This document shows, piece by piece, positions 1-50,825 of a stretch of DNA of 50,825 nucleotides. The notes beneath the pieces were generated by a model, which saw only the letters and a list, made by a program, of their open reading frames with translations, was not told the origin of the DNA and did no database searches. Source of the DNA: a virus. Each line of letters starts with the position of its first letter. Position 1 is the first letter of the stretch. The DNA lies in the IMG/VR virus record IMGVR_UViG_3300036780_000409, positions 1 through 50,825 of that record. One strand, written 5' to 3'. The translations under genes were made by a program, and so were the position numbers.

Positions 1-210
1 ATGAGCGATCTCACAAAAGATCAAGTGATGGGAATCGCGGGATCCGCCTCCGTTCCATCTGATGTCGAAATGCTCGGCCTGCAGGATTGCGAAGCGTGCG
101 GCCATGCGCTTGACCGTCATGGGGTAGAAGGTTGCGAAGTTGAGATGGCTGCGCTTGATGGCACGGCTTACGGACCCTGCAGATGCCAATCGTACGAGGT
201 GATCGCGTGA
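1..210 (+). CDS. small cysteine-containing phage protein
   Basis: Sixty-nine residues with a CEACGH motif near residue 30 and further cysteines (GCEVE, PCRCQ) towards the end, so a small zinc-binding knuckle is likely. I do not recognise a family. The ATG is the first base of the window, so there is no upstream sequence to confirm the start and the gene could begin earlier. Its stop overlaps the GTG of the next tiny ORF (GTGA), which argues that the frame is translated and coupled to the genes that follow. Confidence 0.6.
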   Translation: MSDLTKDQVMGIAGSASVPSDVEMLGLQDCEACGHALDRHGVEGCEVEMAALDGTAYGPCRCQSYEVIA

Positions 211-302
211 GCCTACTTCTCGAAATCATCTCGTCCTTCACGGGCCTGATTCTCTTTTTGATCTATCTCTACCGCGAAACGCTCGGGAGGTATGGCCGAT
301 GA
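207..302 (+). CDS. 31-residue single-span membrane protein
   Basis: A very short ORF that begins with GTG inside the stop of the previous gene (GTGA) and ends inside the ATG of the next (ATGA). It encodes MSLLLEIISSFTGLILFLIY followed by a short basic tail (YRETLGRYGR), which reads as one hydrophobic helix with a cytoplasmic positive end. Perfect overlaps at both ends are the main evidence that it is real. The function is unknown; it could be a small host-membrane effector or only a coupling ORF. Confidence 0.55.
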   Translation: MSLLLEIISSFTGLILFLIYLYRETLGRYGR

Positions 303-700
303 ACGCATCAGAGATTCGCTATCTGGCGCGCCACATCATCGGTGGCAGCCCTGCCGATCAGGAGGGTTACTTAACACTGCTTGGGGAAATCGCCGCCCAA
401 CTCGCCGAACAAAACGATATCAGCCGCAACATTTTGGGACAAAGCGCGCAACTCGCGGCAATCAGAGAACACGAAACCGCCTTAATTGAGAGCGAAAACG
501 CTCGTCGCGCCGTGGTTGATGACAGGTTGCAGGCGTCGATGGACCGCTCCGATTCGCGCCACGAAAGCGGAGCTGAAATTATCGGCAAGGCGATGGCTGA
601 AGTTCTCATGAAAATCGATGAGATCAGCAAAACGCTTTCCAGGATGGCCTCAGGGCAACGCGTATCGAACGAACTCAAGGCGGGAGGCGATCCGCGATGA
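299..700 (+). CDS. hypothetical helical phage protein
   Basis: A 133-residue protein with no family I recognise. It is almost entirely predicted helix: an N-terminal segment (SEIRYLARHIIGG) is followed by charged heptad-like stretches rich in A, E, R and L, as in a coiled coil, with a C-terminal stretch DEISKTLSRM. There are no cysteines and no membrane segment. It sits in a run of four coupled genes (overlaps at 299 and 697), two of which have membrane spans, so a membrane-associated complex is possible but unproven. Confidence 0.65.
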   Translation: MNASEIRYLARHIIGGSPADQEGYLTLLGEIAAQLAEQNDISRNILGQSAQLAAIREHETALIESENARRAVVDDRLQASMDRSDSRHESGAEIIGKAMAEVLMKIDEISKTLSRMASGQRVSNELKAGGDPR

Positions 701-1041
701 AACCTGCTCCCTCCAAGCGAATTGACATCGACCCTCTCGACTCCGAGTGGCTATCGATGCAGCGCCGCCAAGCCGCCGACGAAGCGCGCGACTCGGCCGA
801 CATGCAGGAATTGCGCGACAGGTCCCGCGTGGCCGCCGTGCGCTATCAAGCAGCTAAGAAAGAGTTGGTTGACGAAGCCATGATCGCCTTTGCGGACGAA
901 GCGCCACTGATCACGCCGAGGCCTTCGGTCTATCTTGCGACGTTCGCCAGCGTTCTCGTTCTAGGCGCTGTGGTGTTTGTGGGATGGGCCGTAGCGCGAT
1001 TCCCGAGCTGGCACGAAATGGTGCGGAGATTTTTGCAGTGA
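697..1041 (+). CDS. C-terminal membrane-anchored small protein
   Basis: A 114-residue protein with a charged, helical N-terminal two thirds (many A, R, D, E; about residues 15-75) and one hydrophobic helix near the end (VYLATFASVLVLGAVVFVGW, about residues 78-97) followed by a short tail with W and R residues. This is a tail-anchored layout with the helical part in the cytoplasm. The start overlaps the previous stop (ATGA at 697) and its stop overlaps the next GTG. No known family is recognised. Confidence 0.65.
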   Translation: MKPAPSKRIDIDPLDSEWLSMQRRQAADEARDSADMQELRDRSRVAAVRYQAAKKELVDEAMIAFADEAPLITPRPSVYLATFASVLVLGAVVFVGWAVARFPSWHEMVRRFLQ

Positions 1042-1199
1042 ATCATTTTTCGTGGCGCGGCGTGGAAGGACACGCGGGAAGTGCGGGAACAAGCGCACAG
1101 GGATGTTCCGGTCGGTTTCAAGGCCTGGGCCGGTTAGAGCGCACCCTCGACGCAGCCGGTATCGAGTCCGGTCGCCACGCGATTTCTGTTTCGGAATAA
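1038..1199 (+). CDS. possible 53-residue hypothetical protein
   Basis: The ORF opens with GTG in the previous stop (GTGA) and ends at 1199, 18 bases before the next gene. The product is glycine- and serine-rich with one cysteine and no recognisable domain. A different overlapping frame (1052-1342) is also open but would run into the clearly real gene at 1218, so I prefer this one. The main support is the start/stop overlap used throughout this region. Confidence 0.35.
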   Translation: MNHFSWRGVEGHAGSAGTSAQGCSGRFQGLGRLERTLDAAGIESGRHAISVSE

Positions 1200-1217
1200 T
1201 TCGAAGGGAGAAAAAAG

Positions 1218-2291
1218 ATGGCAACGGCAAGAGAAGCTTTAACACCAACGGCGGTTCAGCCGATGCGCGTTCGAGAAATCGGCGGTGGTGCGCTCGCTCA
1301 AATGAGCACGTCGGCTGCAATCACGATGGCCGAGGTCGATAAACAAATCAGCACGGCCCACGCCTACCCGCGAGACATCACAACCTTTCGGCAGGAGGCT
1401 TTGGAACTCGTGACGTTGAACCAATCCATCGCCGATGAGTGCATTTACGCTCTGCCGCGCGGCGGAAAAGTGATCGAAGGGCCGAGCGCGCGTTTTGCCG
1501 AGATCATCGCGAGTTGTTGGGGAAACTCCCGCGCTGGCGCCCGCGTGATGGCCGAGGAGCGCAATTTCATCGTTGCCCAGGGCGTCTTCCACGATCTGCA
1601 GCGCAACGTCGCCATCAATTACGAAGTGAAGCGCCGGATCACCGACCGCGAGGGTGGCCGCTATAACGACGACATGATTTCCGTCACGGCGAATGCGGCA
1701 TGCTCGATCGCCTTGCGCAATGCCGTGCTCAAGGGCGTGCCGAAAGCTTTCTGGTCCGATATTTACGAAGCCGCGAAGAAAGTGGCTGAGGGCAGCGCGC
1801 AGACCCTCGAAAAGCGCCGCATGGATTGGATCACGATCTTCGAGAAGCAGGGAATCACACGCGCGCAAATTTTCAAAACGCTCAACGTGAAGGGCCTGCC
1901 GGACATCGGCCTCGAACAGCTCGTGATCCTCAAGGGGATTCAGAACGCCGTAAAGAACGGGGAATACACGGTCGAACAGGCTTTCTCCGCGCAAGGCGTT
2001 CCCGCGCCGGGAGATCCAGAGGATGCCGCGCAACATGAAATCTCCGAAGCGGAAGCGGCGCAACTTACGAAGGTCAAGGAACTCTGCCAGGAACTCGGTC
2101 ACACCGAAGGCAACATGAACATGTTGATCGGTCAATACCAAGATCACATCGACGCGCTCATCGAAAAGCTCACGTCCGATGTTGAGGCGAAGCGCAAATA
2201 CGAACGCGAGGAAGTCGAGAAAGGCGCCGCGAAGCCCGTTGCGGAAACAGCGAAACAGAAGTCGGGCAAGGGCGGCAAAGCCCTGTTCTAG
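1218..2291 (+). CDS. RecT/Red-beta-like ssDNA annealing protein (probable)
   Basis: A 357-residue member of a phage family that I associate with single-strand annealing recombinases. The pattern is the conserved GPSARFAEI block (residues 88-96), then WGNSRAGARV, a VAQGVFHDL segment, RRITDREGGRYNDDM and an NAACSIALRNAVLKGVPKAFW block. Such proteins pair complementary single strands after an exonuclease resects the ends. The C-terminal 80 residues are charged and lysine-rich, which fits DNA binding. A good ribosome site (AAGGGAGA) precedes the ATG. The nuclease gene directly downstream supports a two-component recombination pair. The family assignment rests on memory of related phage proteins, so it is probable, not certain. 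Confidence 0.65.
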   Translation: MATAREALTPTAVQPMRVREIGGGALAQMSTSAAITMAEVDKQISTAHAYPRDITTFRQEALELVTLNQSIADECIYALPRGGKVIEGPSARFAEIIASCWGNSRAGARVMAEERNFIVAQGVFHDLQRNVAINYEVKRRITDREGGRYNDDMISVTANAACSIALRNAVLKGVPKAFWSDIYEAAKKVAEGSAQTLEKRRMDWITIFEKQGITRAQIFKTLNVKGLPDIGLEQLVILKGIQNAVKNGEYTVEQAFSAQGVPAPGDPEDAAQHEISEAEAAQLTKVKELCQELGHTEGNMNMLIGQYQDHIDALIEKLTSDVEAKRKYEREEVEKGAAKPVAETAKQKSGKGGKALF

Positions 2292-2393
2292 AAATCCCCG
2301 CCGAACACTCCGGCAGGGAGACGAAGCGGGGAGCGGAAGCATCATCGCCCAAACGGTGACTGCCCAATCCGTTCCCCGCCAGGAGATTTGAAA

Positions 2394-3539
2394 ATGTCGC
2401 AAACGCTACGCCAGATTCAGACGCAAGAGCAAACGGCAATCCCGGCCCTCAGTCAATCGAAATACGAGGACATGGGCTGCGAGGTTTTGTACGTCGCCAA
2501 ACACATCGACGGCATGCGCTCGGACAATGCCGCATCGCGCCGGGGCTCGGAAGTTCACGACATCCTGAAAACCTACATTCAGGGTTTGGTCGCCTCGAAG
2601 CTCCGCGCGGACGTGGTTTTCTTTGCGCAGCTTCTTGAAACCGCCAGTCAGGACGCTTTTGACGCGTTGGAGAATTTCGGTGATCGCTATGAGATCGATT
2701 ACGACAAAGTGGCCGGGACCGAAATGCGTATCAGTCTTGACGCGGACTTCAAGCCGTGCCGACACGAAGACGCCGTGTACGAAGGAACCATCGATCTCCT
2801 GTTGATGCTCTCGCCGAAGAAGGCTGTCATCCCGGACTATAAGTCTTATTTTTCCATCATTGATGCCGACACTTTCCAATCTTCTTTTTACCCGATGCTC
2901 GTGATGTGCGCGATTGAATCGATAGAGGAAGTCGAATTCGTCCTTGAGTTCATCCGTTATGGAGCAGCTCGCAGCGTGACGTACACGCGAGACGATTTGC
3001 CTAAGCTCAAGCGGAAAGCGGAAGCGGCGCGCGCGCGGCAACTATCGCTTCACGGATATAACTATCCGCATTCTGCCACTCCGGGCCGTCATTGCACCTT
3101 CTGCCCGAAGCTCACGCACGGATGCCCGGTTGCGCAGACCAATCGCTACGCGACGATGACGCCGGCAGAGCGCGTTTCGTTCGGCGTGTGGCTCAAAGAG
3201 GCCACGAAAGAGAATACCGAAGTCCTCAAGGGCTTCGTGGTCGAAGGCGGTTCAGTCACCTGCGAAGACGCGAACGGCACGAAGTACGAGGCTGGATTCA
3301 AAAAGCAGGATCGGCGCTCGTTTCCACTCAACGGCGCATTTCGGATTCTCAATTCGTATTTCGAGCTACATCCGGGCGACCGCGCGTTCTCGGAAAAACT
3401 CACCATCGGCGGGATGTCCAGTTACCTGAAAGCCAAGATGCGCGCTCCGCTCGCGGCGCAGATGGCGGACGTGGCGAAGATCAAATCCATAACGAAATTC
3501 ACGATTGGCGATCCCGACGACGAGGACGAAGAGGAATAG
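2394..3539 (+). CDS. Cas4/AddB-like PD-(D/E)XK nuclease with iron-sulfur cysteines
   Basis: A 381-residue RecB-family nuclease. Counting from the ATG at 2394, it shows a GSEVH motif (residues 51-55), an acidic residue at 110, D134 in EGTIDLLL, D148 and K150 in IPDYKS, and a QSSFY motif at 162-166, which is the usual PD-(D/E)XK set. Cys29 plus Cys234, Cys237 and Cys244 match the four-cysteine 4Fe-4S arrangement of Cas4 and AddB. A TTG at 2388 is in frame, but the AGGAG at 2381-2385 is best spaced for the ATG. It should resect DNA ends for the annealing protein encoded upstream. Confidence 0.8.
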   Translation: MSQTLRQIQTQEQTAIPALSQSKYEDMGCEVLYVAKHIDGMRSDNAASRRGSEVHDILKTYIQGLVASKLRADVVFFAQLLETASQDAFDALENFGDRYEIDYDKVAGTEMRISLDADFKPCRHEDAVYEGTIDLLLMLSPKKAVIPDYKSYFSIIDADTFQSSFYPMLVMCAIESIEEVEFVLEFIRYGAARSVTYTRDDLPKLKRKAEAARARQLSLHGYNYPHSATPGRHCTFCPKLTHGCPVAQTNRYATMTPAERVSFGVWLKEATKENTEVLKGFVVEGGSVTCEDANGTKYEAGFKKQDRRSFPLNGAFRILNSYFELHPGDRAFSEKLTIGGMSSYLKAKMRAPLAAQMADVAKIKSITKFTIGDPDDEDEEE

Positions 3540-3541
3540 CG

Positions 3542-4513
3542 ATGAGCGAAGCCGCAAAGACGTGTGGTTATAAGGCGAAGACGATCAAGAGTGTCATCCG
3601 CCGAAAGGTAGACCACTGGCTAAAAAGCATTGACGACGAATCGCTACGTTCGGCGCTTGCGGACAAGGTGATCGTTACCGGCGGCTGCGTCGCCTCGATG
3701 CTCCTTGGTGAAGAAGTGAAAGATTTTGATATCTATCTGCGTGATCACGACAGCGTTTTGGCTCTTGCGAATTATTACCTGGGAAAGTTTTCAACTCGCA
3801 AGCATGCCGGAATCGATGTGCCTCTCTCCGTCGAAGATGACGGAATCCGCATTCGCATAGTGGCCAAATCCTCGGGGATAGCCAGCGAAGAGGGCACCGA
3901 AAAGCCGTACCAATATTTCGAATCTCAGCCGGACCAAGAGAGCGGCGAGTACGTTTCGGACGTCATCACCGATCCGGGAACGATTGAAGAGGCTTACGAA
4001 GAGACTGAGGAAAAGGCTCAAAAAACGAAGGGCGACGCCAAGGCGAAATACCGCCCAGTTTTTATGACCAGCAATGCAATCACTCTCAGCGATAGAGTCC
4101 AGATAATCCTTCGTTTCTACGGCGAGCCCGACACGATTCACGAAAACTACGATTACGTTCACTGCACCAACTATTGGAAGAGTTGGGATGGCGGGGAACT
4201 CGTTTTGCGGCCCGCTGCGTTGGAAGCGCTCTTGTCCCGCACGCTGAATTACGTGGGCAGCAAGTATCCCATTTGCTCGGCCGTGCGCATGCGCAAATTC
4301 GTTCAGCGCGGATGGCGGATAAACGCAGGGCAAATTCTCAAGATGTCTATGCAGATTAGCTCACTGGACCTTACGGACATAAAGGTGCTTGAGGATCAAC
4401 TTACGGGCGTCGATACCGCGTATTTCGTGCAATTGATTGAAAGGCTCAAGGAAAAAGACCCGGAGAAAGTGGATTCGGCTTATTTGGTCGAGATCATCGA
4501 CAGGATTTTTTAG
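3542..4513 (+). CDS. nucleotidyltransferase-fold protein
   Basis: A 323-residue protein with the signature of the DNA polymerase beta-like nucleotidyltransferase fold: VIVTGGCVASMLLGE (the GG at residues 47-48), then VKDFDIYL with the two likely metal-binding aspartates D61 and D63. The remainder is charged, with a second conserved-looking part (NAITLSDRVQIILRFYGEP) and a helical C-terminus. The frame is open far upstream inside the nuclease gene, but the ATG at 3542, two bases after the previous stop, is the sensible start. Its substrate is unknown; its position between a nuclease and an SMC-like ATPase suggests a role in DNA ends or in defence. Confidence 0.65.
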   Translation: MSEAAKTCGYKAKTIKSVIRRKVDHWLKSIDDESLRSALADKVIVTGGCVASMLLGEEVKDFDIYLRDHDSVLALANYYLGKFSTRKHAGIDVPLSVEDDGIRIRIVAKSSGIASEEGTEKPYQYFESQPDQESGEYVSDVITDPGTIEEAYEETEEKAQKTKGDAKAKYRPVFMTSNAITLSDRVQIILRFYGEPDTIHENYDYVHCTNYWKSWDGGELVLRPAALEALLSRTLNYVGSKYPICSAVRMRKFVQRGWRINAGQILKMSMQISSLDLTDIKVLEDQLTGVDTAYFVQLIERLKEKDPEKVDSAYLVEIIDRIF

Positions 4514-4534
4514 GCGGTCAAAAGGAATAGAACC

Positions 4535-6502
4535 ATGCGAATTAATTCAATAAAGCTACGCGATTTCCGCTGCCATCACAGCTTCTCGACGACGCTGGAC
4601 GATCTTAACTTTTTCGTCGGGGCAAACGCTTCGGGCAAAACGTCGATTGCCCAAGCCGTGGAATTCGCTCTCACCGGCAAATGCTCCGTGACCGACGCAG
4701 CCGGCCGCAACGCCGAGGATCTCATTTTGATCGGCGCGAAGGAGTTTGAAATCGTCCTCGACGTGACGAAGGACGACGTTTCGGGAAAGGTCGCGCGGAG
4801 CAAGAGCGCGCGCGCCCACGAACTCACGTTGAATGATCGGGCGTTGCCCTTGCCGGAAGCGCAGCGCCGGATTTACGAGGTGCTAGGCGTTACGGGCGAC
4901 GTACTTTCGGCGTGCCTGAACTCGGGCAGGTTTCTCGCGATGGACGAGAAGGCCCAAAAAACGCTGCTGGCTCAGGTGTTGGCTAGCGATAGCGCGAAGG
5001 CCCCGCAGTCCATCGTGGACGATGTTAAGCACACCACCGGCGAGTGGGGATTGGGAACGCCTGACGGAGTGATCGATTCCATCGACAACATCGACATGTA
5101 CCACAAATTTTTCTACGAAAAGCGCACCGAAACCAACCGCGACCTGAAATCCCTCGGCTCGATGGAAGAACCAAGCGAGCCCGTCGCGGGATACGCCGAT
5201 CAAAAGAGCGCCTTGGACGATCTCCGCCGCCAGCTCACGCTCGCCGAGAAGTCCAAGAGCGGCGCCGAACAGCGCCATTCCAGCCTGATCGAATCGAACA
5301 AGCGCACGCGCCGCATGATCGACGCGCGCAAGAGCGAGGCCGAAGCGCGGACGCTCACCGATCTCGCGGTAAAGGATTTCGAGGCGCGCATCGCCGACGC
5401 AGACAAAGCGAAGGGCATTGCTGCAAAGATCAAAGCACTCGAATCCAATCTCGTAACCAAGAAGGGCAAGATCGACCGGGAAAACGCGGCGGAAGTCGCG
5501 CGCCTCACGCAAGCCTCTTCCGATCTTCGCGCCTCCATTGAGGAGACGGAATCGGTAGTTGCGCTCCTGGTTGCCATCAAAGCCACCTGCCCGGCGTGCC
5601 AGCGCGTGCTCAAGGCGTCCGAGAAGGCCGAGATCACTTCCACCCTCGGGGCGAAGCTGAAGCTCAACCGGAGCTTGCTCGAAGAGGCCGAACGCGAATT
5701 AAAGGCCGCGAACGAACGTGAATATCCTGAGGAAATCACGCAAATCTCCCGCGCCATTGCCGACGAGAAGCGTTCCCTCGAAAACATCGGCGACGTCGCC
5801 CAAGTCGAATCGCAACTCCGCGCACACCGCGAAGCCATCGTGGAAATGGGCCGCTGCGACCGCGACCTGAAGGAAATCAAGGACCCTCCCGCGCTCGACA
5901 CGTCCGAAAGTGACAAAACGATTGACGAGCTTACCGCGCGCATCCGTAAGGGCGAGGAAGTGATCAGCGGCTTGCGCGAGGCCGAACAGAAGCGCGAAGC
6001 CTACAAATCGTGGCAGGACCGCAAGGCGTCTCTCGAATCGCGCGTGGTGGTGCTCACGGGGCTGATCGATTTCTTCGGGCCGAACGGAATCAAAAGTCAA
6101 ATGGTCGGGGATAAGATCGGCCCCTTCACTGCCGCGATCAACGAATCGCTCCGCGCGTTTGGCTATGCCGTGCGCTTCACGCTCGAACCGTACAGTTTCC
6201 AGGTGGGCGCTTTTGAGCGCGAGGGATGGCGCACGCTACGTCAATTGTCCGAGTCCGAGCAATTCCGCTTCGGCGTTTCCTTCCAGATCGCGCTGGCGAA
6301 GGCGACCGGCCTCAATTTCGCGCTCATCGACCGGGCGGACGTGCTGGATTCCGACAGCCGCGCCGAATTGACCGAAATGTTGCAGGCGAGCGGCCTCGAG
6401 CAAGTGATCGTTTTCAGCACGAGCGATAAGCCCATTCCTCAGGAAGCGCCGGCAGGCATGAAGTTTGTGCAGCTTGGGGCGAAGGAAGAGGTTGCGGCGT
6501 GA
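4535..6502 (+). CDS. SbcC/Rad50/RecF-like ATPase
   Basis: A 655-residue SMC-type ATPase. The N-terminus has the Walker A GANASGKTS (residues 29-37). It is followed by a long coiled coil (about 225-490) broken by a CPAC zinc-hook motif at 352-355, as in Rad50. A degenerate signature (LSESEQFRFG, about 571-580) precedes a Walker B-like strand (ALIDRADVLDSDSR, about 596-609), where the usual DE is replaced by DR. It should act on DNA ends with a nuclease; no SbcD-type phosphoesterase is nearby, so the Cas4-like nuclease may be the partner. AAAAGGA precedes the start. Confidence 0.8.
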   Translation: MRINSIKLRDFRCHHSFSTTLDDLNFFVGANASGKTSIAQAVEFALTGKCSVTDAAGRNAEDLILIGAKEFEIVLDVTKDDVSGKVARSKSARAHELTLNDRALPLPEAQRRIYEVLGVTGDVLSACLNSGRFLAMDEKAQKTLLAQVLASDSAKAPQSIVDDVKHTTGEWGLGTPDGVIDSIDNIDMYHKFFYEKRTETNRDLKSLGSMEEPSEPVAGYADQKSALDDLRRQLTLAEKSKSGAEQRHSSLIESNKRTRRMIDARKSEAEARTLTDLAVKDFEARIADADKAKGIAAKIKALESNLVTKKGKIDRENAAEVARLTQASSDLRASIEETESVVALLVAIKATCPACQRVLKASEKAEITSTLGAKLKLNRSLLEEAERELKAANEREYPEEITQISRAIADEKRSLENIGDVAQVESQLRAHREAIVEMGRCDRDLKEIKDPPALDTSESDKTIDELTARIRKGEEVISGLREAEQKREAYKSWQDRKASLESRVVVLTGLIDFFGPNGIKSQMVGDKIGPFTAAINESLRAFGYAVRFTLEPYSFQVGAFEREGWRTLRQLSESEQFRFGVSFQIALAKATGLNFALIDRADVLDSDSRAELTEMLQASGLEQVIVFSTSDKPIPQEAPAGMKFVQLGAKEEVAA

Positions 6503-6750
6503 GCGAGTGGCAACCGGCAATTTTTATCGAGGCACATCCTGACGGCCAAGGGCACGCGCCGTACGGGAAAAGAATATGGATTTGCCAGACTGACGCAGAT
6601 TCAGATTTAGTCGCGTATTACCGAAGTCTAGGGTGCGACTCGAGCAGGTTTTTCCACATCTCCCCAGTCCCGCGATTGTTTGTCAATCACGATGCAGTGC
6701 TGGGAACGGGATTGGCAACCGTCTGCGAACACGAGGTTTTAACGGACTAA
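6499..6750 (+). CDS. hypothetical small protein
   Basis: An 83-residue product that starts with GTG overlapping the stop of the SMC-like gene (GTGA) and ends in a TAATG overlap with the next gene. It contains an IFIEAHPDG start and three scattered cysteines, with no motif I can assign. A longer frame beginning at 6633 is the upstream extension of the following gene and overlaps this one, so I do not use it. Confidence 0.55.
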   Translation: MSEWQPAIFIEAHPDGQGHAPYGKRIWICQTDADSDLVAYYRSLGCDSSRFFHISPVPRLFVNHDAVLGTGLATVCEHEVLTD

Positions 6751-6989
6751 TGAAGAAGCCGCGCATACCGCTTTCGATCACGGCAGCCCACGCCGTCGGC
6801 GACACCGTGCGCACGTTTCGCGGCGAGGCGCTGAAGGTGGTGCGCGTGATCGGAGGCTTTTCTTACTGGCTCAACGATTACGAAACCAAATATCCGTACT
6901 GCGAAGACGAGATCGCCAAGCCGGGGCAGATGACTGCGAGCGAGAAGAAGTTAGAGAAGTTCAAATTGCGCAAGGCGGGAAGACGGTGA
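6750..6989 (+). CDS. hypothetical small basic protein
   Basis: A 79-residue protein from the ATG in TAATG at 6750; the frame is open from 6633, but that part overlaps the previous gene. The central part (GDTVRTFRGEALKVVRVIGGF) looks like a small beta-barrel or SH3-like fold of the kind seen in short phage proteins with a G-D-x-V start, and the C-terminus is lysine/arginine-rich (EKKLEKFKLRKAGRR). The function is unknown; nucleic-acid binding is a guess from the charge. Confidence 0.55.
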   Translation: MKKPRIPLSITAAHAVGDTVRTFRGEALKVVRVIGGFSYWLNDYETKYPYCEDEIAKPGQMTASEKKLEKFKLRKAGRR

Positions 6990-7489
6990 TTCTGCCATTC
7001 ACTTCGGGATTGATGCGCACCACGCATTTCGACCAAGAGTGCCGGATGCTCGCAGATCGGCACTACTCGCGCCAGACCCCGGGAGCTGCGCAGTTCTGCG
7101 GGAACGGGGAAAAGATCGTCCTGCGCGATGCGCAAGGACTCGTCTTGTTCGTTTGGCTATACGAAAAACAGGAGCGCTGGGACGGTCGTAGGGGGATTCA
7201 ATGCCAATGGTTCCGTAATGAGTCGTCGCGCCTGTCTAGCGAAATAATCCGCGAGGCCGAGACATTTGCCGTAGAGCGTTGGGGAATGGGACTAGCTTTT
7301 ACCTTCGTGGACTCGACAAAAATCAAGAGCGTTCACCCGGGATACTGTTTCCGCATGGCCGGATGGGATTTTGTGCGCGACCAAGAAACCGATAGGCCTC
7401 TACTGACTTCGCGCGGAAAGCATGTTCTTGAAAAGAGACTGGATATGACGCCGTTCCCGGAAGTCCTCCAAATCGCGGAGCGCGTGTAA
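6986..7489 (+). CDS. GNAT-fold / Mom-like phage protein (tentative)
   Basis: A 167-residue protein starting with GTG in the previous stop. The order DRHYSRQTPG (about residues 25-34), a strand pair GEKIVLRDAQGLVLFVW, FRNESSRLSSEIIREAE, then FTFVDSTKIKS and HPGYCFRMAGW matches a phage family that I read as an acetyltransferase-fold protein, distantly like the Mu DNA-modification protein Mom, whose family also starts with an HYS motif. If so, it could acylate a base or protect phage DNA, which would suit the methyltransferase nearby. The fold call is inference from the motif layout only. Confidence 0.45.
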   Translation: MILPFTSGLMRTTHFDQECRMLADRHYSRQTPGAAQFCGNGEKIVLRDAQGLVLFVWLYEKQERWDGRRGIQCQWFRNESSRLSSEIIREAETFAVERWGMGLAFTFVDSTKIKSVHPGYCFRMAGWDFVRDQETDRPLLTSRGKHVLEKRLDMTPFPEVLQIAERV

Positions 7490-7542
7490 TGGCCCTCCAC
7501 TGGGATTACGGCAAGCGGAGCGCGCGGAAGGTGGCGGCGTAG
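7489..7542 (+). CDS. 17-residue coupling ORF
   Basis: The ATG overlaps the stop of the preceding gene (TAATG) and its TAG is immediately followed by the ATG of the next gene. It encodes a basic peptide beginning MALHWDYGKRS. It fills exactly the space between two genes in a translationally coupled run, so ribosomes probably cross it. Whether the peptide has a job is unknown. Confidence 0.35.
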   Translation: MALHWDYGKRSARKVAA

Positions 7543-7767
7543 ATGCCTGGAACGCAATGCGAATTTATCGAGCGCACACCGATCTACATCAAGGAAATGC
7601 GCATGCCGGACGGTCGCGTGATTCAAATCGACCGCAGCGAGTGGGCCAACGAAAACGGCGCGTTCTTTCGATACAACGAGGTTCAGTGCCAATACGTCGC
7701 TGATACCGGTAAGAGATATTGCCCGCGCCACGAACTGGAATTGGCGACGAAAGGTGAAGCGGCGTGA
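7543..7767 (+). CDS. small cysteine-containing protein
   Basis: A 74-residue protein with Cys near residues 6, 49 and 60 (GTQCEF, VQCQY, RYCPRH) and a central DGRVIQIDRSEW segment. It could bind a metal, but no complete zinc-finger spacing is visible. It abuts the preceding mini-ORF and overlaps the next gene by 4 bases (GTGA). No known family is recognised. Confidence 0.55.
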   Translation: MPGTQCEFIERTPIYIKEMRMPDGRVIQIDRSEWANENGAFFRYNEVQCQYVADTGKRYCPRHELELATKGEAA

Positions 7768-7982
7768 CCGTGCGCGTCAATCCCGCAGCCGACAAGTTCC
7801 ACGATCACCTCGACGCCTGCGAGCAGTGCCGCAACAAACCGTTCGATCTCTGCCCGGTCGGAGCGGCGCTTCTGATTGCCTGCGTCGATTGCGATTGCAA
7901 TCCCTGCTGTTGCGACGATCCGCCGCGCGGGGAAGTGATTGAAGAGGAAGACGAATCGGAGATGGGCGAAGGGAAAGAATGA
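7764..7982 (+). CDS. small zinc-knuckle protein with acidic tail
   Basis: A 72-residue protein with CEQCRNKPFDLCPVG (CxxC then C) and a second dense cluster (CVDCDCNPCCC), followed by a strongly acidic tail. The first motif resembles short phage zinc-ribbon proteins with a C-x-x-C ... LC-x-x-G pattern. The GTG start overlaps the previous stop, and the end overlaps the next ATG (ATGA). Likely metal binding; role unknown. Confidence 0.6.
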   Translation: MTVRVNPAADKFHDHLDACEQCRNKPFDLCPVGAALLIACVDCDCNPCCCDDPPRGEVIEEEDESEMGEGKE

Positions 7983-8185
7983 GCTGCTCGAAAATTTACG
8001 TGATTCAGCTTTGGGACTCCCGATTCGGATGGCTGTTTGTGAACGAAGGCGGCAGACCTTTGGCGTTTTTCAAGAAGCGTGATGCGGACGAAAAGTGCAA
8101 GGCGCTCAAGGCGAATGCGCACTTCCGCTCGAAATTCAAGGGACGTCTTTTCGTTGATGCGACGATACCCGAGATTCTTAGATGA
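7979..8185 (+). CDS. hypothetical small protein
   Basis: A 68-residue basic protein. It reads as a small alpha/beta fold: a strand (KIYVIQLWDSRFGWLFV), a helix with charged residues (KKRDADEKCKALKAN) and a final strand (GRLFVDATIPEIL). It overlaps both neighbours by 4 bases. No family is recognised; the frame and coupling are the support for it. Confidence 0.55.
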   Translation: MSCSKIYVIQLWDSRFGWLFVNEGGRPLAFFKKRDADEKCKALKANAHFRSKFKGRLFVDATIPEILR

Positions 8186-8316
8186 TCTGCCCACGCTGCA
8201 ATTCGCTCTTGCGCGAGCACGAACCTAGCCTCGATTGGCTGCGCTATTTCGAGTGCGGCGATTGCCTCTCGGTCTGGCACATCGAGGTCGTGGGGGGGGC
8301 AGCTATTTGGCTTTAG
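8182..8316 (+). CDS. 44-residue zinc-ribbon microprotein
   Basis: A short ORF starting at an ATG that overlaps the previous stop (ATGA) and ending at TAG 8314-8316. It encodes MICPRCNSLL then, 20 or so residues on, FECGDCLSVWH: two CxxC pairs in ribbon spacing, typical of small phage or transcription-factor-like zinc ribbons. It is short, but the two paired CxxC motifs and the overlap make it convincing. Confidence 0.55.
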   Translation: MICPRCNSLLREHEPSLDWLRYFECGDCLSVWHIEVVGGAAIWL

Positions 8317-8354
8317 GTAGATCGAAACGCGAGAAGGAAGCGAAAGGAGAAACG

Positions 8355-8939
8355 ATGGTCGTAAAGGGAAAAGGCGGGAATTTTAGAGAGAACGTTGTAG
8401 CGGCAGCAAAAGCGGACGGGCAAACGGTCGAGCCGGTCGCCGAGCAGCAACAGCTTATCGACACCACCGCGCCGGTGCCGAGCGTGATCGGGGAAAAGTT
8501 CCTGGTGCGCTTCGTGCGCGAAGGCGGTTTCAAAAAAGAAGAAAACGAGAGAACGGTGGGCATCGATTTCTCGACGGCCTTGACGGCGGCGCACGACGAT
8601 CTTCTCGATCCGAACGTGCTCTCGTCTGTGAAGTTTCTGCGCAAGAACCACGCGGGCGGAGTCAGCGATATTGAGATTCCCGCCCAGACCATTGAAATCT
8701 TCCTCGCGCCGGAAATGCCCAACATCCTGAAGCTGATCGGCGTCGAAGCGGTGCGCGTGAACGTCGATTACATCCTCGAAAAAGGCTCAGGGAAAGAGAC
8801 CAAGGCGCTGCGTCTTTCGTGGCGGACGATTGCCGAGGCCACCCAGGAAGTCGTGGAATTCATTCGCACGCACTTTGACGAGAGCTTGTGGATGGAGATG
8901 CGGCCTAGTCAGGGAGTTTTGAAGGAACAGGCGGCGTAG
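8355..8939 (+). CDS. hypothetical phage protein upstream of helicase-methylase
   Basis: A 194-residue protein from the ATG at 8355, preceded by AAAGGAGA. A longer reading from 8235 overlaps the microprotein gene and has no ribosome site. The N-terminus is basic and probably disordered; from about residue 45 there is a folded part with strands (KFLVRFVREGG, VSDIEIPAQTIEIFLAP) and a C-terminal helix (EATQEVVEFIRTHFDE). I do not recognise the family. Its stop is one base before the TTG start of the helicase-methyltransferase, so the two are probably made together. Confidence 0.6.
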   Translation: MVVKGKGGNFRENVVAAAKADGQTVEPVAEQQQLIDTTAPVPSVIGEKFLVRFVREGGFKKEENERTVGIDFSTALTAAHDDLLDPNVLSSVKFLRKNHAGGVSDIEIPAQTIEIFLAPEMPNILKLIGVEAVRVNVDYILEKGSGKETKALRLSWRTIAEATQEVVEFIRTHFDESLWMEMRPSQGVLKEQAA

Positions 8940-11567
8940 TTGCGCCAATCGGCCCAAGTCGAAACGCGGCTCGCGGAGTACCGCGCGTTCCTGGAAGCGA
9001 AGCGTGTAGCGGCCCCGGAGCGCGGCATTGCGGTACCCGCGACGGCGTTGAGAGATGTCCTCAAACCGTTCCAGCGGGACATTGTGGCCTGGGCCTTGCG
9101 CCGGGGATGCGCGGCGATCTTTGCCTCCTTCGGATTGGGCAAGACGCTTATGCAACTGGAGATTGCCGCGCATATCGTGGACCGCTGCGAGGGGAACTTT
9201 CTGATCGTGACGCCGCTTGGAGTTCGTCAGGAGTTCACGCGAGATGCGGCGCTATTGGGCGTGCGGACCAAATTCATCCGGTCGATCGATGAGTGCGATT
9301 CGGAGCATTCGATCTACCTCACCAATTACGAGACGATCCGCGATGGCAAATTGGATCCTCGCAAATTCACTGGCGTGAGCCTGGACGAAGCGGCCATCCT
9401 TCGCGGTTTCGGAGGCTCGAAAACGTTCCGCGAATTCATGCGGCTATTTGAGAACGGGCAGGTGCGCTACAAGTTCGTGGCCACGGCTACGCCTTCGCCG
9501 AACGAATTTATTGAACTGTTGGCCTACTCCGCGTTCCTCGACGTAATGGACGTTGGGCAGGCGAAGACCCGATTCTTCAAGCGCGATTCGACCAATGCCG
9601 ACAATCTGACCTTGCATCCGCACAAAGAGCGCGAATTCTGGCTGTGGATGTCCACTTGGGCGATCTTCCTGCAGAAGCCATCAGAATTGGGCTATTCCGA
9701 CGAAGGCTACGAACTCCCGGAGATGGATATCCGCTGGCACGAAATCCCCACGGACCACGCGGATGCCGGCGAGGAAGTCTCGGGACAGAAGCGGCTCGTG
9801 CGCAATGCCGCGATTGGCGTGACCGACGCCTCGCGCGAGAAGAGGCGATCGCTGCCCGGGCGCCTAGCGAAGCTGATGGAGATTCGCGCGGAGGACTTGG
9901 AAGCACACCGGGTGATCTGGCACGACCTGGAAGATGAGCGCCGTGCGATTGAGAGCGCCATTCCCGCGTGCGCCACCGTTTACGGCAGTCAACCCTTAGA
10001 CGAGCGCGAGGAAATCGTTATCGACTTCTCGGAAGGCAAGATTCAGGAACTCGCCAGTAAGCCGGTGATGCTTGGGTCAGGTTGCAATTTTCAACGCCAC
10101 TGCCATTGGGCCGTATTCCTGGGCATCGGCTTCAAATTCAACGACTTCATACAGGCCATCCACAGGTGCCATCGCTTCTTGCAAACGAAGAAAGTCCGGG
10201 TCGACCTGATCTACACCGAAGCCGAGCGCGAAGTGCGCCGCACGCTCGAACGCAAATGGGATGAGCACAAAAAGCTCGTGGCCAAGATGAGCGAAATCAT
10301 CCGCGAATACGGACTGGCGGCGAACGCGCTGCACGCGGAGATGTCGCGCGGCATGGGAATCGATCGGCACGAAGAATCGGGCGATTCTTGGCGCATGGTG
10401 AACGCCGATTGCGTGGAAGAGGCCGCGGCGCTTGCCTCTGACTCGGCCGGCCTGATCCTCACGTCGATTCCGTTCTCAACGCAGTACGAGTACAGCCCGA
10501 ACTATTCCGACTTCGGACACTCGGACGACAACGGACATTTTTTCCGGCAGATGGACTTTCTGACTCCGGAACTCTATCGCGTGCTCAAGCCCGGGCGCGT
10601 GGCGGCGATTCACGTGAAGGACCGCATCGTGCCGGGCGGCATGACGGGCCTGGGATTCCAGACGGTCTACCCATTCCACGCCGATTGCATCGCCCACTAC
10701 ACCAAGCACGGTTTCGCGTATCTCGGAATGAAGACCATCGTCACGGACGTGGTGCGCGAGAACAATCAGACCTATCGCCTGGGCTGGACCGAACAGTGCA
10801 AGGACGGCTCGCGCATGGGCGTGGGGATGCCGGAATACCTACTGCTATTCCGCAAGCCGCCTACCGATGGCGCCAATGGCTACGCGGACGAGCCGGTCGT
10901 CAAGTCGAAGGCCGAGTACTCGAGATCGCGCTGGCAGATTGACGCGCACGGCTTCGCACGGTCGAGCGGGGATCGCCTGCTCGCGCCGGAAGATTTGACC
11001 GCGCTGCCCCACGAGCGCATTTCCAAACTTTTCCGCAGCTTTTCCACCGGCGAAGTCTACGACTACGAGCGCCACGTCGCGTTGAGCGAATCGCTGGAAA
11101 CCTGCCCAGAGTGCCATCACATTCACATCGGCTCGGAAGTTTGCGGACGCAACGGGAACGGCACGCCAAAGTGCGAATGCCGGGGAAGCGGCCGCTTGCC
11201 GGTCACGTTCATGCTGATGCAGCCGCAAAGTTGGCACCCGGACGTGTACACCGACATAACGCGCATGCGCACGCTCAACGGAGCGCAACAAGCCAAAGGG
11301 CGCGAGATGCATTTGTGCCCGATGCAGTTCGATCTGGCGGACCGGGTAATTGCGCAATTCTCGCGACCGGGTGAAACCGTTTTCGACCCCTTCGCGGGAA
11401 TCGGAACTTGTCCAATGCGAGCGGTAAAGCTCGGGCGCTTCGGCCTGGGAATCGAGCTGAGCGAACGCTATTTCGTGGACGCGGTTTATTACTGCCGCGA
11501 GGCCGAGCGTGGCCGCAACGTTCCGGCGTTGTTTGATTTAGAAGTGGAAGCCGAGGTCTCTCTGTGA
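8940..11567 (+). CDS. fused SNF2-type helicase and DNA methyltransferase
   Basis: An 875-residue two-enzyme protein. The N-terminal half is an SF2/SNF2-like ATPase: LKPFQRDIVAWAL, Walker A FGLGKT (64-69), a DEAA box (149-152), TATPSPN (182-188) and an arginine-finger-like QAIHRCHRFLQ (405-415). The C-terminal half is an amino-methyltransferase with the catalytic motif before the SAM motif: LTSIPF (507-512) in place of the usual DPPY or SPPY, then DPFAGIGT (816-823) and GIELSERY. A cysteine cluster (C722, C725, C735, C745, C747) lies between them. The likely role is protection or remodelling of phage DNA. The start is TTG, with AAGGAA upstream. Confidence 0.8.
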   Translation: MRQSAQVETRLAEYRAFLEAKRVAAPERGIAVPATALRDVLKPFQRDIVAWALRRGCAAIFASFGLGKTLMQLEIAAHIVDRCEGNFLIVTPLGVRQEFTRDAALLGVRTKFIRSIDECDSEHSIYLTNYETIRDGKLDPRKFTGVSLDEAAILRGFGGSKTFREFMRLFENGQVRYKFVATATPSPNEFIELLAYSAFLDVMDVGQAKTRFFKRDSTNADNLTLHPHKEREFWLWMSTWAIFLQKPSELGYSDEGYELPEMDIRWHEIPTDHADAGEEVSGQKRLVRNAAIGVTDASREKRRSLPGRLAKLMEIRAEDLEAHRVIWHDLEDERRAIESAIPACATVYGSQPLDEREEIVIDFSEGKIQELASKPVMLGSGCNFQRHCHWAVFLGIGFKFNDFIQAIHRCHRFLQTKKVRVDLIYTEAEREVRRTLERKWDEHKKLVAKMSEIIREYGLAANALHAEMSRGMGIDRHEESGDSWRMVNADCVEEAAALASDSAGLILTSIPFSTQYEYSPNYSDFGHSDDNGHFFRQMDFLTPELYRVLKPGRVAAIHVKDRIVPGGMTGLGFQTVYPFHADCIAHYTKHGFAYLGMKTIVTDVVRENNQTYRLGWTEQCKDGSRMGVGMPEYLLLFRKPPTDGANGYADEPVVKSKAEYSRSRWQIDAHGFARSSGDRLLAPEDLTALPHERISKLFRSFSTGEVYDYERHVALSESLETCPECHHIHIGSEVCGRNGNGTPKCECRGSGRLPVTFMLMQPQSWHPDVYTDITRMRTLNGAQQAKGREMHLCPMQFDLADRVIAQFSRPGETVFDPFAGIGTCPMRAVKLGRFGLGIELSERYFVDAVYYCREAERGRNVPALFDLEVEAEVSL

Positions 11568-11752
11568 CCGACTCTCTCCCCGCCAAAGGCCAAATGTGGC
11601 TCAGAAGCTCCGGCCCCAACAAAGGCGCGCGCGTCGAAGTGGTCAAGGCGGACAAGCGCACCGTCGAGTACCGGGCGTATGCGGGAGGGAAAGTGCTGGC
11701 GATGTTCCCGGAGGATTTTTGCAATTCGTTCGAGATGGAGAGGAAGGCGTGA
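11564..11752 (+). CDS. hypothetical small protein (SH3-like)
   Basis: A 62-residue protein that starts with GTG in the stop of the helicase-methyltransferase gene. The run KGQMWLRSSGPNKGARVEVV, then TVEYRAYAGGKVLAMFPEDF, reads as a small five-stranded barrel. This is a common shape for short phage proteins of unknown function. It is coupled to the next mini-ORF by GTGA. Confidence 0.5.
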   Translation: MTDSLPAKGQMWLRSSGPNKGARVEVVKADKRTVEYRAYAGGKVLAMFPEDFCNSFEMERKA

Positions 11753-11793
11753 GCCAAATCGTTCTAGGTAAAGCGGGGAACGCAAAGGTATGA
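11749..11793 (+). CDS. 14-residue coupling ORF
   Basis: GTG overlaps the previous stop (GTGA) and the TGA overlaps the ATG of the HerA-like gene (ATGA). It encodes MSQIVLGKAGNAKV. It bridges exactly the gap between two genes and may only serve to pass ribosomes on to the downstream gene. Confidence 0.35.
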   Translation: MSQIVLGKAGNAKV

Positions 11794-13544
11794 GCGATCC
11801 ACTAATGCCCGCAGCCGCTCTCGATCAGCATTTAATTGCGCTCGGGAAGACCGGCGCCGGCAAATCCTCTGCCGTGCGCGTTCTGGTCGAGGACCTGCTT
11901 GAGCGGAAAGAGCGTGTGGTTGTCATAACCCCAAAGAGCGATTGGTGGGGAATCAAGCTGGCCGCCGATGGAAAACACGCCGGATATCCGCTCGTAGTTT
12001 TTGGAGGAGATCACGCCGACATGCCGCTCAACCACACGAGTGGGAAGATGATGGCGGAGCTTCTGGCCTCCGGGAACCGCTCGGCCGTTTTGCAGATGCG
12101 CGAATTCATGCCAGCCGAGCGTGAGCAGTTTTGGGGCGATTTCGCGATGGGCCTTTTTCGATTACTGGAAGGAAAAATGTATCTGGTTATCGATGAGGTT
12201 CATAATTTCGCGCCGAAAGGCAAGGTCGAGGGAAAAGCCGCGACCATGCTCCATTGGTCCAACAAACTCGCGAGCGAGTCGCGTGGCCTCGGTATAACGC
12301 TAATCGCAGCGTCCCAGCGCCCCCAAAAAGTTCACAACGATTTTCTGACCTCCTGTGAAACGTTGATCGCAATGCGCGTCACGACGCAATGGGACCGGCA
12401 GGCCATCAAGGATTGGATCGATGGTTGCGGTGATAAGGAAACGGGCGCCGAGGTCTTGAGCACTTTGGCGCAGATGAAACGCGGCGACGCCTGGGTGTGG
12501 TCCCCGGAGATCGAGTTTGGTCCGAAGCAGATTCACTTCCCCATGTTCAGGACCTACGACTCTTTTAAGCCGCAAGAGCCAAAGGCGGTTAAATCGCTCA
12601 GTGGATGGGCAGAGGTGAATCTGGAGGATGTCCGCAAGAAGCTGGACTATGTTGTCAAGGAAGCCGAGGCGAACGATCCGAATAAACTTCGCACCCGCAT
12701 CGCGCAGCTTGAGGCAGAAGCGCGCAAGAAGCCCGCAGCCACGAAGGAAGTTGCTGTCGCTGACGCCAAGGCCATCGAACGCGCGGCGCGACAAGTCGAA
12801 CAGGGATTTCGAACGCAACTCGGTCAATTGGAGAAAGGGATGAAATCCGCGCAACGGACACTTTCACTGATTGCTGAGGCTGCGAGTTCGGCGAGCGCAA
12901 AGATGGGACCCATTAAGCCGTTCGTTCTGCCGCAAGTTTCGGGAGCGGAAATCCAACAGAAAGGGCTCGCGCTGGAACGGGCTGCGCAAAACCTATCGCA
13001 TGCAGCGCCCATCCGCTCCCGTCAATTACCGCCGATTGCCACGGAAGCCCACACCAATGGCGATTCGGAACTGACTGGCCCGATGCGCAAGATCCTCCGC
13101 GCGCTGGCTGAACTCTCCGCCATCGGCAAGGATGCGCCGCCCAAAGCGATGGCCGCGGCGTGGGCTGGTTACTCCGCGCAAGGTGGTGCCTTTGGCAATC
13201 CCATCGGCACGCTGAATAGTTTGGGCCTGGTGCGCTATCCGCAACCGGGATTCGTTTCGTTGACCGAGGAAGGCGCGTCCGCAATTGGCGCGCAAGATGT
13301 GCCGGATTCATCCGAAGTGAGACGAAGAATCGAGTCGATTTGCACCGGACCGGAGCGAAAGATTCTCACGGCGCTTCTGGAAAATGGCGAGGGGGAAATC
13401 TCCAAAGAGGAACTTGCGGAGAAAAGCGGGTACTCGCCGGTGGGCGGCGCTTTCGGGAATCCGATTGGAGCGTTGCGCACGAAAGGGCTGCTCGATTATC
13501 CGCGACCGGGGATGGTCCGAGCGGCGGAGTGGTTGTTCATATGA
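11790..13544 (+). CDS. HerA/FtsK-type ATPase with tandem winged-helix tail
   Basis: A 584-residue protein. The ATPase has Walker A GKTGAGKS (19-26), Walker B LVIDEVHNF (132-140) and an ASQRPQK motif (174-180), as in HerA/DUF87 DNA pumps. A helical linker (about 290-410, with AEARKKPAATK and long A/E/Q-rich stretches) leads to two copies of a winged-helix-like unit: 430-519 and 520-584. They share G-P-x-R-K-I-L at the start and a nearly identical GGAFGNPIG...L...YP.PG wing. HerA proteins work with NurA-type nucleases or in DNA translocation; none is adjacent here. The start overlaps the mini-ORF. Confidence 0.75.
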   Translation: MSDPLMPAAALDQHLIALGKTGAGKSSAVRVLVEDLLERKERVVVITPKSDWWGIKLAADGKHAGYPLVVFGGDHADMPLNHTSGKMMAELLASGNRSAVLQMREFMPAEREQFWGDFAMGLFRLLEGKMYLVIDEVHNFAPKGKVEGKAATMLHWSNKLASESRGLGITLIAASQRPQKVHNDFLTSCETLIAMRVTTQWDRQAIKDWIDGCGDKETGAEVLSTLAQMKRGDAWVWSPEIEFGPKQIHFPMFRTYDSFKPQEPKAVKSLSGWAEVNLEDVRKKLDYVVKEAEANDPNKLRTRIAQLEAEARKKPAATKEVAVADAKAIERAARQVEQGFRTQLGQLEKGMKSAQRTLSLIAEAASSASAKMGPIKPFVLPQVSGAEIQQKGLALERAAQNLSHAAPIRSRQLPPIATEAHTNGDSELTGPMRKILRALAELSAIGKDAPPKAMAAAWAGYSAQGGAFGNPIGTLNSLGLVRYPQPGFVSLTEEGASAIGAQDVPDSSEVRRRIESICTGPERKILTALLENGEGEISKEELAEKSGYSPVGGAFGNPIGALRTKGLLDYPRPGMVRAAEWLFI

Positions 13545-13951
13545 AGCATTCCAAAATCGATCCGAGCCTCGAACCGCGCAAGCAGCTCGCGACGTTTTAC
13601 ATGCTCGGCTACAGGTCCGAAGGATCGCGTTTCGAGCGCCGGCTGTACCAGCGCATTTGGTGGCGCATTCGTATGTCGGACCCATCGAACCGCGCGGAGA
13701 TAAACGCCAAGCGCCGCGAGAACGCCGCCCGTCACAGGATCAAGAATCGTAGACGCTGCGCAAAGTGGCGCCGCGAAAACCGCGCGTGGATCAGGAAAGC
13801 GACACGCAAGAGATGGAACAAAATCTGCCGGCGATGCGCTTTCTGTCGGGCGCGATCGACGTACCAGAATCGGCTGAAATTGGTCGAGCGGATAGTGCCG
13901 GACGGGAAGGGAAATTGGGAGGCGAGGAAGGTGTATTGGTGCGGTTGTTAG
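13541..13951 (+). CDS. highly basic cysteine-rich protein
   Basis: A 136-residue protein from the ATG overlapping the HerA stop (ATGA). The frame is open upstream to 13340, but that part lies inside the HerA gene. The middle is extremely arginine-rich (for example RRENAARHRIKNRRRCAKWR), and the C-terminus has CRRCAFC then, about 30 residues on, YWCGC, a plausible zinc finger. A DNA- or RNA-binding protein is likely, but no specific family is recognised. It is the last gene before a 97-bp spacer. Confidence 0.55.
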   Translation: MKHSKIDPSLEPRKQLATFYMLGYRSEGSRFERRLYQRIWWRIRMSDPSNRAEINAKRRENAARHRIKNRRRCAKWRRENRAWIRKATRKRWNKICRRCAFCRARSTYQNRLKLVERIVPDGKGNWEARKVYWCGC

Positions 13952-14048
13952 CACGTTAAAAAAATTTGGTCAAGTTGCGGCATACATTTTTGTACGGATT
14001 TTGGAGTGGGAAATTCGGGTATCTAGGTCTCGCCTGAGGGGGCGATGA
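13952..14048 (+). promoter_or_regulatory. AT-rich intergenic spacer with short palindrome
   Basis: This is the only gene-free spacer in the left third that is clearly AT-rich, and it separates two coupled gene runs, so a promoter for the 14049-16963 run is expected. It contains the inverted repeat TACA-TTTT-TGTA at 13983-13994, a possible operator. TTGCGG at 13975 could be a weak -35, but I cannot find a convincing -10. A GAGGGGGCG ribosome site precedes the ATG at 14049. Confidence 0.4.
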
Positions 14049-14837
14049 ATGCCAAAGAGGATTCTTGATTTCGAGGCGATGTGGGCATCAGGAAAGCTCT
14101 CGAAATGTAAACCGCAGAACCGGTCGGAGTACTCGTGGCTTTACGGTTTGGCGGACGTCAATGGGTCATTTGAAATGACGAATATGACCGTTATTTTCGG
14201 GAAGGTGGCCCCGATCCGGCCCGACCTTACCGTCGCCCGCTTGGAGGAGATTTTCAACGATTTCCACAGGAACGACCTTTTGTACAAGTGGCAGGACGAG
14301 GCTTCCGGCAAGGTTTTTGGGCACTGGATAGGCTCAGAAAAGGGCGGAAGACTACCGCCGAAGAGCCAGAGGGAGAAGTACGCAACAAGCGCGCCACCTG
14401 TCCCTAAAGAGAAGACGAAAAGGGCTTTACCTCCCATTACAGAATCTAGATTAAATCTAGAGCCGGTCCAGAGTGAATCTCGACCTGAGTCTAGACAGGA
14501 AGGGTTTGGTTTAGGTTTGGATTCTGATAGGAAGGGAAAGGTAAATACAACTTCTAGGAACGCGCAAAATCAGCGCGTCCCAAGCCTCTCTCTCGTTTCT
14601 GATTTGGCCCGAAAAAAACAACTAACCCCACAGCAAATCGAATACGGCAAGGTCCACACTTTGGCGAATGAAGCCTTGCGCCTGATCGGAAAACAGGAAC
14701 GCGAGACCGGGAAAGTCGACGAGTTTGCGCTCAAAGAAGACTTGAAGCAGTGGTGCGCGAGCTGCGGCATTCCGTACAACGCCGACGAAATCAGGCGGGC
14801 GCTAGATGCCGCGTCCGGAAAGGCAAAGAGCGCATGA
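14049..14837 (+). CDS. replication-initiator-like (lambda O-type) protein
   Basis: A 262-residue protein with a folded N-terminal part (about 1-110; EYSWLYGLADVNGSFEMTN, then ARLEEIFNDFHRNDLLYKW) that looks like the winged-helix domain of phage replication initiators. A low-complexity linker (about 115-185, rich in P, S, R and E) follows, then a helical C-terminal domain (about 190-260). Lambda O and relatives share this layout, and their origin lies inside the linker-coding DNA; the same place here holds TCTAGA repeats. An alternative ATG at 14045 opens only seven codons. The function is inferred from layout and fold, not from a close match. Confidence 0.5.
   Translation: MPKRILDFEAMWASGKLSKCKPQNRSEYSWLYGLADVNGSFEMTNMTVIFGKVAPIRPDLTVARLEEIFNDFHRNDLLYKWQDEASGKVFGHWIGSEKGGRLPPKSQREKYATSAPPVPKEKTKRALPPITESRLNLEPVQSESRPESRQEGFGLGLDSDRKGKVNTTSRNAQNQRVPSLSLVSDLARKKQLTPQQIEYGKVHTLANEALRLIGKQERETGKVDEFALKEDLKQWCASCGIPYNADEIRRALDAASGKAKSA
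14443..14495 (+). other. candidate replication origin repeats inside the initiator gene
   Basis: Three TCTAGA sites at 14445, 14456 and 14490 lie in the linker-coding part of the initiator-like gene. The first sits in a perfect 10-bp palindrome (AATCTAGATT, 14443-14452); the first two are 11 bp apart, one helical turn. AT-richer DNA with a GGTTTGG repeat follows directly. The arrangement resembles iterons within lambda O, but the repeats are short and chance is possible. Confidence 0.35.
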
Positions 14838-15244
14838 CCTTCGCCCTAACCGCACCGGCACCCAAAAAAAAGAGCGCCAAGTCCGAACTGGAAGAAGCCT
14901 TGTTCGATGAACTGAAACTCTACGGCTTGCCGGTCCCGATTCGCCAACACAAGTTCCATCCCGAGCGTCTCTGGAAATTCGACTTCGCGTGGCCGAAGCA
15001 CAAGATCGCCATCGAACTGCAAGGCGGAATCTACGTCGGCGGAGCGCACAGCCGCGGCGCCTACCAGGAAGGCGACTACGAAAAACTCAACGAGGCCGCG
15101 CGTCTGGGCTGGAAAGTTTTCCAGTTCGGCCCGAGCCAGGTGCGCCGCAAAAAGCGCACGAACGCCTCCTCGAAAGCCCTCACGTTCATGTACGACATCC
15201 TGCGCGAAGAGGCCATGCCGCTCGTGGGACAGGTGAGCCAGTGA
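14834..15244 (+). CDS. PD-(D/E)XK (Vsr/DUF559-like) endonuclease
   Basis: A 136-residue nuclease of a common phage family. The core is LWKFDFAWPKHKIAIELQGG (residues 46-65): D50, then ELQ at 61-63 as the E-x-Q form of the PD-(D/E)XK motif, followed by a GGAHSRGAYQEGDYEKLNEA segment and LGWKVFQFGPSQV. Relatives are Vsr-like or Holliday-junction-resolvase-like enzymes that cut branched or damaged DNA. It starts in the previous stop (ATGA) and hands over to the next gene by GTGA. Resolution of replication or recombination intermediates before packaging is a fair guess. Confidence 0.7.
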   Translation: MTFALTAPAPKKKSAKSELEEALFDELKLYGLPVPIRQHKFHPERLWKFDFAWPKHKIAIELQGGIYVGGAHSRGAYQEGDYEKLNEAARLGWKVFQFGPSQVRRKKRTNASSKALTFMYDILREEAMPLVGQVSQ

Positions 15245-15807
15245 GCAAAATCTGGACGCACAGCGATCTCTGTTTGCGTGCGCAACGATGGCTATCCGGC
15301 ACGCGGAGATGCGATCCGGTCTTCGCGAATATCGCGTCATGCGCGGAAATTCCCGACGCAATCGGATGGTCGAGTTCGTATCGAATGGGCGGAAGCACGG
15401 TGATCGAATGCAAAACATCCCTCTCGGATTTTTACGCGGACCAACGGAAATATTCAGTCTGGAGGCACAAAGAGCGCGGTTGGGACGAGTACCGAAACTC
15501 TCGTCGGGGGGTGACCCCGGAGCAGGCGACTGAATTGGGTTATGGGTTGATCGACCTTCCACGCATGGGCGATTACAGATTTTATTTTTGTGAGCCGGGA
15601 ATAATCACACCCGAAAATCTGACGGCGAACGCCCCCGATCACGGCCTCTGCTACGTCACGGCAAATCGCGTGAAGGTCATCGTGCCTGCGCCGGAACGTA
15701 CGAACGTGAACAAGAACGGGGAGATTCGCTATTTGCGATTCGCGATCCTCAACCGGAAGTTGCCGTATTTTCAACCTGAGCCGTTACGTGAGGCGGTGAG
15801 CCAGTGA
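15241..15807 (+). CDS. MmcB-like PD-(D/E)XK nuclease-fold protein
   Basis: A 188-residue protein starting with GTG at 15241 (the frame is open upstream inside the neighbouring nuclease gene). It has IPDAIGW (37-43) and STVIECKTSLSDFYADQRK (52-70): D39 and the E56-C-K58 motif give a PD-(D/E)XK set, with the S-D-F-x-A-D pattern typical of the MmcB repair family. The rest carries strands typical of that fold and an extended C-terminus. The stop overlaps the ASCH gene. It probably acts on DNA, but whether it cuts is not shown. Confidence 0.6.
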   Translation: MSKIWTHSDLCLRAQRWLSGTRRCDPVFANIASCAEIPDAIGWSSSYRMGGSTVIECKTSLSDFYADQRKYSVWRHKERGWDEYRNSRRGVTPEQATELGYGLIDLPRMGDYRFYFCEPGIITPENLTANAPDHGLCYVTANRVKVIVPAPERTNVNKNGEIRYLRFAILNRKLPYFQPEPLREAVSQ

Positions 15808-16247
15808 AAGCCATCACGCTTTGGCAACCGTGGGCCTCGCTCATAGCCTTCGAGGAAAAGCGCGTCGAGACGCGGAGTTGGGCGACGAAGTATCGCGGGA
15901 AGATTGCGATTCACGCGGCGGCGAAAGAAACGAAAGTATGGGCCGAATCTTCGCGCCGTAGAGATTTTCATCTCGCCATGTGTGCAATCACCGAGAAGCA
16001 TTCGTGGGGCGAAGGCTACTGGCCGAACTCGCATCATCGCGTGGGATTCGGAGCAATTCTCTGCGTTGCAACGCTCGCGGGGATCGAGCACACCGAAGCC
16101 GTCCGCGATGATCTTTCCGAGCAAGAGCGCCTTTTCGGAAATTACGAAGACGGCCGCTACGCGTGGTTTTTCGAGAGCGTTGAGCGATTTGAAAAGCCGA
16201 TCCCGGCGAAAGGCAATCGTATGATTTGGAATTGGAAATCGCTATGA
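15804..16247 (+). CDS. ASCH/PUA-fold domain protein
   Basis: A 147-residue ASCH-domain protein. The family signature is clear: LWQPWASLIA (6-15), then VETRSW (21-26), YRGKIAIHAA (30-39), a later GFGAILCVATLAGIE strand, and a C-terminal WFFESVERFEKPIPAKG segment. ASCH domains share the PUA fold and usually bind RNA or modified nucleotides; several are esterases or nucleases of modified bases. It is coupled by ATGA on both sides. Given the nearby methyltransferase and Mom-like gene, recognition of modified nucleic acid is possible. Confidence 0.8.
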   Translation: MKAITLWQPWASLIAFEEKRVETRSWATKYRGKIAIHAAAKETKVWAESSRRRDFHLAMCAITEKHSWGEGYWPNSHHRVGFGAILCVATLAGIEHTEAVRDDLSEQERLFGNYEDGRYAWFFESVERFEKPIPAKGNRMIWNWKSL

Positions 16248-16963
16248 CTAAATACATCTACGCCGCCTGCTCCGTCGCCGTCACCATCTGCCTCTGCCTG
16301 ACGCTGGTAGCCATCCGCGCCAAAGTGAAAGCGGAGACGGTGACTTCCATCGACGGCGCGCAAATCAACGCCGCGATTTCAGCGGTCAAAGATTCGGTGA
16401 CCATCTTCCGAAATGCCGAACAGGAACAAGCCGATGACTACGATCCCAAAAAACCGGGAAGCATTCCGAACCAGATTTTCCGGCTCATCGAAGACACCAA
16501 AACCGCCGTGGGCAAAACCGATCTCAATCTCAACGGTGGACCCGATCTCATGCACCGGGGCGTGGATATTCCTGGAGTGCTGCCCGAACTTGCAAAGGGA
16601 CTGGCCTCCACAAACCAGATGGCACTTGATAGTGACGCCTCGGTCAAAACGGTTACCGGTCAGCTCGTTACCGATCTGGGTTCGCTGGATACTTCGCTTG
16701 GAAATCTGGGCACTGCGAGCGCGGCGGTGGCTGCGCAGACTCCGCCACTGCTTTCGCATCTGAACGACGCGGCGACTTCATCTGCCGTCGCGACGGATCA
16801 AATGGCGCAAGCCACAGCGAACGTGAACGGCATCAGCAAAGACGCGAAGGACATTGCGGACAAAATTCACGACGACTTCATGCACCCGGTTCATCGCGCC
16901 TGGTATTACATCCGGCAAGTTTTGGGGATAGCTTCAGACGCAGGAAATGCTTCAAAAATCTAA
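16244..16963 (+). CDS. membrane-anchored helical protein
   Basis: A 239-residue protein starting at the ATG overlapping the ASCH stop. Residues 5-25 form one hydrophobic helix (a signal anchor without a clear cleavage site). The rest, rich in A, D, T, S and L, reads as a long amphipathic or coiled-coil structure (for example LVTDLGSLDTSLGNLGTASAA, about 143-163), similar to phage and host proteins that sit in the periplasm as rods. The C-terminus (HRAWYYIRQVLG) is amphipathic. The function is unknown; lysis or entry exclusion are possible. Confidence 0.6.
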   Translation: MTKYIYAACSVAVTICLCLTLVAIRAKVKAETVTSIDGAQINAAISAVKDSVTIFRNAEQEQADDYDPKKPGSIPNQIFRLIEDTKTAVGKTDLNLNGGPDLMHRGVDIPGVLPELAKGLASTNQMALDSDASVKTVTGQLVTDLGSLDTSLGNLGTASAAVAAQTPPLLSHLNDAATSSAVATDQMAQATANVNGISKDAKDIADKIHDDFMHPVHRAWYYIRQVLGIASDAGNASKI

Positions 16964-16974
16964 GGAGGAAACAG

Positions 16975-17412
16975 ATGGCAAGCGCAACGGCAGCACCGGC
17001 AAAAAAAGGCTGGCTTTCATCGGTTGGCCATTTCTTCGGATCGATTCTCAACATCGCAGCGACCAAGGCCGCGCCCGTGGCGGACATGGCGACGAAAGTG
17101 TTTGACGTGATGTTCCCGCAATTCGCCACGGCTGCGAATACGGCCGACAACCTGATCGACAACATCGCCAAAGAAGCGATTGTGACCGAGGGCGTAGTGC
17201 AAGCGGCCGGCACGGCAACGGGAGGCGGCGAAGCGAAGTTGCAGGCCGTTCTCGCAAACGTGGGACCGGCAATCGACCAGTGGGTCGCCTCGCGCTTTCC
17301 GGGATCGACGCAAGTATCCGCAGCGGCGAAAGCTGGCTTGGTGAGCGCCGTTGTGAATATTGCGAACGAAGTAACGGCCCCGATCGGCGCAAGCACACCA
17401 GCAACGGCCTGA
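16975..17412 (+). CDS. hypothetical alanine-rich helical protein
   Basis: A 145-residue protein behind a strong ribosome site (AAGGAGG). The sequence is alanine-, valine- and threonine-rich, with amphipathic helices (SVGHFFGSILNIAATKAAP, NLIDNIAKEAIVTEGVV), no cysteine and no clear membrane span. It ends in ASTPATA; the DNA for that end is repeated at the end of the next gene. Similar short alanine-rich proteins occur near phage lysis genes, but I cannot assign a function. Confidence 0.6.
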   Translation: MASATAAPAKKGWLSSVGHFFGSILNIAATKAAPVADMATKVFDVMFPQFATAANTADNLIDNIAKEAIVTEGVVQAAGTATGGGEAKLQAVLANVGPAIDQWVASRFPGSTQVSAAAKAGLVSAVVNIANEVTAPIGASTPATA

Positions 17413-17487
17413 ACTCAGCGGTTACATTTTAACCGGGCCGTTAAATTTCACGCGGCCCGTTAAATTTCGAGCAGCAAAAGGAGAAAC
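17413..17487 (+). repeat. intergenic direct and inverted repeats
   Basis: A 75-bp spacer with nested repeats: an inverted repeat CGGTTA-cattt-TAACCG at 17419-17435, a second inverted repeat GGGCCG...CGGCCC at 17435-17440 and 17453-17458, and an exact 12-bp direct repeat CCGTTAAATTTC at 17438-17449 and 17457-17468 (19-bp period). It could terminate transcription of the gene before, or carry an operator for the gene after. A GGAG ribosome site follows at about 17480. Confidence 0.5.
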
Positions 17488-17790
17488 ATGCACTACGCGA
17501 ATGGCAGGGAAGCAAAGAATGGCGACAAGGTTGTACTGTTCGGCTATGGCGGTCCCGTGTTCGGAATTTTGTATGACGCGACCGCTGGGAACGATTACTG
17601 CAACGGGAAAATGGCGGTTACCAAGCCGAATGACCCGTGTCCGAATCTGAAAGAATGCCTGCACGTGGAAGATATGCTGGCGCTGCTTCCTCCGCAGGGT
17701 GGAGTTTTGGCCCAGACGCATCCCGACATATTCAAGCGAATTGCCCTTGCGCCAGATACGTCGGCGGCAGTTAAGCCAGCAACGGCCTAA
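17488..17790 (+). CDS. hypothetical small beta protein
   Basis: A 100-residue protein. The first part (YANGREAKNGDKVVLFGYGG) reads as a small beta-barrel of the kind found in several phage hypothetical proteins beginning with G-R-E-A-K-x-G-D, and there is a CPNLKEC pair mid-sequence, possibly metal-binding. AAAGGAG precedes the ATG. The C-terminal PATA and its DNA match the end of the previous gene. The function is unknown. Confidence 0.6.
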   Translation: MHYANGREAKNGDKVVLFGYGGPVFGILYDATAGNDYCNGKMAVTKPNDPCPNLKECLHVEDMLALLPPQGGVLAQTHPDIFKRIALAPDTSAAVKPATA

Positions 17791-17985
17791 CCAAGATTCG
17801 TGGCGGCACGGCCCTCCGAGAAGATCGGAGCAAGGACGAATAAGGGAAAACAGCACGCATGAGCCGAAGTGCTGAGCCTATAAACCGACCGTCACGAAGA
17901 ATGCGCCCTGAGCCAGTGGCCGGAGAAAAACCGGATAAAGAGATACGCTGGCTCTCGGCGCAGGAACCGGAAAGGGAAACGATAT

Positions 17986-18051
17986 ATGCAAATCACCCAG
18001 CACTTCTCGCTCGACGAATTCGAACGCGACGGCGCAAATGCAAAACTCTAA
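17986..18051 (+). pseudogene. truncated N-terminus of M15-type peptidase
   Basis: A 21-codon ORF with an AAAGGG upstream. MQITQHFSLDEFERDG matches the usual N-terminus of phage D-Ala-D-Ala carboxypeptidase (M15A) endolysins, which begin with a phrase of the type 'LTxHFSLxEFxxS'. It then stops at TAA 18049-18051 inside the start of the lytic transglycosylase gene. The remaining catalytic H/D/H motifs of M15 are absent nearby. I read it as the remnant left when one lysis enzyme was replaced by another. Confidence 0.5.
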
Positions 18052-18499
18052 TCTCATATTTCTGGCTAGGTCTGCGGCGCTCAAGCACCAACTCTACGAT
18101 TACATCATCTGCGGAATCTGCGAGCGAGAAAGCTCTTGGAATCCGTGGGCGATTCGCTACGAGCCGGCGTTTCAAGAGCACTACGTGGCGAAATTAAATC
18201 TCCCTCCGACCGAATCGGTGGCGCGTTCGACCTCGTGGGGCCTGATGCAAACGCTCGGCGAGAGCGTCTACGAAATCGGGTATCGCGGAGACTTCCCGGC
18301 ACTGTGCGATCCGGCAACGGGTATCGAATGGGGCTGCCAGCTATTCGCGAAGAAGCTCAGTCAAGCCGGTGGCGATTATGCGAGGGCGCTACTGTTGTGG
18401 AACGGCGGAGGAAATCCTTCGTACGGGCCGGACGTGCTGGCGCTGTCGGCGAAGTATGGTGGGCCTTCGAGTGCGGGGGCGGACACGGCTGTAGCGTAA
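18038..18499 (+). CDS. SLT-type lytic transglycosylase (endolysin)
   Basis: A 153-residue cell-wall hydrolase with the lysozyme-like SLT fold. ICERESSWNPWAIRYEP (about 27-43) holds the catalytic glutamate (E31 in the ESSWNP motif), followed by TSWGLMQTLGESVYEIGY (the G-L-M-Q motif), CDPATGIEWGCQLFAKKL and ALLLWNGGGNPSYG. It cleaves peptidoglycan to release phage. There is no signal peptide, so a holin should give it access. Its start lies within the truncated M15-like ORF, and no clear ribosome site precedes it, so it may depend on coupling to that ORF. Confidence 0.8.
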   Translation: MQNSNLIFLARSAALKHQLYDYIICGICERESSWNPWAIRYEPAFQEHYVAKLNLPPTESVARSTSWGLMQTLGESVYEIGYRGDFPALCDPATGIEWGCQLFAKKLSQAGGDYARALLLWNGGGNPSYGPDVLALSAKYGGPSSAGADTAVA

Positions 18500-18505
18500 G
18501 CACAC

Positions 18506-18518
18506 CTTGCGCGGGATG
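18506..18518 (+). repeat. 13-bp direct repeat, left copy
   Basis: CTTGCGCGGGATG, identical to 19121-19133. It lies in the spacer just after the endolysin gene, upstream of the orphan recombinase DNA-binding gene. The pair bounds a 615-bp segment that contains that gene and the following small gene. Confidence 0.5.
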
Positions 18519-18541
18519 CATATTTTTCGGGGAGTTCATGA

Positions 18542-18907
18542 ATGAACGATTCCAAAAACTCAGATTGGCTGCTTTCTTCTATTGTTCGATCCGCCGCTGT
18601 CAAGGAAGGGCTGCAGCGCGCGCGTAATCGAGGAAGGAAACTTGGGAGGCCGTTCGTGCGAGTTAACATTGCAGAGTTCATGCGGCTTCGCACGGAGGGC
18701 TGGGGCGTTAAACGACTGGCGCGACATTTTCATATCGGGGTCGGGACCGCGTTTCGCATCGCGCACAATTGGAATCTGTATCTAGAAGTCGATCCGCAGC
18801 AACAAAGGAGAGAAAGAAAATGGCTAAGAATGGCAAGAATAAAATTAAGGGAAGCAAACCGGCTACTGAAGAACCTCGATCGCTTCCGGTCTTCGACCGC
18901 GGCGTGA
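18542..18907 (+). CDS. orphan serine-recombinase DNA-binding domain protein
   Basis: A 121-residue protein that looks like the C-terminal half of a resolvase/invertase without its catalytic domain. Residues 12-30 resemble the end of the long dimer helix, GRKLGRP (31-37) is the minor-groove arm, and 41-76 is a helix-turn-helix (MRLRTEGWGVKRLARHFHIG...). The last 28 residues are read out of frame from the start of the next gene, as if the natural stop was lost. A GGGGAG ribosome site lies upstream. It may bind DNA as a regulator or be a decaying remnant. Confidence 0.6.
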   Translation: MNDSKNSDWLLSSIVRSAAVKEGLQRARNRGRKLGRPFVRVNIAEFMRLRTEGWGVKRLARHFHIGVGTAFRIAHNWNLYLEVDPQQQRRERKWLRMARIKLREANRLLKNLDRFRSSTAA

Positions 18908-19092
18908 AAACGGCGCATCAACTTTGCGGCGGAATGAGCTTGTTAATAGGCGATGTGATTTCCCGGCGCGTTGCTCCTAATCTGGCGAATGCGGCGTGTA
19001 ATGCCGCCGGGAAGTTATTGAAGTCCGCAGAGATGCAGCAAAAATACGGAATAAAATCTGAAGGACAAGACAAAATTCTTATACTGGCCTAG
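18820..19092 (+). CDS. hypothetical small basic protein
   Basis: A 90-residue protein from the ATG at 18820, with a strong AAAGGAG upstream. It overlaps the previous gene by 88 bp in another frame, but the ribosome site and the sensible protein favour it. The N-terminus is lysine-rich; the middle (AHQLCGGMSLLIGDVISRRV, ANAACNAAGKLLKSAEMQ) resembles conserved phage or plasmid proteins of unknown function that keep an N-A-x-G-K-L-L-K motif. Its DNA looks lower in GC than that of its neighbours. Confidence 0.6.
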   Translation: MAKNGKNKIKGSKPATEEPRSLPVFDRGVKTAHQLCGGMSLLIGDVISRRVAPNLANAACNAAGKLLKSAEMQQKYGIKSEGQDKILILA

Positions 19093-19120
19093 GGGCTGGG
19101 CGGCTATTCACATAGGCGAT

Positions 19121-19133
19121 CTTGCGCGGGATG
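19121..19133 (+). repeat. 13-bp direct repeat, right copy
   Basis: CTTGCGCGGGATG, identical to the copy at 18506-18518. It lies 13 bases before the start of the small terminase gene. Confidence 0.5.
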
Positions 19134-19146
19134 GTAAGATTCGATC

Positions 19147-19539
19147 ATGGCCAGCAAAGGGCGTAAAAAGGGCGGCGTTATGCGTTCTGGCGTGAGTCCC
19201 GATGTTGGTAAGGCCACGCAATTCAAAATCGGCCACAAGTCTGTTCCAGGTCCCGGACGCCCGAAGACAAAAATCCTTCGCGAGATCGCCCGCGAAATCG
19301 TTGAGGAAGTTAATCCGAAGAAAAAGAAAATCCGCGCGCGCATCCTGCTCGAAAAACTTATTTCGCAAGCCGAGAAAGGCAGCCTCGGGCATTTTCAGCA
19401 AGTCCTGCAACTGCTTGAGGCCGATGCCAGTGGAGCGAATTGGCCCGGCGCAAATTCTGCTGGCGATGGCAGTGCAAGCGTCAAAGACTTCAGCAAGGCC
19501 GAACTTACGGCAATCCTCCGCGCGAGGACCGCAAAGTGA
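19147..19539 (+). CDS. small terminase subunit (probable)
   Basis: A 130-residue basic protein directly upstream of, and overlapping, the large terminase gene, where the small subunit normally lies. The N-terminus has FKIGHKSVPGPGRPK, a phrase common in small-terminase-like and DUF5681-type phage proteins, followed by a helical region (REIAREIVEEVNP, RARILLEKLISQAEKG). It would recognise the packaging site and load the large subunit. The exact family is not certain, so the call leans on position. Confidence 0.65.
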   Translation: MASKGRKKGGVMRSGVSPDVGKATQFKIGHKSVPGPGRPKTKILREIAREIVEEVNPKKKKIRARILLEKLISQAEKGSLGHFQQVLQLLEADASGANWPGANSAGDGSASVKDFSKAELTAILRARTAK

Positions 19540-20993
19540 TCGCCGATGCATTGTCGGACGCAGAAATCGCCGCAGAACTCTTGGCGATCGATTCCGCCTG
19601 CGAGAGACTTGCGGATTACATTCAGTACACATTTCCCGCCTACACCCGCTCGCATTTTTCCGATTCCGTTTGCGCGGCACTAGACCAATTCATCGCCGAC
19701 ATCGAAGCAGGGAAACGGCCGATATTGGTTTTGCAGAGCCCGCCGCAAACTGGGAAAAGCGAAATCGTTTCGCGCAAGTTGCCGGCGTTCCTGCTCGGTA
19801 AACATCCCGAATGGCGCATCGGTGCGGCCAGCTATTCGGACGAATTGGCAAATTCCATGGCGCAAGATGTGCGCCGCGTACTGGCCTCGCCAGAGCATCA
19901 ACGCCTATTCCCCGCGCCGCAGGAGAAAGAGAAATTTTCCGTCAGTCGCATCGGCGAATTCACGGCGCCCGGAGGAAGGGGAAGCTACATGGCCGTGGGC
20001 ATCGGTTCCGGTTTGACCGGGCGCGCTCTAACGGTCGGAATCATCGACGATCCCACGCGCGACGCCAAAGATGCGTTGAGTGAAACCGTGAAAGAAAGCC
20101 AGTGGAATTGGTATCAGGGCGTATTCGCCACGCGCTTGAGTGAGCGTTCGGGACAAATCGTAATGGCGACGAGCTGGGCGCAAGACGATCTGCCCGCGCG
20201 CATCCTCGCTCAATTCGACGGTAACCCGCGATTGACGCATCTGCGCTTTCCAGCCATCAACGATCCGCATGAGGCTGGATACAATCCCGATTTGCCGCTC
20301 GGCCCGCTCTGCCCCGAGTTTCGCAGCATGAAATTCTTCCTCGAACAAAAAGCGCTGTGCTCGGATTACTGGTTCGCCGCGCTGTATCAGCAAAGCCCGC
20401 GGCCTCTGGGCGGGAACGTATTCAAGGCCGATGGCGTGCAGCACTATGCGCCCAAGGATCTTCCGCAACGCTTCGACAAAGTGATCAACTCGTGGGATTG
20501 CACGTTCAAAGACACCGATGGCACCGATTTCGTGGTCGGTCAAGCGTGGGGCAAAGCCGGAGCGAATTCCTACTTGCTCGATCAGATTCGCGACCGCATG
20601 GGTTTCAGTGCGACGGTAGAAAACGTAATCGCGTTGCGCAAGCGTTGGCCGCAGACTTCCGAAGTGTTGATCGAGGACAAGGCCAACGGTCCCGCAGTGA
20701 TCGACGTGCTCAAATCGCAAGTGCCTGGACTGATCGCCATTGAGCCGGATGGATCAAAGTTGGCACGCGCGCATGCTATTACGTGGGTATGGGAGGCGCG
20801 CAATGTTTTGCTGCCCTACCCTCAGATAACTCCATGGATGAAACAGTTTCTGTCCGAAATATTGTCTTTCCCGGCCGCCGCTAACGATGATCAAGTCGAT
20901 GCGATGAGTCAAGCCCTGCGCAGGCTATACCCGCTGCATCAAAGGCTTAAGATTATGCAGAGCGCAATTGATAAGGCGATGGGCAGGATGTAA
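19536..20993 (+). CDS. large terminase subunit
   Basis: A 485-residue packaging motor. From the GTG at 19536 (overlapping the small subunit stop): Walker A SPPQTGKS (68-75), Walker B VGIIDDP (167-173) with a coupling-motif-like VMATSWAQDD (209-218), and a C-terminal RNase-H-like nuclease with D321 (NSWDCTF), E380-D381 (VLIEDKANG) and D451/D452/D455 (NDDQVDAMSQAL). It cuts concatemeric phage DNA and pumps it into the head. The frame is open upstream to 19440, but that would overlap the small subunit by about 100 bases with no ribosome site. Confidence 0.92.
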   Translation: MIADALSDAEIAAELLAIDSACERLADYIQYTFPAYTRSHFSDSVCAALDQFIADIEAGKRPILVLQSPPQTGKSEIVSRKLPAFLLGKHPEWRIGAASYSDELANSMAQDVRRVLASPEHQRLFPAPQEKEKFSVSRIGEFTAPGGRGSYMAVGIGSGLTGRALTVGIIDDPTRDAKDALSETVKESQWNWYQGVFATRLSERSGQIVMATSWAQDDLPARILAQFDGNPRLTHLRFPAINDPHEAGYNPDLPLGPLCPEFRSMKFFLEQKALCSDYWFAALYQQSPRPLGGNVFKADGVQHYAPKDLPQRFDKVINSWDCTFKDTDGTDFVVGQAWGKAGANSYLLDQIRDRMGFSATVENVIALRKRWPQTSEVLIEDKANGPAVIDVLKSQVPGLIAIEPDGSKLARAHAITWVWEARNVLLPYPQITPWMKQFLSEILSFPAAANDDQVDAMSQALRRLYPLHQRLKIMQSAIDKAMGRM

Positions 20994-21010
20994 AATGGCG
21001 GCCGCATCAC

Positions 21011-21031
21011 AATCTCATTAGAGGTGAGATT
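21011..21031 (+). promoter_or_regulatory. hairpin covering the ribosome site of the HNH gene
   Basis: AATCTCA (21011-21017) and TGAGATT (21025-21031) form a 7-bp stem that ends at the ATG. The loop and 3' arm contain the GAGGTGA ribosome site, so the hairpin would hide it. Such hairpins limit translation of homing endonuclease genes in T4-like phages. Confidence 0.5.
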
Positions 21032-21574
21032 ATGAAACGACGTGTGGTTAGACACGAAGTAGTGCAGCCGCCGGACCAATCCTACCGACTTATCGCTCTG
21101 ACTCAAAATCAAAACGCAGCTGTGGACGCCGAAGACTTTGAGTTCCTCAATCAATGGAATTGGTGTGCCACTTGGGACCCAACCACAAAATCCTTCTACG
21201 CTGTCCGTGACCACGGAAGGATCAGAATGCACCGTCAAATTCTTGGTTGCCGACCAGAAGAGGAAGGTGACCATCGCAACAACGACACGCTCGACAATCG
21301 CCGCAGTAATCTGCGCGCATGTACTCGCCGACAAAATGGCGCGAATAGAACAATGCGAGTGATGACACAAAGCAGTAAATTCAGAGGAGTCTATTGGAAT
21401 AAGCATGCGGGCAAATGGATAAGCCAAATTGGCGGGTCGGGATTTCATCAGTATCTCGGACTTTTCGTTAACGAAGAAGACGCTGCCCGCGCCTACGATG
21501 TTGCGGCCAGCGCGAAGTTCGGTGAATTCGCCAAGCTCAATTTTCCGAATTTGGTTGTAGAATCGCGGCCATGA
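21032..21574 (+). CDS. free-standing HNH homing endonuclease with AP2 domain
   Basis: A 180-residue mobile endonuclease. N-terminal HNH part: a YRLIALTQNQNAAVDAEDF start, then MHRQILG and EGDHRNNDTLDNRRSNLRAC (D-H ... N-N-x-x-x-N-R-R-x-N-L). C-terminal AP2 DNA-binding domain: SSKFRGVYWNKHAGKWISQI, then YLGLFVNEEDAARAYDVAAS. This fused pattern is typical of selfish endonucleases. It lies between terminase and portal, normally adjacent genes; its last 4 bases overlap the portal start. Its DNA looks lower in GC than that of its neighbours, which fits recent arrival. Confidence 0.88.
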   Translation: MKRRVVRHEVVQPPDQSYRLIALTQNQNAAVDAEDFEFLNQWNWCATWDPTTKSFYAVRDHGRIRMHRQILGCRPEEEGDHRNNDTLDNRRSNLRACTRRQNGANRTMRVMTQSSKFRGVYWNKHAGKWISQIGGSGFHQYLGLFVNEEDAARAYDVAASAKFGEFAKLNFPNLVVESRP

Positions 21575-23019
21575 AGAAACCGAAGCCCGCCCCTAAAACA
21601 AATAGCCTAGCCATCGCTGCACTGAAAGCGCTCACGCCCGATGAAAATCTAAAGCCGACTCGCTGGCCGATCAAACCTCCCGAGTTATTTCCCGGAGTCG
21701 TCCCGAAAGGAAAAACAGCGCAAGTCGCGATGGACTCCGGCCCGTACAATTACGCATCGTCTTCGATGTATATTTCCGGCGACGTCGGCGGATTTCCCGG
21801 CTATCCGTTCCTGATGATGCTGGCCTTGCGCGCTGAATACCGCAACATGGCCTCGGCCCTCGCGACCGAATTAACCCGCGAATGGATCACGCTCAACAGC
21901 AGCGAGACGGCGGGCGAGTCGACCAAGAAAAAAGTGAAGGAGATCGATCAGGAACTCAAACGCCTAGGCCTGCAGCAGACAATTCGCTTGGCGGCGGAGC
22001 AGGACGCCTTCTACGGAAGCGGCCAGATTCTTATCGACCTCAAGGGCCATGATGTCGAAGTGCCGCTGGTTCTCGATAAAGCAACTATTGCTAAAAAAAC
22101 TCTCGTCGGGTTTCGCGTAGTCGAGCCGATCTGGACCACGCCGCTGATGTACAACGCGCTCGATCCGTCGAAAGCCGATTTCTACAAGCCTTCGTCGTGG
22201 TGGGTGATGGGGCAGCACTGGCACGCCACGCGGATGCTGATTATCATCACGCGCTGGGTTCCGGATATCCTGAAGCCTGCGTTCAATTTTTCGGGCATCA
22301 GCCTCAGCCAGCTCGCCGAGCCTTACGTCAATAACTGGCTGCGCACGCGGCAGAGCGTCTCGGACCTCATCAACAATTTTTCGATCGTCGTGCTCAAAAC
22401 GGCAATGGATCAAGTGCTGGCTGGTGGAGACGATGGCAGCGATCTTTTCGCGCGCATCAAGCTCTTCACTGCCACGCGCAGCAACAAGGGCGTGATGACG
22501 GTAGACAAAGAGCGCGAGGAACTGGAACAACTCGCCGTTCCGCTTGGCGGATTGCACGAATTGCAATCGCAAGCGCAAGAGCACATGTGTTCCGTCTCGC
22601 ACGAACCGGCCATCATCATGACCGGAATTTCTCCCGCCGGACTCAATGCGTCGAGCGAGGGAGAGATTCGCGTCTGGTACGACTGGATCGCGGCGCAGCA
22701 GGAAGCCCACTATCGCGTACCGATTGATGCGGCGATCAAAATCGTGCAGCTTTCGCTGTATGGAGAAATCGATCCCGATATCAGTTTCGAATTTAATCCA
22801 CTGTTCCAACTGACCGACAAAGAGCTTGCGGAGATTCGCGTCAACGAAAGCATCGAAGCCGGGAATTACCTGGATCGGCAAGTTGTGGATGCTCCAGAAG
22901 TGCGCGAGCAAATCGCACGCAATCCCGAATCCCGATGGAACGGCATTGACGTCAGCAAAGTTATACAACCACCTCCGGGGCAGGAACTAGACGAGCCGTT
23001 GGCAAGAGGAAATGCGTAA
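21571..23019 (+). CDS. portal protein (DUF1073-like)
   Basis: A 482-residue portal. Recognisable stretches: MLALRAEYRNMASALATELTR (about residues 90-110), EQDAFYGSGQILID, a WWVMGQHWHATRMLII segment, then SEGEIRVWYDWIAAQQEAH and ISFEFNPLFQLTDKELAEIR, as in DUF1073 portals. It forms the 12-subunit ring at one head vertex through which DNA passes. The order terminase, portal, Mu F-like head protein supports the call. The start overlaps the HNH stop (ATGA). Confidence 0.85.
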   Translation: MKKPKPAPKTNSLAIAALKALTPDENLKPTRWPIKPPELFPGVVPKGKTAQVAMDSGPYNYASSSMYISGDVGGFPGYPFLMMLALRAEYRNMASALATELTREWITLNSSETAGESTKKKVKEIDQELKRLGLQQTIRLAAEQDAFYGSGQILIDLKGHDVEVPLVLDKATIAKKTLVGFRVVEPIWTTPLMYNALDPSKADFYKPSSWWVMGQHWHATRMLIIITRWVPDILKPAFNFSGISLSQLAEPYVNNWLRTRQSVSDLINNFSIVVLKTAMDQVLAGGDDGSDLFARIKLFTATRSNKGVMTVDKEREELEQLAVPLGGLHELQSQAQEHMCSVSHEPAIIMTGISPAGLNASSEGEIRVWYDWIAAQQEAHYRVPIDAAIKIVQLSLYGEIDPDISFEFNPLFQLTDKELAEIRVNESIEAGNYLDRQVVDAPEVREQIARNPESRWNGIDVSKVIQPPPGQELDEPLARGNA

Positions 23020-23857
23020 GCAGGCCATCGCTCGTCCCGTCCACGCTAACGCTGGCACCGAAGCCCGCTACCGCCGCGCGCTACTTTCCGCCATCTCCGA
23101 AATGGTCAAGGACGTAACCGACCTGATCACCGAGCAGCGCGAATCGAATCCTCCGGTCCTCGCCGAAGACGCCTCGCACGTCAATCCTCCGCAGCCTCCG
23201 CCCAGGCCGCTGATCGGCACGTCTCCCTCCGTTGCCATGCGCGAGGAGCTAAATAAAATAGCCGCGCGCTGGCAGAAGCGATTCGCCGAAATGTCCGACA
23301 CGGTAGCCTCCAGCTTCCTGCGCAATTCGTTTCGCGGCACCGATAACGCCATGCGCGCGGCCTTGAAATCGGCCGGCTGGAGTATCGAATTCAAGATGAC
23401 CCCGGCGGTGCGCGATGCGTTCGAGGCCTCATTGGCAGAAAACGTGGGGCTGATCCGCTCCATCCCGGAAAAGTATTTGCAGCAGGTCGAGGGAATCGTG
23501 ATGCGGAACTACGCGGCGGGCCGCGACCTGCAGACGATGACGCGCGAAATCAAGGCGCTCTCTCCGAAGACGCAGGACCGCGCCGCGCTGATTGCACGCG
23601 ATCAATCGAACAAAGCAAATGCCGTGGTGACGCGTGCGCGGCAGAAAGAATTAGGAATTGCCGAGGCGGTGTGGATGCATTCGCATGCGGGAAAAGAGCC
23701 GAGGCCAACGCACGTCGCGATGAACGGGAAACGCTACGATGTTTCGAAGGGGATGTACGACAGCGCGGTCAAGAAATGGATTTTCCCGGGAGAACTTGTT
23801 TCCTGCAGATGCACGAGTCGGTCGGTATTGCCGTGGACTCCTGCCGAGAAAAATTAA
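23012..23857 (+). CDS. Mu gpF-like minor head protein
   Basis: A 281-residue head morphogenesis protein. The C-terminal module shows the family pattern: RAALIARDQSNKANAVVTRAR, then GIAEAVWMHS, RPTHVAMNGKRYDV and FPGELVSCRCTSRSVLP, where the two cysteines and histidine are conserved. Such proteins bind portal or scaffold during procapsid assembly. The N-terminal half is helical, with a proline-rich stretch (NPPQPPPRP) near residue 60. The start overlaps the portal end by 8 bases, with AGAGGA upstream. Confidence 0.85.
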   Translation: MRKQAIARPVHANAGTEARYRRALLSAISEMVKDVTDLITEQRESNPPVLAEDASHVNPPQPPPRPLIGTSPSVAMREELNKIAARWQKRFAEMSDTVASSFLRNSFRGTDNAMRAALKSAGWSIEFKMTPAVRDAFEASLAENVGLIRSIPEKYLQQVEGIVMRNYAAGRDLQTMTREIKALSPKTQDRAALIARDQSNKANAVVTRARQKELGIAEAVWMHSHAGKEPRPTHVAMNGKRYDVSKGMYDSAVKKWIFPGELVSCRCTSRSVLPWTPAEKN

Positions 23858-23859
23858 CT

Positions 23860-24003
23860 GTGGATCAGCCAAGATTTATTATTCGGGCTGGATTCGAAGT
23901 CGTTGCAATGATCGAAGAAGAAGTTTGTGTCCGCATTTACATCGAACCCGGGGATTGGGATGCGTATCTTATCGTTTCCGGCGAGGACGGACGCGATGCC
24001 TAG
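23860..24003 (+). CDS. 47-residue hypothetical protein
   Basis: The GTG start is two bases after the stop of the Mu F-like gene. It reads VDQPRFIIRAGFEVVAMIEE, then VRIYIEPGDWDAYLIVSGED, a compact run of beta strands. The frame is open upstream within the head gene, but that part is a shadow. There is no ribosome site apart from coupling. Moderate support. Confidence 0.45.
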   Translation: MDQPRFIIRAGFEVVAMIEEEVCVRIYIEPGDWDAYLIVSGEDGRDA

Positions 24004-24027
24004 AGCGCGGAGAAGCCTTAATCTGAA

Positions 24028-24123
24028 TCAGTGGTAATGGCGGTCGCGTCTCATCCAAAATCCCAAGAGAACTCCACCAACAGCCGTCGCGGCACCAGCG
24101 AACCATGATAGCAAGATAATCAT
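24028..24123 (-). CDS. 31-residue membrane protein
   Basis: A minus-strand ORF encoding MIILLSWFAGAATAVGGVLL, then GFWMRRDRHYH: one hydrophobic helix with a basic tail. A good ribosome site (AAAGGAAG, five bases before the ATG on the minus strand) supports translation. It lies 18 bases downstream of the minus-strand ribbon-helix-helix gene, so the two form a small operon against the direction of the virion genes. Possible roles are membrane toxin, superinfection exclusion or a phage-control peptide; none is shown. Confidence 0.55.
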   Translation of the reverse strand: MIILLSWFAGAATAVGGVLLGFWMRRDRHYH

Positions 24124-24141
24124 CGCACTTCCTTTCCCGTA

Positions 24142-24315
24142 CTAGACTGAAGTTGTTATCTGATTCGCTTCGGCAAACTTCCTCAGCGCCAATTCAATCA
24201 CTTGCGACTCGCCAATTCCCAGCTTGTCTTTGGCTGCTTTCATAATCAGTGCGGCGTGGACGGTGATGCGCAGGTCTTTTCTGATTCGCTTGTTTAGCGG
24301 AACCTTGCCCGTCAT
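24142..24315 (-). CDS. ribbon-helix-helix (Arc/CopG-like) regulator
   Basis: Minus-strand ORF of 57 residues: MTGKVPLNKRIRKDLRITVH, then AALIMKAAKDKLGIGESQVIELALRKFAEAN (given in parts). A beta strand with basic residues, then two helices separated by a LGIGESQ turn, is the RHH layout. The ATG has no ribosome site. Upstream, TTGATT - 17 bp - TACTTT ends 8 bases before the ATG, so the mRNA may be leaderless. A palindrome (CGTCA-TT-TGACG, 24310-24321) covers the start codon and is a likely autoregulatory operator. Confidence 0.65.
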   Translation of the reverse strand: MTGKVPLNKRIRKDLRITVHAALIMKAAKDKLGIGESQVIELALRKFAEANQITTSV

Positions 24316-24350
24316 TTGACGTAAAAGTACCGGAATCGCTCCACAAAATC
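24305..24350 (+). repeat. 46-bp direct repeat, left copy, with operator palindrome
   Basis: Exactly identical to 28671-28716. It holds the first codons of the minus-strand RHH gene, the palindrome CGTCATTTGACG at 24310-24321 and the minus-strand -10 (TACTTT). In both copies the sequence continues for 63 bases of weaker similarity to a TATATG, so the homologous region is longer than the exact repeat. Confidence 0.9.
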
Positions 24351-24413
24351 AATATGCAATCAGTGAAATTGCTGATTTTTAGTCAGGTCCCTGCCGTACA
24401 GTCCATTTCGTAT

Positions 24414-24803
24414 ATGTCCACCATCGCAGTTTTCGCCCAGGGGCATTCCCAGCCAGACATCCTGCCCGATTGCCGCTTGAAGAATCCCACGAACGTCATC
24501 CGCGATGCGTACGCAGGGATGGGCCTCAACTGGCAGCCGATCTTTTGCGCCAACTGCGGTGCGGACGGAGGACTCGTTCCCGCCGAGAATTGCGATTTCG
24601 CCTTCTATCTCTGCAATCCCTGCGCGGAAAAGTGGGGGCCGATCGCCGGAACTTACGCCGAGCCCGACGCCATATTCTTCGCCAAAGTGAAGGCCGCGCA
24701 AATTGAGAAGTATGGGCGCGAACTCGAGCCGCCCGAAATTATCGAACTCCTGAATGACGAAAATAGCTTTCTCAGCAAACTCGCCAAAGAGCGAAAGGGG
24801 TAA
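24414..24803 (+). CDS. small zinc-finger-like protein at cassette start
   Basis: A 129-residue protein from the ATG at 24414; the frame opens at 24354, but that part is leader sequence. FCANCGAD (about residues 42-49) and LCNPCAEKW (about residues 66-74) give two CxxC pairs, a zinc ribbon. The helical C-terminus (FFAKVKAAQIEKYG, PPEIIELLNDENSFL) is charged. No ribosome site is evident, and the leader is homologous to that before the DUF2213 gene. Function unknown. Confidence 0.6.
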   Translation: MSTIAVFAQGHSQPDILPDCRLKNPTNVIRDAYAGMGLNWQPIFCANCGADGGLVPAENCDFAFYLCNPCAEKWGPIAGTYAEPDAIFFAKVKAAQIEKYGRELEPPEIIELLNDENSFLSKLAKERKG

Positions 24804-24808
24804 CTGCC

Positions 24809-25279
24809 ATGCCGATGATCTACGGGATTTCTCTTGCAACGGCCGGAAACACGGCGACCAGCGGCACGGCGAATACCGAGGTCAACACATTCTCGATCAA
24901 GCCCGGCGTGCGCAACGTAGGCTTGCAATCCCTCTATATCGTTGGCAAGGGCGCTGGCCTCACGGCTATCTCTGGAATCGTGATGCGCATCGTTGGCTGG
25001 GCCACGGCCTCGACGGGTGGCGTTGCTGTTACGCCGACGCCGAAAGACCCGGGCATGCAAGCGGCCAAGGCTGCGGTACTTTCCGGCGCAACGAACGGCA
25101 CTACGCGCGTGAATCACCTTTCGATCGGTTGCGGAGCTGCGGGTCCCGGTGGCTGGGTTGCGCCCAATCCCGACTCGGTGATCTACCAGCAAGGCGGCGG
25201 CGCGGGCTCGACCGATGGCTTGAACGCTTCCGGAACAACTGGTCTCAACTTCGAGTGGTCTGGCGAGATCGTCGAATAA
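24809..25279 (+). CDS. putative virion-associated beta protein
   Basis: A 156-residue protein rich in G, T, A and S with conserved-looking segments (YGISLATAGNTATSGTANTE, VGLQSLYIVGKGAGLTAISG, GCGAAGPGGWVAPNPDSVIY). I recall similar short proteins between head genes in uncultured phages, probably decoration or other virion parts, but have no firm family. There is no signal peptide. The ATG follows the previous stop by five bases, and a second ATG at 24815 is in frame. Confidence 0.55.
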   Translation: MPMIYGISLATAGNTATSGTANTEVNTFSIKPGVRNVGLQSLYIVGKGAGLTAISGIVMRIVGWATASTGGVAVTPTPKDPGMQAAKAAVLSGATNGTTRVNHLSIGCGAAGPGGWVAPNPDSVIYQQGGGAGSTDGLNASGTTGLNFEWSGEIVE

Positions 25280-25297
25280 TCGATAAGGCGGTGCGGC

Positions 25298-26689
25298 ATG
25301 TGGGGTCGTCGCAAACTCGCATTGCTCGCACTTGCTTTCCTGTGTGGCAGTGCTGAATTCCTCATAATTGCGCCTCCGCACAGCAATGCGGATCAAGGTC
25401 CACTTTTACTCGGGGTGGGTGGGGCCTCCGGTTGCAGCCCAGCCGCCGGCCACACTTACTCGACTACTTTCCCCGCGACGGAAAATCCCATCTCGGAATG
25501 CAGCTCGTGGCTGAATGGCGCGTTGAACGGCACTGACTGGTCCAACGTGCGCACCACCACGAACTTTGCATTCGGCACCGAGAATCCGCAAAGCGGAGTA
25601 GACGACGATTCCACGGCGACGATTGTTGGCACGTGGGGCGGCAATCAACAAGTTGTCGGGACGGTCGTCGCGCCCACTACCAGCGACACCATCCAGCAGG
25701 AAGTGGAGCTGCGGTTACTGACCACGATCACGTCGGGCACGATTACCGGCTACGAGGCGGACTATATCGGTTTCACAACGACCGCTGCCGATTGCGGCGT
25801 GACGGTGCAGCGCTGGAATGGCGCGCTAAACAGCTTCACCTCGCTGGCGGGTGGAGTAGGTGGCAGCCAAACTTGCCTGCATACCGGAGACATCGTTCGC
25901 GCGGTGGTTATCGGCGGAAAATTCACCACCTACATCAACGACGTGATCGCGGCGACCGGCACCGACTCGACCTTCACCACGGGCAAGCCGGGGATGGGGA
26001 TGTATCTGGAGGCGTCCTCGGGAGGCGCGAACACTTTCGGCTTCAGCGCGTGGCGCGCGAGCGACAATCCCATCGCCTACGTGCAGTCCGGGTCCAACGA
26101 TACGAGCTCGTCGGGAACCACGGCAGCCATAACCAACATCCCCGCCGCAACCACCACCGGGGATTTGATGGCCTGCATGGGCTACTGGAACTCGACCACG
26201 CTTACCGCTTCGGTTGCCGACAGCACCAACGGCACGTACACGGCCATCGGCACACCGACGAGCGGAGCTGGGGCACTTTCGGCTTATCGGGCGCAGATGT
26301 TTTATAAAAGCGGCATCACGGGCTTTGCCACAACGGTTCATCCCACGCTGACCACTTCGGGGACCACTAGCGATCGAGGCTTGGCCTGCCACGAGGCGCG
26401 CGGCGTAACCACGCTCGATCAATCCCCGGCAGTCAAGGCAGGATCGGGCGCAACGGCGACCTCGACGGCCACGAGCACCACCACGGCAGTCGATGAGTAT
26501 GCAGCGGGATTTGCCGTATTTGGCAATACCGGCAGCGGCATAACCTCGCCGTGGGTAGAACGGGAGAGCACTAATTTCGGCGCGAATACCACGGGGGATT
26601 TCGAGCCGTCGAAAGAAGAAATCGTGCAGTTTTCGGCTCCGCAAAGCGGGTCCAGCAATTATCTCGCAGGAGTGGCGACGTTTAAGTGA
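25298..26689 (+). CDS. secreted LamG/ConA-like beta protein
   Basis: A 463-residue protein with a typical signal peptide (MWGRRKLALLALAFLCGSAE..., cleavage likely near residues 30-33 around SNA-DQG). After it, about 45-255 resembles a concanavalin A/LamG-type jelly roll (TFPATENPISECSSW, EADYIGFTTTAADCGVTVQR, KFTTYINDVIAATG, GKPGMGMYLEA). About 256-463 is a second beta domain with many T, S and G residues. Such folds bind glycans. A signal peptide is odd inside a virion gene cluster. It may be exported from the infected cell, or the leader may be an entry or assembly feature. Confidence 0.6.
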   Translation: MWGRRKLALLALAFLCGSAEFLIIAPPHSNADQGPLLLGVGGASGCSPAAGHTYSTTFPATENPISECSSWLNGALNGTDWSNVRTTTNFAFGTENPQSGVDDDSTATIVGTWGGNQQVVGTVVAPTTSDTIQQEVELRLLTTITSGTITGYEADYIGFTTTAADCGVTVQRWNGALNSFTSLAGGVGGSQTCLHTGDIVRAVVIGGKFTTYINDVIAATGTDSTFTTGKPGMGMYLEASSGGANTFGFSAWRASDNPIAYVQSGSNDTSSSGTTAAITNIPAATTTGDLMACMGYWNSTTLTASVADSTNGTYTAIGTPTSGAGALSAYRAQMFYKSGITGFATTVHPTLTTSGTTSDRGLACHEARGVTTLDQSPAVKAGSGATATSTATSTTTAVDEYAAGFAVFGNTGSGITSPWVERESTNFGANTTGDFEPSKEEIVQFSAPQSGSSNYLAGVATFK

Positions 26690-26709
26690 AGCGCTACATA
26701 GGAGAGAAT

Positions 26710-27138
26710 ATGCGTAACCCTTTCAAGTACTCCATCGTTGCTATCGCCACAATTCTAATGGTCGCTTTCTATGGGATGCGCCAACCGTTTCCAGTTCACG
26801 CGCAGCAATCCTCGTCCGGGTATGCAATGTCCGCCTTCGATCTGAGCGCAACTGGCGCGACAAATATAAAAGGTAGCGGAGGGAATGTCTTCGGCTGGTA
26901 CGGATACAATCCGAACGCTTCGGCCTGCTTTCTGCAATTTTACAATTCCGCGACTCCGACACTCGGAACGGGTGCGCTTCACCCGTTCGGAGTTCCGGCC
27001 GGCGCGGCCTTCAATGCGGCTCCGGGAAGTTTGGCCTTCTTCAATTTGAGCGCGGCGATATCGACCGGCGAAACGACGACGGCTACGGGCGGCACGGCGT
27101 GCGCTAGCGCGATGGTTATCACGATTCTCTACCAGTAA
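26710..27138 (+). CDS. secreted small protein
   Basis: A 142-residue protein. A GTG at 26686 overlaps the previous stop, but GGAGAG at about 26701 is well placed for the ATG at 26710, which also gives a clean signal peptide (MRNPFKYSIVAIATILMVAF..., VHAQQ cleavage near residue 31). The mature part has an FDLSATGATNIKGSGGNVFG start, a YNPNASACFLQFYNSATP segment and a C-terminal CASAMVITILYQ, a beta-sandwich pattern seen in phage virion proteins of unknown role. It is the second signal-peptide gene in the cassette. Confidence 0.6.
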   Translation: MRNPFKYSIVAIATILMVAFYGMRQPFPVHAQQSSSGYAMSAFDLSATGATNIKGSGGNVFGWYGYNPNASACFLQFYNSATPTLGTGALHPFGVPAGAAFNAAPGSLAFFNLSAAISTGETTTATGGTACASAMVITILYQ

Positions 27139-27143
27139 AAATC

Positions 27144-28259
27144 ATGGCTTATCTCGACGACGATTCGGCATGGTGGTCAGGGCTTCAGCATTGCGCTGCC
27201 GTCGTAGCGCTGGCAGCGGCTTCCGTTGTCGCGCCCGTGCAAGCCATTCAAGTTGCCGATCAGCCGCAAGATGAACCCATTCCGCCATCAACGTTCCATC
27301 TTGACGAGGATCTCTATCAACCACCTGCCGCCTGGATCGTCCCGGTTGAATATCCGCAACCGTATTCTTTCGAGCAAAACGAATCTGGAAATCTGAGGGG
27401 CCATCCCGACGAAGACTATTGGCAAAATACTGCGGCACCGCAAGAGGCAACTCTAGAATATCCGCAGCAATTTAGCTTCGAGCAAAACGAAACCGCAGGA
27501 TCGTTGCGTGGGCAGCCGGATGAAGATTTCTGGATACCGCGGGCGCAGCCTGCAATTCCAAACGTAGCGCCCTGGCCGTTCAGCTTCGATGCGGGAGAAA
27601 TTGCCTTCGCCTCGGCACCAAGCTTTATTCCCGCCGAGGGCTTTTGGAGACCGTCCCCACCACCAGGATCCTATTGGAATTGCCGGCCATTTTCGGAAGA
27701 TGGCTCGTTCGTCACTTCGGCCGCTCCGCCGTTCGCGCCCGAAGAAGCCTTCTGGGAAATAGCCAATCAGTCTGCATCCGCAAACCTCTACCCGCAGCCG
27801 TGGCTCTTCGACACGCAGGAAGCGGCAGGCGATCTATTCGGCTTGTCCGATGGCGACGCATGGAGCGCGCCGCTGCCGATGGCGCAATATCAGGCGCCGC
27901 TCGTATTTCGCGATGAGGACGTGCTGTCGCATGCTCCGGTCGAAGGGGATTTCTGGTCTATCGCGCCCAGGCCGGCACAATTGCCATTCTCCCCTCTCTA
28001 CCTGCCGGACGGCGGCCTATTCGAATTCACCCCTCCGGGGAACCTGCACGTTGACGAGGATGCATGGATCAATCCGGTAGCGTCGGCTTCTGGATGGGCG
28101 AACTATATTCCAACGTTCTCGGAAGCGGATTGGGTGAGAGCGTACGGTCCGATTTCCATTCTCGGCGCCAACACAATTCCGGCGCTTGCGATATTGGACG
28201 CCAGCGCGGTTCCGGCAATGGCGATTCTCGGAGCTTCGGTTGTGCCGAAAGGATGGTGA
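27144..28259 (+). CDS. acidic-aromatic tandem-repeat protein
   Basis: A 371-residue protein with an N-terminal hydrophobic stretch (13-35) and eight degenerate repeats of about 31-38 residues. Each ends in an acidic-aromatic box: DEDLY 54-58, PDEDYW 88-93, PDEDFW 125-130, PAEGFW 163-168, PEEAFW 199-204, SDGDAW 235-240, VEGDFW 266-271 and VDEDAW 303-308. The repeats at about 70-93 and 106-130 are nearly identical (YSFEQNE..., LRGxPDED). The C-terminus has three short I-L-(G/D)-A-x-x-x-P units (338-370). I do not recognise the family. Its place in the secreted-protein cassette suggests a surface or virion role. Confidence 0.65.
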   Translation: MAYLDDDSAWWSGLQHCAAVVALAAASVVAPVQAIQVADQPQDEPIPPSTFHLDEDLYQPPAAWIVPVEYPQPYSFEQNESGNLRGHPDEDYWQNTAAPQEATLEYPQQFSFEQNETAGSLRGQPDEDFWIPRAQPAIPNVAPWPFSFDAGEIAFASAPSFIPAEGFWRPSPPPGSYWNCRPFSEDGSFVTSAAPPFAPEEAFWEIANQSASANLYPQPWLFDTQEAAGDLFGLSDGDAWSAPLPMAQYQAPLVFRDEDVLSHAPVEGDFWSIAPRPAQLPFSPLYLPDGGLFEFTPPGNLHVDEDAWINPVASASGWANYIPTFSEADWVRAYGPISILGANTIPALAILDASAVPAMAILGASVVPKGW

Positions 28260-28262
28260 AAA

Positions 28263-28661
28263 ATGCCGCGCGTATTGCTGACTTTTTTGATTAACAATTC
28301 GGAATTTGAAGGCAGCTCCGATCAGGACTTTCAGATCGGACCGGTTGCGACGGGCCTATCGCTGCTCAACGGACCTCCGCTCGCCTACGTCAACGATGCC
28401 AGCGGGATCGCCACGCTCTTTGATATCTGCGGGAATCCAGTGCCCGGCGCCGAGAATATTTCGCTGGCATACGAGGCGGGAAGCGGCGGCCTTTACGTCG
28501 GCACGATCGTCGGCGCGAGCTTCAATCCTCCGAACATTGGCTTCGGATACACGCTCGTGGTATCTCTCGAATCACCCTCGCAGGGAAACCGTCAGGCTTC
28601 CTTTCCGGCGCAAGTCGTGGCAAGTACGCAACCGGAATGTGCGCTCGCCGTCGACGGGTAA
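28263..28661 (+). CDS. hypothetical beta-sandwich protein
   Basis: A 132-residue protein starting three bases after the repeat protein, which ends in TGA. It begins PRVLLTFLINNSEFEGSSDQ and continues with strands separated by glycine turns (ENISLAYEAGSGGLYVGTIV, GFGYTLVVSLE), an Ig-like or beta-sandwich pattern. No signal peptide is present. It is the last gene of the cassette before the right 46-bp repeat, and no family is recognised. Confidence 0.55.
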   Translation: MPRVLLTFLINNSEFEGSSDQDFQIGPVATGLSLLNGPPLAYVNDASGIATLFDICGNPVPGAENISLAYEAGSGGLYVGTIVGASFNPPNIGFGYTLVVSLESPSQGNRQASFPAQVVASTQPECALAVDG

Positions 28662-28670
28662 TCCGTGAGG

Positions 28671-28716
28671 TTGCCCGTCATTTGACGTAAAAGTACCGGA
28701 ATCGCTCCACAAAATC
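28671..28716 (+). repeat. 46-bp direct repeat, right copy
   Basis: Exactly identical to 24305-24350, including the CGTCATTTGACG palindrome (28676-28687). On the minus strand it also carries the first bases of the RHH gene (ATGACGGGCAA), but the frame does not continue as that gene, so it is a copied regulatory segment. The leader and TATATG that follow are homologous to those at the left copy. Confidence 0.9.
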
Positions 28717-28795
28717 CTAAAGCCATCCCTTGATTCCCCTATTTTTGCTACAGGATGCACGGTAGGGTGCGTTTTGTATATGCCCGCTACCGCAG

Positions 28796-30076
28796 ATGAG
28801 TCAACCCGCCCACGACGCCGCGTTAGCGAACCGTCGGTACGACGAAAAGACGGGGCGCATGAACATTATGCGCTCGCGGATTTCCAAGGCGACGGTCAAT
28901 CCCTACTACGGACACGAGATTCCCGAGGCGAATACTCTCGGCCTCGATCCCAACCGAATTTACTATCTGCTGCGCGATCCGGAAGAGCTGGAAAAAGCGG
29001 CTCCATCCTTCGCACGGGTCCCGCTGATGTTCAAGCACATCGCCGTGAGCGCGGACGATCCGCAACAGGATCAGATCGCCGGGACGATCGGCTCGGACGT
29101 GGAGTTCGAATATCCGTATTTGATTTCCGATCTGAGCGTGTGGGACGCCAAGGCCATCGCGGGGATCGAAACGGATACGGTCCGCGAACTCTCCTGCTCC
29201 TATCACTACACGGCGGACATGACGCCAGGCGTTTTCGAAGGGACGAGCTTCGACGGGGTGATGCGGAATATTTCCGGCAATCACGTCGCATTGGTCCAAT
29301 CGGGACGGGCGGGTTCGGACGTAATGGCCGCGGACAGCGGACTGGAGATTAACGTGAAAGAAACCAGATTCGGAAAAGCCCTTTACGCGATGCTCTGTGC
29401 GATCTCCCCGAAACTGGCGAAGGACGCCGCGCTGAAACCGCTCGTGATCGCAGCCGATCCCAAAACATTCGACGCGAAATCGCTCGAGCCGAAATTGCTC
29501 GCGATGGATGCGGATATGCCCGGACCTCAGACGTTGGCTGCAATGGCAGCGGCCAAGGATGCCTCCGAAGAGGAACCGGTCGCGAAAGAGCCGGAAAAAA
29601 CCGCCAAGGATTGCAGCTATTGCAACGCCAAAGACGGCCAGCCGCATGCCGATGGATGCAAGACCGCGGCGGACGAAAAGGCAGCCTCCGAAAAAGCCGC
29701 GGCAGACAAGGCCGCGAAAGACGCCGAGATGAAGGCCGCGGAAGAAAAAAAGAACAAAGAAGCGGAGGATGCGCGCATGAAGACCGCGATGGATTCATTC
29801 AAGATCGAACTCCGGGAAGCGGAGGAAGCGCGCCGGGCCGTACGTCCGGTCGTCGGGGATGTACTGATGGCGCACGATTCGGCAGGAGATATCTACGCCT
29901 TTGCGCTCGATCAGATGAAGGTCGAACACAAGGACGTGACGGGCGTACCGGCCTTGCGCGCGCTATTCAATCTGGCTTCGTCCTCCAAGGCACCCGCGCC
30001 GCGGCCGGCCTTCGACGGGATCGCGGACATGGACAAAAAGTTCCCCAACGCTTCGCGCGAAATTCGAGTTCTGTAG
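28796..30076 (+). CDS. DUF2213 head protease fused to scaffold-like tail
   Basis: A 426-residue protein. The N-terminal part (about 10-185) is DUF2213: DEKTGRMNIM, SRISKATVNPYYGHEIP, LGLDPNRIYYLLRDPEEL, a VSADDPQQDQIAGTIG block, DLSVWDAKAIAGIE, ELSCSYHYTADMTPGVFEG and RNISGNHVALVQSGRAGSDV. DUF2213 proteins lie before capsid genes and are thought to be maturation proteases. The C-terminal part has a CSYCN...C knuckle and a long K/A/E coiled coil (about 290-330), as in scaffolds. An alternative ATG at 28780 is in another frame. Confidence 0.8.
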   Translation: MSQPAHDAALANRRYDEKTGRMNIMRSRISKATVNPYYGHEIPEANTLGLDPNRIYYLLRDPEELEKAAPSFARVPLMFKHIAVSADDPQQDQIAGTIGSDVEFEYPYLISDLSVWDAKAIAGIETDTVRELSCSYHYTADMTPGVFEGTSFDGVMRNISGNHVALVQSGRAGSDVMAADSGLEINVKETRFGKALYAMLCAISPKLAKDAALKPLVIAADPKTFDAKSLEPKLLAMDADMPGPQTLAAMAAAKDASEEEPVAKEPEKTAKDCSYCNAKDGQPHADGCKTAADEKAASEKAAADKAAKDAEMKAAEEKKNKEAEDARMKTAMDSFKIELREAEEARRAVRPVVGDVLMAHDSAGDIYAFALDQMKVEHKDVTGVPALRALFNLASSSKAPAPRPAFDGIADMDKKFPNASREIRVL

Positions 30077-30125
30077 TTCGCTGTCAGCAACGCGGCTGGA
30101 TTTGGAAACAGAGGAGAGACGATAA

Positions 30126-31088
30126 ATGGCCCCGACACCGCCAAGCGGAAATAGCATCGGCAGCTTTCAGACGAGCGTCAACAATTTCAACCCGATCGGA
30201 GCCGAGGGTGATTTCGCCAGCGCAAATCCACGCGCGACAGCTCTGACGACAAGTATCGATGCGAACGGTAATCAGACGAGTGGTCTGATCGCAGGGCCGC
30301 AAGGCGTCATCATCGGTAACTTTGCTTGGATCGAAGCCGATGGCGTCACCGTCAACAGTTTTGCTACGGGCAACGTCAAGCCGACCGGCTTCGTTCACCG
30401 CGATCAGCAAGGCTTGAACACGGCCTATTTGCAGGCTGCGGGCACATTCATTCCTCCCGGGTTTCCCGTCACGCTGATGACCGAAGGCGATTTCTTCGAT
30501 CTCATCGTGGGTGGTTCGGCAGCCGTTTACGGCTCCGCCTGCTACGCGCGCTATTCGGACGGCGCTCTGTTTGTTGGCTCTTTGCCTACGGGCGGAAGTT
30601 CAACCGGTTCGATCGGTGCAACCTTCACCGGAGCTGGCAGCGGAACTAATCTTACCGCCAGCGCTGTGACTGGATTGATTTCGATAGGCGACACGATCTC
30701 TGGATCCGGAATTACAGCCGGAACTACGATCCTATCCCAGACGAGCGGAACAACTGGAAGCGCGGGCGTCTACGTGACCAGCGCGGCCACAACCGTAGCC
30801 GGAACGACGACGAGCTTCGGGATCGTTCTCGACATCACCGCGGTCAGCAGCGGGACGCTCGCGCCCGGCGATTCGGTCACCGGAACGAACGTGCCGAGCG
30901 GCGCAACGATTGCATCGCAAATCAGCGGCGCTATCGGAGGAATCGGAATTTACACGATCGATATTCCGGCCACGCAATACGTGGCTTCGACCACAATAAC
31001 GATTGTCGCCGGGATTCTGACGGGCTGGGTAGCGAAGACTGCCGCAGCAGTTGGGACACTCACAAAAATTTCAAGCTGGGGCGTTTAG
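30126..31088 (+). CDS. Gp24-like structural cement protein with repeat insert
   Basis: A 320-residue capsid-stabilising protein. The cement core shows in GAEGDFASANPRATAL, SGLIAGPQGVIIGNFAW, KPTGFVHRDQQGLNTAYLQA and EGDFFDLIVGGSAAVYGSACY. After about residue 160 there is a large insert of two copies of a G/T/S-rich beta repeat (about 65 residues each; GDTISGSGITAGTTI and GDSVTGTNVPSGATI mark the same position), then a short return to the core (GWVAKTAAAVG). Such repeats usually protrude from the shell. A GAGGAGAG ribosome site lies upstream. Confidence 0.75.
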   Translation: MAPTPPSGNSIGSFQTSVNNFNPIGAEGDFASANPRATALTTSIDANGNQTSGLIAGPQGVIIGNFAWIEADGVTVNSFATGNVKPTGFVHRDQQGLNTAYLQAAGTFIPPGFPVTLMTEGDFFDLIVGGSAAVYGSACYARYSDGALFVGSLPTGGSSTGSIGATFTGAGSGTNLTASAVTGLISIGDTISGSGITAGTTILSQTSGTTGSAGVYVTSAATTVAGTTTSFGIVLDITAVSSGTLAPGDSVTGTNVPSGATIASQISGAIGGIGIYTIDIPATQYVASTTITIVAGILTGWVAKTAAAVGTLTKISSWGV

Positions 31089-31125
31089 GGCTTAGCGCAA
31101 GCCTATTCTTTCGGAGGCAAACAAG

Positions 31126-32187
31126 ATGGACCCGATCCTACAGGCTATTCAGCAGAAGTGGGGCGTTACCTTTGAGGGAATCAGGGGGATCAGCCCACGT
31201 CTACAGCTTGACGAAAAAGAGCGCGGCGGGCGGCTTGCGATGGACGCGCAGCCGGAACTTATCACCATTTCGAACTCCGGCATTCCTGCGTTCCTTTCGA
31301 CGTACATCGACCCGAAGATCATCGAGATTCTCGTCCGTCCGATGAAGGCCACGGAGATTGTCGGGGAGGAAACGAAAAAGGGCGATTGGACGCTGGAAAC
31401 GGCAATGTTCCCGGTAGTCGAATCGACCGGTGAGGTTAGTTCTTACGGTGATTACTCCCAAACAGGTGTGGCGAATGCAAACGTCAACTGGGTATCAAGA
31501 CAGTCATATGTATACCAGGTGATTACGCAGTGGGGCGAACGCGAACTCGAAAAGATGGGCCTCGCGCGCATCGACTGGGCGAATCGCATGAATATCGCTT
31601 CCGTCCTCACGCTAAACCTATTTCAAAACAAGTCATATTTCTTCGGAGTAAACGGTCTCGCCAACTACGGCCTGCTCAACGATCCGACACTTCCCGCAGC
31701 CATTACGCCGCTTGTGTATGAGACCGTCACCACGTGGGCCAACAAGGCGGCGCTATCGGACGGCACTGGACCACTCGCCATTTTGAACGACGTTAGGGCG
31801 CTCTACGAACAACTTGTTTCGCAGGCAAACGGTAACATCGATCTCGAAACGGATTCGCCGATGACTCTTGCAATGTCGCCTGGGTCGGAGGTCTATCTGA
31901 CGGCCTCGACAATCTACAACATGAGCGCCAAAAATATGATTGAGAAGAACTTCCCCCGCATCAAGTTCAAAACGGCGCCGGAATATGCGACCGCTTCCGG
32001 AAATCTGGTGCAGCTCATAGCCGATGAAATGCTGGGGCAGCGCACGGCCACCACGGCCTTTACCGAGAAGTTGCGCGCGCACCCGATCATCGTGAAGTCT
32101 TCGAGCTTCGAGCAGAAAAAGAGCCAGGGAACCTGGGGCTGCATCATCTTCCGCCCGTTCCTGATCGCTCAAATGCTCGGCGTGTAA
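31126..32187 (+). CDS. major capsid protein (DUF2184-like)
   Basis: A 353-residue HK97-fold capsid protein placed after the protease and cement genes. Recognisable: GIPAFLSTYIDPKIIEILVR (about residues 52-71), a KKGDWTLETAMFPVVESTG block, a DYSQTGVANANVNWVSRQSY stretch, FFGVNGLANYGLLNDPTLP (self-reference of the family), LAMSPGSEVYLT and KSQGTWGCIIFRPFLIAQML. This matches DUF2184-type capsid proteins of myophages. It forms the icosahedral shell. A GGAGGC ribosome site precedes the ATG. Confidence 0.85.
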   Translation: MDPILQAIQQKWGVTFEGIRGISPRLQLDEKERGGRLAMDAQPELITISNSGIPAFLSTYIDPKIIEILVRPMKATEIVGEETKKGDWTLETAMFPVVESTGEVSSYGDYSQTGVANANVNWVSRQSYVYQVITQWGERELEKMGLARIDWANRMNIASVLTLNLFQNKSYFFGVNGLANYGLLNDPTLPAAITPLVYETVTTWANKAALSDGTGPLAILNDVRALYEQLVSQANGNIDLETDSPMTLAMSPGSEVYLTASTIYNMSAKNMIEKNFPRIKFKTAPEYATASGNLVQLIADEMLGQRTATTAFTEKLRAHPIIVKSSSFEQKKSQGTWGCIIFRPFLIAQMLGV

Positions 32188-32221
32188 GCGAAAAATTCCG
32201 AGAGGGGATGAGGGAAAACCA

Positions 32222-32563
32222 ATGCCAGGAAAAGAAACGGTGGTGATCGGCTGCAGGTTGCCACAGGGATTAATTCTTACACTTCCGAAGAAGACCGCTC
32301 GGGTGATGCTTGCGGGTCCGAAACTTGTGATTGTCGAGGGCAAGAAACTCAGTTCGAGCTTCGCCACGACCCAGGTAGATGCCGACTTCTGGACCACATG
32401 GAAAGCCGCTTATGCGGATAGCCCATTTCTTTCCGCGCGAACCATTTTCGAGGCAAAGACGGAAACCGAAGCGGCCGCGAAGGGAAAAGAGTTAGCGAAG
32501 GAAAAAACCGGCTTCGAACAAATGCCCCAAGAGGCGATGGGCGTCGAGAAGGCAGCGGTCTAA
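32222..32563 (+). CDS. conserved phage protein after capsid
   Basis: A 113-residue protein common directly after the capsid gene in phages of this type; the TQVDADFWTTWKAAYAD segment is the recognisable part. The N-terminus (VIGCRLPQGLILTL) reads as a beta domain, and the C-terminus is helical and K/E/A-rich. The function is unknown, possibly head decoration or connector. GAGAGGGGATGAGGG lies upstream of the ATG. Confidence 0.6.
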   Translation: MPGKETVVIGCRLPQGLILTLPKKTARVMLAGPKLVIVEGKKLSSSFATTQVDADFWTTWKAAYADSPFLSARTIFEAKTETEAAAKGKELAKEKTGFEQMPQEAMGVEKAAV

Positions 32564-32577
32564 CTAAGGAACTTAAC

Positions 32578-32874
32578 TTGAGCGATGCACATGAACGTCA
32601 CGTTTGGCATTTGGGCCGACAGGAATACGAATCTCTCCTGAAGCGGATTTCTGATCTTGAGGCCAAAATCCAGCCGATGCATGACGAATACAAGGAATAC
32701 GAAGAGCGCGAATCGCGTCGAGTGCAAGCGCTTTCGGTTTCTGATCCTATTCCGCAGAGCGCGCCATCCGCACCAGCGCCGGAAAGCCCAGTTGGGGATG
32801 CCGAAATTACAGCAGCCAACGATTCCGATGATTCGAGCGAAGGAACGGCGGGGGATTCTTCGGAGAATGCCTGA
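32578..32874 (+). CDS. hypothetical coiled-coil protein with disordered tail
   Basis: A 98-residue protein from TTG at 32578, with TAAGGAAC upstream; the nearby ATGs are in other frames. The first 50 residues include a short coiled coil (YESLLKRISDLEAKIQPM), and the second half is low-complexity S, P, A, D and E. Its TGA overlaps the ATG of the connector gene. No known function. Confidence 0.5.
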   Translation: MSDAHERHVWHLGRQEYESLLKRISDLEAKIQPMHDEYKEYEERESRRVQALSVSDPIPQSAPSAPAPESPVGDAEITAANDSDDSSEGTAGDSSENA

Positions 32875-33350
32875 TGTCGACATGTCCGAATCCAGCCAAT
32901 TGCGTCGGAGTCGCGGTCTTCGACGCGCCGCTGTTTCTCGCCCGCTATCCTGAATTCGGCAAGGTCCCGACGCCTACCCTTCAAGCTTACTTTTACGAAG
33001 CACAGTTGTATCTGAATAACACGCCACGAAGCATCGTGCGGGGCGTTTTCAAGCGCCTGATCCTGCTGAATATGCTCACCGCGCACATCGCGTTTCTGGG
33101 AGGCGCGTTGACCGCTGACGGACAACCGCGGCCAGTGGGACGGGTAAGCCAAGCCGCAGAAGGCAGTGTAAGCGCGGCATTCGAATATACCGAACCGACT
33201 CCGGGAAGCGGCCCGTGGTTCGCGCAATCGCAGTACGGCGCGGCGTTTTGGCAAGCCACCACGTGCTATCGCGGCGCGTTTTATTCTCCGCAACCGACGC
33301 GCGTCGAAGGATTCACCGGAACGGGGCTGCTGCAGAGGTTCACGGTATGA
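32874..33350 (+). CDS. head-tail connector (DUF4054-like)
   Basis: A 158-residue head-completion protein. The family pattern is visible: FDAPLFLARYPEFGKVPTPT, YFYEAQLYLNNTPRSIV, LLNMLTAHIAFLGG, a GRVSQAAEGSVSAAFEYT block, then QSQYGAAFWQATTCYRG. It is the adaptor ring that binds under the portal (equivalent to gp6/gp15-type connectors). It overlaps both neighbours by one to four bases, and lies before tail-completion genes, as expected. Confidence 0.8.
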   Translation: MSTCPNPANCVGVAVFDAPLFLARYPEFGKVPTPTLQAYFYEAQLYLNNTPRSIVRGVFKRLILLNMLTAHIAFLGGALTADGQPRPVGRVSQAAEGSVSAAFEYTEPTPGSGPWFAQSQYGAAFWQATTCYRGAFYSPQPTRVEGFTGTGLLQRFTV

Positions 33351-33517
33351 AGCTTTTGCATTTCGACTGCCCGGCGAAATCTTCGGACAACTGGAGAGCT
33401 CCTGAATTTGTGGAGTGCGCGAAACAGGGGCATTTTGCGCTTCACCTGCAGTGCCCGGCATGCCACATGGTCATCGCGGTTACGGTGTTGAAACCGTTCG
33501 GACTGGTGCCATCGTGA
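33347..33517 (+). CDS. 56-residue zinc-ribbon microprotein
   Basis: Starts at the ATG overlapping the connector stop (ATGA); the frame is open upstream but only as a shadow. It holds MKLLHFDCPAKSS, a middle ECAKQGHF and LQCPACHMV: four cysteines able to form a zinc ribbon. It is coupled to the next gene by GTGA. A small phage protein of this kind between connector and tail genes has no known function. Confidence 0.5.
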   Translation: MKLLHFDCPAKSSDNWRAPEFVECAKQGHFALHLQCPACHMVIAVTVLKPFGLVPS

Positions 33518-34011
33518 GCCTCAGCGCAACGCTCAACGCGAAGCTCAAAGAAATCGCGAGCAACGCTTCCGGTTTTGTATCCGTGGGATTTCTCGCGGGC
33601 GCGACCTATCCGGACGGCACGCCGGTTGCGACCGTCGCTTTCTGGAATGAGTTCGGGACCAAGGGACGAGCCATCGGAGATGCGCCGCATCCGGAAGCGA
33701 TCGCGGAAGGCGTACGGCGCGAACCGCAGCGACTTGGAGGATCTCCGCCGCGGCCATTCTTCCGGCGCATGATCGCCAAAGACTCGCCGATGTGGGGAAA
33801 GGATTTGGGACAGGCTTTGATTTCAACCCGCGGAAACGGAGCAAAGGCTCTTGCATTCATGGGCGAAGAAATCAAAGGCGAACTCGTGCAGAGCATCAAC
33901 GATTTAACGAGTCCGCCGCTGAAACCAAGCACGATCCGGCGCAAAGGATTCGCGAAGCCGCTGATCGACACCGGCGACATGTTGCGTTCGGTGGACTACC
34001 GGGTGGAGTGA
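33514..34011 (+). CDS. tail-completion/neck protein (HK97 gp10-like)
   Basis: A 165-residue protein from GTG at 33514. It shows VSVGFLAGATYPDGTPVATV, AFWNEFGTKG, PPRPFFRRMI and a C-terminal LKPSTIRRKGFAKPLIDTGDML. The F-W-N-E-F-G-T, P-R-P-F-F and L-(I/V)-D-T-G-x-M-L order is the usual one of HK97 gp10-like or Mu gpG-like tail-completion proteins. It probably joins tail to neck. The call is by pattern and position. Confidence 0.7.
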   Translation: MSLSATLNAKLKEIASNASGFVSVGFLAGATYPDGTPVATVAFWNEFGTKGRAIGDAPHPEAIAEGVRREPQRLGGSPPRPFFRRMIAKDSPMWGKDLGQALISTRGNGAKALAFMGEEIKGELVQSINDLTSPPLKPSTIRRKGFAKPLIDTGDMLRSVDYRVE

Positions 34012-34400
34012 TGGACTTACAGACGCTAGCCAATCCGCTCGCAGAAAGCGTGAATCCCAACGTGGCCGTGACCATTTGGGCCTCGACGGGATACACGAAC
34101 ACCGGTGCGGGCCTCCGGCAAGTTCCCACGTATGCCGCTCCGGTAACCGGATTCGCGCAAGTACAGGCGCTCACAAGCTCCGAATTGCGGCAGGCGGAAG
34201 GATTGAATTTGCAAGGCGTGCTGCGCACGATTTACTTTCGCGGAAAACTGAATGGAATCGTTCGTCCCAACGGGCAGGGCGGCGACCTCGTGGCGATTGC
34301 CGGCATGTACCAATCGCGGAAATGGCTTGTGGTGAAGACACTCGAACTGTGGCCGACGTGGAGCAAGGCGTTGATCGTCCTTCAGGAGCCAACGGCGTGA
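34011..34400 (+). CDS. hypothetical head-tail joining protein
   Basis: A 129-residue protein whose ATG shares a base with the previous stop (TGATG). It has strands typical of head-tail stopper proteins (NPNVAVTIWASTGYTNTGAG, VQALTSSELRQAEGLNLQG, LVAIAGMYQSRKWLVVKTLE). It lies between the gp10-like and the terminator-like gene, where a stopper is expected. The assignment leans on position. Confidence 0.6.
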   Translation: MDLQTLANPLAESVNPNVAVTIWASTGYTNTGAGLRQVPTYAAPVTGFAQVQALTSSELRQAEGLNLQGVLRTIYFRGKLNGIVRPNGQGGDLVAIAGMYQSRKWLVVKTLELWPTWSKALIVLQEPTA

Positions 34401-34915
34401 GCGCCCCGACACCATACGTTCCTTCGATCACCATCGACGACGTGATCGCCGCGCTCGGCGCGTTCATTCAACCTTTCGTGGGTTCGGCGCAAATCATCCG
34501 TGGGCAAGTGAATCGCGTGGCCCCGCCGGTCGGATCGTTCGTCGAACTCACGGAGATTTTGCAATGCGATCTGGAATACCCGCGCAACTGGTACGACAAC
34601 ACTAATCAGCAGCGGAACATGATCGGTCCCAAGCGCATCGTGATTCAGGCCGATTTCTACGGAATGCAGTCGGGCGATTGGTGCTCCACGGTTAAAACGG
34701 CGTTCAGGACGGATTACGGAGTCAGTCAATTTCCTGCAGGAATCGCGCCTCTCTATACCGATGACGGGCACGAAGCGCCCCTAATGACCGGAGAACAGCA
34801 GTACGAGCGGAGATGGGTGCTTACGCTCTCGCTTCAAATGAATCCGATTGTGGTGGTCCCAACGCAATCCGCAGACACGTTGAGCATGAATCTCACGGAG
34901 GACGTCACGGCATGA
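34397..34915 (+). CDS. tail terminator / neck protein (gp12, LIC_12616-like)
   Basis: A 172-residue protein from GTG at 34397 (GTGA overlap). ALGAFIQPFVGSAQIIRGQV, NRVAPPVGSFVELTEI, the RIVIQADFYGMQSGDWCSTV block and the late YERRWVLTLSLQMNP strand are typical of the LIC_12616-type neck proteins that end the tail tube in myophages. It lies directly before the sheath gene, as in related phages, and overlaps its start by 4 bases. Confidence 0.7.
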   Translation: MSAPTPYVPSITIDDVIAALGAFIQPFVGSAQIIRGQVNRVAPPVGSFVELTEILQCDLEYPRNWYDNTNQQRNMIGPKRIVIQADFYGMQSGDWCSTVKTAFRTDYGVSQFPAGIAPLYTDDGHEAPLMTGEQQYERRWVLTLSLQMNPIVVVPTQSADTLSMNLTEDVTA

Positions 34916-36441
34916 CAATACCAGCGAGTGCAATCGTATCGGTAACTCCGGGAGTTCTTTCGCCGGGCGGCGCCGCTCTGACCATGAGCGGCTTGGTCCT
35001 CACCGAAAATCTATTGATGCCGACGGGCAGCGTGCTCAGCTTCGCGAACGCGCAAGCGGTTTCGAATTTCTTCGGCCCGTCATCGGCGGAATTTGCTTAC
35101 GCTGAGATTTACTTCGCTGGCTACAACAACGCGACCCAGCAGCCCTCCGCGATTCTCTTCGCTCCATACAACGCGGCGGCGCGCGCGGGATGGCTGCAAT
35201 CGGGATCGTTCGTCAACGTAACCTTGGCCGAATTGCAGGCGATCACTCCCGGTACGCTGACCATTACATTCGCCGGAACGCCGCTCACGTCTTCGTCCAT
35301 CAATCTGTCTTCGGCCTCCAGTTTTACCGCCGCCGCGACCGCAATTCAGGCTGCCTTCACGTCTCCACCGTTCGCCGTCACCTGGGATGCCGTGCAAAGC
35401 GTCTTCATTTTCACGAGCACGTCCACCGGGGCGACCGAAACGATCATCTTCGCCACGGGCGCTATCGCGGCTTCGCTGTTTCTGACGCAAGCCACTGGGG
35501 CAACGCTCTCGCAGGGTGCGGTTCTCGATACGCCAGCGAGCGCCATGGGCAACGCGGTTGCGATCAGCCAGAACTGGGCGACCGTCAGCTACATCGTGGA
35601 ACTCTCGCTCGCCAACAAGGAAGCATTGGCCGCGTGGCTCAGCAGTGAGGACGATGAATATCTCGGCGTCATCTGGGACAGCGATACGCAAGCGAGCGTG
35701 CAGGGCGCGACCGAGCCCTTTGGCGTGGTAGCCAAGGCCGGTGCTTTCAACGGCGTGATGTGCATCGGCGGCGATCCCGCGGCGGTGCCATCCGGATCAA
35801 CACTCGCCGCTCTGAACCTCAATATCGCGGCGTTCGTGCAGGGCATGATCGCTTCGATTAACTTCTCGGCTCCGAACGGGCGCATCACTTTGGCCGGCAA
35901 GGGCGCGGCATCGTCCGCAGTCGTGGTGAATTGCGCGAACCTGCAGACGTACGAAAACTTGCTCGCGAACGGCTATAGCTGCTACGGGGCATTCGCTTCG
36001 CGCAACCAAGGCTTCGTGTTCTTTTCGAACGGGAACATGCCCGGAGATTTCCCCTGGGCCGATCAGTACGTTGATGAGATTTGGCTGAGCGCCGCACTGC
36101 AGGCCGCTTTGCTTTCGCTGTACACGACCGTCAACAGCATTCCCTACGATCCCACCGGCTACGGCTTGATCCGCGCGGCGCTCTTGGGGCCAATCGACGC
36201 GGCGCTCAGTTTTGGCGCGATCCAGACCGGCGTGACGCTCTCGCAGGCGCAAGCTGCGGAACTCAATTCTTTGGCGGGAGTGAATGCCGCACCAATCGTC
36301 GAATCGAATGGCTACTACCTCCAGATTCTCGATCCCGGCGCGACGGCGCGGAACGCCAGGCAAACGCCAATAATCAACCTGTTCTATACGGACGGCGGCG
36401 CGGTGCAAGTCGTCGCGATGGCATCGATCGACATTCTGTAG
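34912..36441 (+). CDS. contractile tail sheath (DUF3383-like)
   Basis: A 509-residue sheath protein. From the ATG at 34912 (overlap ATGA): SVTPGVLSPGGAALTMSGLV, VSNFFGPSSAEFAYAEIYFAGY, an Ig-like insert (ITPGTLTITFAGTPL...), VVVNCANLQTYENLLANGYS, PFGVVAKAG and a C-terminal sheath core (YVDEIWLSAALQAALLSLYT, LRILDP-like LQILDPGATARNARQ, NLFYTDGGAVQVVAMASIDI). It stacks around the tube and contracts on infection, which shows that this is a myovirus. Confidence 0.88.
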   Translation: MTIPASAIVSVTPGVLSPGGAALTMSGLVLTENLLMPTGSVLSFANAQAVSNFFGPSSAEFAYAEIYFAGYNNATQQPSAILFAPYNAAARAGWLQSGSFVNVTLAELQAITPGTLTITFAGTPLTSSSINLSSASSFTAAATAIQAAFTSPPFAVTWDAVQSVFIFTSTSTGATETIIFATGAIAASLFLTQATGATLSQGAVLDTPASAMGNAVAISQNWATVSYIVELSLANKEALAAWLSSEDDEYLGVIWDSDTQASVQGATEPFGVVAKAGAFNGVMCIGGDPAAVPSGSTLAALNLNIAAFVQGMIASINFSAPNGRITLAGKGAASSAVVVNCANLQTYENLLANGYSCYGAFASRNQGFVFFSNGNMPGDFPWADQYVDEIWLSAALQAALLSLYTTVNSIPYDPTGYGLIRAALLGPIDAALSFGAIQTGVTLSQAQAAELNSLAGVNAAPIVESNGYYLQILDPGATARNARQTPIINLFYTDGGAVQVVAMASIDIL

Positions 36442-36454
36442 TTAAGGAGCTTTC

Positions 36455-36919
36455 ATGGGCGGCTTTCGAAATGCAATCACCGGCGGCGCGAGCACCATCA
36501 CGTCTGCCAATTCGGTCGTGTCAATCACGGTGCCCGGGCTGTACGGCTTCCCCGTGCAACTCCAAGGCTATTCCGCCGACAAGGCCTGGAGCACGGACAA
36601 TCTGGACATCGCCGAGACGCAAATTGGCGTGGATGGCCGGATGACCGCCGGCTACATCTTCAACACCGTCAAGCAGACCTTCTCTTTCCAAGCCGACTCC
36701 CCAAGCATCGCTATTTTTCAGTCGATATGGGCGGCGATGGCCACGGTGCGCGATATCTACTACCTCAGCGGCACGATCGACATTCCGTCCACGGGCGAGA
36801 GTTTCATTTGCAGCAAGGGCGTGCTCAAGGCCGTGAAGACGATACCGGACGCCAACAAAGTGCTGGCCGCGATGGAATTTTCCATTGAGTGGCAGAGCGT
36901 TCGAGTTTCACTGAATTAG
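36455..36919 (+). CDS. tail tube protein
   Basis: A 154-residue protein directly after the sheath. It reads as tube-fold beta strands: SVVSITVPGLYGFPVQLQGY, DIAETQIGVDGRMTAGYIFN and an FSFQADSPSIAIFQSIWAAM segment, with a conserved-looking FSIEWQSVRVSL end. DUF3277-like tube proteins of sheath-bearing phages have this size and place. It forms the inner DNA conduit. AAGGAG precedes the ATG. Confidence 0.8.
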   Translation: MGGFRNAITGGASTITSANSVVSITVPGLYGFPVQLQGYSADKAWSTDNLDIAETQIGVDGRMTAGYIFNTVKQTFSFQADSPSIAIFQSIWAAMATVRDIYYLSGTIDIPSTGESFICSKGVLKAVKTIPDANKVLAAMEFSIEWQSVRVSLN

Positions 36920-36927
36920 GAGGCACC

Positions 36928-37401
36928 GTGGCGCGCAAAACCGAAACGTACGTCGTCGCCGACGAGGGCCGCGACAAAGGCAAATCCTTTCTGTTGACTG
37001 AGTGGCCGTCATCGAAGGCCGAATCTTGGGCAACGCGCGCCATATTGGGTCTTTTGAATGCGAACGTAGAAATTCCCGATGGCGCTCTGGACGGCGGCAT
37101 GGCAGCGCTGCTACAGATCGGCATCAAGAAGCTCTTTGCGCTTCCATATTCTTCGGCAGGCCCGCTCTTAATCGAGCTGATGGAATGCGTCCAGGTAGTT
37201 CCCGACGCGAAGCGCCCACAGGTGAAGCGCGCCCTGATCGAAGAAGACATCGAGGAAGTCAAGACGCGCCTCAAGCTCAAGTCCGCAGTCCTGAATTTGC
37301 ACCTGGATTTTTCCATCGCCGACGCCCTCTCAAAATTAACAGCCAAGGCCAAGGCGTCGGCGGAAGAAGGGCGGCCACATACGCGAATGTCCCGCAAGTG
37401 A
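36928..37401 (+). CDS. tail assembly chaperone
   Basis: A 157-residue protein from the GTG at 36928, which has an ideal TAGGAGG upstream; the frame is open back to 36889, overlapping the tube gene. The position between tube and tape measure, the size, and the helical C-terminal half (RALIEEDIEEVKTRLKLKSA, DFSIADALSKLTAKAK) fit the first tail chaperone (T4-like/Mu-like). It probably holds the tape measure during assembly. The stop overlaps the next gene. Confidence 0.7.
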   Translation: MARKTETYVVADEGRDKGKSFLLTEWPSSKAESWATRAILGLLNANVEIPDGALDGGMAALLQIGIKKLFALPYSSAGPLLIELMECVQVVPDAKRPQVKRALIEEDIEEVKTRLKLKSAVLNLHLDFSIADALSKLTAKAKASAEEGRPHTRMSRK

Positions 37402-37523
37402 TCGGACTTATCGTGAGCCATCGGCTCGCGACTCTCCACGAGTTACAGACGATCTACAGCGTGGAAGACACTTACGATTTACTGGAAATACTTGCAGTCG
37501 AAGCAGCTAACCGGAGCGAGTAA
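37398..37523 (+). CDS. second tail chaperone (short)
   Basis: A 41-residue ORF from GTG at 37398 in the previous stop (GTGA). It reads VIGLIVSHRLATLHELQTIY, then SVEDTYDLLEILAVEAANRS; the Y-S-(V/L)-E-D-x-Y-D-L-L-E motif is typical of the short chaperone (DUF6889-like) before tape-measure genes. The same frame is open far back into the preceding gene, so a -1 frameshift product is also possible. The stop shares a base with the next ATG (TAATG). Confidence 0.65.
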   Translation: MIGLIVSHRLATLHELQTIYSVEDTYDLLEILAVEAANRSE

Positions 37524-39094
37524 TGCCGACCGTAATCGATGAATTGATCGTCAAGCTGGGCCTCGACAGCAAGGATCTCGTCAACAAATCCCCTCAGGCC
37601 AAAAAACAATTAGACGACCTGGACGAGGGCGCTAAAGACCTCGCCAAATCCACCAAAAGCGCTGCGGGGGGGCTTTCGGAAGTCGCCGGCAAGCTGGGCG
37701 CGTTTCTCGCTTTGCTCGGCGGAACGGCCGCGCTCAAGGATTTCGTCCGCGACACCATCGAAACCAACACCCAGCTCCACTACCTTGCCGCGAATCTTGG
37801 AATGGCGGTGCGCGAACTGTCTTCCTGGGGAACGGTCGCCGAGGAATTTGGCGGAAGCGCCAAGGGATTGCAAGCAACGCTGAGCCATCTATCGATGGAG
37901 GCGACCAATTTTGCCCTGCGAGGCCAGTCCAGTTTGATTCCATTTTTGTCGATGATGGGGATCAAATTCGATCAGGCGCATCCCGACAATGTATTGCTGC
38001 AGATAGCCGGCTGGGTCCAAAAAGCGCAAGCGATGGGGCTCGCGCGCCCCGCCGTTCACAACATCCTTCAGCAGATGGGAATCGATGAAGGAACGATCAA
38101 TGCGATGTGGGGCGGAACGGCCGCGCTCAAAGCCTACCTCGAGCAGGCGGGGAAATTGGCGGCGACCGACGCCGAGGCGAAGCACGCCGCGCAAGCCAAG
38201 GCGCAACTCGTCATACTCGGCGCACAATTCGCAAAGATCGGCTACGACCTACTGGAAAAGGCCTATCCCGCGTTAGAGAAGTTCATCGCCCTACTGCAGA
38301 AATTCGGCGCATGGGTGCGGGAACATGAAACCATCGCCGGAGTTTTCTCCGCCATTACGCTTGCCGTCATAGCGTTGGCCGGCTCGGCTGGAGTCCTCTC
38401 ACTCGCGCTTGGCGCATTGTCCGCTTTCGCTCCCGAAGCCATTCTGGCTGGACTTGGAGCTATCGTCGCCGCCGCTCCCGAGATTCTCCTGGTCGCTGCG
38501 GCGGTCGCAGCTCTTGTGGGTGGCGGAATCTGGATCGCCAAGGGCTTTACCAAAGGAAAATCCGCGACGGGCGGAAACTCCGTCAATGCCGCGAACGTTC
38601 CCGACGTCGCTCAGGCCATCGCGCGGCAGGAGGGCTTCTATACGCCCGGAACGATTCCGCGGCGCGCCAATAACCCCGGAGACATCGAGTACGGCCATTT
38701 CGCGATCCGTCACGGTGCAACCGGCTCGATGACGGCGGCCGGCGGAAAACAGATCGCCATCTTTCCGAGCGAGCAGGCCGGCTGGGAAGCGATGTACGCG
38801 CTTCTGCAGGGCAACTACCTCGGGATGAACCTTTCCGATGCGCTCAATAAGTGGCAGGGGAAGGGCACTCAGGCGAGCCTGTTGACGGGGCACCGGAATT
38901 CCATTGCGGCGCAGTTGGCGATGCTTCAATCGAGTGCGCCGGCCGCGCGATCCTCTTCAAAAAGCATCACCAATCACATCGGAGAGGTCAACGTCTACAC
39001 CCAGGCTACCGATGCGAAAAAGATGGCCGCAGACCTCGGCCGCGGCACCGACTGGCTGACCTTCGCGAGCCAAGCCAATTCGGCGGTGGTGTGA
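37523..39094 (+). CDS. tape measure protein with muramidase-like domain
   Basis: A 523-residue tape measure, short for a phage, which predicts a short tail. The N-terminus is helical, and about residues 265-350 are hydrophobic (FSAITLAVIALAGSAGVLSL, ILLVAAAVAALVGGGIWIA). About 370-460 has the phrase AIARQEGFYTPGTIPRRANN, NPGDIEYG and IAIFPSEQAGWEAMY, matching the muramidase-like domain (E-G-F ... N-N-P-G-D) of some structural peptidoglycan hydrolases. It would set tail length and help cross the wall. Confidence 0.75.
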   Translation: MPTVIDELIVKLGLDSKDLVNKSPQAKKQLDDLDEGAKDLAKSTKSAAGGLSEVAGKLGAFLALLGGTAALKDFVRDTIETNTQLHYLAANLGMAVRELSSWGTVAEEFGGSAKGLQATLSHLSMEATNFALRGQSSLIPFLSMMGIKFDQAHPDNVLLQIAGWVQKAQAMGLARPAVHNILQQMGIDEGTINAMWGGTAALKAYLEQAGKLAATDAEAKHAAQAKAQLVILGAQFAKIGYDLLEKAYPALEKFIALLQKFGAWVREHETIAGVFSAITLAVIALAGSAGVLSLALGALSAFAPEAILAGLGAIVAAAPEILLVAAAVAALVGGGIWIAKGFTKGKSATGGNSVNAANVPDVAQAIARQEGFYTPGTIPRRANNPGDIEYGHFAIRHGATGSMTAAGGKQIAIFPSEQAGWEAMYALLQGNYLGMNLSDALNKWQGKGTQASLLTGHRNSIAAQLAMLQSSAPAARSSSKSITNHIGEVNVYTQATDAKKMAADLGRGTDWLTFASQANSAVV

Positions 39095-39792
39095 TGCCGC
39101 TCATTCCGTTTCCGAATATCCCTAACTACCCGGGCGTTCCGTCCATTCCGAGAAGGGCGCCAGGCTCTCCCAACATTTCGATATCGCTCGCGAGTCCGCA
39201 AAATCCTCCGGCGCAGACGACACCCTACGCCGACAACTGGGGCATTTTTAATTCAGTCACCGGCACCGCCCTCTATACGCCCGCGAACGGCGGAACGCTT
39301 TCTTTCTTTTCGTTCTCCTTTTCTAAAAAAATGGAGATATCCGATTTCCCGATCGAGGCCAATTCGCCGGACCAAGGCGCGGCGTTCGCCAGCTTCAACA
39401 AGGTATTTACGCCCGCAAATCCGACCGTGACTTTGGCGATCAGCGGCGCTGAAACCGATAAGCAAGGGTTCCTCGCGGCCTTGGACGACGCCTGCGAGTC
39501 GACGAATCTGTACATCGTGACCACGCCGGAAGGGAGCTTCGGTTCGTACAGCATCGAGAGTTATTCCTACGAACGCACGGCCCAGCGCGGCGCCACGATG
39601 CTGACGGTTGATGTCTCGCTAAAGGAAATTCTGCAAGTGCAGCCGTACTACTCCAATCCCGATGCATCGACGGCGATCAATTCGCCGCAATCGCCCAGTT
39701 CCGTTTCGCAGGCGAACGGCGGCCTTACGCAAGCTCAACCGTACGCGGGATCTTCGTCCGGAGTCATTAGCGTGCTGGGAGGGCCTAACTGA
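39094..39792 (+). CDS. tail/baseplate protein, unknown subunit
   Basis: A 232-residue protein from the ATG that shares a base with the previous stop (TGATG). The N-terminus is proline-rich (PLIPFPNIPNYPGVPSIPRR). Then follow strands (SFFSFSFSKKMEISDFPIEA, TVTLAISGAETDKQGFLAAL, NLYIVTTPEGSFGSYSIESY) typical of the adaptor or hub-binding protein found just after the tape measure in Mu-like and Pam3-like phages. The C-terminus is Q/S/P-rich. It probably links tube and hub. Confidence 0.6.
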   Translation: MPLIPFPNIPNYPGVPSIPRRAPGSPNISISLASPQNPPAQTTPYADNWGIFNSVTGTALYTPANGGTLSFFSFSFSKKMEISDFPIEANSPDQGAAFASFNKVFTPANPTVTLAISGAETDKQGFLAALDDACESTNLYIVTTPEGSFGSYSIESYSYERTAQRGATMLTVDVSLKEILQVQPYYSNPDASTAINSPQSPSSVSQANGGLTQAQPYAGSSSGVISVLGGPN

Positions 39793-40109
39793 TGCAGCAA
39801 ATAGTCCTCCAGCCGGTTCCTTCGCAGCAATTGCAGGTGGTGCTTGACGGCCAGCAATGTCAGATCGCCGTGTACGTGAAGATGCAGTGCATGTTTTTCG
39901 ACATCACCGTCAACGGCGTGCCGCTGGCTTACGCGGTGCAGGCGAAGAATCTCGTCAACCTCGTGCCGACGTCTTATCTGGGATTCGCGGGCTGGCTTGT
40001 GTTTTTTGATACCCAGGGCAGCGACGACCCGGAATATTCCGGCCTGGGAACCCGGTGGGTGCTTTTGTACGTAGACGCGGAGGACGTGGCCGATGGCCTC
40101 GCAGCCTAA
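39792..40109 (+). CDS. baseplate plug protein (Pam3 gp18-like)
   Basis: A 105-residue protein. The sequence PSQQLQVVLDGQQCQIAVYV, FDITVNGVPLAYAVQAKNLV and SYLGFAGWLVFFDTQGSDDP...GLGTRW matches the plug family known from cyanophage Pam3 and many other myophages. It sits at the tail tip before the hub. Its end overlaps the hub gene by 17 bases. Confidence 0.75.
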   Translation: MQQIVLQPVPSQQLQVVLDGQQCQIAVYVKMQCMFFDITVNGVPLAYAVQAKNLVNLVPTSYLGFAGWLVFFDTQGSDDPEYSGLGTRWVLLYVDAEDVADGLAA

Positions 40110-41067
40110 ATCCTTCGCCAATCCCAAAAAACTGAAGTTCGTTTTCACGCTCGCGATCGGCTTGCCCAATCGCTTTCTGGCCGGAGGCAGCCAGCAATTT
40201 CTGACGCTCACGATTCAAGGCCTTCGCGCTTCGGTGCATGTGGACAACGGCGGCGGAAACATGATGCCGCAATTGCAGGCTCAGATTTACGGGATGACCG
40301 CGAGCGATATGAACGCGGTAACCACGATCAATTGGGCCACGCAAGGGATCGCCGCACTCGCGAACGTCCTTCCCAACATCGTCGCGGTTTACGCCGTCGA
40401 GGGCCCCGGCCAGGAAGTTCTAGTTTTTTCCGGGAACATCGTCAACGCCTGGGGCATTTACACCGGCATGCCGGATGTTTTTCTGACGGTCGAAGCGAGG
40501 GGATTTTATTTCGCGCAGCTCACTCCCTCGCAACGCACCACGATCAAAACGAATACCGACATCGCGACGGTGATGGAGCAGCTCGCCAACAATCTCGGGA
40601 TGATTTTCGAGAATAACGGAGTCACCGGAACGGTGCGCGCGGGGCAGACGCTCAGCGGAAGCTGGCTCGATCAGGCTAATCAAATGGCGGATGCCTACCG
40701 CGATCGATTCACCCTGTACAGAGACACTTCGACGGCTTCATTGAGCACCATCGGCACTCTGGCGATAACGCCTCCGAACGTTGCTCGTCCCGGTGGAACG
40801 CCGGTGGTAAATCCCCGAAGCGGACTGATCGGCTATCCCGCTTTCAACGGGTACGGTGGGATTTTGTTCGACACGTACTTCAATCCGGCGATCAAGTTTG
40901 GCGGGCAGGTCGAGATTCAATCGGCGATTCCGAAGGCGAGCGGGAAGGCCTACGTCAGTTCTTTGTCGCACGATCTGGAAAGTCAAACACCGGGCGGCCG
41001 GTGGCGATCCACCGTCACCGCCTATAGCACCCAAGGCGCGGCGGCGCTGGCCGCGGCGGGAGGCTAG
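40093..41067 (+). CDS. baseplate hub protein (Mu gp44/gpD-like)
   Basis: A 324-residue hub protein. Marks are FLTLTIQGLRASVHVDNGGG, MTASDMNAVTTINWATQGIA, VFSGNIVNAWGIYTGMPDVF, TNTDIATVMEQLANNLGMIF and, near the end, YVSSLSHDLESQTPGGRWRS, all common to gp44/gpD-type hubs of Mu-like phages. It forms the trimer that connects the tube to the spike. Order (plug, hub, spike, wedge) supports the call. Confidence 0.8.
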   Translation: MASQPKSFANPKKLKFVFTLAIGLPNRFLAGGSQQFLTLTIQGLRASVHVDNGGGNMMPQLQAQIYGMTASDMNAVTTINWATQGIAALANVLPNIVAVYAVEGPGQEVLVFSGNIVNAWGIYTGMPDVFLTVEARGFYFAQLTPSQRTTIKTNTDIATVMEQLANNLGMIFENNGVTGTVRAGQTLSGSWLDQANQMADAYRDRFTLYRDTSTASLSTIGTLAITPPNVARPGGTPVVNPRSGLIGYPAFNGYGGILFDTYFNPAIKFGGQVEIQSAIPKASGKAYVSSLSHDLESQTPGGRWRSTVTAYSTQGAAALAAAGG

Positions 41068-41070
41068 AGA

Positions 41071-41718
41071 ATGTCTTCGACCTCAACGCCGGGAGTTCTG
41101 CAGCCACAAAACGTGTGGGGCGAATACAACAATCTCATTTTTGCGATACGCCAGTTGATGGCTAAGATGCAGACCGCAACGCTCGTCCAGGTTGTCTCCT
41201 GCACCAACGATGGCGGGGTTTCCGCCGTCGGTTCCGTCGACGTGCTGATTCTGGTCAATCAAATCAACGGGAACGGGCAGGGAATCAGCGAAGGCCAGCT
41301 CGTCAATCTGCCGTACATGCGCATGCAGGGCGGCGCGAACGCCGTCATTCTCGACCCGCAGCCGGGCGACATCGGGATAGCGGTCTTTTGCAGCCGCGAT
41401 ATTTCCACCGTCGTGGCCACGAAGGCGCAAGCAAATCCGGCCACGTTCCGCATGTACGATTTTTCGGATGGACTCTACCTTGGCGGCGTTCTGAATGGAG
41501 CGCCGACTTCCTTCGTGCAGTTCGTCTCCGGAGGAATCAATGTCACCTCTCCCAATCAAATTACGCTCCAAGCGCCGACCGTGACCGTGGAAGGGAATTT
41601 GGTGGTGACGGGCACCACGCAAGGCAGCGATGACGGAACGTTCGAGGGAATTAGCGTGAAGACGCACATTCACAGCGGCGTTACAACCGGCGGCGGGAAC
41701 ACGGGGATTCCGGTATGA
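41071..41718 (+). CDS. baseplate spike protein with HxH tip
   Basis: A 215-residue spike. The N-terminal OB-like domain has TATLVQVVSCTNDGGVSAVG, VNLPYMRMQGGANAVILDPQ and PGDIGIAVFCSRDISTV. A C-terminal beta-helix-like part ends in KTHIHSGVTTGGGNTGIPV; the H-I-H motif binds iron at the tip of many phage spikes. It pierces the outer membrane during contraction. Its start is three bases after the hub gene. Confidence 0.82.
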   Translation: MSSTSTPGVLQPQNVWGEYNNLIFAIRQLMAKMQTATLVQVVSCTNDGGVSAVGSVDVLILVNQINGNGQGISEGQLVNLPYMRMQGGANAVILDPQPGDIGIAVFCSRDISTVVATKAQANPATFRMYDFSDGLYLGGVLNGAPTSFVQFVSGGINVTSPNQITLQAPTVTVEGNLVVTGTTQGSDDGTFEGISVKTHIHSGVTTGGGNTGIPV

Positions 41719-42074
41719 GCGCCCTTTCGACGCTGCTTCTCGACGCGACCGCATGGGATCTCGTCCTTGATTCCAGTGGGAATATCGCGCTGGCGGAACC
41801 TCCCTACGCCACGGCACAAGACGTGGCATCGGCGATCAAGCTTTTCCTGGCCGAGCTTTGGTTCAACACGACGCAAGGTGTCCCGTATTGGAGTGAGGTT
41901 CTGGGGCGTGCGCCGTCGCTTTCGCAACTGGCGCAATCGATGAATCAGGCCGCACTTTCGGTTCCTGGGGTTGTGGCGGCGAATACGATCATTACCGGAT
42001 TCGTGGATCGCCAGGTGACCGGGCAAGTGCAGTTCACGACGGCGGATGGAACCGAAACCACGGTGACTTTTTAA
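41715..42074 (+). CDS. baseplate wedge protein (gp25/gpW-like)
   Basis: A 119-residue protein with the pattern typical of Mu gp46/gp25-like wedges: LLLDATAWDLVLDSSGNIAL, TAQDVASAIKLFLAELWFNT, TQGVPYWSEVLG and a late IITGFVDRQVTGQVQFTTAD. It attaches sheath to the baseplate. ATGA and TAATGA overlaps join it to its neighbours. Confidence 0.78.
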   Translation: MSALSTLLLDATAWDLVLDSSGNIALAEPPYATAQDVASAIKLFLAELWFNTTQGVPYWSEVLGRAPSLSQLAQSMNQAALSVPGVVAANTIITGFVDRQVTGQVQFTTADGTETTVTF

Positions 42075-43294
42075 TGAGCAGCGTACCGCCAATTCAGTTT
42101 ACGACCGAAGGCGTGATCCTTCCGACCGACGCGGCCATTCTTACCGGCGTCCAGACCGATATCGACACCGCTTTCGGTGGCGGCGTGAATCCGTCGCTCT
42201 CTACTCCGCAAGGGCAACTCGCCACGAGCGAAGCGGCCATCGTCGCGGAAAAGAATTCGGAAATCGCCTACGTCGCGAACCAAGTCGATCCGCAATATGC
42301 GAGCGGGCGCTTTCAGGACGCGATTGGCCGCATTTATTTCATGACGCGGCAGCCCGCGCAACCCACGGTCGTCATCTGCACGCTGGGAGGAATCTCCGGA
42401 ACTGTGATTGCGGCCGGCGCCCTGGCGCTCGACACTTCGGGAAACACCTACCAATTGCTCGATGCGGTCACCATCGGCGGCGGCGGAACGGTTTCGGGAG
42501 AATTCGCAAACCTGGTTACCGGGCCGATCCCTTGCCCTACCGGAACCCTTACGCAGATTTATCAAGCGATTTCAGGCTGGGATACGATCACCAATCCGGG
42601 CGACGGAACCTTGGGAAATTTAGTGGAGAGTTCTCAAGCGTTCGAGCATCGGCGGCAGGCCTCGGTCGCAGCGAACAGCCACGGAACCACGGACGCCATT
42701 TTAGCGGCCGTCTTTGCGGTTCCCGGCGTCCTCAATTGCTACGTGATCGACAATCCCTCGGGAAACACGGTGAACTATGGATCGACAAATTATCCGCTGG
42801 CCCCGCACTCGATCTACGTCGCGGTCGTTGGCGGCGAAGCGGCCGCCATCGCCCAAGCGATCTGGCAATTCAAAGACGCCGGATGTTCCTATCAAAGCGC
42901 AGCCGGGGAAGGCAGCGTCGAAACCGTCACCATCTTCGACACGAACTATCCCAGTCCGCAACCGGCCTACCCGGTAAGCTTCATCATTCCTGGAACCGTG
43001 GCCATTTATTTCGCGGTCACGCTCACGTCCCTGCCGAGCGGCCTCGCGGCTTTAATTCAGGCCGCGATCATCGCGCAATTCAACGGCGAGAACGATAACA
43101 CTCCAGCGGGAATCGCCTCGCTCATCACCGCAAGCAGTTATTACGCCGCAGTCCTCACGGCCCTTGCGGGCAGCGGGGCCACACTCGTCAGCATTTTCGT
43201 GGGCATCGCGCCTTCTCCCAGCGGATTCGATACGCAAATAGGCATCGATCAGGAGCCTACGCTGAGCGCCGGAAATATTTCGGTGAGCACATGA
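42074..43294 (+). CDS. baseplate J-like protein (Mu gp47-like)
   Basis: A 406-residue wedge protein of the gpJ/gp47 family. It begins VPPIQFTTEGVILPTDAAIL, and has DTAFGGGVNPSLSTPQGQLA, YASGRFQDAIGRIYFMTRQP (the strongly conserved G-x-x-Q-D-x-x-x-x-I), VESSQAFEHRRQASVAANSH and VPGVLNCYVIDNPSGNTVNY, all typical of the family. It is a structural part of the baseplate arms. Confidence 0.85.
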   Translation: MSSVPPIQFTTEGVILPTDAAILTGVQTDIDTAFGGGVNPSLSTPQGQLATSEAAIVAEKNSEIAYVANQVDPQYASGRFQDAIGRIYFMTRQPAQPTVVICTLGGISGTVIAAGALALDTSGNTYQLLDAVTIGGGGTVSGEFANLVTGPIPCPTGTLTQIYQAISGWDTITNPGDGTLGNLVESSQAFEHRRQASVAANSHGTTDAILAAVFAVPGVLNCYVIDNPSGNTVNYGSTNYPLAPHSIYVAVVGGEAAAIAQAIWQFKDAGCSYQSAAGEGSVETVTIFDTNYPSPQPAYPVSFIIPGTVAIYFAVTLTSLPSGLAALIQAAIIAQFNGENDNTPAGIASLITASSYYAAVLTALAGSGATLVSIFVGIAPSPSGFDTQIGIDQEPTLSAGNISVST

Positions 43295-44154
43295 CGCCGC
43301 TCGTCCTTCAGGATTCAACCGGACTGCTTTGGACGATATCGGTCAATGCCTGGGGCCAAATCGTCGCCACGGGCGGAGCGACTGGCATTGCCGTAGGTGT
43401 TTACATCAACGATTCCAGCGGCGCCTCGTACCTGCTTTCGTTCAACCCCACGGTGCGGAACATCCAGACTTCGCGCGTGTCTGTCGCCAGAAATTTCCCA
43501 ACATCCATTGCCATCGATGACTCATGGCTTATCGGGGTCGACACGTCCGGCCTGGTAGTGATTTCGCCATCCTCGCAGCTCGCACTGTGGCAGCAAACCG
43601 TGATTTCGCAGTACGCCAACAGTCCCACGCTGCTCGCGCTGATCGAGGATTTCAATTCGGCGGTCGATCCGAGCGGCGACATCGACAATTTTTATTCGTG
43701 GATTTGGAATATCGACACCGCGCAAGGATTCGGCTTGGATATCTGGGGCCGGATCGTGGGCGTGGGCCGCGCGATTCAGACGAGTCCGCCTACAATTTTG
43801 ACCGACTCTCAATTTCGCTCGCTGATTCTGCTGAAGGCGTTGAGCAATATTTCGATTGCGACCTCTCCGGCCATCAACTCGCTCTTGCGGAATTGGATGG
43901 CCGGGCGCGGCAAGGCTTACGTGAACGACCTCGGCGAGATGGAAATTCGCTACTCGTTCGAATTCGACCTGGAGCCGTTCGAAATTCTCATCATCACCGA
44001 GAGCGGTATTTTCCTGAGGCCTGCCGGAGTAGGCGGCTGGGCCGTAGCGACGACCTATCCGGTTTTCGGATTCAAAGAAATGGGAACGACTTGGGCAGCG
44101 CCATTCGATCAGGAGCCATTTATGCCAGCGGGAAATCCTTATGCTGTTAGCTAA
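43291..44154 (+). CDS. baseplate/tail protein (DUF2612-like)
   Basis: A 287-residue protein with a later half typical of DUF2612: NSPTLLALIEDFNSAVDPSG, FYSWIWNIDTAQGFGLDIWG, RIVGVGRAI and TDSQFRSLILLKALSNISIA, PAINSLLRNWMAGRGKAYVN. The first 100 residues form an extra beta domain. It follows gpJ, where the P2 gpI-type tail fiber adaptor belongs. The start overlaps gpJ by 4 bases. Confidence 0.78.
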   Translation: MTPLVLQDSTGLLWTISVNAWGQIVATGGATGIAVGVYINDSSGASYLLSFNPTVRNIQTSRVSVARNFPTSIAIDDSWLIGVDTSGLVVISPSSQLALWQQTVISQYANSPTLLALIEDFNSAVDPSGDIDNFYSWIWNIDTAQGFGLDIWGRIVGVGRAIQTSPPTILTDSQFRSLILLKALSNISIATSPAINSLLRNWMAGRGKAYVNDLGEMEIRYSFEFDLEPFEILIITESGIFLRPAGVGGWAVATTYPVFGFKEMGTTWAAPFDQEPFMPAGNPYAVS

Positions 44155-45043
44155 CGCGCCAGCCCAACTCGTTCTTCCGTGGGGCAACGGAGATTCTTCG
44201 AAGACGAACCCGATTCCGGTTCCCTCGCAAATCAGCATCACGCCGGGAGCGGCGAGCTGGACCGATGGATTCCCGCCGCTCTGTGCAACCGCAGTTACAT
44301 CTGGCGGCGTCCCGCCGACGAAGGCCGACATGAACGGTGGTCTGTTCCAGATGTCCGCCGTAGACGTTTGGATTTGCGCGGGCGGCGGATTCCCCTATTC
44401 GAGCGCATTCAGCACGGCCATTGGCGGATACCCGAAGGGCGCGCGCGTCCTGATGGCGAGCGGCCTGAGCTACTGGCGATCGATTGTCGACAACAATACA
44501 ACCGATCCCGATACGGGCGGAGCGGGATGGGTTGGCGAGCCGGGAACGGAGAGCGTAAACACAACTGCGGTCACGGTGAACGGCGGAAGCCTTGCGCTGC
44601 AAAACCTGATGTCCTATGCGATTCCCGCCGGAAGTTTGAATGTTGCCAGAAAAGTAAAGCGGATCACTATGTCTGGAAACGGGAACATCGCAGGGGCGGT
44701 CAACTTCAATTTAGGTTTTGCTCTTCCAGGCGGTGGCGGAACGGGACTCCCATGGAACGTCGCAAATTCTTCAGGCTCCATAGATTTATCGTGGCGAATA
44801 GTGGTGGAAATTACGACGCTAACGACAGGGGCAAGTGGATCAGTGCTCGTTTCGTCTGCGTTGCAAGTCGGGCAGGGCGCTCCGAACCTATCGGTAGCCA
44901 ACGGTGAGGCTTATGTTTTCATAGGGACCGGCATCGATTTAACCAGTTCCGTAACTCTGCAGGTCCAAGCCGAATTCGCCTCCGGTGCCGGCAGCGGCGA
45001 CACCGTAATTCAAGAGGGCATGATCGTGGAGGCTCTAAATTGA
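44141..45043 (+). CDS. tail fiber protein
   Basis: A 300-residue protein. The N-terminal phrase IPVPSQISITPGAASWTDGF, then GGVPPTKADMNGGLFQM, is a typical anchor of tail fibers to the baseplate. The middle and C-terminus are G/S/T-rich beta domains (SYAIPAGSLNVARKVKRITM; VTLQVQAEFASGAGSGDTVI), which could bind a host surface. It overlaps the preceding gene by 14 bases. It probably supplies receptor binding together with the spike that follows. Confidence 0.7.
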   Translation: MLLANAPAQLVLPWGNGDSSKTNPIPVPSQISITPGAASWTDGFPPLCATAVTSGGVPPTKADMNGGLFQMSAVDVWICAGGGFPYSSAFSTAIGGYPKGARVLMASGLSYWRSIVDNNTTDPDTGGAGWVGEPGTESVNTTAVTVNGGSLALQNLMSYAIPAGSLNVARKVKRITMSGNGNIAGAVNFNLGFALPGGGGTGLPWNVANSSGSIDLSWRIVVEITTLTTGASGSVLVSSALQVGQGAPNLSVANGEAYVFIGTGIDLTSSVTLQVQAEFASGAGSGDTVIQEGMIVEALN

Positions 45044-47553
45044 AACAGCTAACCATCTGGGATCGCCGTCTTCTCGCCATTCTCTATCTGGTATTTCTCG
45101 CAGCCGTCGTCCAATGGGCGCTCGGGCCGCACGACGCGATGGCCGCGCAAACGCACACGTTCCCCGCGACGGATACGAACAATACCTTCACGGGCACCAA
45201 TACGTTCGGTCCAATTGTTATCAACGGTCCTTGCACCGGGGCGGTCGGCTGCGGAGGGCAAATCGTCACCACGATTCCCATTGCCGGTTCTTACGCAAGC
45301 AAAGGCACGACCGTCTCGGTAACGAACGGCGCGAATGCGAATGACTGCACGGCGGGCGGAGGGACCACGCCGGTATTCTGCCAGTACAGCGGCTCGGCGT
45401 GGGCGGCGGTGGCGAGTTCGGTTGCAGGGAATCCAGGCGGGTCGGATACCAACATTCAGTGTAATAAATCGGGAGTTTTCAGTGGCAATTGCTTGCTTTC
45501 GGTAAACAGCAGTACGTCTCCGACGCAGTTAAATATTCTCGGAGACGTAGCTTTCGCCGGGCCCCGGCCTTACATCGATGTGACCGCACCGCCGTATAAT
45601 TGCGATCCAAACAGCGGCGCCGATTGCACTGCGGGAATCCAATTAGCGATCAACGATGCGTGCGCCTATTCAGGTAACGCGGCCCCGGCGATTTATTTTC
45701 CATTTGGCTTTGACGCCTACAAGGTAAGCCAGCCGCAAGCACCGGATAACAGCCCTATTTTTGACTTGCCTGCAAACTGTGCCGGTTTGCACCCTATCGG
45801 CGAAGGCTTCAGCAAGCAAGCCCCGCAGTTTTCGCGCTCGCCACAGGCCGTTATTCAAGTTGGTCATTGTGGCACTCCCGGTACGGGGCCAGTGTTCAAG
45901 GTGGATACCAACGCCAACGCGATTACTTTCGAGAATCTAGCGATTGAGGGTTGCAATCAAGGCGTAGAAGTTACGGGCGCGTCTGGCACAACTTTCAAGA
46001 ATACCTGCGTGTCCAACTTCGGCTCCGGCGGCACCGGCCTCGCCGCGAATACGGCTCTCTATCTCCTCGATTCGGTTCAGTTCCTGGATTTCTACGGCGG
46101 CTGCATCACGGCTGGCGGGCCTACGGCCGTGCTGATGCAGGACGATAGTTCCGGGACCCCCATCGCCAATATAAACTTTTACGGCACGCGCATGGCCGGG
46201 GACGGCATGGAGTACCTGACCACTGCGTTAGGGCATCCGACCGGCGGCGGCGGGGACATCACGCTCGATCACATCGTAGACGAAGATTGCAACGCGCCGC
46301 TGTTTTCGGTGGTGGATTCCAGCGGCAGCCAGAATATGGGAGGTTTTGGCAACCTGATACTGACAAATCCGGTGATGGCGGATTGCGGCGCAACCTATCC
46401 CATCTTGCAGTTGAACATGCCGGGGGACTATTTGTTTGGCGTGGATATTTCCTTGCCGCAAGGCAGTAATAGCGCCGCTCAGGCAATTCAGGCTTTGTCT
46501 GTTGGCTCTATAGGATTCATCCATATTTCGGGATGTGGTGGTTTTTGTACCACGGCGGCGGTGGATGGCAGCGGCAACCCACTCGCGGGTGTCGTAGAGG
46601 ACAATCAATTTGGACACGACTACCAGGTGAGCGCTTACGCGGGCCGCCTGCGCACCGACACGATTGGATTTGTGGGTGATCCGCTGCGCATTTTTCCATC
46701 GGGCGTGAATCCATCCTTCGCCACGCTGGGCCTCGATTTGACCGAGGGCTTGCTTTTCAACCAGGCGCAAGGCTTGGGGTATTCCGGTGGAGTGGCACAA
46801 TTCGCGCCGAACAGCGTAGGGATTGAATTTCCCACGGTGCTGCCTCCTGCGAGCGTAGCGGCTGCACCAACCACCGGCGGAACGCTGCCTAACGGCACCT
46901 ACTACGTCGCCGTCTACGGTGAAATCGGCGGTAGCGGTTGCAGCGGGGGAACTACAGAATCGGCCCCGTCGTCTCCGGTTGTGCCAATCACTCTTTCCGG
47001 CTCGAACGACGCAATCAGTGTGACCTGGAGTTTGCCCACGCCAAACATGTCCTCTGATTTTTGCGCAGTGGCTTCGTCCGGGCCGATACCGGGTGCCGAT
47101 GGAAACATGCCCACGGTACACGTATCCAGCAGTTCCACCAATGCCACGATTATCACGAACAACGCGCTGAATCCTAATCCGATCCCCGTCGCACCGATGA
47201 CCGAGTATCACCGCTACACCTACAACGCGTTCGGCGTTAACACCACTTCTCCCGTCCCCGGAACGCTCACGGACAATGGTGGTTTCGTCGCCCAGAAAAA
47301 TACTTACTCTTCCGCGCACACGCTGCTGGTTTCCGAGCACACCGTTTTCGTGACCGGCACAACCACGATCACGGTTTTGCATGCGCTGCCGACGTCGGGC
47401 CTCGCGAGCGAATGGCTCGTAATCAACTCGGGGACGAACACCGTCACGCTCGCTTGCGACAGCGGAAATATCAACGGCGGAGCGACGGTGACGCTAGCCG
47501 CGAACGCGAGCGGCATTGTAACCGCAGATGGCACCAATTGCTGGGAGCACTAA
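45040..47553 (+). CDS. tail spike with pectate-lyase-like beta helix and N-terminal hydrophobic leader
   Basis: An 837-residue protein. The first 36 residues look like a signal sequence or anchor (MKQLTIWDRRLLAILYLVFLA..., DAMAAQTHTF). About 175-600 has repeating short strands with G, N and V turns, as in right-handed beta helices of tail spikes (FENLAIEGCNQGVEVTGASG, LDSVQFLDFYGGCITAGGPT). About 615-710 is a fibronectin-III-like module (APSSPVVPITLSGSNDAISV), and the C-terminus has a trimer-like end. It likely binds or cuts surface sugars. A leader in a spike is unusual. Confidence 0.7.
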   Translation: MKQLTIWDRRLLAILYLVFLAAVVQWALGPHDAMAAQTHTFPATDTNNTFTGTNTFGPIVINGPCTGAVGCGGQIVTTIPIAGSYASKGTTVSVTNGANANDCTAGGGTTPVFCQYSGSAWAAVASSVAGNPGGSDTNIQCNKSGVFSGNCLLSVNSSTSPTQLNILGDVAFAGPRPYIDVTAPPYNCDPNSGADCTAGIQLAINDACAYSGNAAPAIYFPFGFDAYKVSQPQAPDNSPIFDLPANCAGLHPIGEGFSKQAPQFSRSPQAVIQVGHCGTPGTGPVFKVDTNANAITFENLAIEGCNQGVEVTGASGTTFKNTCVSNFGSGGTGLAANTALYLLDSVQFLDFYGGCITAGGPTAVLMQDDSSGTPIANINFYGTRMAGDGMEYLTTALGHPTGGGGDITLDHIVDEDCNAPLFSVVDSSGSQNMGGFGNLILTNPVMADCGATYPILQLNMPGDYLFGVDISLPQGSNSAAQAIQALSVGSIGFIHISGCGGFCTTAAVDGSGNPLAGVVEDNQFGHDYQVSAYAGRLRTDTIGFVGDPLRIFPSGVNPSFATLGLDLTEGLLFNQAQGLGYSGGVAQFAPNSVGIEFPTVLPPASVAAAPTTGGTLPNGTYYVAVYGEIGGSGCSGGTTESAPSSPVVPITLSGSNDAISVTWSLPTPNMSSDFCAVASSGPIPGADGNMPTVHVSSSSTNATIITNNALNPNPIPVAPMTEYHRYTYNAFGVNTTSPVPGTLTDNGGFVAQKNTYSSAHTLLVSEHTVFVTGTTTITVLHALPTSGLASEWLVINSGTNTVTLACDSGNINGGATVTLAANASGIVTADGTNCWEH

Positions 47554-47555
47554 AG

Positions 47556-48035
47556 ATGAAACGCCTTTTTCTGGTTCTGACTCTCGCGGTACTTTCAGCC
47601 CCGCCAATCTCGGCCGACAATCTCGCGCGCAAGTTCGTCCACTCCGTTTCTCATCACAAAGAGACTTTCGTCCGCAGCGGCATTCTCACCGCCTACATTT
47701 CCGTCGATGTTTGGTCGACCAATCGCTGCCAAAGAATCAGCGCGTACTGCATCGAGACGAATCCCGTTCTCGGGCAGCATCCCTCGCCGCAAGCGACCTG
47801 GGGATACGCGCTCGGAATCGATGGCGTTCTCATCGCGCTCGATGCCGTTGCCGCGCATTACGCGCCATCGCGCTTGGGCAGGCAAATTCCGTGGGCCTGG
47901 ACCATTCCCATCGCGGCGTACGAGACGGTGAACGTGCGCTCGAATATCGAAGTGACCGGACGGCTGGAGAACCTGAATCAGATTTTGAATCGGCCGACGC
48001 ACAGGCCGGGGAATCTGGAATGGCGAAACCGCTAG
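47556..48035 (+). CDS. membrane/secreted protein with signal peptide
   Basis: A 159-residue protein from the ATG at 47556, three bases past the spike stop. Residues 1-20 form a signal sequence (MKRLFLVLTLAVLSAPPISA). The middle has CQRISAYCIETNPVLGQHPS with two cysteines, and YALGIDGVLIALDAVAAHYA is a membrane span. The final part is basic. I know no family; it may be a lysis or membrane protein. Confidence 0.55.
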   Translation: MKRLFLVLTLAVLSAPPISADNLARKFVHSVSHHKETFVRSGILTAYISVDVWSTNRCQRISAYCIETNPVLGQHPSPQATWGYALGIDGVLIALDAVAAHYAPSRLGRQIPWAWTIPIAAYETVNVRSNIEVTGRLENLNQILNRPTHRPGNLEWRNR

Positions 48036-48202
48036 GCCTATGCGAGCGATGCGGTGAGCAAACGATCCATCCGCACCCAGCGCGATTCGCGGACAAGACC
48101 GAGAAGCTTTGCTGCAACTGTTACGACGCGGCGGTACTGGAGATCCTGTTGCACTTTCACAACGTCGCCGCTTGGATCGAGGGACGGAGGGCTGAACCAT
48201 GA
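48020..48202 (+). CDS. 60-residue zinc-ribbon protein
   Basis: From the ATG at 48020, overlapping the previous gene by 16 bases. It reads MAKPLGLCERCGEQTIHPHP, then LCCNCYDAAVLE: two CxxC pairs with a histidine-rich stretch between. This is a common type of small zinc-ribbon phage protein. It overlaps the next gene (ATGA). Function unknown. Confidence 0.55.
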   Translation: MAKPLGLCERCGEQTIHPHPARFADKTEKLCCNCYDAAVLEILLHFHNVAAWIEGRRAEP

Positions 48203-48525
48203 AAGAATCTTGGCTATCGCATAACACCGACAAGATGCTGCTTTTCTTGCTCGTGATCCTTGGCGCCGTTCTCGTTCTGGTAATCAATTACCACGGCGGC
48301 GACGAGAAATTGCTCGAGTGGGCCGAGACATCCTGTAGCACGGTCCTCGGCGCACTCATCCTGATCCTGACCGGACGCATCGCGCGCTCAGATGGGCAGA
48401 CAGCGAACGGATTGCCACCCGGGATGGGCTCGCTCGCTCCGCCATACCCAACGTCATTGCCGGTCGCACCGGCGCCCGCAGCAACGCCCGCAACGCCCAA
48501 GGAGGGCCTTCCCAATGGCAAGTGA
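48199..48525 (+). CDS. two-span membrane protein (holin candidate)
   Basis: A 108-residue protein with two hydrophobic segments: about 13-29 (MLLFLLVILGAVLVLVI) and about 43-60 (SCSTVLGALILILTGRIA), then a proline/alanine-rich tail. Size, two spans and position among late genes suit a class II holin. The endolysin is far away (18038), so pairing is not proved. It starts in the previous stop (ATGA). Confidence 0.5.
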   Translation: MKESWLSHNTDKMLLFLLVILGAVLVLVINYHGGDEKLLEWAETSCSTVLGALILILTGRIARSDGQTANGLPPGMGSLAPPYPTSLPVAPAPAATPATPKEGLPNGK

Positions 48526-48853
48526 CGCGCCGCTCACGCCACAAGAGCAAACCAAGGACGCCGGCCAGGTCGCGCGCGAAGGCTACATTCACCGCGTACT
48601 GGTGGGCTTCGATCAATTCATGGGTTCGGTGATCGGCCTCCAAAACGATCAAACGATCTCTTCGGCCACGGAAATCGCCGCGCACAAGAAGGTCTGGTAC
48701 TCCGCGGCAGCCAAAGCCTTGAACGATGGCCTTGACGTCATCCAGAAATCGCACGGCCAACAGGCCCAAGTGGGCGACATCGTGCGCGCGGAGGAAGTCA
48801 TTAAGACCGATACTGCCGCGCTCCAAAAGGAAACGGGAACCGTGAAGCCATGA
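48515..48853 (+). CDS. hypothetical helical protein
   Basis: A 112-residue protein from the ATG at 48515 with an AAGGAGGG ribosome site upstream, overlapping the previous gene by 11 bases. It is mostly helical and charged (EGYIHRVLVGFDQFMGSVIG, HKKVWYSAAAKALNDGLDVI). I recall similar short proteins in phage late regions but no known function. The stop overlaps the next ATG. Confidence 0.55.
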   Translation: MASDAPLTPQEQTKDAGQVAREGYIHRVLVGFDQFMGSVIGLQNDQTISSATEIAAHKKVWYSAAAKALNDGLDVIQKSHGQQAQVGDIVRAEEVIKTDTAALQKETGTVKP

Positions 48854-49077
48854 GCGCGGCGACCGTACTCCGCGAAAAGATGGGGACCACCATGAAACCA
48901 GGCGACCTGTGGGATTGGATCAAGCTCGTGGCGCTGGTGGGCGGAATGCTCCTCGGCTACTACCAACTCGTCGGTAAGGTGAGCGAGTTGCAGCGGCAGA
49001 CCACGCGGATCGAACGCTACCTGTCCTCGAAGGACACGAACTATTGGCAGGCCGCGCGGTCGCTGGACGAGCCATAG
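48850..49077 (+). CDS. small membrane protein (spanin/holin-like candidate)
   Basis: A 75-residue protein with one membrane span (WIKLVALVGGMLLGYYQLVG, about residues 23-42) and a charged helix after it (KVSELQRQTTRIERYLSSKD). That short N-in or N-out single span plus coiled helix resembles phage i-spanins or small holins. ATGA overlap at its start. The assignment is only by shape and by the neighbouring membrane genes. Confidence 0.45.
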   Translation: MSAATVLREKMGTTMKPGDLWDWIKLVALVGGMLLGYYQLVGKVSELQRQTTRIERYLSSKDTNYWQAARSLDEP

Positions 49078-49079
49078 GT

Positions 49080-49376
49080 ATGGGCGCGAAATTCAAAGAC
49101 TTCGGCATCCAGGAAGACAGCGAGCAGTGGATTGCGTTTCACTGCCCAGGCTGCGAACACGCCCACTCGATTCCGGTCACCGGGCCGCGCCTGTGGAAGT
49201 GGAACGCGTCGTTTGACAAGCCGACCATCACGCCGTCGATTCTCGTGAATCGCGGGAGAGAGAATCCGACCGTGCCGGTTTGTCACTCTCACATAAGCGA
49301 TGGCCGCATCCAGTTTTTGAACGATTGCACGCACAAACTCTCCGGGCAGACCGTCGAATTGCCCGATTGGGATTAG
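49080..49376 (+). CDS. DUF6527 family protein
   Basis: A 98-residue protein from the ATG at 49080. It matches a conserved phage family (often mislabelled as ammonia monooxygenase): IAFHCPGCEHAHSIPV, LWKWNASFDKPTITPSILVN, CHSHISDGRIQFLNDCTHKL and SGQTVELPDW. The paired cysteines and histidines suggest zinc binding. The function is unknown. Confidence 0.75.
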   Translation: MGAKFKDFGIQEDSEQWIAFHCPGCEHAHSIPVTGPRLWKWNASFDKPTITPSILVNRGRENPTVPVCHSHISDGRIQFLNDCTHKLSGQTVELPDWD

Positions 49377-49407
49377 CGATGGAAGACGCGCACTAAGGAG
49401 CAAGGCG

Positions 49408-49707
49408 ATGAAATACATAGCAAATCCGGTCGAAGTGGATGCGTTTCGGATCGTTGGAGTTTTCGGCTATCAGGACGAAATCTCTAAAGACGGGCTTGGC
49501 CTCAAATTGGAAGGTGGCGAAGTGCAGCAGGCTACGCCAGAAATGTGCGCGCGGATGACACCTCGAATCGGGGACTACTTCGTGATTCAATCTGACGGCT
49601 ATGCATACCTGAATCCAAAGGAAGTTTTCGAGCGCAAGTACTCCCCGGCCCCGCTCAACGCTCTACAGCTAGGGGCAGCCGCACGCGCAGCCGGAATCGT
49701 TCGCTGA
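49408..49707 (+). CDS. conserved small phage protein
   Basis: A 99-residue protein behind AAGGAG. The phrase DYFVIQSDGYAYLNPKEVFE is common in a widespread family of short phage proteins that begins with an M-K-Y-x-A-x-P-V-x-V-x-A-x-x-I pattern, as here. No biochemical role is known. It is the last plus-strand gene of the long late run and is followed by a structured transcript end. Confidence 0.65.
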   Translation: MKYIANPVEVDAFRIVGVFGYQDEISKDGLGLKLEGGEVQQATPEMCARMTPRIGDYFVIQSDGYAYLNPKEVFERKYSPAPLNALQLGAAARAAGIVR

Positions 49708-49716
49708 CCTCGTACG

Positions 49717-49772
49717 GGGCGTCCGGAGGGAAGGACCTCGCACCGACAGGAGAGCGGGGTCCTTGGACGCTT
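49717..49772 (+). terminator. structured transcript end (terminator or small RNA)
   Basis: GCGTCC (49717-49722) pairs with GGACGC (49763-49768). Inside, AAGGACCTCGC (49729-49739) pairs with GCGGGGTCCTT (49752-49762), with one G-U pair and a 12-base loop. A TTTT run follows (49769-49772). This lies 10 bases past the end of the late operon and could end it. Confidence 0.6.
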
Positions 49773-49903
49773 TTCGGGTGGCAGGCCAGACCTTCCGTGA
49801 TAGGATGCGCCGCAAAAGCTTTCCCTTCAACTTAACCCGCTTCGGGCGCTGTGCGGGTCGCCTACAGCGCCCAAGGTTTCAATTTTGAGATGGGGTCCTT
49901 GGA
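49754..49903 (+). repeat. pair of 12-bp direct repeats in the convergent spacer
   Basis: GGGGTCCTTGGA occurs at 49754-49765 and 49892-49903; one mismatch later both continue GCTT. The first copy is the 3' arm of the terminator-like hairpin; the second lies at the 3' end of the minus-strand gene. It may reflect duplication of a terminator half or a recombination junction. Confidence 0.5.
49844..49872. terminator. hairpin between convergent genes
   Basis: A perfect 9-bp stem GGGCGCTGT (49844-49852) and ACAGCGCCC (49864-49872), with GCG...CGC able to pair inside the loop. It lies between the end of the late operon and the end of the minus-strand gene, and may serve both directions. There is no long T run, so efficiency is uncertain. 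Confidence 0.5.
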
Positions 49904-49906
49904 AGC

Positions 49907-50593
49907 TTAATTGACTGGCGGGGCATCCAGACGCAGCGCGACTATCGCTTTCGTCCCCGAAACGATTCCGCCAGACACGGCTAACTCGTACGTTCTATTC
50001 ATCGGTACGTCGAACGCAACGAACGCGGTTTTCGAAACTCCCGGATTCAGTTCCTCAAGCACGCTGAAGAATCCTCCGTTTAGCATCCCGGCAGAACTCT
50101 CGTCGTACGTCCTGCCTTCGGCGTCCATCAGCTTGAACGGCGGTATCGTGCTCGCGCTCGTATCATCGTTCCGCGCCGTGATCTGAATCACCACGAACTG
50201 CGCATTTGCTCTTTCAAACGTGAACGCGTCTGACCCGATAAACGGCGTCCGAAACGCTCTCTGGCAAAGATAGGTCCAGTAACCTACCGAAAATTGCTGC
50301 CCTAATTCGTAAGTTTGGAATGTGGGCGCAGGATCGACTTGCGGATCATCCCGCGTCTCCGGCTGAACGGTAACCTCATGCGCCGCGCGAGTTTCCGGAG
50401 AGACTATAGCGACGGCACCTTCGGGTTGATTTGGGCTGAGAACCCAAACGCCCACCGGGACAATGACAGCCGCCGAAAGCAGGACCAATCCAAGTATTCC
50501 AGGCCACCGCTTTGAGATAGAAGTTCCACAAAAACCGCAGAACCTACCGGCGCTGGCTGTTTCTTCGCCGCAATTAGGGCAGCATTCTGGCAC
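49907..50593 (-). CDS. zinc-ribbon, membrane-anchored DUF4352 protein (moron candidate)
   Basis: A 228-residue minus-strand protein, starting with GTG at 50593. Residues 4-22 hold a zinc ribbon (CCPNCGEE... CGFCG), and 31-52 a membrane span (PGILGLVLLSAAVIVPVGVW). After a P/E-rich linker, about 90-215 is a DUF4352-type beta-sandwich (ELGQQFSVGYWTYLCQRAF; FVVIQITARNDDTSASTIPP; MLNGGFFSVLEELNPGVSKT). Such proteins are mostly bacterial and surface-exposed. Its direction, isolation from the late operon and place next to a repressor-like gene suggest a lysogenic-conversion gene. Confidence 0.7.
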   Translation of the reverse strand: MPECCPNCGEETASAGRFCGFCGTSISKRWPGILGLVLLSAAVIVPVGVWVLSPNQPEGAVAIVSPETRAAHEVTVQPETRDDPQVDPAPTFQTYELGQQFSVGYWTYLCQRAFRTPFIGSDAFTFERANAQFVVIQITARNDDTSASTIPPFKLMDAEGRTYDESSAGMLNGGFFSVLEELNPGVSKTAFVAFDVPMNRTYELAVSGGIVSGTKAIVALRLDAPPVN

Positions 50594-50636
50594 TTTGACT
50601 TCTTGGAAAATAAACTAAATCAGGCCCAATTAGTGC

Positions 50637-50675
50637 TTGACACGAATGTGCACACAAGCGTATAACATTGTGCAT
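50637..50675 (+). promoter_or_regulatory. sigma-70-type promoter with repeated operator-like half-sites
   Basis: TTGACA (50637-50642), 18 bp, TATAAC (50661-50666). The ATG follows 7 bases after the -10, so transcription should begin at or next to the start codon. TGTGCA occurs at 50647-50652 and 50669-50674, 22 bp apart (two helical turns); these may be binding sites of the encoded RHH protein. Confidence 0.75.
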
Positions 50676-50825
50676 GGCAACAACGGTGCAACAAAAGACC
50701 AACACCGAAAACGAGACGATGGGCGAGAACAGAGACGTCCGTATCGTCGTGCGAGCAACCGAATCTGAAAAGCGCAAGTTCGATAAGTTGGCCAAAGCCA
50801 ACCACACCGACCTGAGCGAGATCAT
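50674..50825 (+). CDS. ribbon-helix-helix repressor-like protein, partial
   Basis: The first 50 codons of a gene cut by the window end. The N-terminus is polar (MATTVQQKTNTENETMGENR). Then DVRIVVRATESEKRKFDKLA and KANHTDLSEII give the strand, first helix and turn of an Arc/CopG/MobC-type RHH domain. There is no ribosome site; the promoter position makes a leaderless mRNA likely, as for lambda cI from PRM. It may be the lysogeny repressor. It does not read into a sensible continuation at base 1 of the window. Confidence 0.65.
   Translation, partial: MATTVQQKTNTENETMGENRDVRIVVRATESEKRKFDKLAKANHTDLSEI

Follow-up and report, generated by a model that had tools for sequence, protein, structure and literature searches.

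The locus and its genes

The window, by which we mean the whole stretch of DNA analysed, from an uncultured bacterial virus (50,825 nucleotides; IMG/VR record IMGVR_UViG_3300036780_000409), carries six genes between two identical 46-bp sequences in its head gene cluster. This block, hereafter the cassette, lies between a Mu F-like head morphogenesis gene and a DUF2213 gene; a small divergent gene overlaps the first of the two repeats. The features are listed below, with the cassette genes designated g5 to g10; L108 and L035 are other phages, considered in later sections.

23012..23857, plus strand: Mu F-like head morphogenesis gene, left flank (PF04233, E=1.1e-10; phrog_324, E=3.2e-75)
24142..24315, minus strand: small divergent ribbon-helix-helix-like regulator gene, 57-aa product (weak match to phrog_3887, transcriptional regulator, E=0.026), conserved in place in relatives
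24305..24350, no strand: repeat copy 1, leader core; exact match to 28671-28716, single copy in L108; probable operator/promoter region of the divergent pair
24351..24419, no strand: remainder of the first leader, made up of a spacer and the distal box 24397-24419 (TACAGTCCATTTCGTATATGTCC); aligned without gaps, it resembles copy 2 far more closely than random sequence does
24414..24803, plus strand: g5, zinc-ribbon protein, with an alternative start at 24354; its four cysteines are invariant across 28 sequences
24809..25279, plus strand: g6, 156-aa jelly-roll beta-sandwich protein (predicted); 46-sequence alignment with the motif GCGAAGPGGWVAPNPD; AlphaFold2 pLDDT 91.8
25298..26689, plus strand: g7, 463-aa protein with a signal peptide by a simple rule-based test
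26710..27138, plus strand: g8, protein of about 142 aa with a signal peptide by the same kind of test (GTG start at 26686 possible)
27144..28259, plus strand: g9, 371-aa acidic-aromatic repeat protein; eight repeats of about 36 residues; near the N-terminus, a WW.GLQ.C motif is followed by a hydrophobic segment
28263..28661, plus strand: g10, 132-aa protein, fused to a g9-like protein in L035
28671..28716, no strand: repeat copy 2, leader core; exact match to copy 1
28717..28795, no strand: remainder of the second leader, which includes distal box 28763-28785 (TAGGGTGCGTTTTGTATATGCCC); 20 of 23 positions common to the single L108 leader
28796..30076, plus strand: DUF2213 gene (head maturation protease-like), right flank; homologues in 542 phage records, some annotated as head maturation protease

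The cassette genes are tightly packed, with gaps of 5, 18, 20, 5, and 3 bp, and the last one stops 9 bp before repeat copy 2; GC content is similar inside the cassette (0.588) and outside it (0.562-0.573). An earlier note, made from the letters of this DNA, had described six genes with two signal peptides (at 25298 and 26710), eight acidic-aromatic repeats in the product of the gene at 27144, a zinc ribbon, and Mu F-like and DUF2213 neighbours, and all of these were recovered. The eight g9 repeats begin at residues 54, 89, 126, 164, 200, 236, 267, and 304; relatives of g9 have up to 23 repeats and in many contigs lie downstream of a zinc-ribbon/jelly-roll pair.

No cassette protein could be placed in a Pfam, PHROGs, NCBIfam, or PADLOC family with a usable score; searches with recombinase and transposase families and with the anti-phage defence models of PADLOC returned nothing for any of the six products. 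For g5, no match in Pfam, PHROGs, or NCBIfam exceeded the cut-off, and comparison with solved structures gave generic zinc-finger matches only, such as ClpX (E=0.007). For g6, the AlphaFold2 model allows a confident prediction of a jelly roll: its closest Foldseek matches are uncharacterised proteins of Caudovirales, the tailed phages (TM 0.74), a search against solved structures found nothing, and Foldseek against the PDB found only low-TM viral jelly rolls. Searches for relatives with g7 and with g8 as queries returned none; the N-terminal half of g7 shares 36% identity with a protein encoded at the corresponding position of the contig L052. That half has a lectin-like sequence pattern, which we do not put forward as an assignment, since the AlphaFold model of g7 failed (pLDDT 34). 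The most economical guess is that the cassette products are exported or virion-surface proteins, perhaps forming an accessory surface layer or an adhesin.

A putative leader present in two copies

The sequences at 24305-24350 and 28671-28716 are identical, as the earlier note had reported; they form the longest direct repeat within the window and occur only twice in the 50.8 kb record. Similarity continues beyond them, again in agreement with that note: 46 of the next 88 bases are the same in both copies, where random pairs of stretches share 22.6 +/- 4.3 and none of 19,840 did as well. The note had also placed a TATATG 63 bases after each copy; the equal distance holds, but the count is 60 bases to TATATG and 63 to its ATG. 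The contrast between a core identical at 46/46 positions and a tail that is 52% identical implies that the core is constrained or has been gene-converted, and it disfavours a recent plain duplication, since the tail would then match too.

Within the window, strong matches to the distal box are confined to the two leaders. We considered the box as a genome-wide phage promoter and rejected this, since the plus strand has no further strong site. TATATG is likewise no firm start codon or -10 box: the conserved ATG is out of the DUF2213 frame in L108 and in copy 2, and L108 has TACATG. Searches for a sigma-70 promoter and for a terminator found none in the leader or at either end of the cassette. 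RNA folding gave z values of +0.30 for copy 1 and -2.19 for copy 2; the copy 2 fold is not common to both, and the sole Rfam match to the leader was a miRNA family, far under its gathering score.

The start codon and first codons of the divergent gene at 24142-24315, which is absent from the gene list of the earlier note, fall inside repeat copy 1. Judged by sequence, its product resembles a ribbon-helix-helix regulator. Orthologues occupy the corresponding position, on the same relative strand, in L108 (53% identical, E=8e-14), L003 (35%), and L171 (32%); the phrog_3887 scores are weak in each phage, and the family is the same one (E=0.026 in the window, 0.031 in L108, and 0.0035 in L171). 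Beside the regulator gene, the L003 leader has a 32-bp dyad with 13 of 16 positions paired, and none of 200 shuffles of a 140-base stretch gave one as good; another scan over a wider stretch gave a p of about 0.015. L171 has a 23-bp dyad with perfect 10-bp arms beside its regulator gene. No significant dyad was found in the window or in L108, and the best in the repeat of the window is no better than in shuffles. From its position, its conservation, and the adjoining regulator-like gene, the repeat is best read as a putative leader/operator of the resident phage.

An empty site in the closest relatives

The closest relatives of the phage, L108 and L003 (DUF2213 proteins 78% identical), lack all six cassette genes, and the gap between their Mu F-like and DUF2213 genes is 302 bp in L108 and 329 bp in L003. 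The earlier note had proposed looking in such phages for a single repeat copy between the two flanking genes, and this is what they have. In L108, one repeat core lies between the regulator gene and DUF2213 (80% identity over 46 bp; 37 of 46 aligned positions, with one gap), together with one distal box that shares 20 of 23 positions with copy 2; over 69 positions, the L108 leader agrees with copy 1 at 41 and with copy 2 at 38. The single leader copy of L003 has diverged further and ends in the same CAAAATC.

The note had allowed that relatives might all carry the six genes in this place without the repeat, as core virion genes. In a redundant set of 88 relative loci where both flanking genes are present, the zinc-ribbon, g6, g8, g9, and g10 genes were found at none (0/88). 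Profile searches of 20 records of the DUF2213 lineage with g6 and the zinc ribbon also gave no match; as a positive control, the same g6 profile recovers its target in L035. The gap between the flanking genes ranges from 11 to 2,994 bp across the 88 loci, and in more distant relatives seen in a first scan the slot holds up to 7.8 kb of other genes, including signal-peptide proteins. By a rule-based count over relatives and the window, signal peptides occur in 8 of 36 plus-strand open reading frames in the slot vs 5 of 161 outside it (Fisher p=4e-4; p=0.002 with the window excluded). The range of gap lengths and the other genes thus mark the slot as variable in this lineage.

The module in unrelated phages

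Zinc-ribbon and g6 genes adjoin in about 50 contigs of unrelated phages, where they lie in head or tail clusters. The portal proteins of three of these carriers belong to phrog_12 (L035), phrog_10963 (L038), and phrog_145 (L056); that of the window belongs to phrog_146. The g6 protein of L035 is 81% identical to that of the window, and its portal, protease, and capsid come from other families. Its gene order (zinc ribbon, g6, a long protein, and a g9-g10 fusion) is that of the window, and the module has on one side a gene that by eye resembles a major tail protein gene and on the other the tape measure gene; in L034 and L032 its neighbours are portal-like genes on one side and capsid genes on the other. 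Of 32 contigs, 15 have motifs of the [DE]ED[FY]W type downstream of the zinc-ribbon/g6 pair, and none has them upstream. In L031 and L032, open reading frames that read as glycosyltransferase-like (and in L031 also one that reads as methyltransferase-like) stand between g6 and the repeat protein; the one of these tested had no Pfam match.

The other carriers have no comparable flanking repeat, with one 16-bp match at most, and the exact 37-bp core, sought in all viral contigs, occurs in no other record; the sequenced examples of a repeat-flanked cassette thus number one. At the sensitivity of tblastn, not one cultured phage record out of 50,697 has the zinc-ribbon/g6 pair, and a pattern-limited scan found g6 in 1 of 84,980 GTDB species genomes. 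Because the cassette-free relatives have one repeat copy and the other cassette carriers have none, the repeat belongs to the resident phage and did not come with the cargo; it is the module that moves, and the repeat is of local origin. There is perhaps an even chance of a wider reading, in which the zinc-ribbon and jelly-roll pair, with the DEDFW-repeat protein behind it, makes up a mobile and so far undescribed module of late genes that occurs in many unrelated lineages of phages infecting uncultured bacteria. The module would build a dispensable structure, either exported or on the virion surface, and each resident phage would place it after a duplicate of its own regulated leader.

How the cassette may have come to lie between two leaders

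We think it probable that a foreign six-gene late cassette was inserted between a resident leader and the DUF2213 gene, and that the leader is now duplicated, with one control element per operon. The resident leader would consist of a 46-bp core that overlaps the start of the divergent regulator gene, a 60-bp spacer, and the distal box. After the insertion it would stand ahead of both the cassette and DUF2213, and each copy may serve the operon that follows as its operator and start region. If a regulator binds both copies, a single protein could control both operons. Homologous recombination between the identical cores could also allow gain or loss of the cassette. The suggestion in the earlier note that cassette and DUF2213 gene kept the same control element gains support from the empty-site relatives, with the refinement that the element is the resident's own.

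The repeat could instead be a mere recombination scar, where a crossover joined two leaders and the 46-bp core has no regulatory role before the cassette. The window copies indeed have no promoter and no dyad above chance, and crossovers at short boundary sequences that genomes share have been proposed as one source of mosaicism in phages (PMC3029335). We regard this reading as unlikely: with a core identical throughout and the next 88 bases only 52% alike, the event was not recent unless gene conversion kept the core alike, and both core and distal box are conserved in L108. The contig might also be an artefact that joins two genomes at a shared leader, since the record is metagenomic and no second contig has the same junction; L003 itself contains a suspicious exact ectopic repeat of 76 bp. 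The chance of this is slight. Usual read lengths exceed 46 bp, the last cassette gene ends 9 bp before copy 2, GC content is similar inside and outside the cassette, and a simple false join between two genomes does not in itself explain the return to this leader and DUF2213 gene.

The history could also run the other way, with six ancestral virion genes of the lineage that disappeared from L003, L108, and other relatives when the repeats recombined. Direct repeats favour deletions, and the single copy seen in the relatives is what a deletion would produce; nevertheless, the absence of the genes from all 88 relative loci would call for many independent losses, and close relatives of g6 occur in phages with unrelated portals and capsids, which makes ancestral loss very unlikely. 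Least of all do we expect the cassette to be a mobile element with the 46 bp as its target-site duplication or attachment sites. It is a discrete block with exact direct repeats at both ends, but its products include no recombinase or transposase by family match, the repeat is resident in cassette-free relatives while other carriers have none at their flanks, and similarity extends past the 46 bp.

Comparison with known systems

Phage morons are gene blocks that one phage has and its relatives lack at the corresponding site, headed by a control region; a moron has its own promoter in front and a terminator behind. The cassette resembles them in its absence from the slot of relatives and, by position, in the leader before it; it differs in that it comprises six genes instead of a single one, its leader is a copy of the resident one, and no sigma-70 promoter or terminator was found at either end.

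The nearest structural precedent is mycobacteriophage LRRHood, whose genes 43-46 form a multi-gene segment with a 29-bp exact direct repeat that is single-copy in Cali; gain or loss by recombination at the repeat was proposed (Pope et al. 2011, PMC3029335). The cassette is likewise flanked by a repeat, is absent between the same neighbours in L108 and L003, and leaves the repeat single there. The LRRHood segment, however, is 1.35 kb and includes a phage repressor gene, whereas here 4.4 kb of late or exported cargo lies in the head cluster and the repeat overlaps a divergent regulator-like gene.

The promoter early stem-loops (PeSLs) of T4-like phages are mobile regulatory cassettes with an early promoter and a stem-loop, and such intergenic repeats are thought to shuffle accessory genes (PMC4503421). 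A repeated sequence between genes, here putatively regulatory, and the exchange of accessory genes are the idea common to both systems; in the leader, no sigma-70 promoter and no shared stem-loop was found, and it has two copies only. The stoperators of mycobacteriophages L5 and Bxb1 are 13-bp asymmetric sites in 24-34 copies (PMC3029335). They too are present more than once in a genome, as the candidate regulator site is here, but as many short, spread sites rather than two 46-bp copies. Given the LRRHood precedent and the lack of family matches, the structural class is known and the cargo module is new to the libraries searched.

Significance

The locus provides a case of a large accessory block entering a virion-gene cluster where the neighbouring operon is not cut off from its control element, because that element is present twice. 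The cassette has the look of an accessory block, coding for exported or surface proteins, that phages can exchange. Its conserved gene order in unrelated phages, across about 50 environmental contigs, makes the role of the module testable as one unit, be it surface display, adhesion, or a glycoprotein scaffold.

Insertions and repeats in the window and related contigs

Sequence comparison between the window and L003, one of its two closest relatives and a phage without the six-gene cassette, bears on a gene that the window carries between its terminase gene and its portal gene.

Window 21032-21574: HNH endonuclease gene (phrog_99, E=1.2e-32)

The terminase and portal genes of L003 are directly adjacent, with nothing between them, so the HNH endonuclease gene is a further lineage-specific insertion.

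Two further features lie in other contigs.

L003 13455-13530 and 14491-14566: 76-bp direct repeat, the two copies identical
L031 990-5243: a portal-like gene in a 118 kb phage

The L003 repeat is a tail-component gene fragment duplicated within the gene that follows the capsid gene; this gene reads as a mosaic holding a tail-component piece, and the repeat reflects either real ectopic exchange or an assembly chimera. In L031, an unrelated phage, the portal-like gene seems to contain two intein-like insertions, judged by eye from repeated blocks (CFPGDTEV / CFSDDTDV ... TPNHRMYG).

The putative regulator upstream of DUF2213

Window 23858-24141: stretch (~280 bp) between the Mu F-like gene and the small divergent ribbon-helix-helix (RHH)-like gene
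L003 9685-9852, minus strand: RHH-like frame

The window stretch is missing from L003, where the RHH-like frame ends only ~20 bp past Mu F. This frame lacks an ordinary start codon at the expected place and may have a frameshift or a rare start codon. In more distant relatives (L187, L138, L122, L116, and others), another small divergent ORF, of the CxxGH...CPICQ zinc-ribbon type, replaces the RHH-like gene directly 5' of DUF2213, often with a short AGGCAAATGCCT-like sequence nearby. Judged from these sequences, the putative regulator between the Mu F-like and DUF2213 genes looks as if it were exchangeable, an RHH-like gene in some relatives versus a CxxGH...CPICQ ORF in others.

Follow-up and report, generated by a model that had tools for sequence, protein, structure and literature searches.

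Predicted Sec signal peptides on proteins encoded in the virion gene territory of an uncultured contractile-tailed phage, including one in the tailspike slot

Gene content of the window

The window, meaning the whole stretch of DNA analysed here, is the 50,825-nt IMG/VR virus record IMGVR_UViG_3300036780_000409. Its plus strand encodes, in this order, a terminase, a portal protein, a MuF-like head protein, a head protease, the major capsid protein, sheath, tape measure, baseplate and fibre, and it represents an uncultured contractile-tailed phage of bacteria. Among the 40 listed of 513 records, its capsid protein shares 41-55% identity with the capsid proteins of Obolenskvirus, Bcep-type and Aeromonas phage 56-type phages; with those of uncultured relatives it shares up to 80%. 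The features discussed below lie in a head-side cassette and where the tail genes end:

23012-23857, plus strand: MuF-like head morphogenesis gene, left edge of the cassette (PHROG E 3.2e-75)
25298-26689, plus strand: P1, 463 aa, predicted cut after residue 19 (scorer) or 32 (by eye), 6 Cys past residue 32
26710-27138, plus strand: P2, 142 aa, predicted signal peptide 1-31 (FPVHA↓QQ, the arrow marking the cut), 2 Cys in the mature part
27144-28259, plus strand: P3, 371 aa, leader unsupported
28796-30076, plus strand: head maturation protease, right edge of the cassette (PHROG E 3.5e-112), with an internal GTG at 29354
44141-45043, plus strand: short tail-fibre gene, 300 aa, no leader (PHROG tail fibre E 1.1e-32, residues 4-156)
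45028-45032, plus strand: ribosome-binding site GGAGG, 7 nt ahead of TTG 45040
45040-45144, plus strand: predicted P4 signal peptide, residues 1-35, score 8.78, predicted cut after ...HDAMA
45145-47553, plus strand: putative mature P4, 802 aa, in the tailspike slot, with the N-terminal motif QTHTFPATDTNNTFTGTNTF, 22 Cys and a weakly matched beta-helix region
47556-48035, plus strand: P5, 159 aa, predicted signal peptide 1-20 (PPISA↓DN), 2 Cys in the mature part
48199-49077, plus strand: small genes past P4 and P5, two with hydrophobic segments and holin-like by eye

P1, P2, P4 and P5 are encoded in virion gene territory and are putative virion members by position. Tailed phages normally synthesise their virion parts in the cytoplasm and put them together there. 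A sequence-only reading had singled out the leader on the tail spike at 45040 as the oddest of the set, a view that we share.

Signal peptide prediction

Candidate leaders were scored for a basic n-region, a hydrophobic core and the residues at -3 and -1, with weights following the -3,-1 rule. The scorer was checked on 123 genes of E. coli K-12, labelled from gene names and general knowledge, where a cut-off of 6.5, set on these same genes, recovers 22 of 25 signal-peptide proteins together with nine of 30 membrane and none of 68 cytoplasmic proteins. The leaders proposed by the sequence-only reading at 25298, 26710, 45040 and 47556 are borne out by scores of 8.67 (P1), 7.66 (P2), 8.78 (P4) and 8.13 (P5). 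When the first 45 residues of each protein were shuffled 1000 times, the observed score was matched in 0% (P1), 0.3% (P2), 0% (P4) and 0.9% (P5) of the shuffles. All four combine a basic n-region, a hydrophobic core and small residues at -3 and -1, as expected for Sec export and signal peptidase I, while the strongest 19-residue hydrophobic window of their mature parts reaches 1.08-1.44 on the Kyte-Doolittle scale. The weaker leader suggested at 27144 did not hold, as P3 lacks this combination, scores 5.05, is matched in 11% of its shuffles, begins with an acidic stretch (MAYLDDDSAWW) and has no ribosome site. P3 is proline-rich, with repeats around PDEDFW/PDEDYW and no family match.

Other phage genes do occasionally score high. 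Among the 58 other genes of the window four score at least 6.5 and one at least 7.5, and in four isolates 4 of 108 hand-picked virion-territory genes with products of 55 aa or more score at least 6.5. The scorer also yields false positives, namely three unleadered outgroup fibres at 6.5-7.1 and an internal start of the head protease, which reaches up to 8.4 in about 20 loci.

Start sites point the same way as the scores. P2 is preceded by AGGAG (spacing 5, ATG 26710), P5 by GGAG (spacing 8, ATG 47556) and P1 by a weak AAGG (spacing 9, ATG 25298), and in none of the four proteins does a later in-frame start with a ribosome site occur within about 110 codons. The sequence-only reading would have given up the leaders if the true starts lay further downstream and left them untranslated. 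For P4 the one candidate in frame around the end of the leader is ATG 45139, which sits at the predicted cut; it has no ribosome site, in contrast to the GGAGG ahead of TTG 45040. The leaders of P1, P2, P4 and P5 are very probably true Sec signals.

The P4 gene and its position

The start of P4, a gene that closes the run of tail genes, overlaps the end of the fibre gene by 4 nt, and P4 would probably be translationally coupled to it. No promoter of its own was found near P4, promoter and terminator matches being at chance level. The fibre carries the N-terminal domain of other tail fibres (phrog_12796 and others) and is 48-55% identical at its N-terminus to outgroup fibres. No blastp match to this domain was found in P4 or in the corresponding spike of a relative (G002), and cytoplasmic assembly of P4 onto the tail is therefore very unlikely.

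P4 had no match among PHROG families or solved structures, and pattern searches of viral contigs gave no relatives. A search of 50,697 phage records likewise returned no relatives of P1, P2, P4 or P5. Profile matches to Beta_helix (E 0.004) and to a pectate-lyase-like family (E 0.063) are both below the Pfam cut-offs, and residues 179-319 align at 27.7% identity (E 8.7e-4 in a small database) to the beta-helix part of the fibre of an outgroup record (G004), a fibre in which a pectate-lyase-like domain and a Peptidase_S74 chaperone are recognised. Because the profile matches lie below the cut-offs, the reading of P4 as an enzyme rests on its slot and on this weak match. An AlphaFold model of mature P4 was uninformative (mean pLDDT 36). 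From its position and these alignments, P4 is likely a glycan-directed spike.

The slot after the fibre in related phages

The gene following the fibre was read in the window and 12 further records, with starts picked by ribosome site, length and ATG and not by leader score. In the window clade (the window, G001, G002, G003, G014 and G015) fibres are short (259-301 aa) and the next gene has a leader in all six, with scores of 7.39-8.78. In the outgroup records, with fibres of 314-815 aa, none of seven has a leader on the gene next to the fibre and scores are at most 5.26. The contrast gives a Fisher p of 0.0006, kinship being ignored. The slot gene of G001 is without a ribosome site and was located by reading open frames. 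The capsid tree groups nine leadered records with two of unknown state in a single clade (98/99), whose sister clade (100/98) consists of six unleadered records. The outgroup record G011 complicates this simple picture, since some 3.5 kb past its fibre lies a gene for a leadered protein of 474 aa (score 8.96). On the evidence of gene order and leader scores, the window clade appears to have a putatively secreted protein replacing the virion tailspike.

Leadered genes may also follow one another. In the closest relative of the window (G001, locus L084, reverse complement 2850-12372), the fibre is followed by four successive genes of secreted type with products of 1934, 733, 249 and 251 aa, the second of which scores 4.94 and the fourth 5.8. 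In G002 the second leadered gene bears a Laminin_G_3 lectin domain (E 1.3e-17).

Conserved mature N-termini behind divergent leaders

Four spikes of the window clade have a mature N-terminus in common (family A2). Scanning viral contigs for it yielded 16 loci, part of them in records included above, and with the best start chosen by leader and ribosome site all 16 have a leader, scoring at least 7.39. Fifteen of the genes come after a fibre gene, 13 within 6-10 nt and two at about 116-130 nt, and the remaining one comes after another tail-end gene. Among 14 distinct proteins, taken from relatives of the slot rather than from P4's own family, mean identity is 0.32 in the leader and 0.835 in the first 75 mature residues, and conservation is higher in the mature part than in the leader for 90 of 91 pairs. 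Such divergence of the leader beside a conserved mature start is the pattern expected of cleaved signal peptides.

This pattern bears on two alternatives. The first is that the leaders are uncleaved hydrophobic segments serving assembly or entry, which was one of the two roles offered by the sequence-only reading. Cytoplasmic assembly proteins can contain signal-like stretches, as at the internal start of the protease; the A2 leaders, however, keep charge, core and the -3,-1 residues while their sequence varies, although the mature start beside them is strongly conserved, and the mature parts of the leadered proteins are enriched in cysteine. We regard uncleaved segments as very unlikely. The second, the wrong choice of starts discussed above, is contradicted by the relatives as well, since the conserved A2 domain begins, with a Gln, exactly at the predicted cut, and ribosome-site scores reach at least 2.6 at 14 of the 16 leader starts. 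Downstream starts are thus extremely improbable. Of the two roles initially offered, export is the better backed, given leaders kept by chemistry rather than by sequence, cysteine-rich mature parts and a P4 that does not match the fibre domain.

The A2 proteins are laid out as tailspikes are, with a conserved 88-aa mature N-terminus followed by divergent C-termini. An AlphaFold model of the N-terminal domain was uninformative (pLDDT 47). P4 has a motif of its own directly after the leader, QTHTFPATDTNNTFTG (QTHTFPAxDTNN), which was sought as DNA patterns and occurs in six further contigs, found as three and three. A leader stands just ahead of it in six of six, or seven of seven with P4, where L134/L135 and L140/L142 are near-copies. 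In L134 and L135 the motif genes adjoin a head-closure gene (phrog_578), which marks another phage type. Regarding the host, the P4 motif pattern was absent from 398 genomes of one phylum and a profile of the A2 domain had no match in 274 genomes of one class; an acidobacterial host for the phage of the window would be no more than a passing guess.

Cysteine content

The mature leadered proteins of the window contain 6 (P1, counted from residue 33 after the cut by eye), 2 (P2), 22 (P4) and 2 (P5) cysteines, or 2.16% of residues, against 0.70% in the other proteins of the virion region (Fisher p 2.6e-6, or 0.04 without P4). Among relatives, cysteine is likewise higher in leadered spikes than in unleadered fibres and spikes (12 vs 7 proteins, p 0.006). 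The ranges overlap, with 0.58% in the leadered protein of L132 and 1.38% and 1.48% in the unleadered AP22_gp54 and G004 fibre, and in view of the latter two cysteine content alone does not separate the classes. The enrichment fits folding of the mature proteins in an oxidising compartment, as would be expected if they were exported.

Comparison with known systems

In Obolenskvirus, fibre and tailspike genes close the structural module upstream of the lysis genes, and AP22_gp54 is a virion tailspike, a polysaccharide lyase with an N-terminal particle-binding part (both from excerpts of PMC11126041). AP22_gp54 is pectin-lyase-like, lacks a leader and lies directly after the 271-aa fibre gp53. 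P4 occupies the same slot, straight after a short fibre at the end of the tail module and ahead of genes that look holin-like by eye, and both proteins are large. Unlike AP22_gp54, P4 has a leader, and it shows no match to a particle-binding N-terminal domain of the kind that the tailspike has in common with the fibre.

Free polysaccharide-degrading phage enzymes outside the particle, released at lysis, are a described class (excerpts of PMC5380687), to which P4 would be alike in its putative polysaccharide-degrading role. In the text of that source the term 'signal peptide' is absent, whereas in the phages studied here the tailspike slot of a whole clade has a fixed Sec leader. It is this leader, and not the existence of soluble depolymerases freed at lysis, that differs from what is already known.

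A distantly related isolate offers another parallel. BcepNY3gp50, identical in Bcep1 and annotated as tail fibre/tail spike, has a leader (MNMKKILSRVFACAIVLAAFSQFALG↓Q, score 8.7), so the trait exists in cultivable phages. Like P4 it is a leadered protein of the tail module, belonging to a PHROG tail fibre family, but its gene position and sequence are different. A second small leadered protein (BcepNY3gp40, 173 aa; L136, 27406-27927, minus strand) is encoded in the tail module of the Burkholderia phage. Among open-licence PMC texts we found no paper on BcepNY3gp50 and, going by titles and the starts of abstracts, none on signal peptides of tail spikes.

Lom and Bor are envelope morons that use Sec export. 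Together with SAR endolysins and spanin lipoproteins they resemble P4 in the predicted export route, but all of these act in lysis or in the envelope, whereas P4 is a large tail-spike-like protein of the adsorption module. For SAR endolysins, the use of Sec export by phage proteins is described in excerpts of PMC3765740.

A possible role outside the virion

We lean, with limited confidence, towards P1, P2, P4 and P5 being Sec-exported, disulphide-bonded proteins, with P4 acting as a free, glycan-directed spike outside the virion. From the leaders and their start sites, the conservation of a leader in the slot, the cysteine enrichment and the lack of a fibre-domain match we infer a course of events and its timing as follows. 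The leaders would route the four proteins through the Sec translocon of the host and be removed by signal peptidase I, and the mature proteins would form disulphides in the periplasm. P4 may gather there and exit at lysis, or earlier by leakage, and by binding or cutting glycan might clear surface polysaccharide or mask receptors to the benefit of the progeny.

The conserved N-termini and variable C-termini of the A2 proteins speak against a purely free role, since this is the layout of virion-attached spikes. Spikes of this kind might leave the cytoplasm by export, acquire their disulphides as they fold outside it, and dock on finished virions during or after lysis. P4 sits in the slot of a proven virion tailspike, AP22_gp54 (excerpts of PMC11126041), and the leadered BcepNY3gp50 of an isolate is annotated as a tail fibre or spike, both of which would suit docking. 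The lack of a blastp match between the fibre N-terminal domain and either P4 or the G002 spike argues against it, as does the occurrence of the P4 N-terminus in L134/L135, another phage type, which fits poorly with attachment to one kind of baseplate. We consider docking unlikely. Its evolutionary form, in which the clade and, through module exchange, other phage types moved their host-recognition spike from cytoplasmic assembly to the Sec pathway and the periplasm, from where it docks at lysis beside a separate, conventionally assembled fibre, is similarly doubtful; if true, docking after lysis would be the more surprising result.

A leader fixed in the tailspike slot of a clade and found again in other phage types would imply that export of receptor- or polysaccharide-directed proteins is widespread among environmental phages. 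This would matter for the prediction of virion proteins, for phage action on biofilm and soil matrix and for superinfection. The leadered, annotated tail fibre of the Burkholderia phages BcepNY3 and Bcep1 makes the trait testable on isolates.

The head-side cassette and P5

The interval between the MuF-like gene and the protease, which holds P1 and P2, measures 57 to 3,054 nt in relatives with both genes against 4,939 nt in the window. P1 has no family match and, by pattern search, no relative in viral contigs; its one weak match to solved structures (E 0.068) was not used. A resemblance seen by eye between the C-terminal half of P1 and small leadered proteins of L002 and G001 was dropped after hhalign gave a probability of 0.7%. 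P2 shares 42% identity with the C-terminal domain of a leadered protein of 574 aa encoded in L002, where another leadered protein follows. P5 gave no relative in viral contigs by pattern search, and the small genes past it (48199-49077) yielded no useful family match.

The leadered genes could then be morons, that is, cargo unrelated to the tail that alters the host envelope, for example by blocking superinfection, and that lies in virion modules by chance. Variation of the interval from 57 to 4,939 nt with the window included, an antisense leadered gene in it at five loci, the lack of matches of P1, P2 and P5 to tail families, and small leadered genes in the tail modules of the prophages L099, L102 and L106 are all in line with this. 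For P4, a slot and a tight spacing to the fibre gene that are conserved across the clade point away from chance cargo, and promoters were not found near P4 and occur only at chance level in the cassette. As an account of the whole set we hold morons to be possible but rather unlikely, and keep export with P4 as a free spike as the preferred reading. P1 and P2 as cassette genes nevertheless look more like cargo than like tail parts.

The antisense leadered gene occurs in L017, L019, L020 (3002-3553, minus strand), L032 and L072, encodes 164-183 aa with 7 Cys and is a candidate envelope moron. Also in the head cassette of the window, positions 24354-24803 encode a protein of 149 aa that contains 6 Cys and weakly matches a zinc ribbon (E 0.017). 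Between the portal and MuF-like genes, very small leadered genes (72-85 aa) are inserted in L037 (5211-5728), where a lipoprotein-like gene follows, and in L040 (1696-1914).

The in-frame internal start of the head protease (GTG 29354 in the window) has a ribosome site and reads MKMTKLGKALFAALCAASPVLA in relatives, e.g. L045 (8385-9071), with about 20 other loci. It probably yields a separately made scaffold domain whose N-terminus mimics a signal peptide, and a similar nested product is annotated in BcepNY3 as gene13'.
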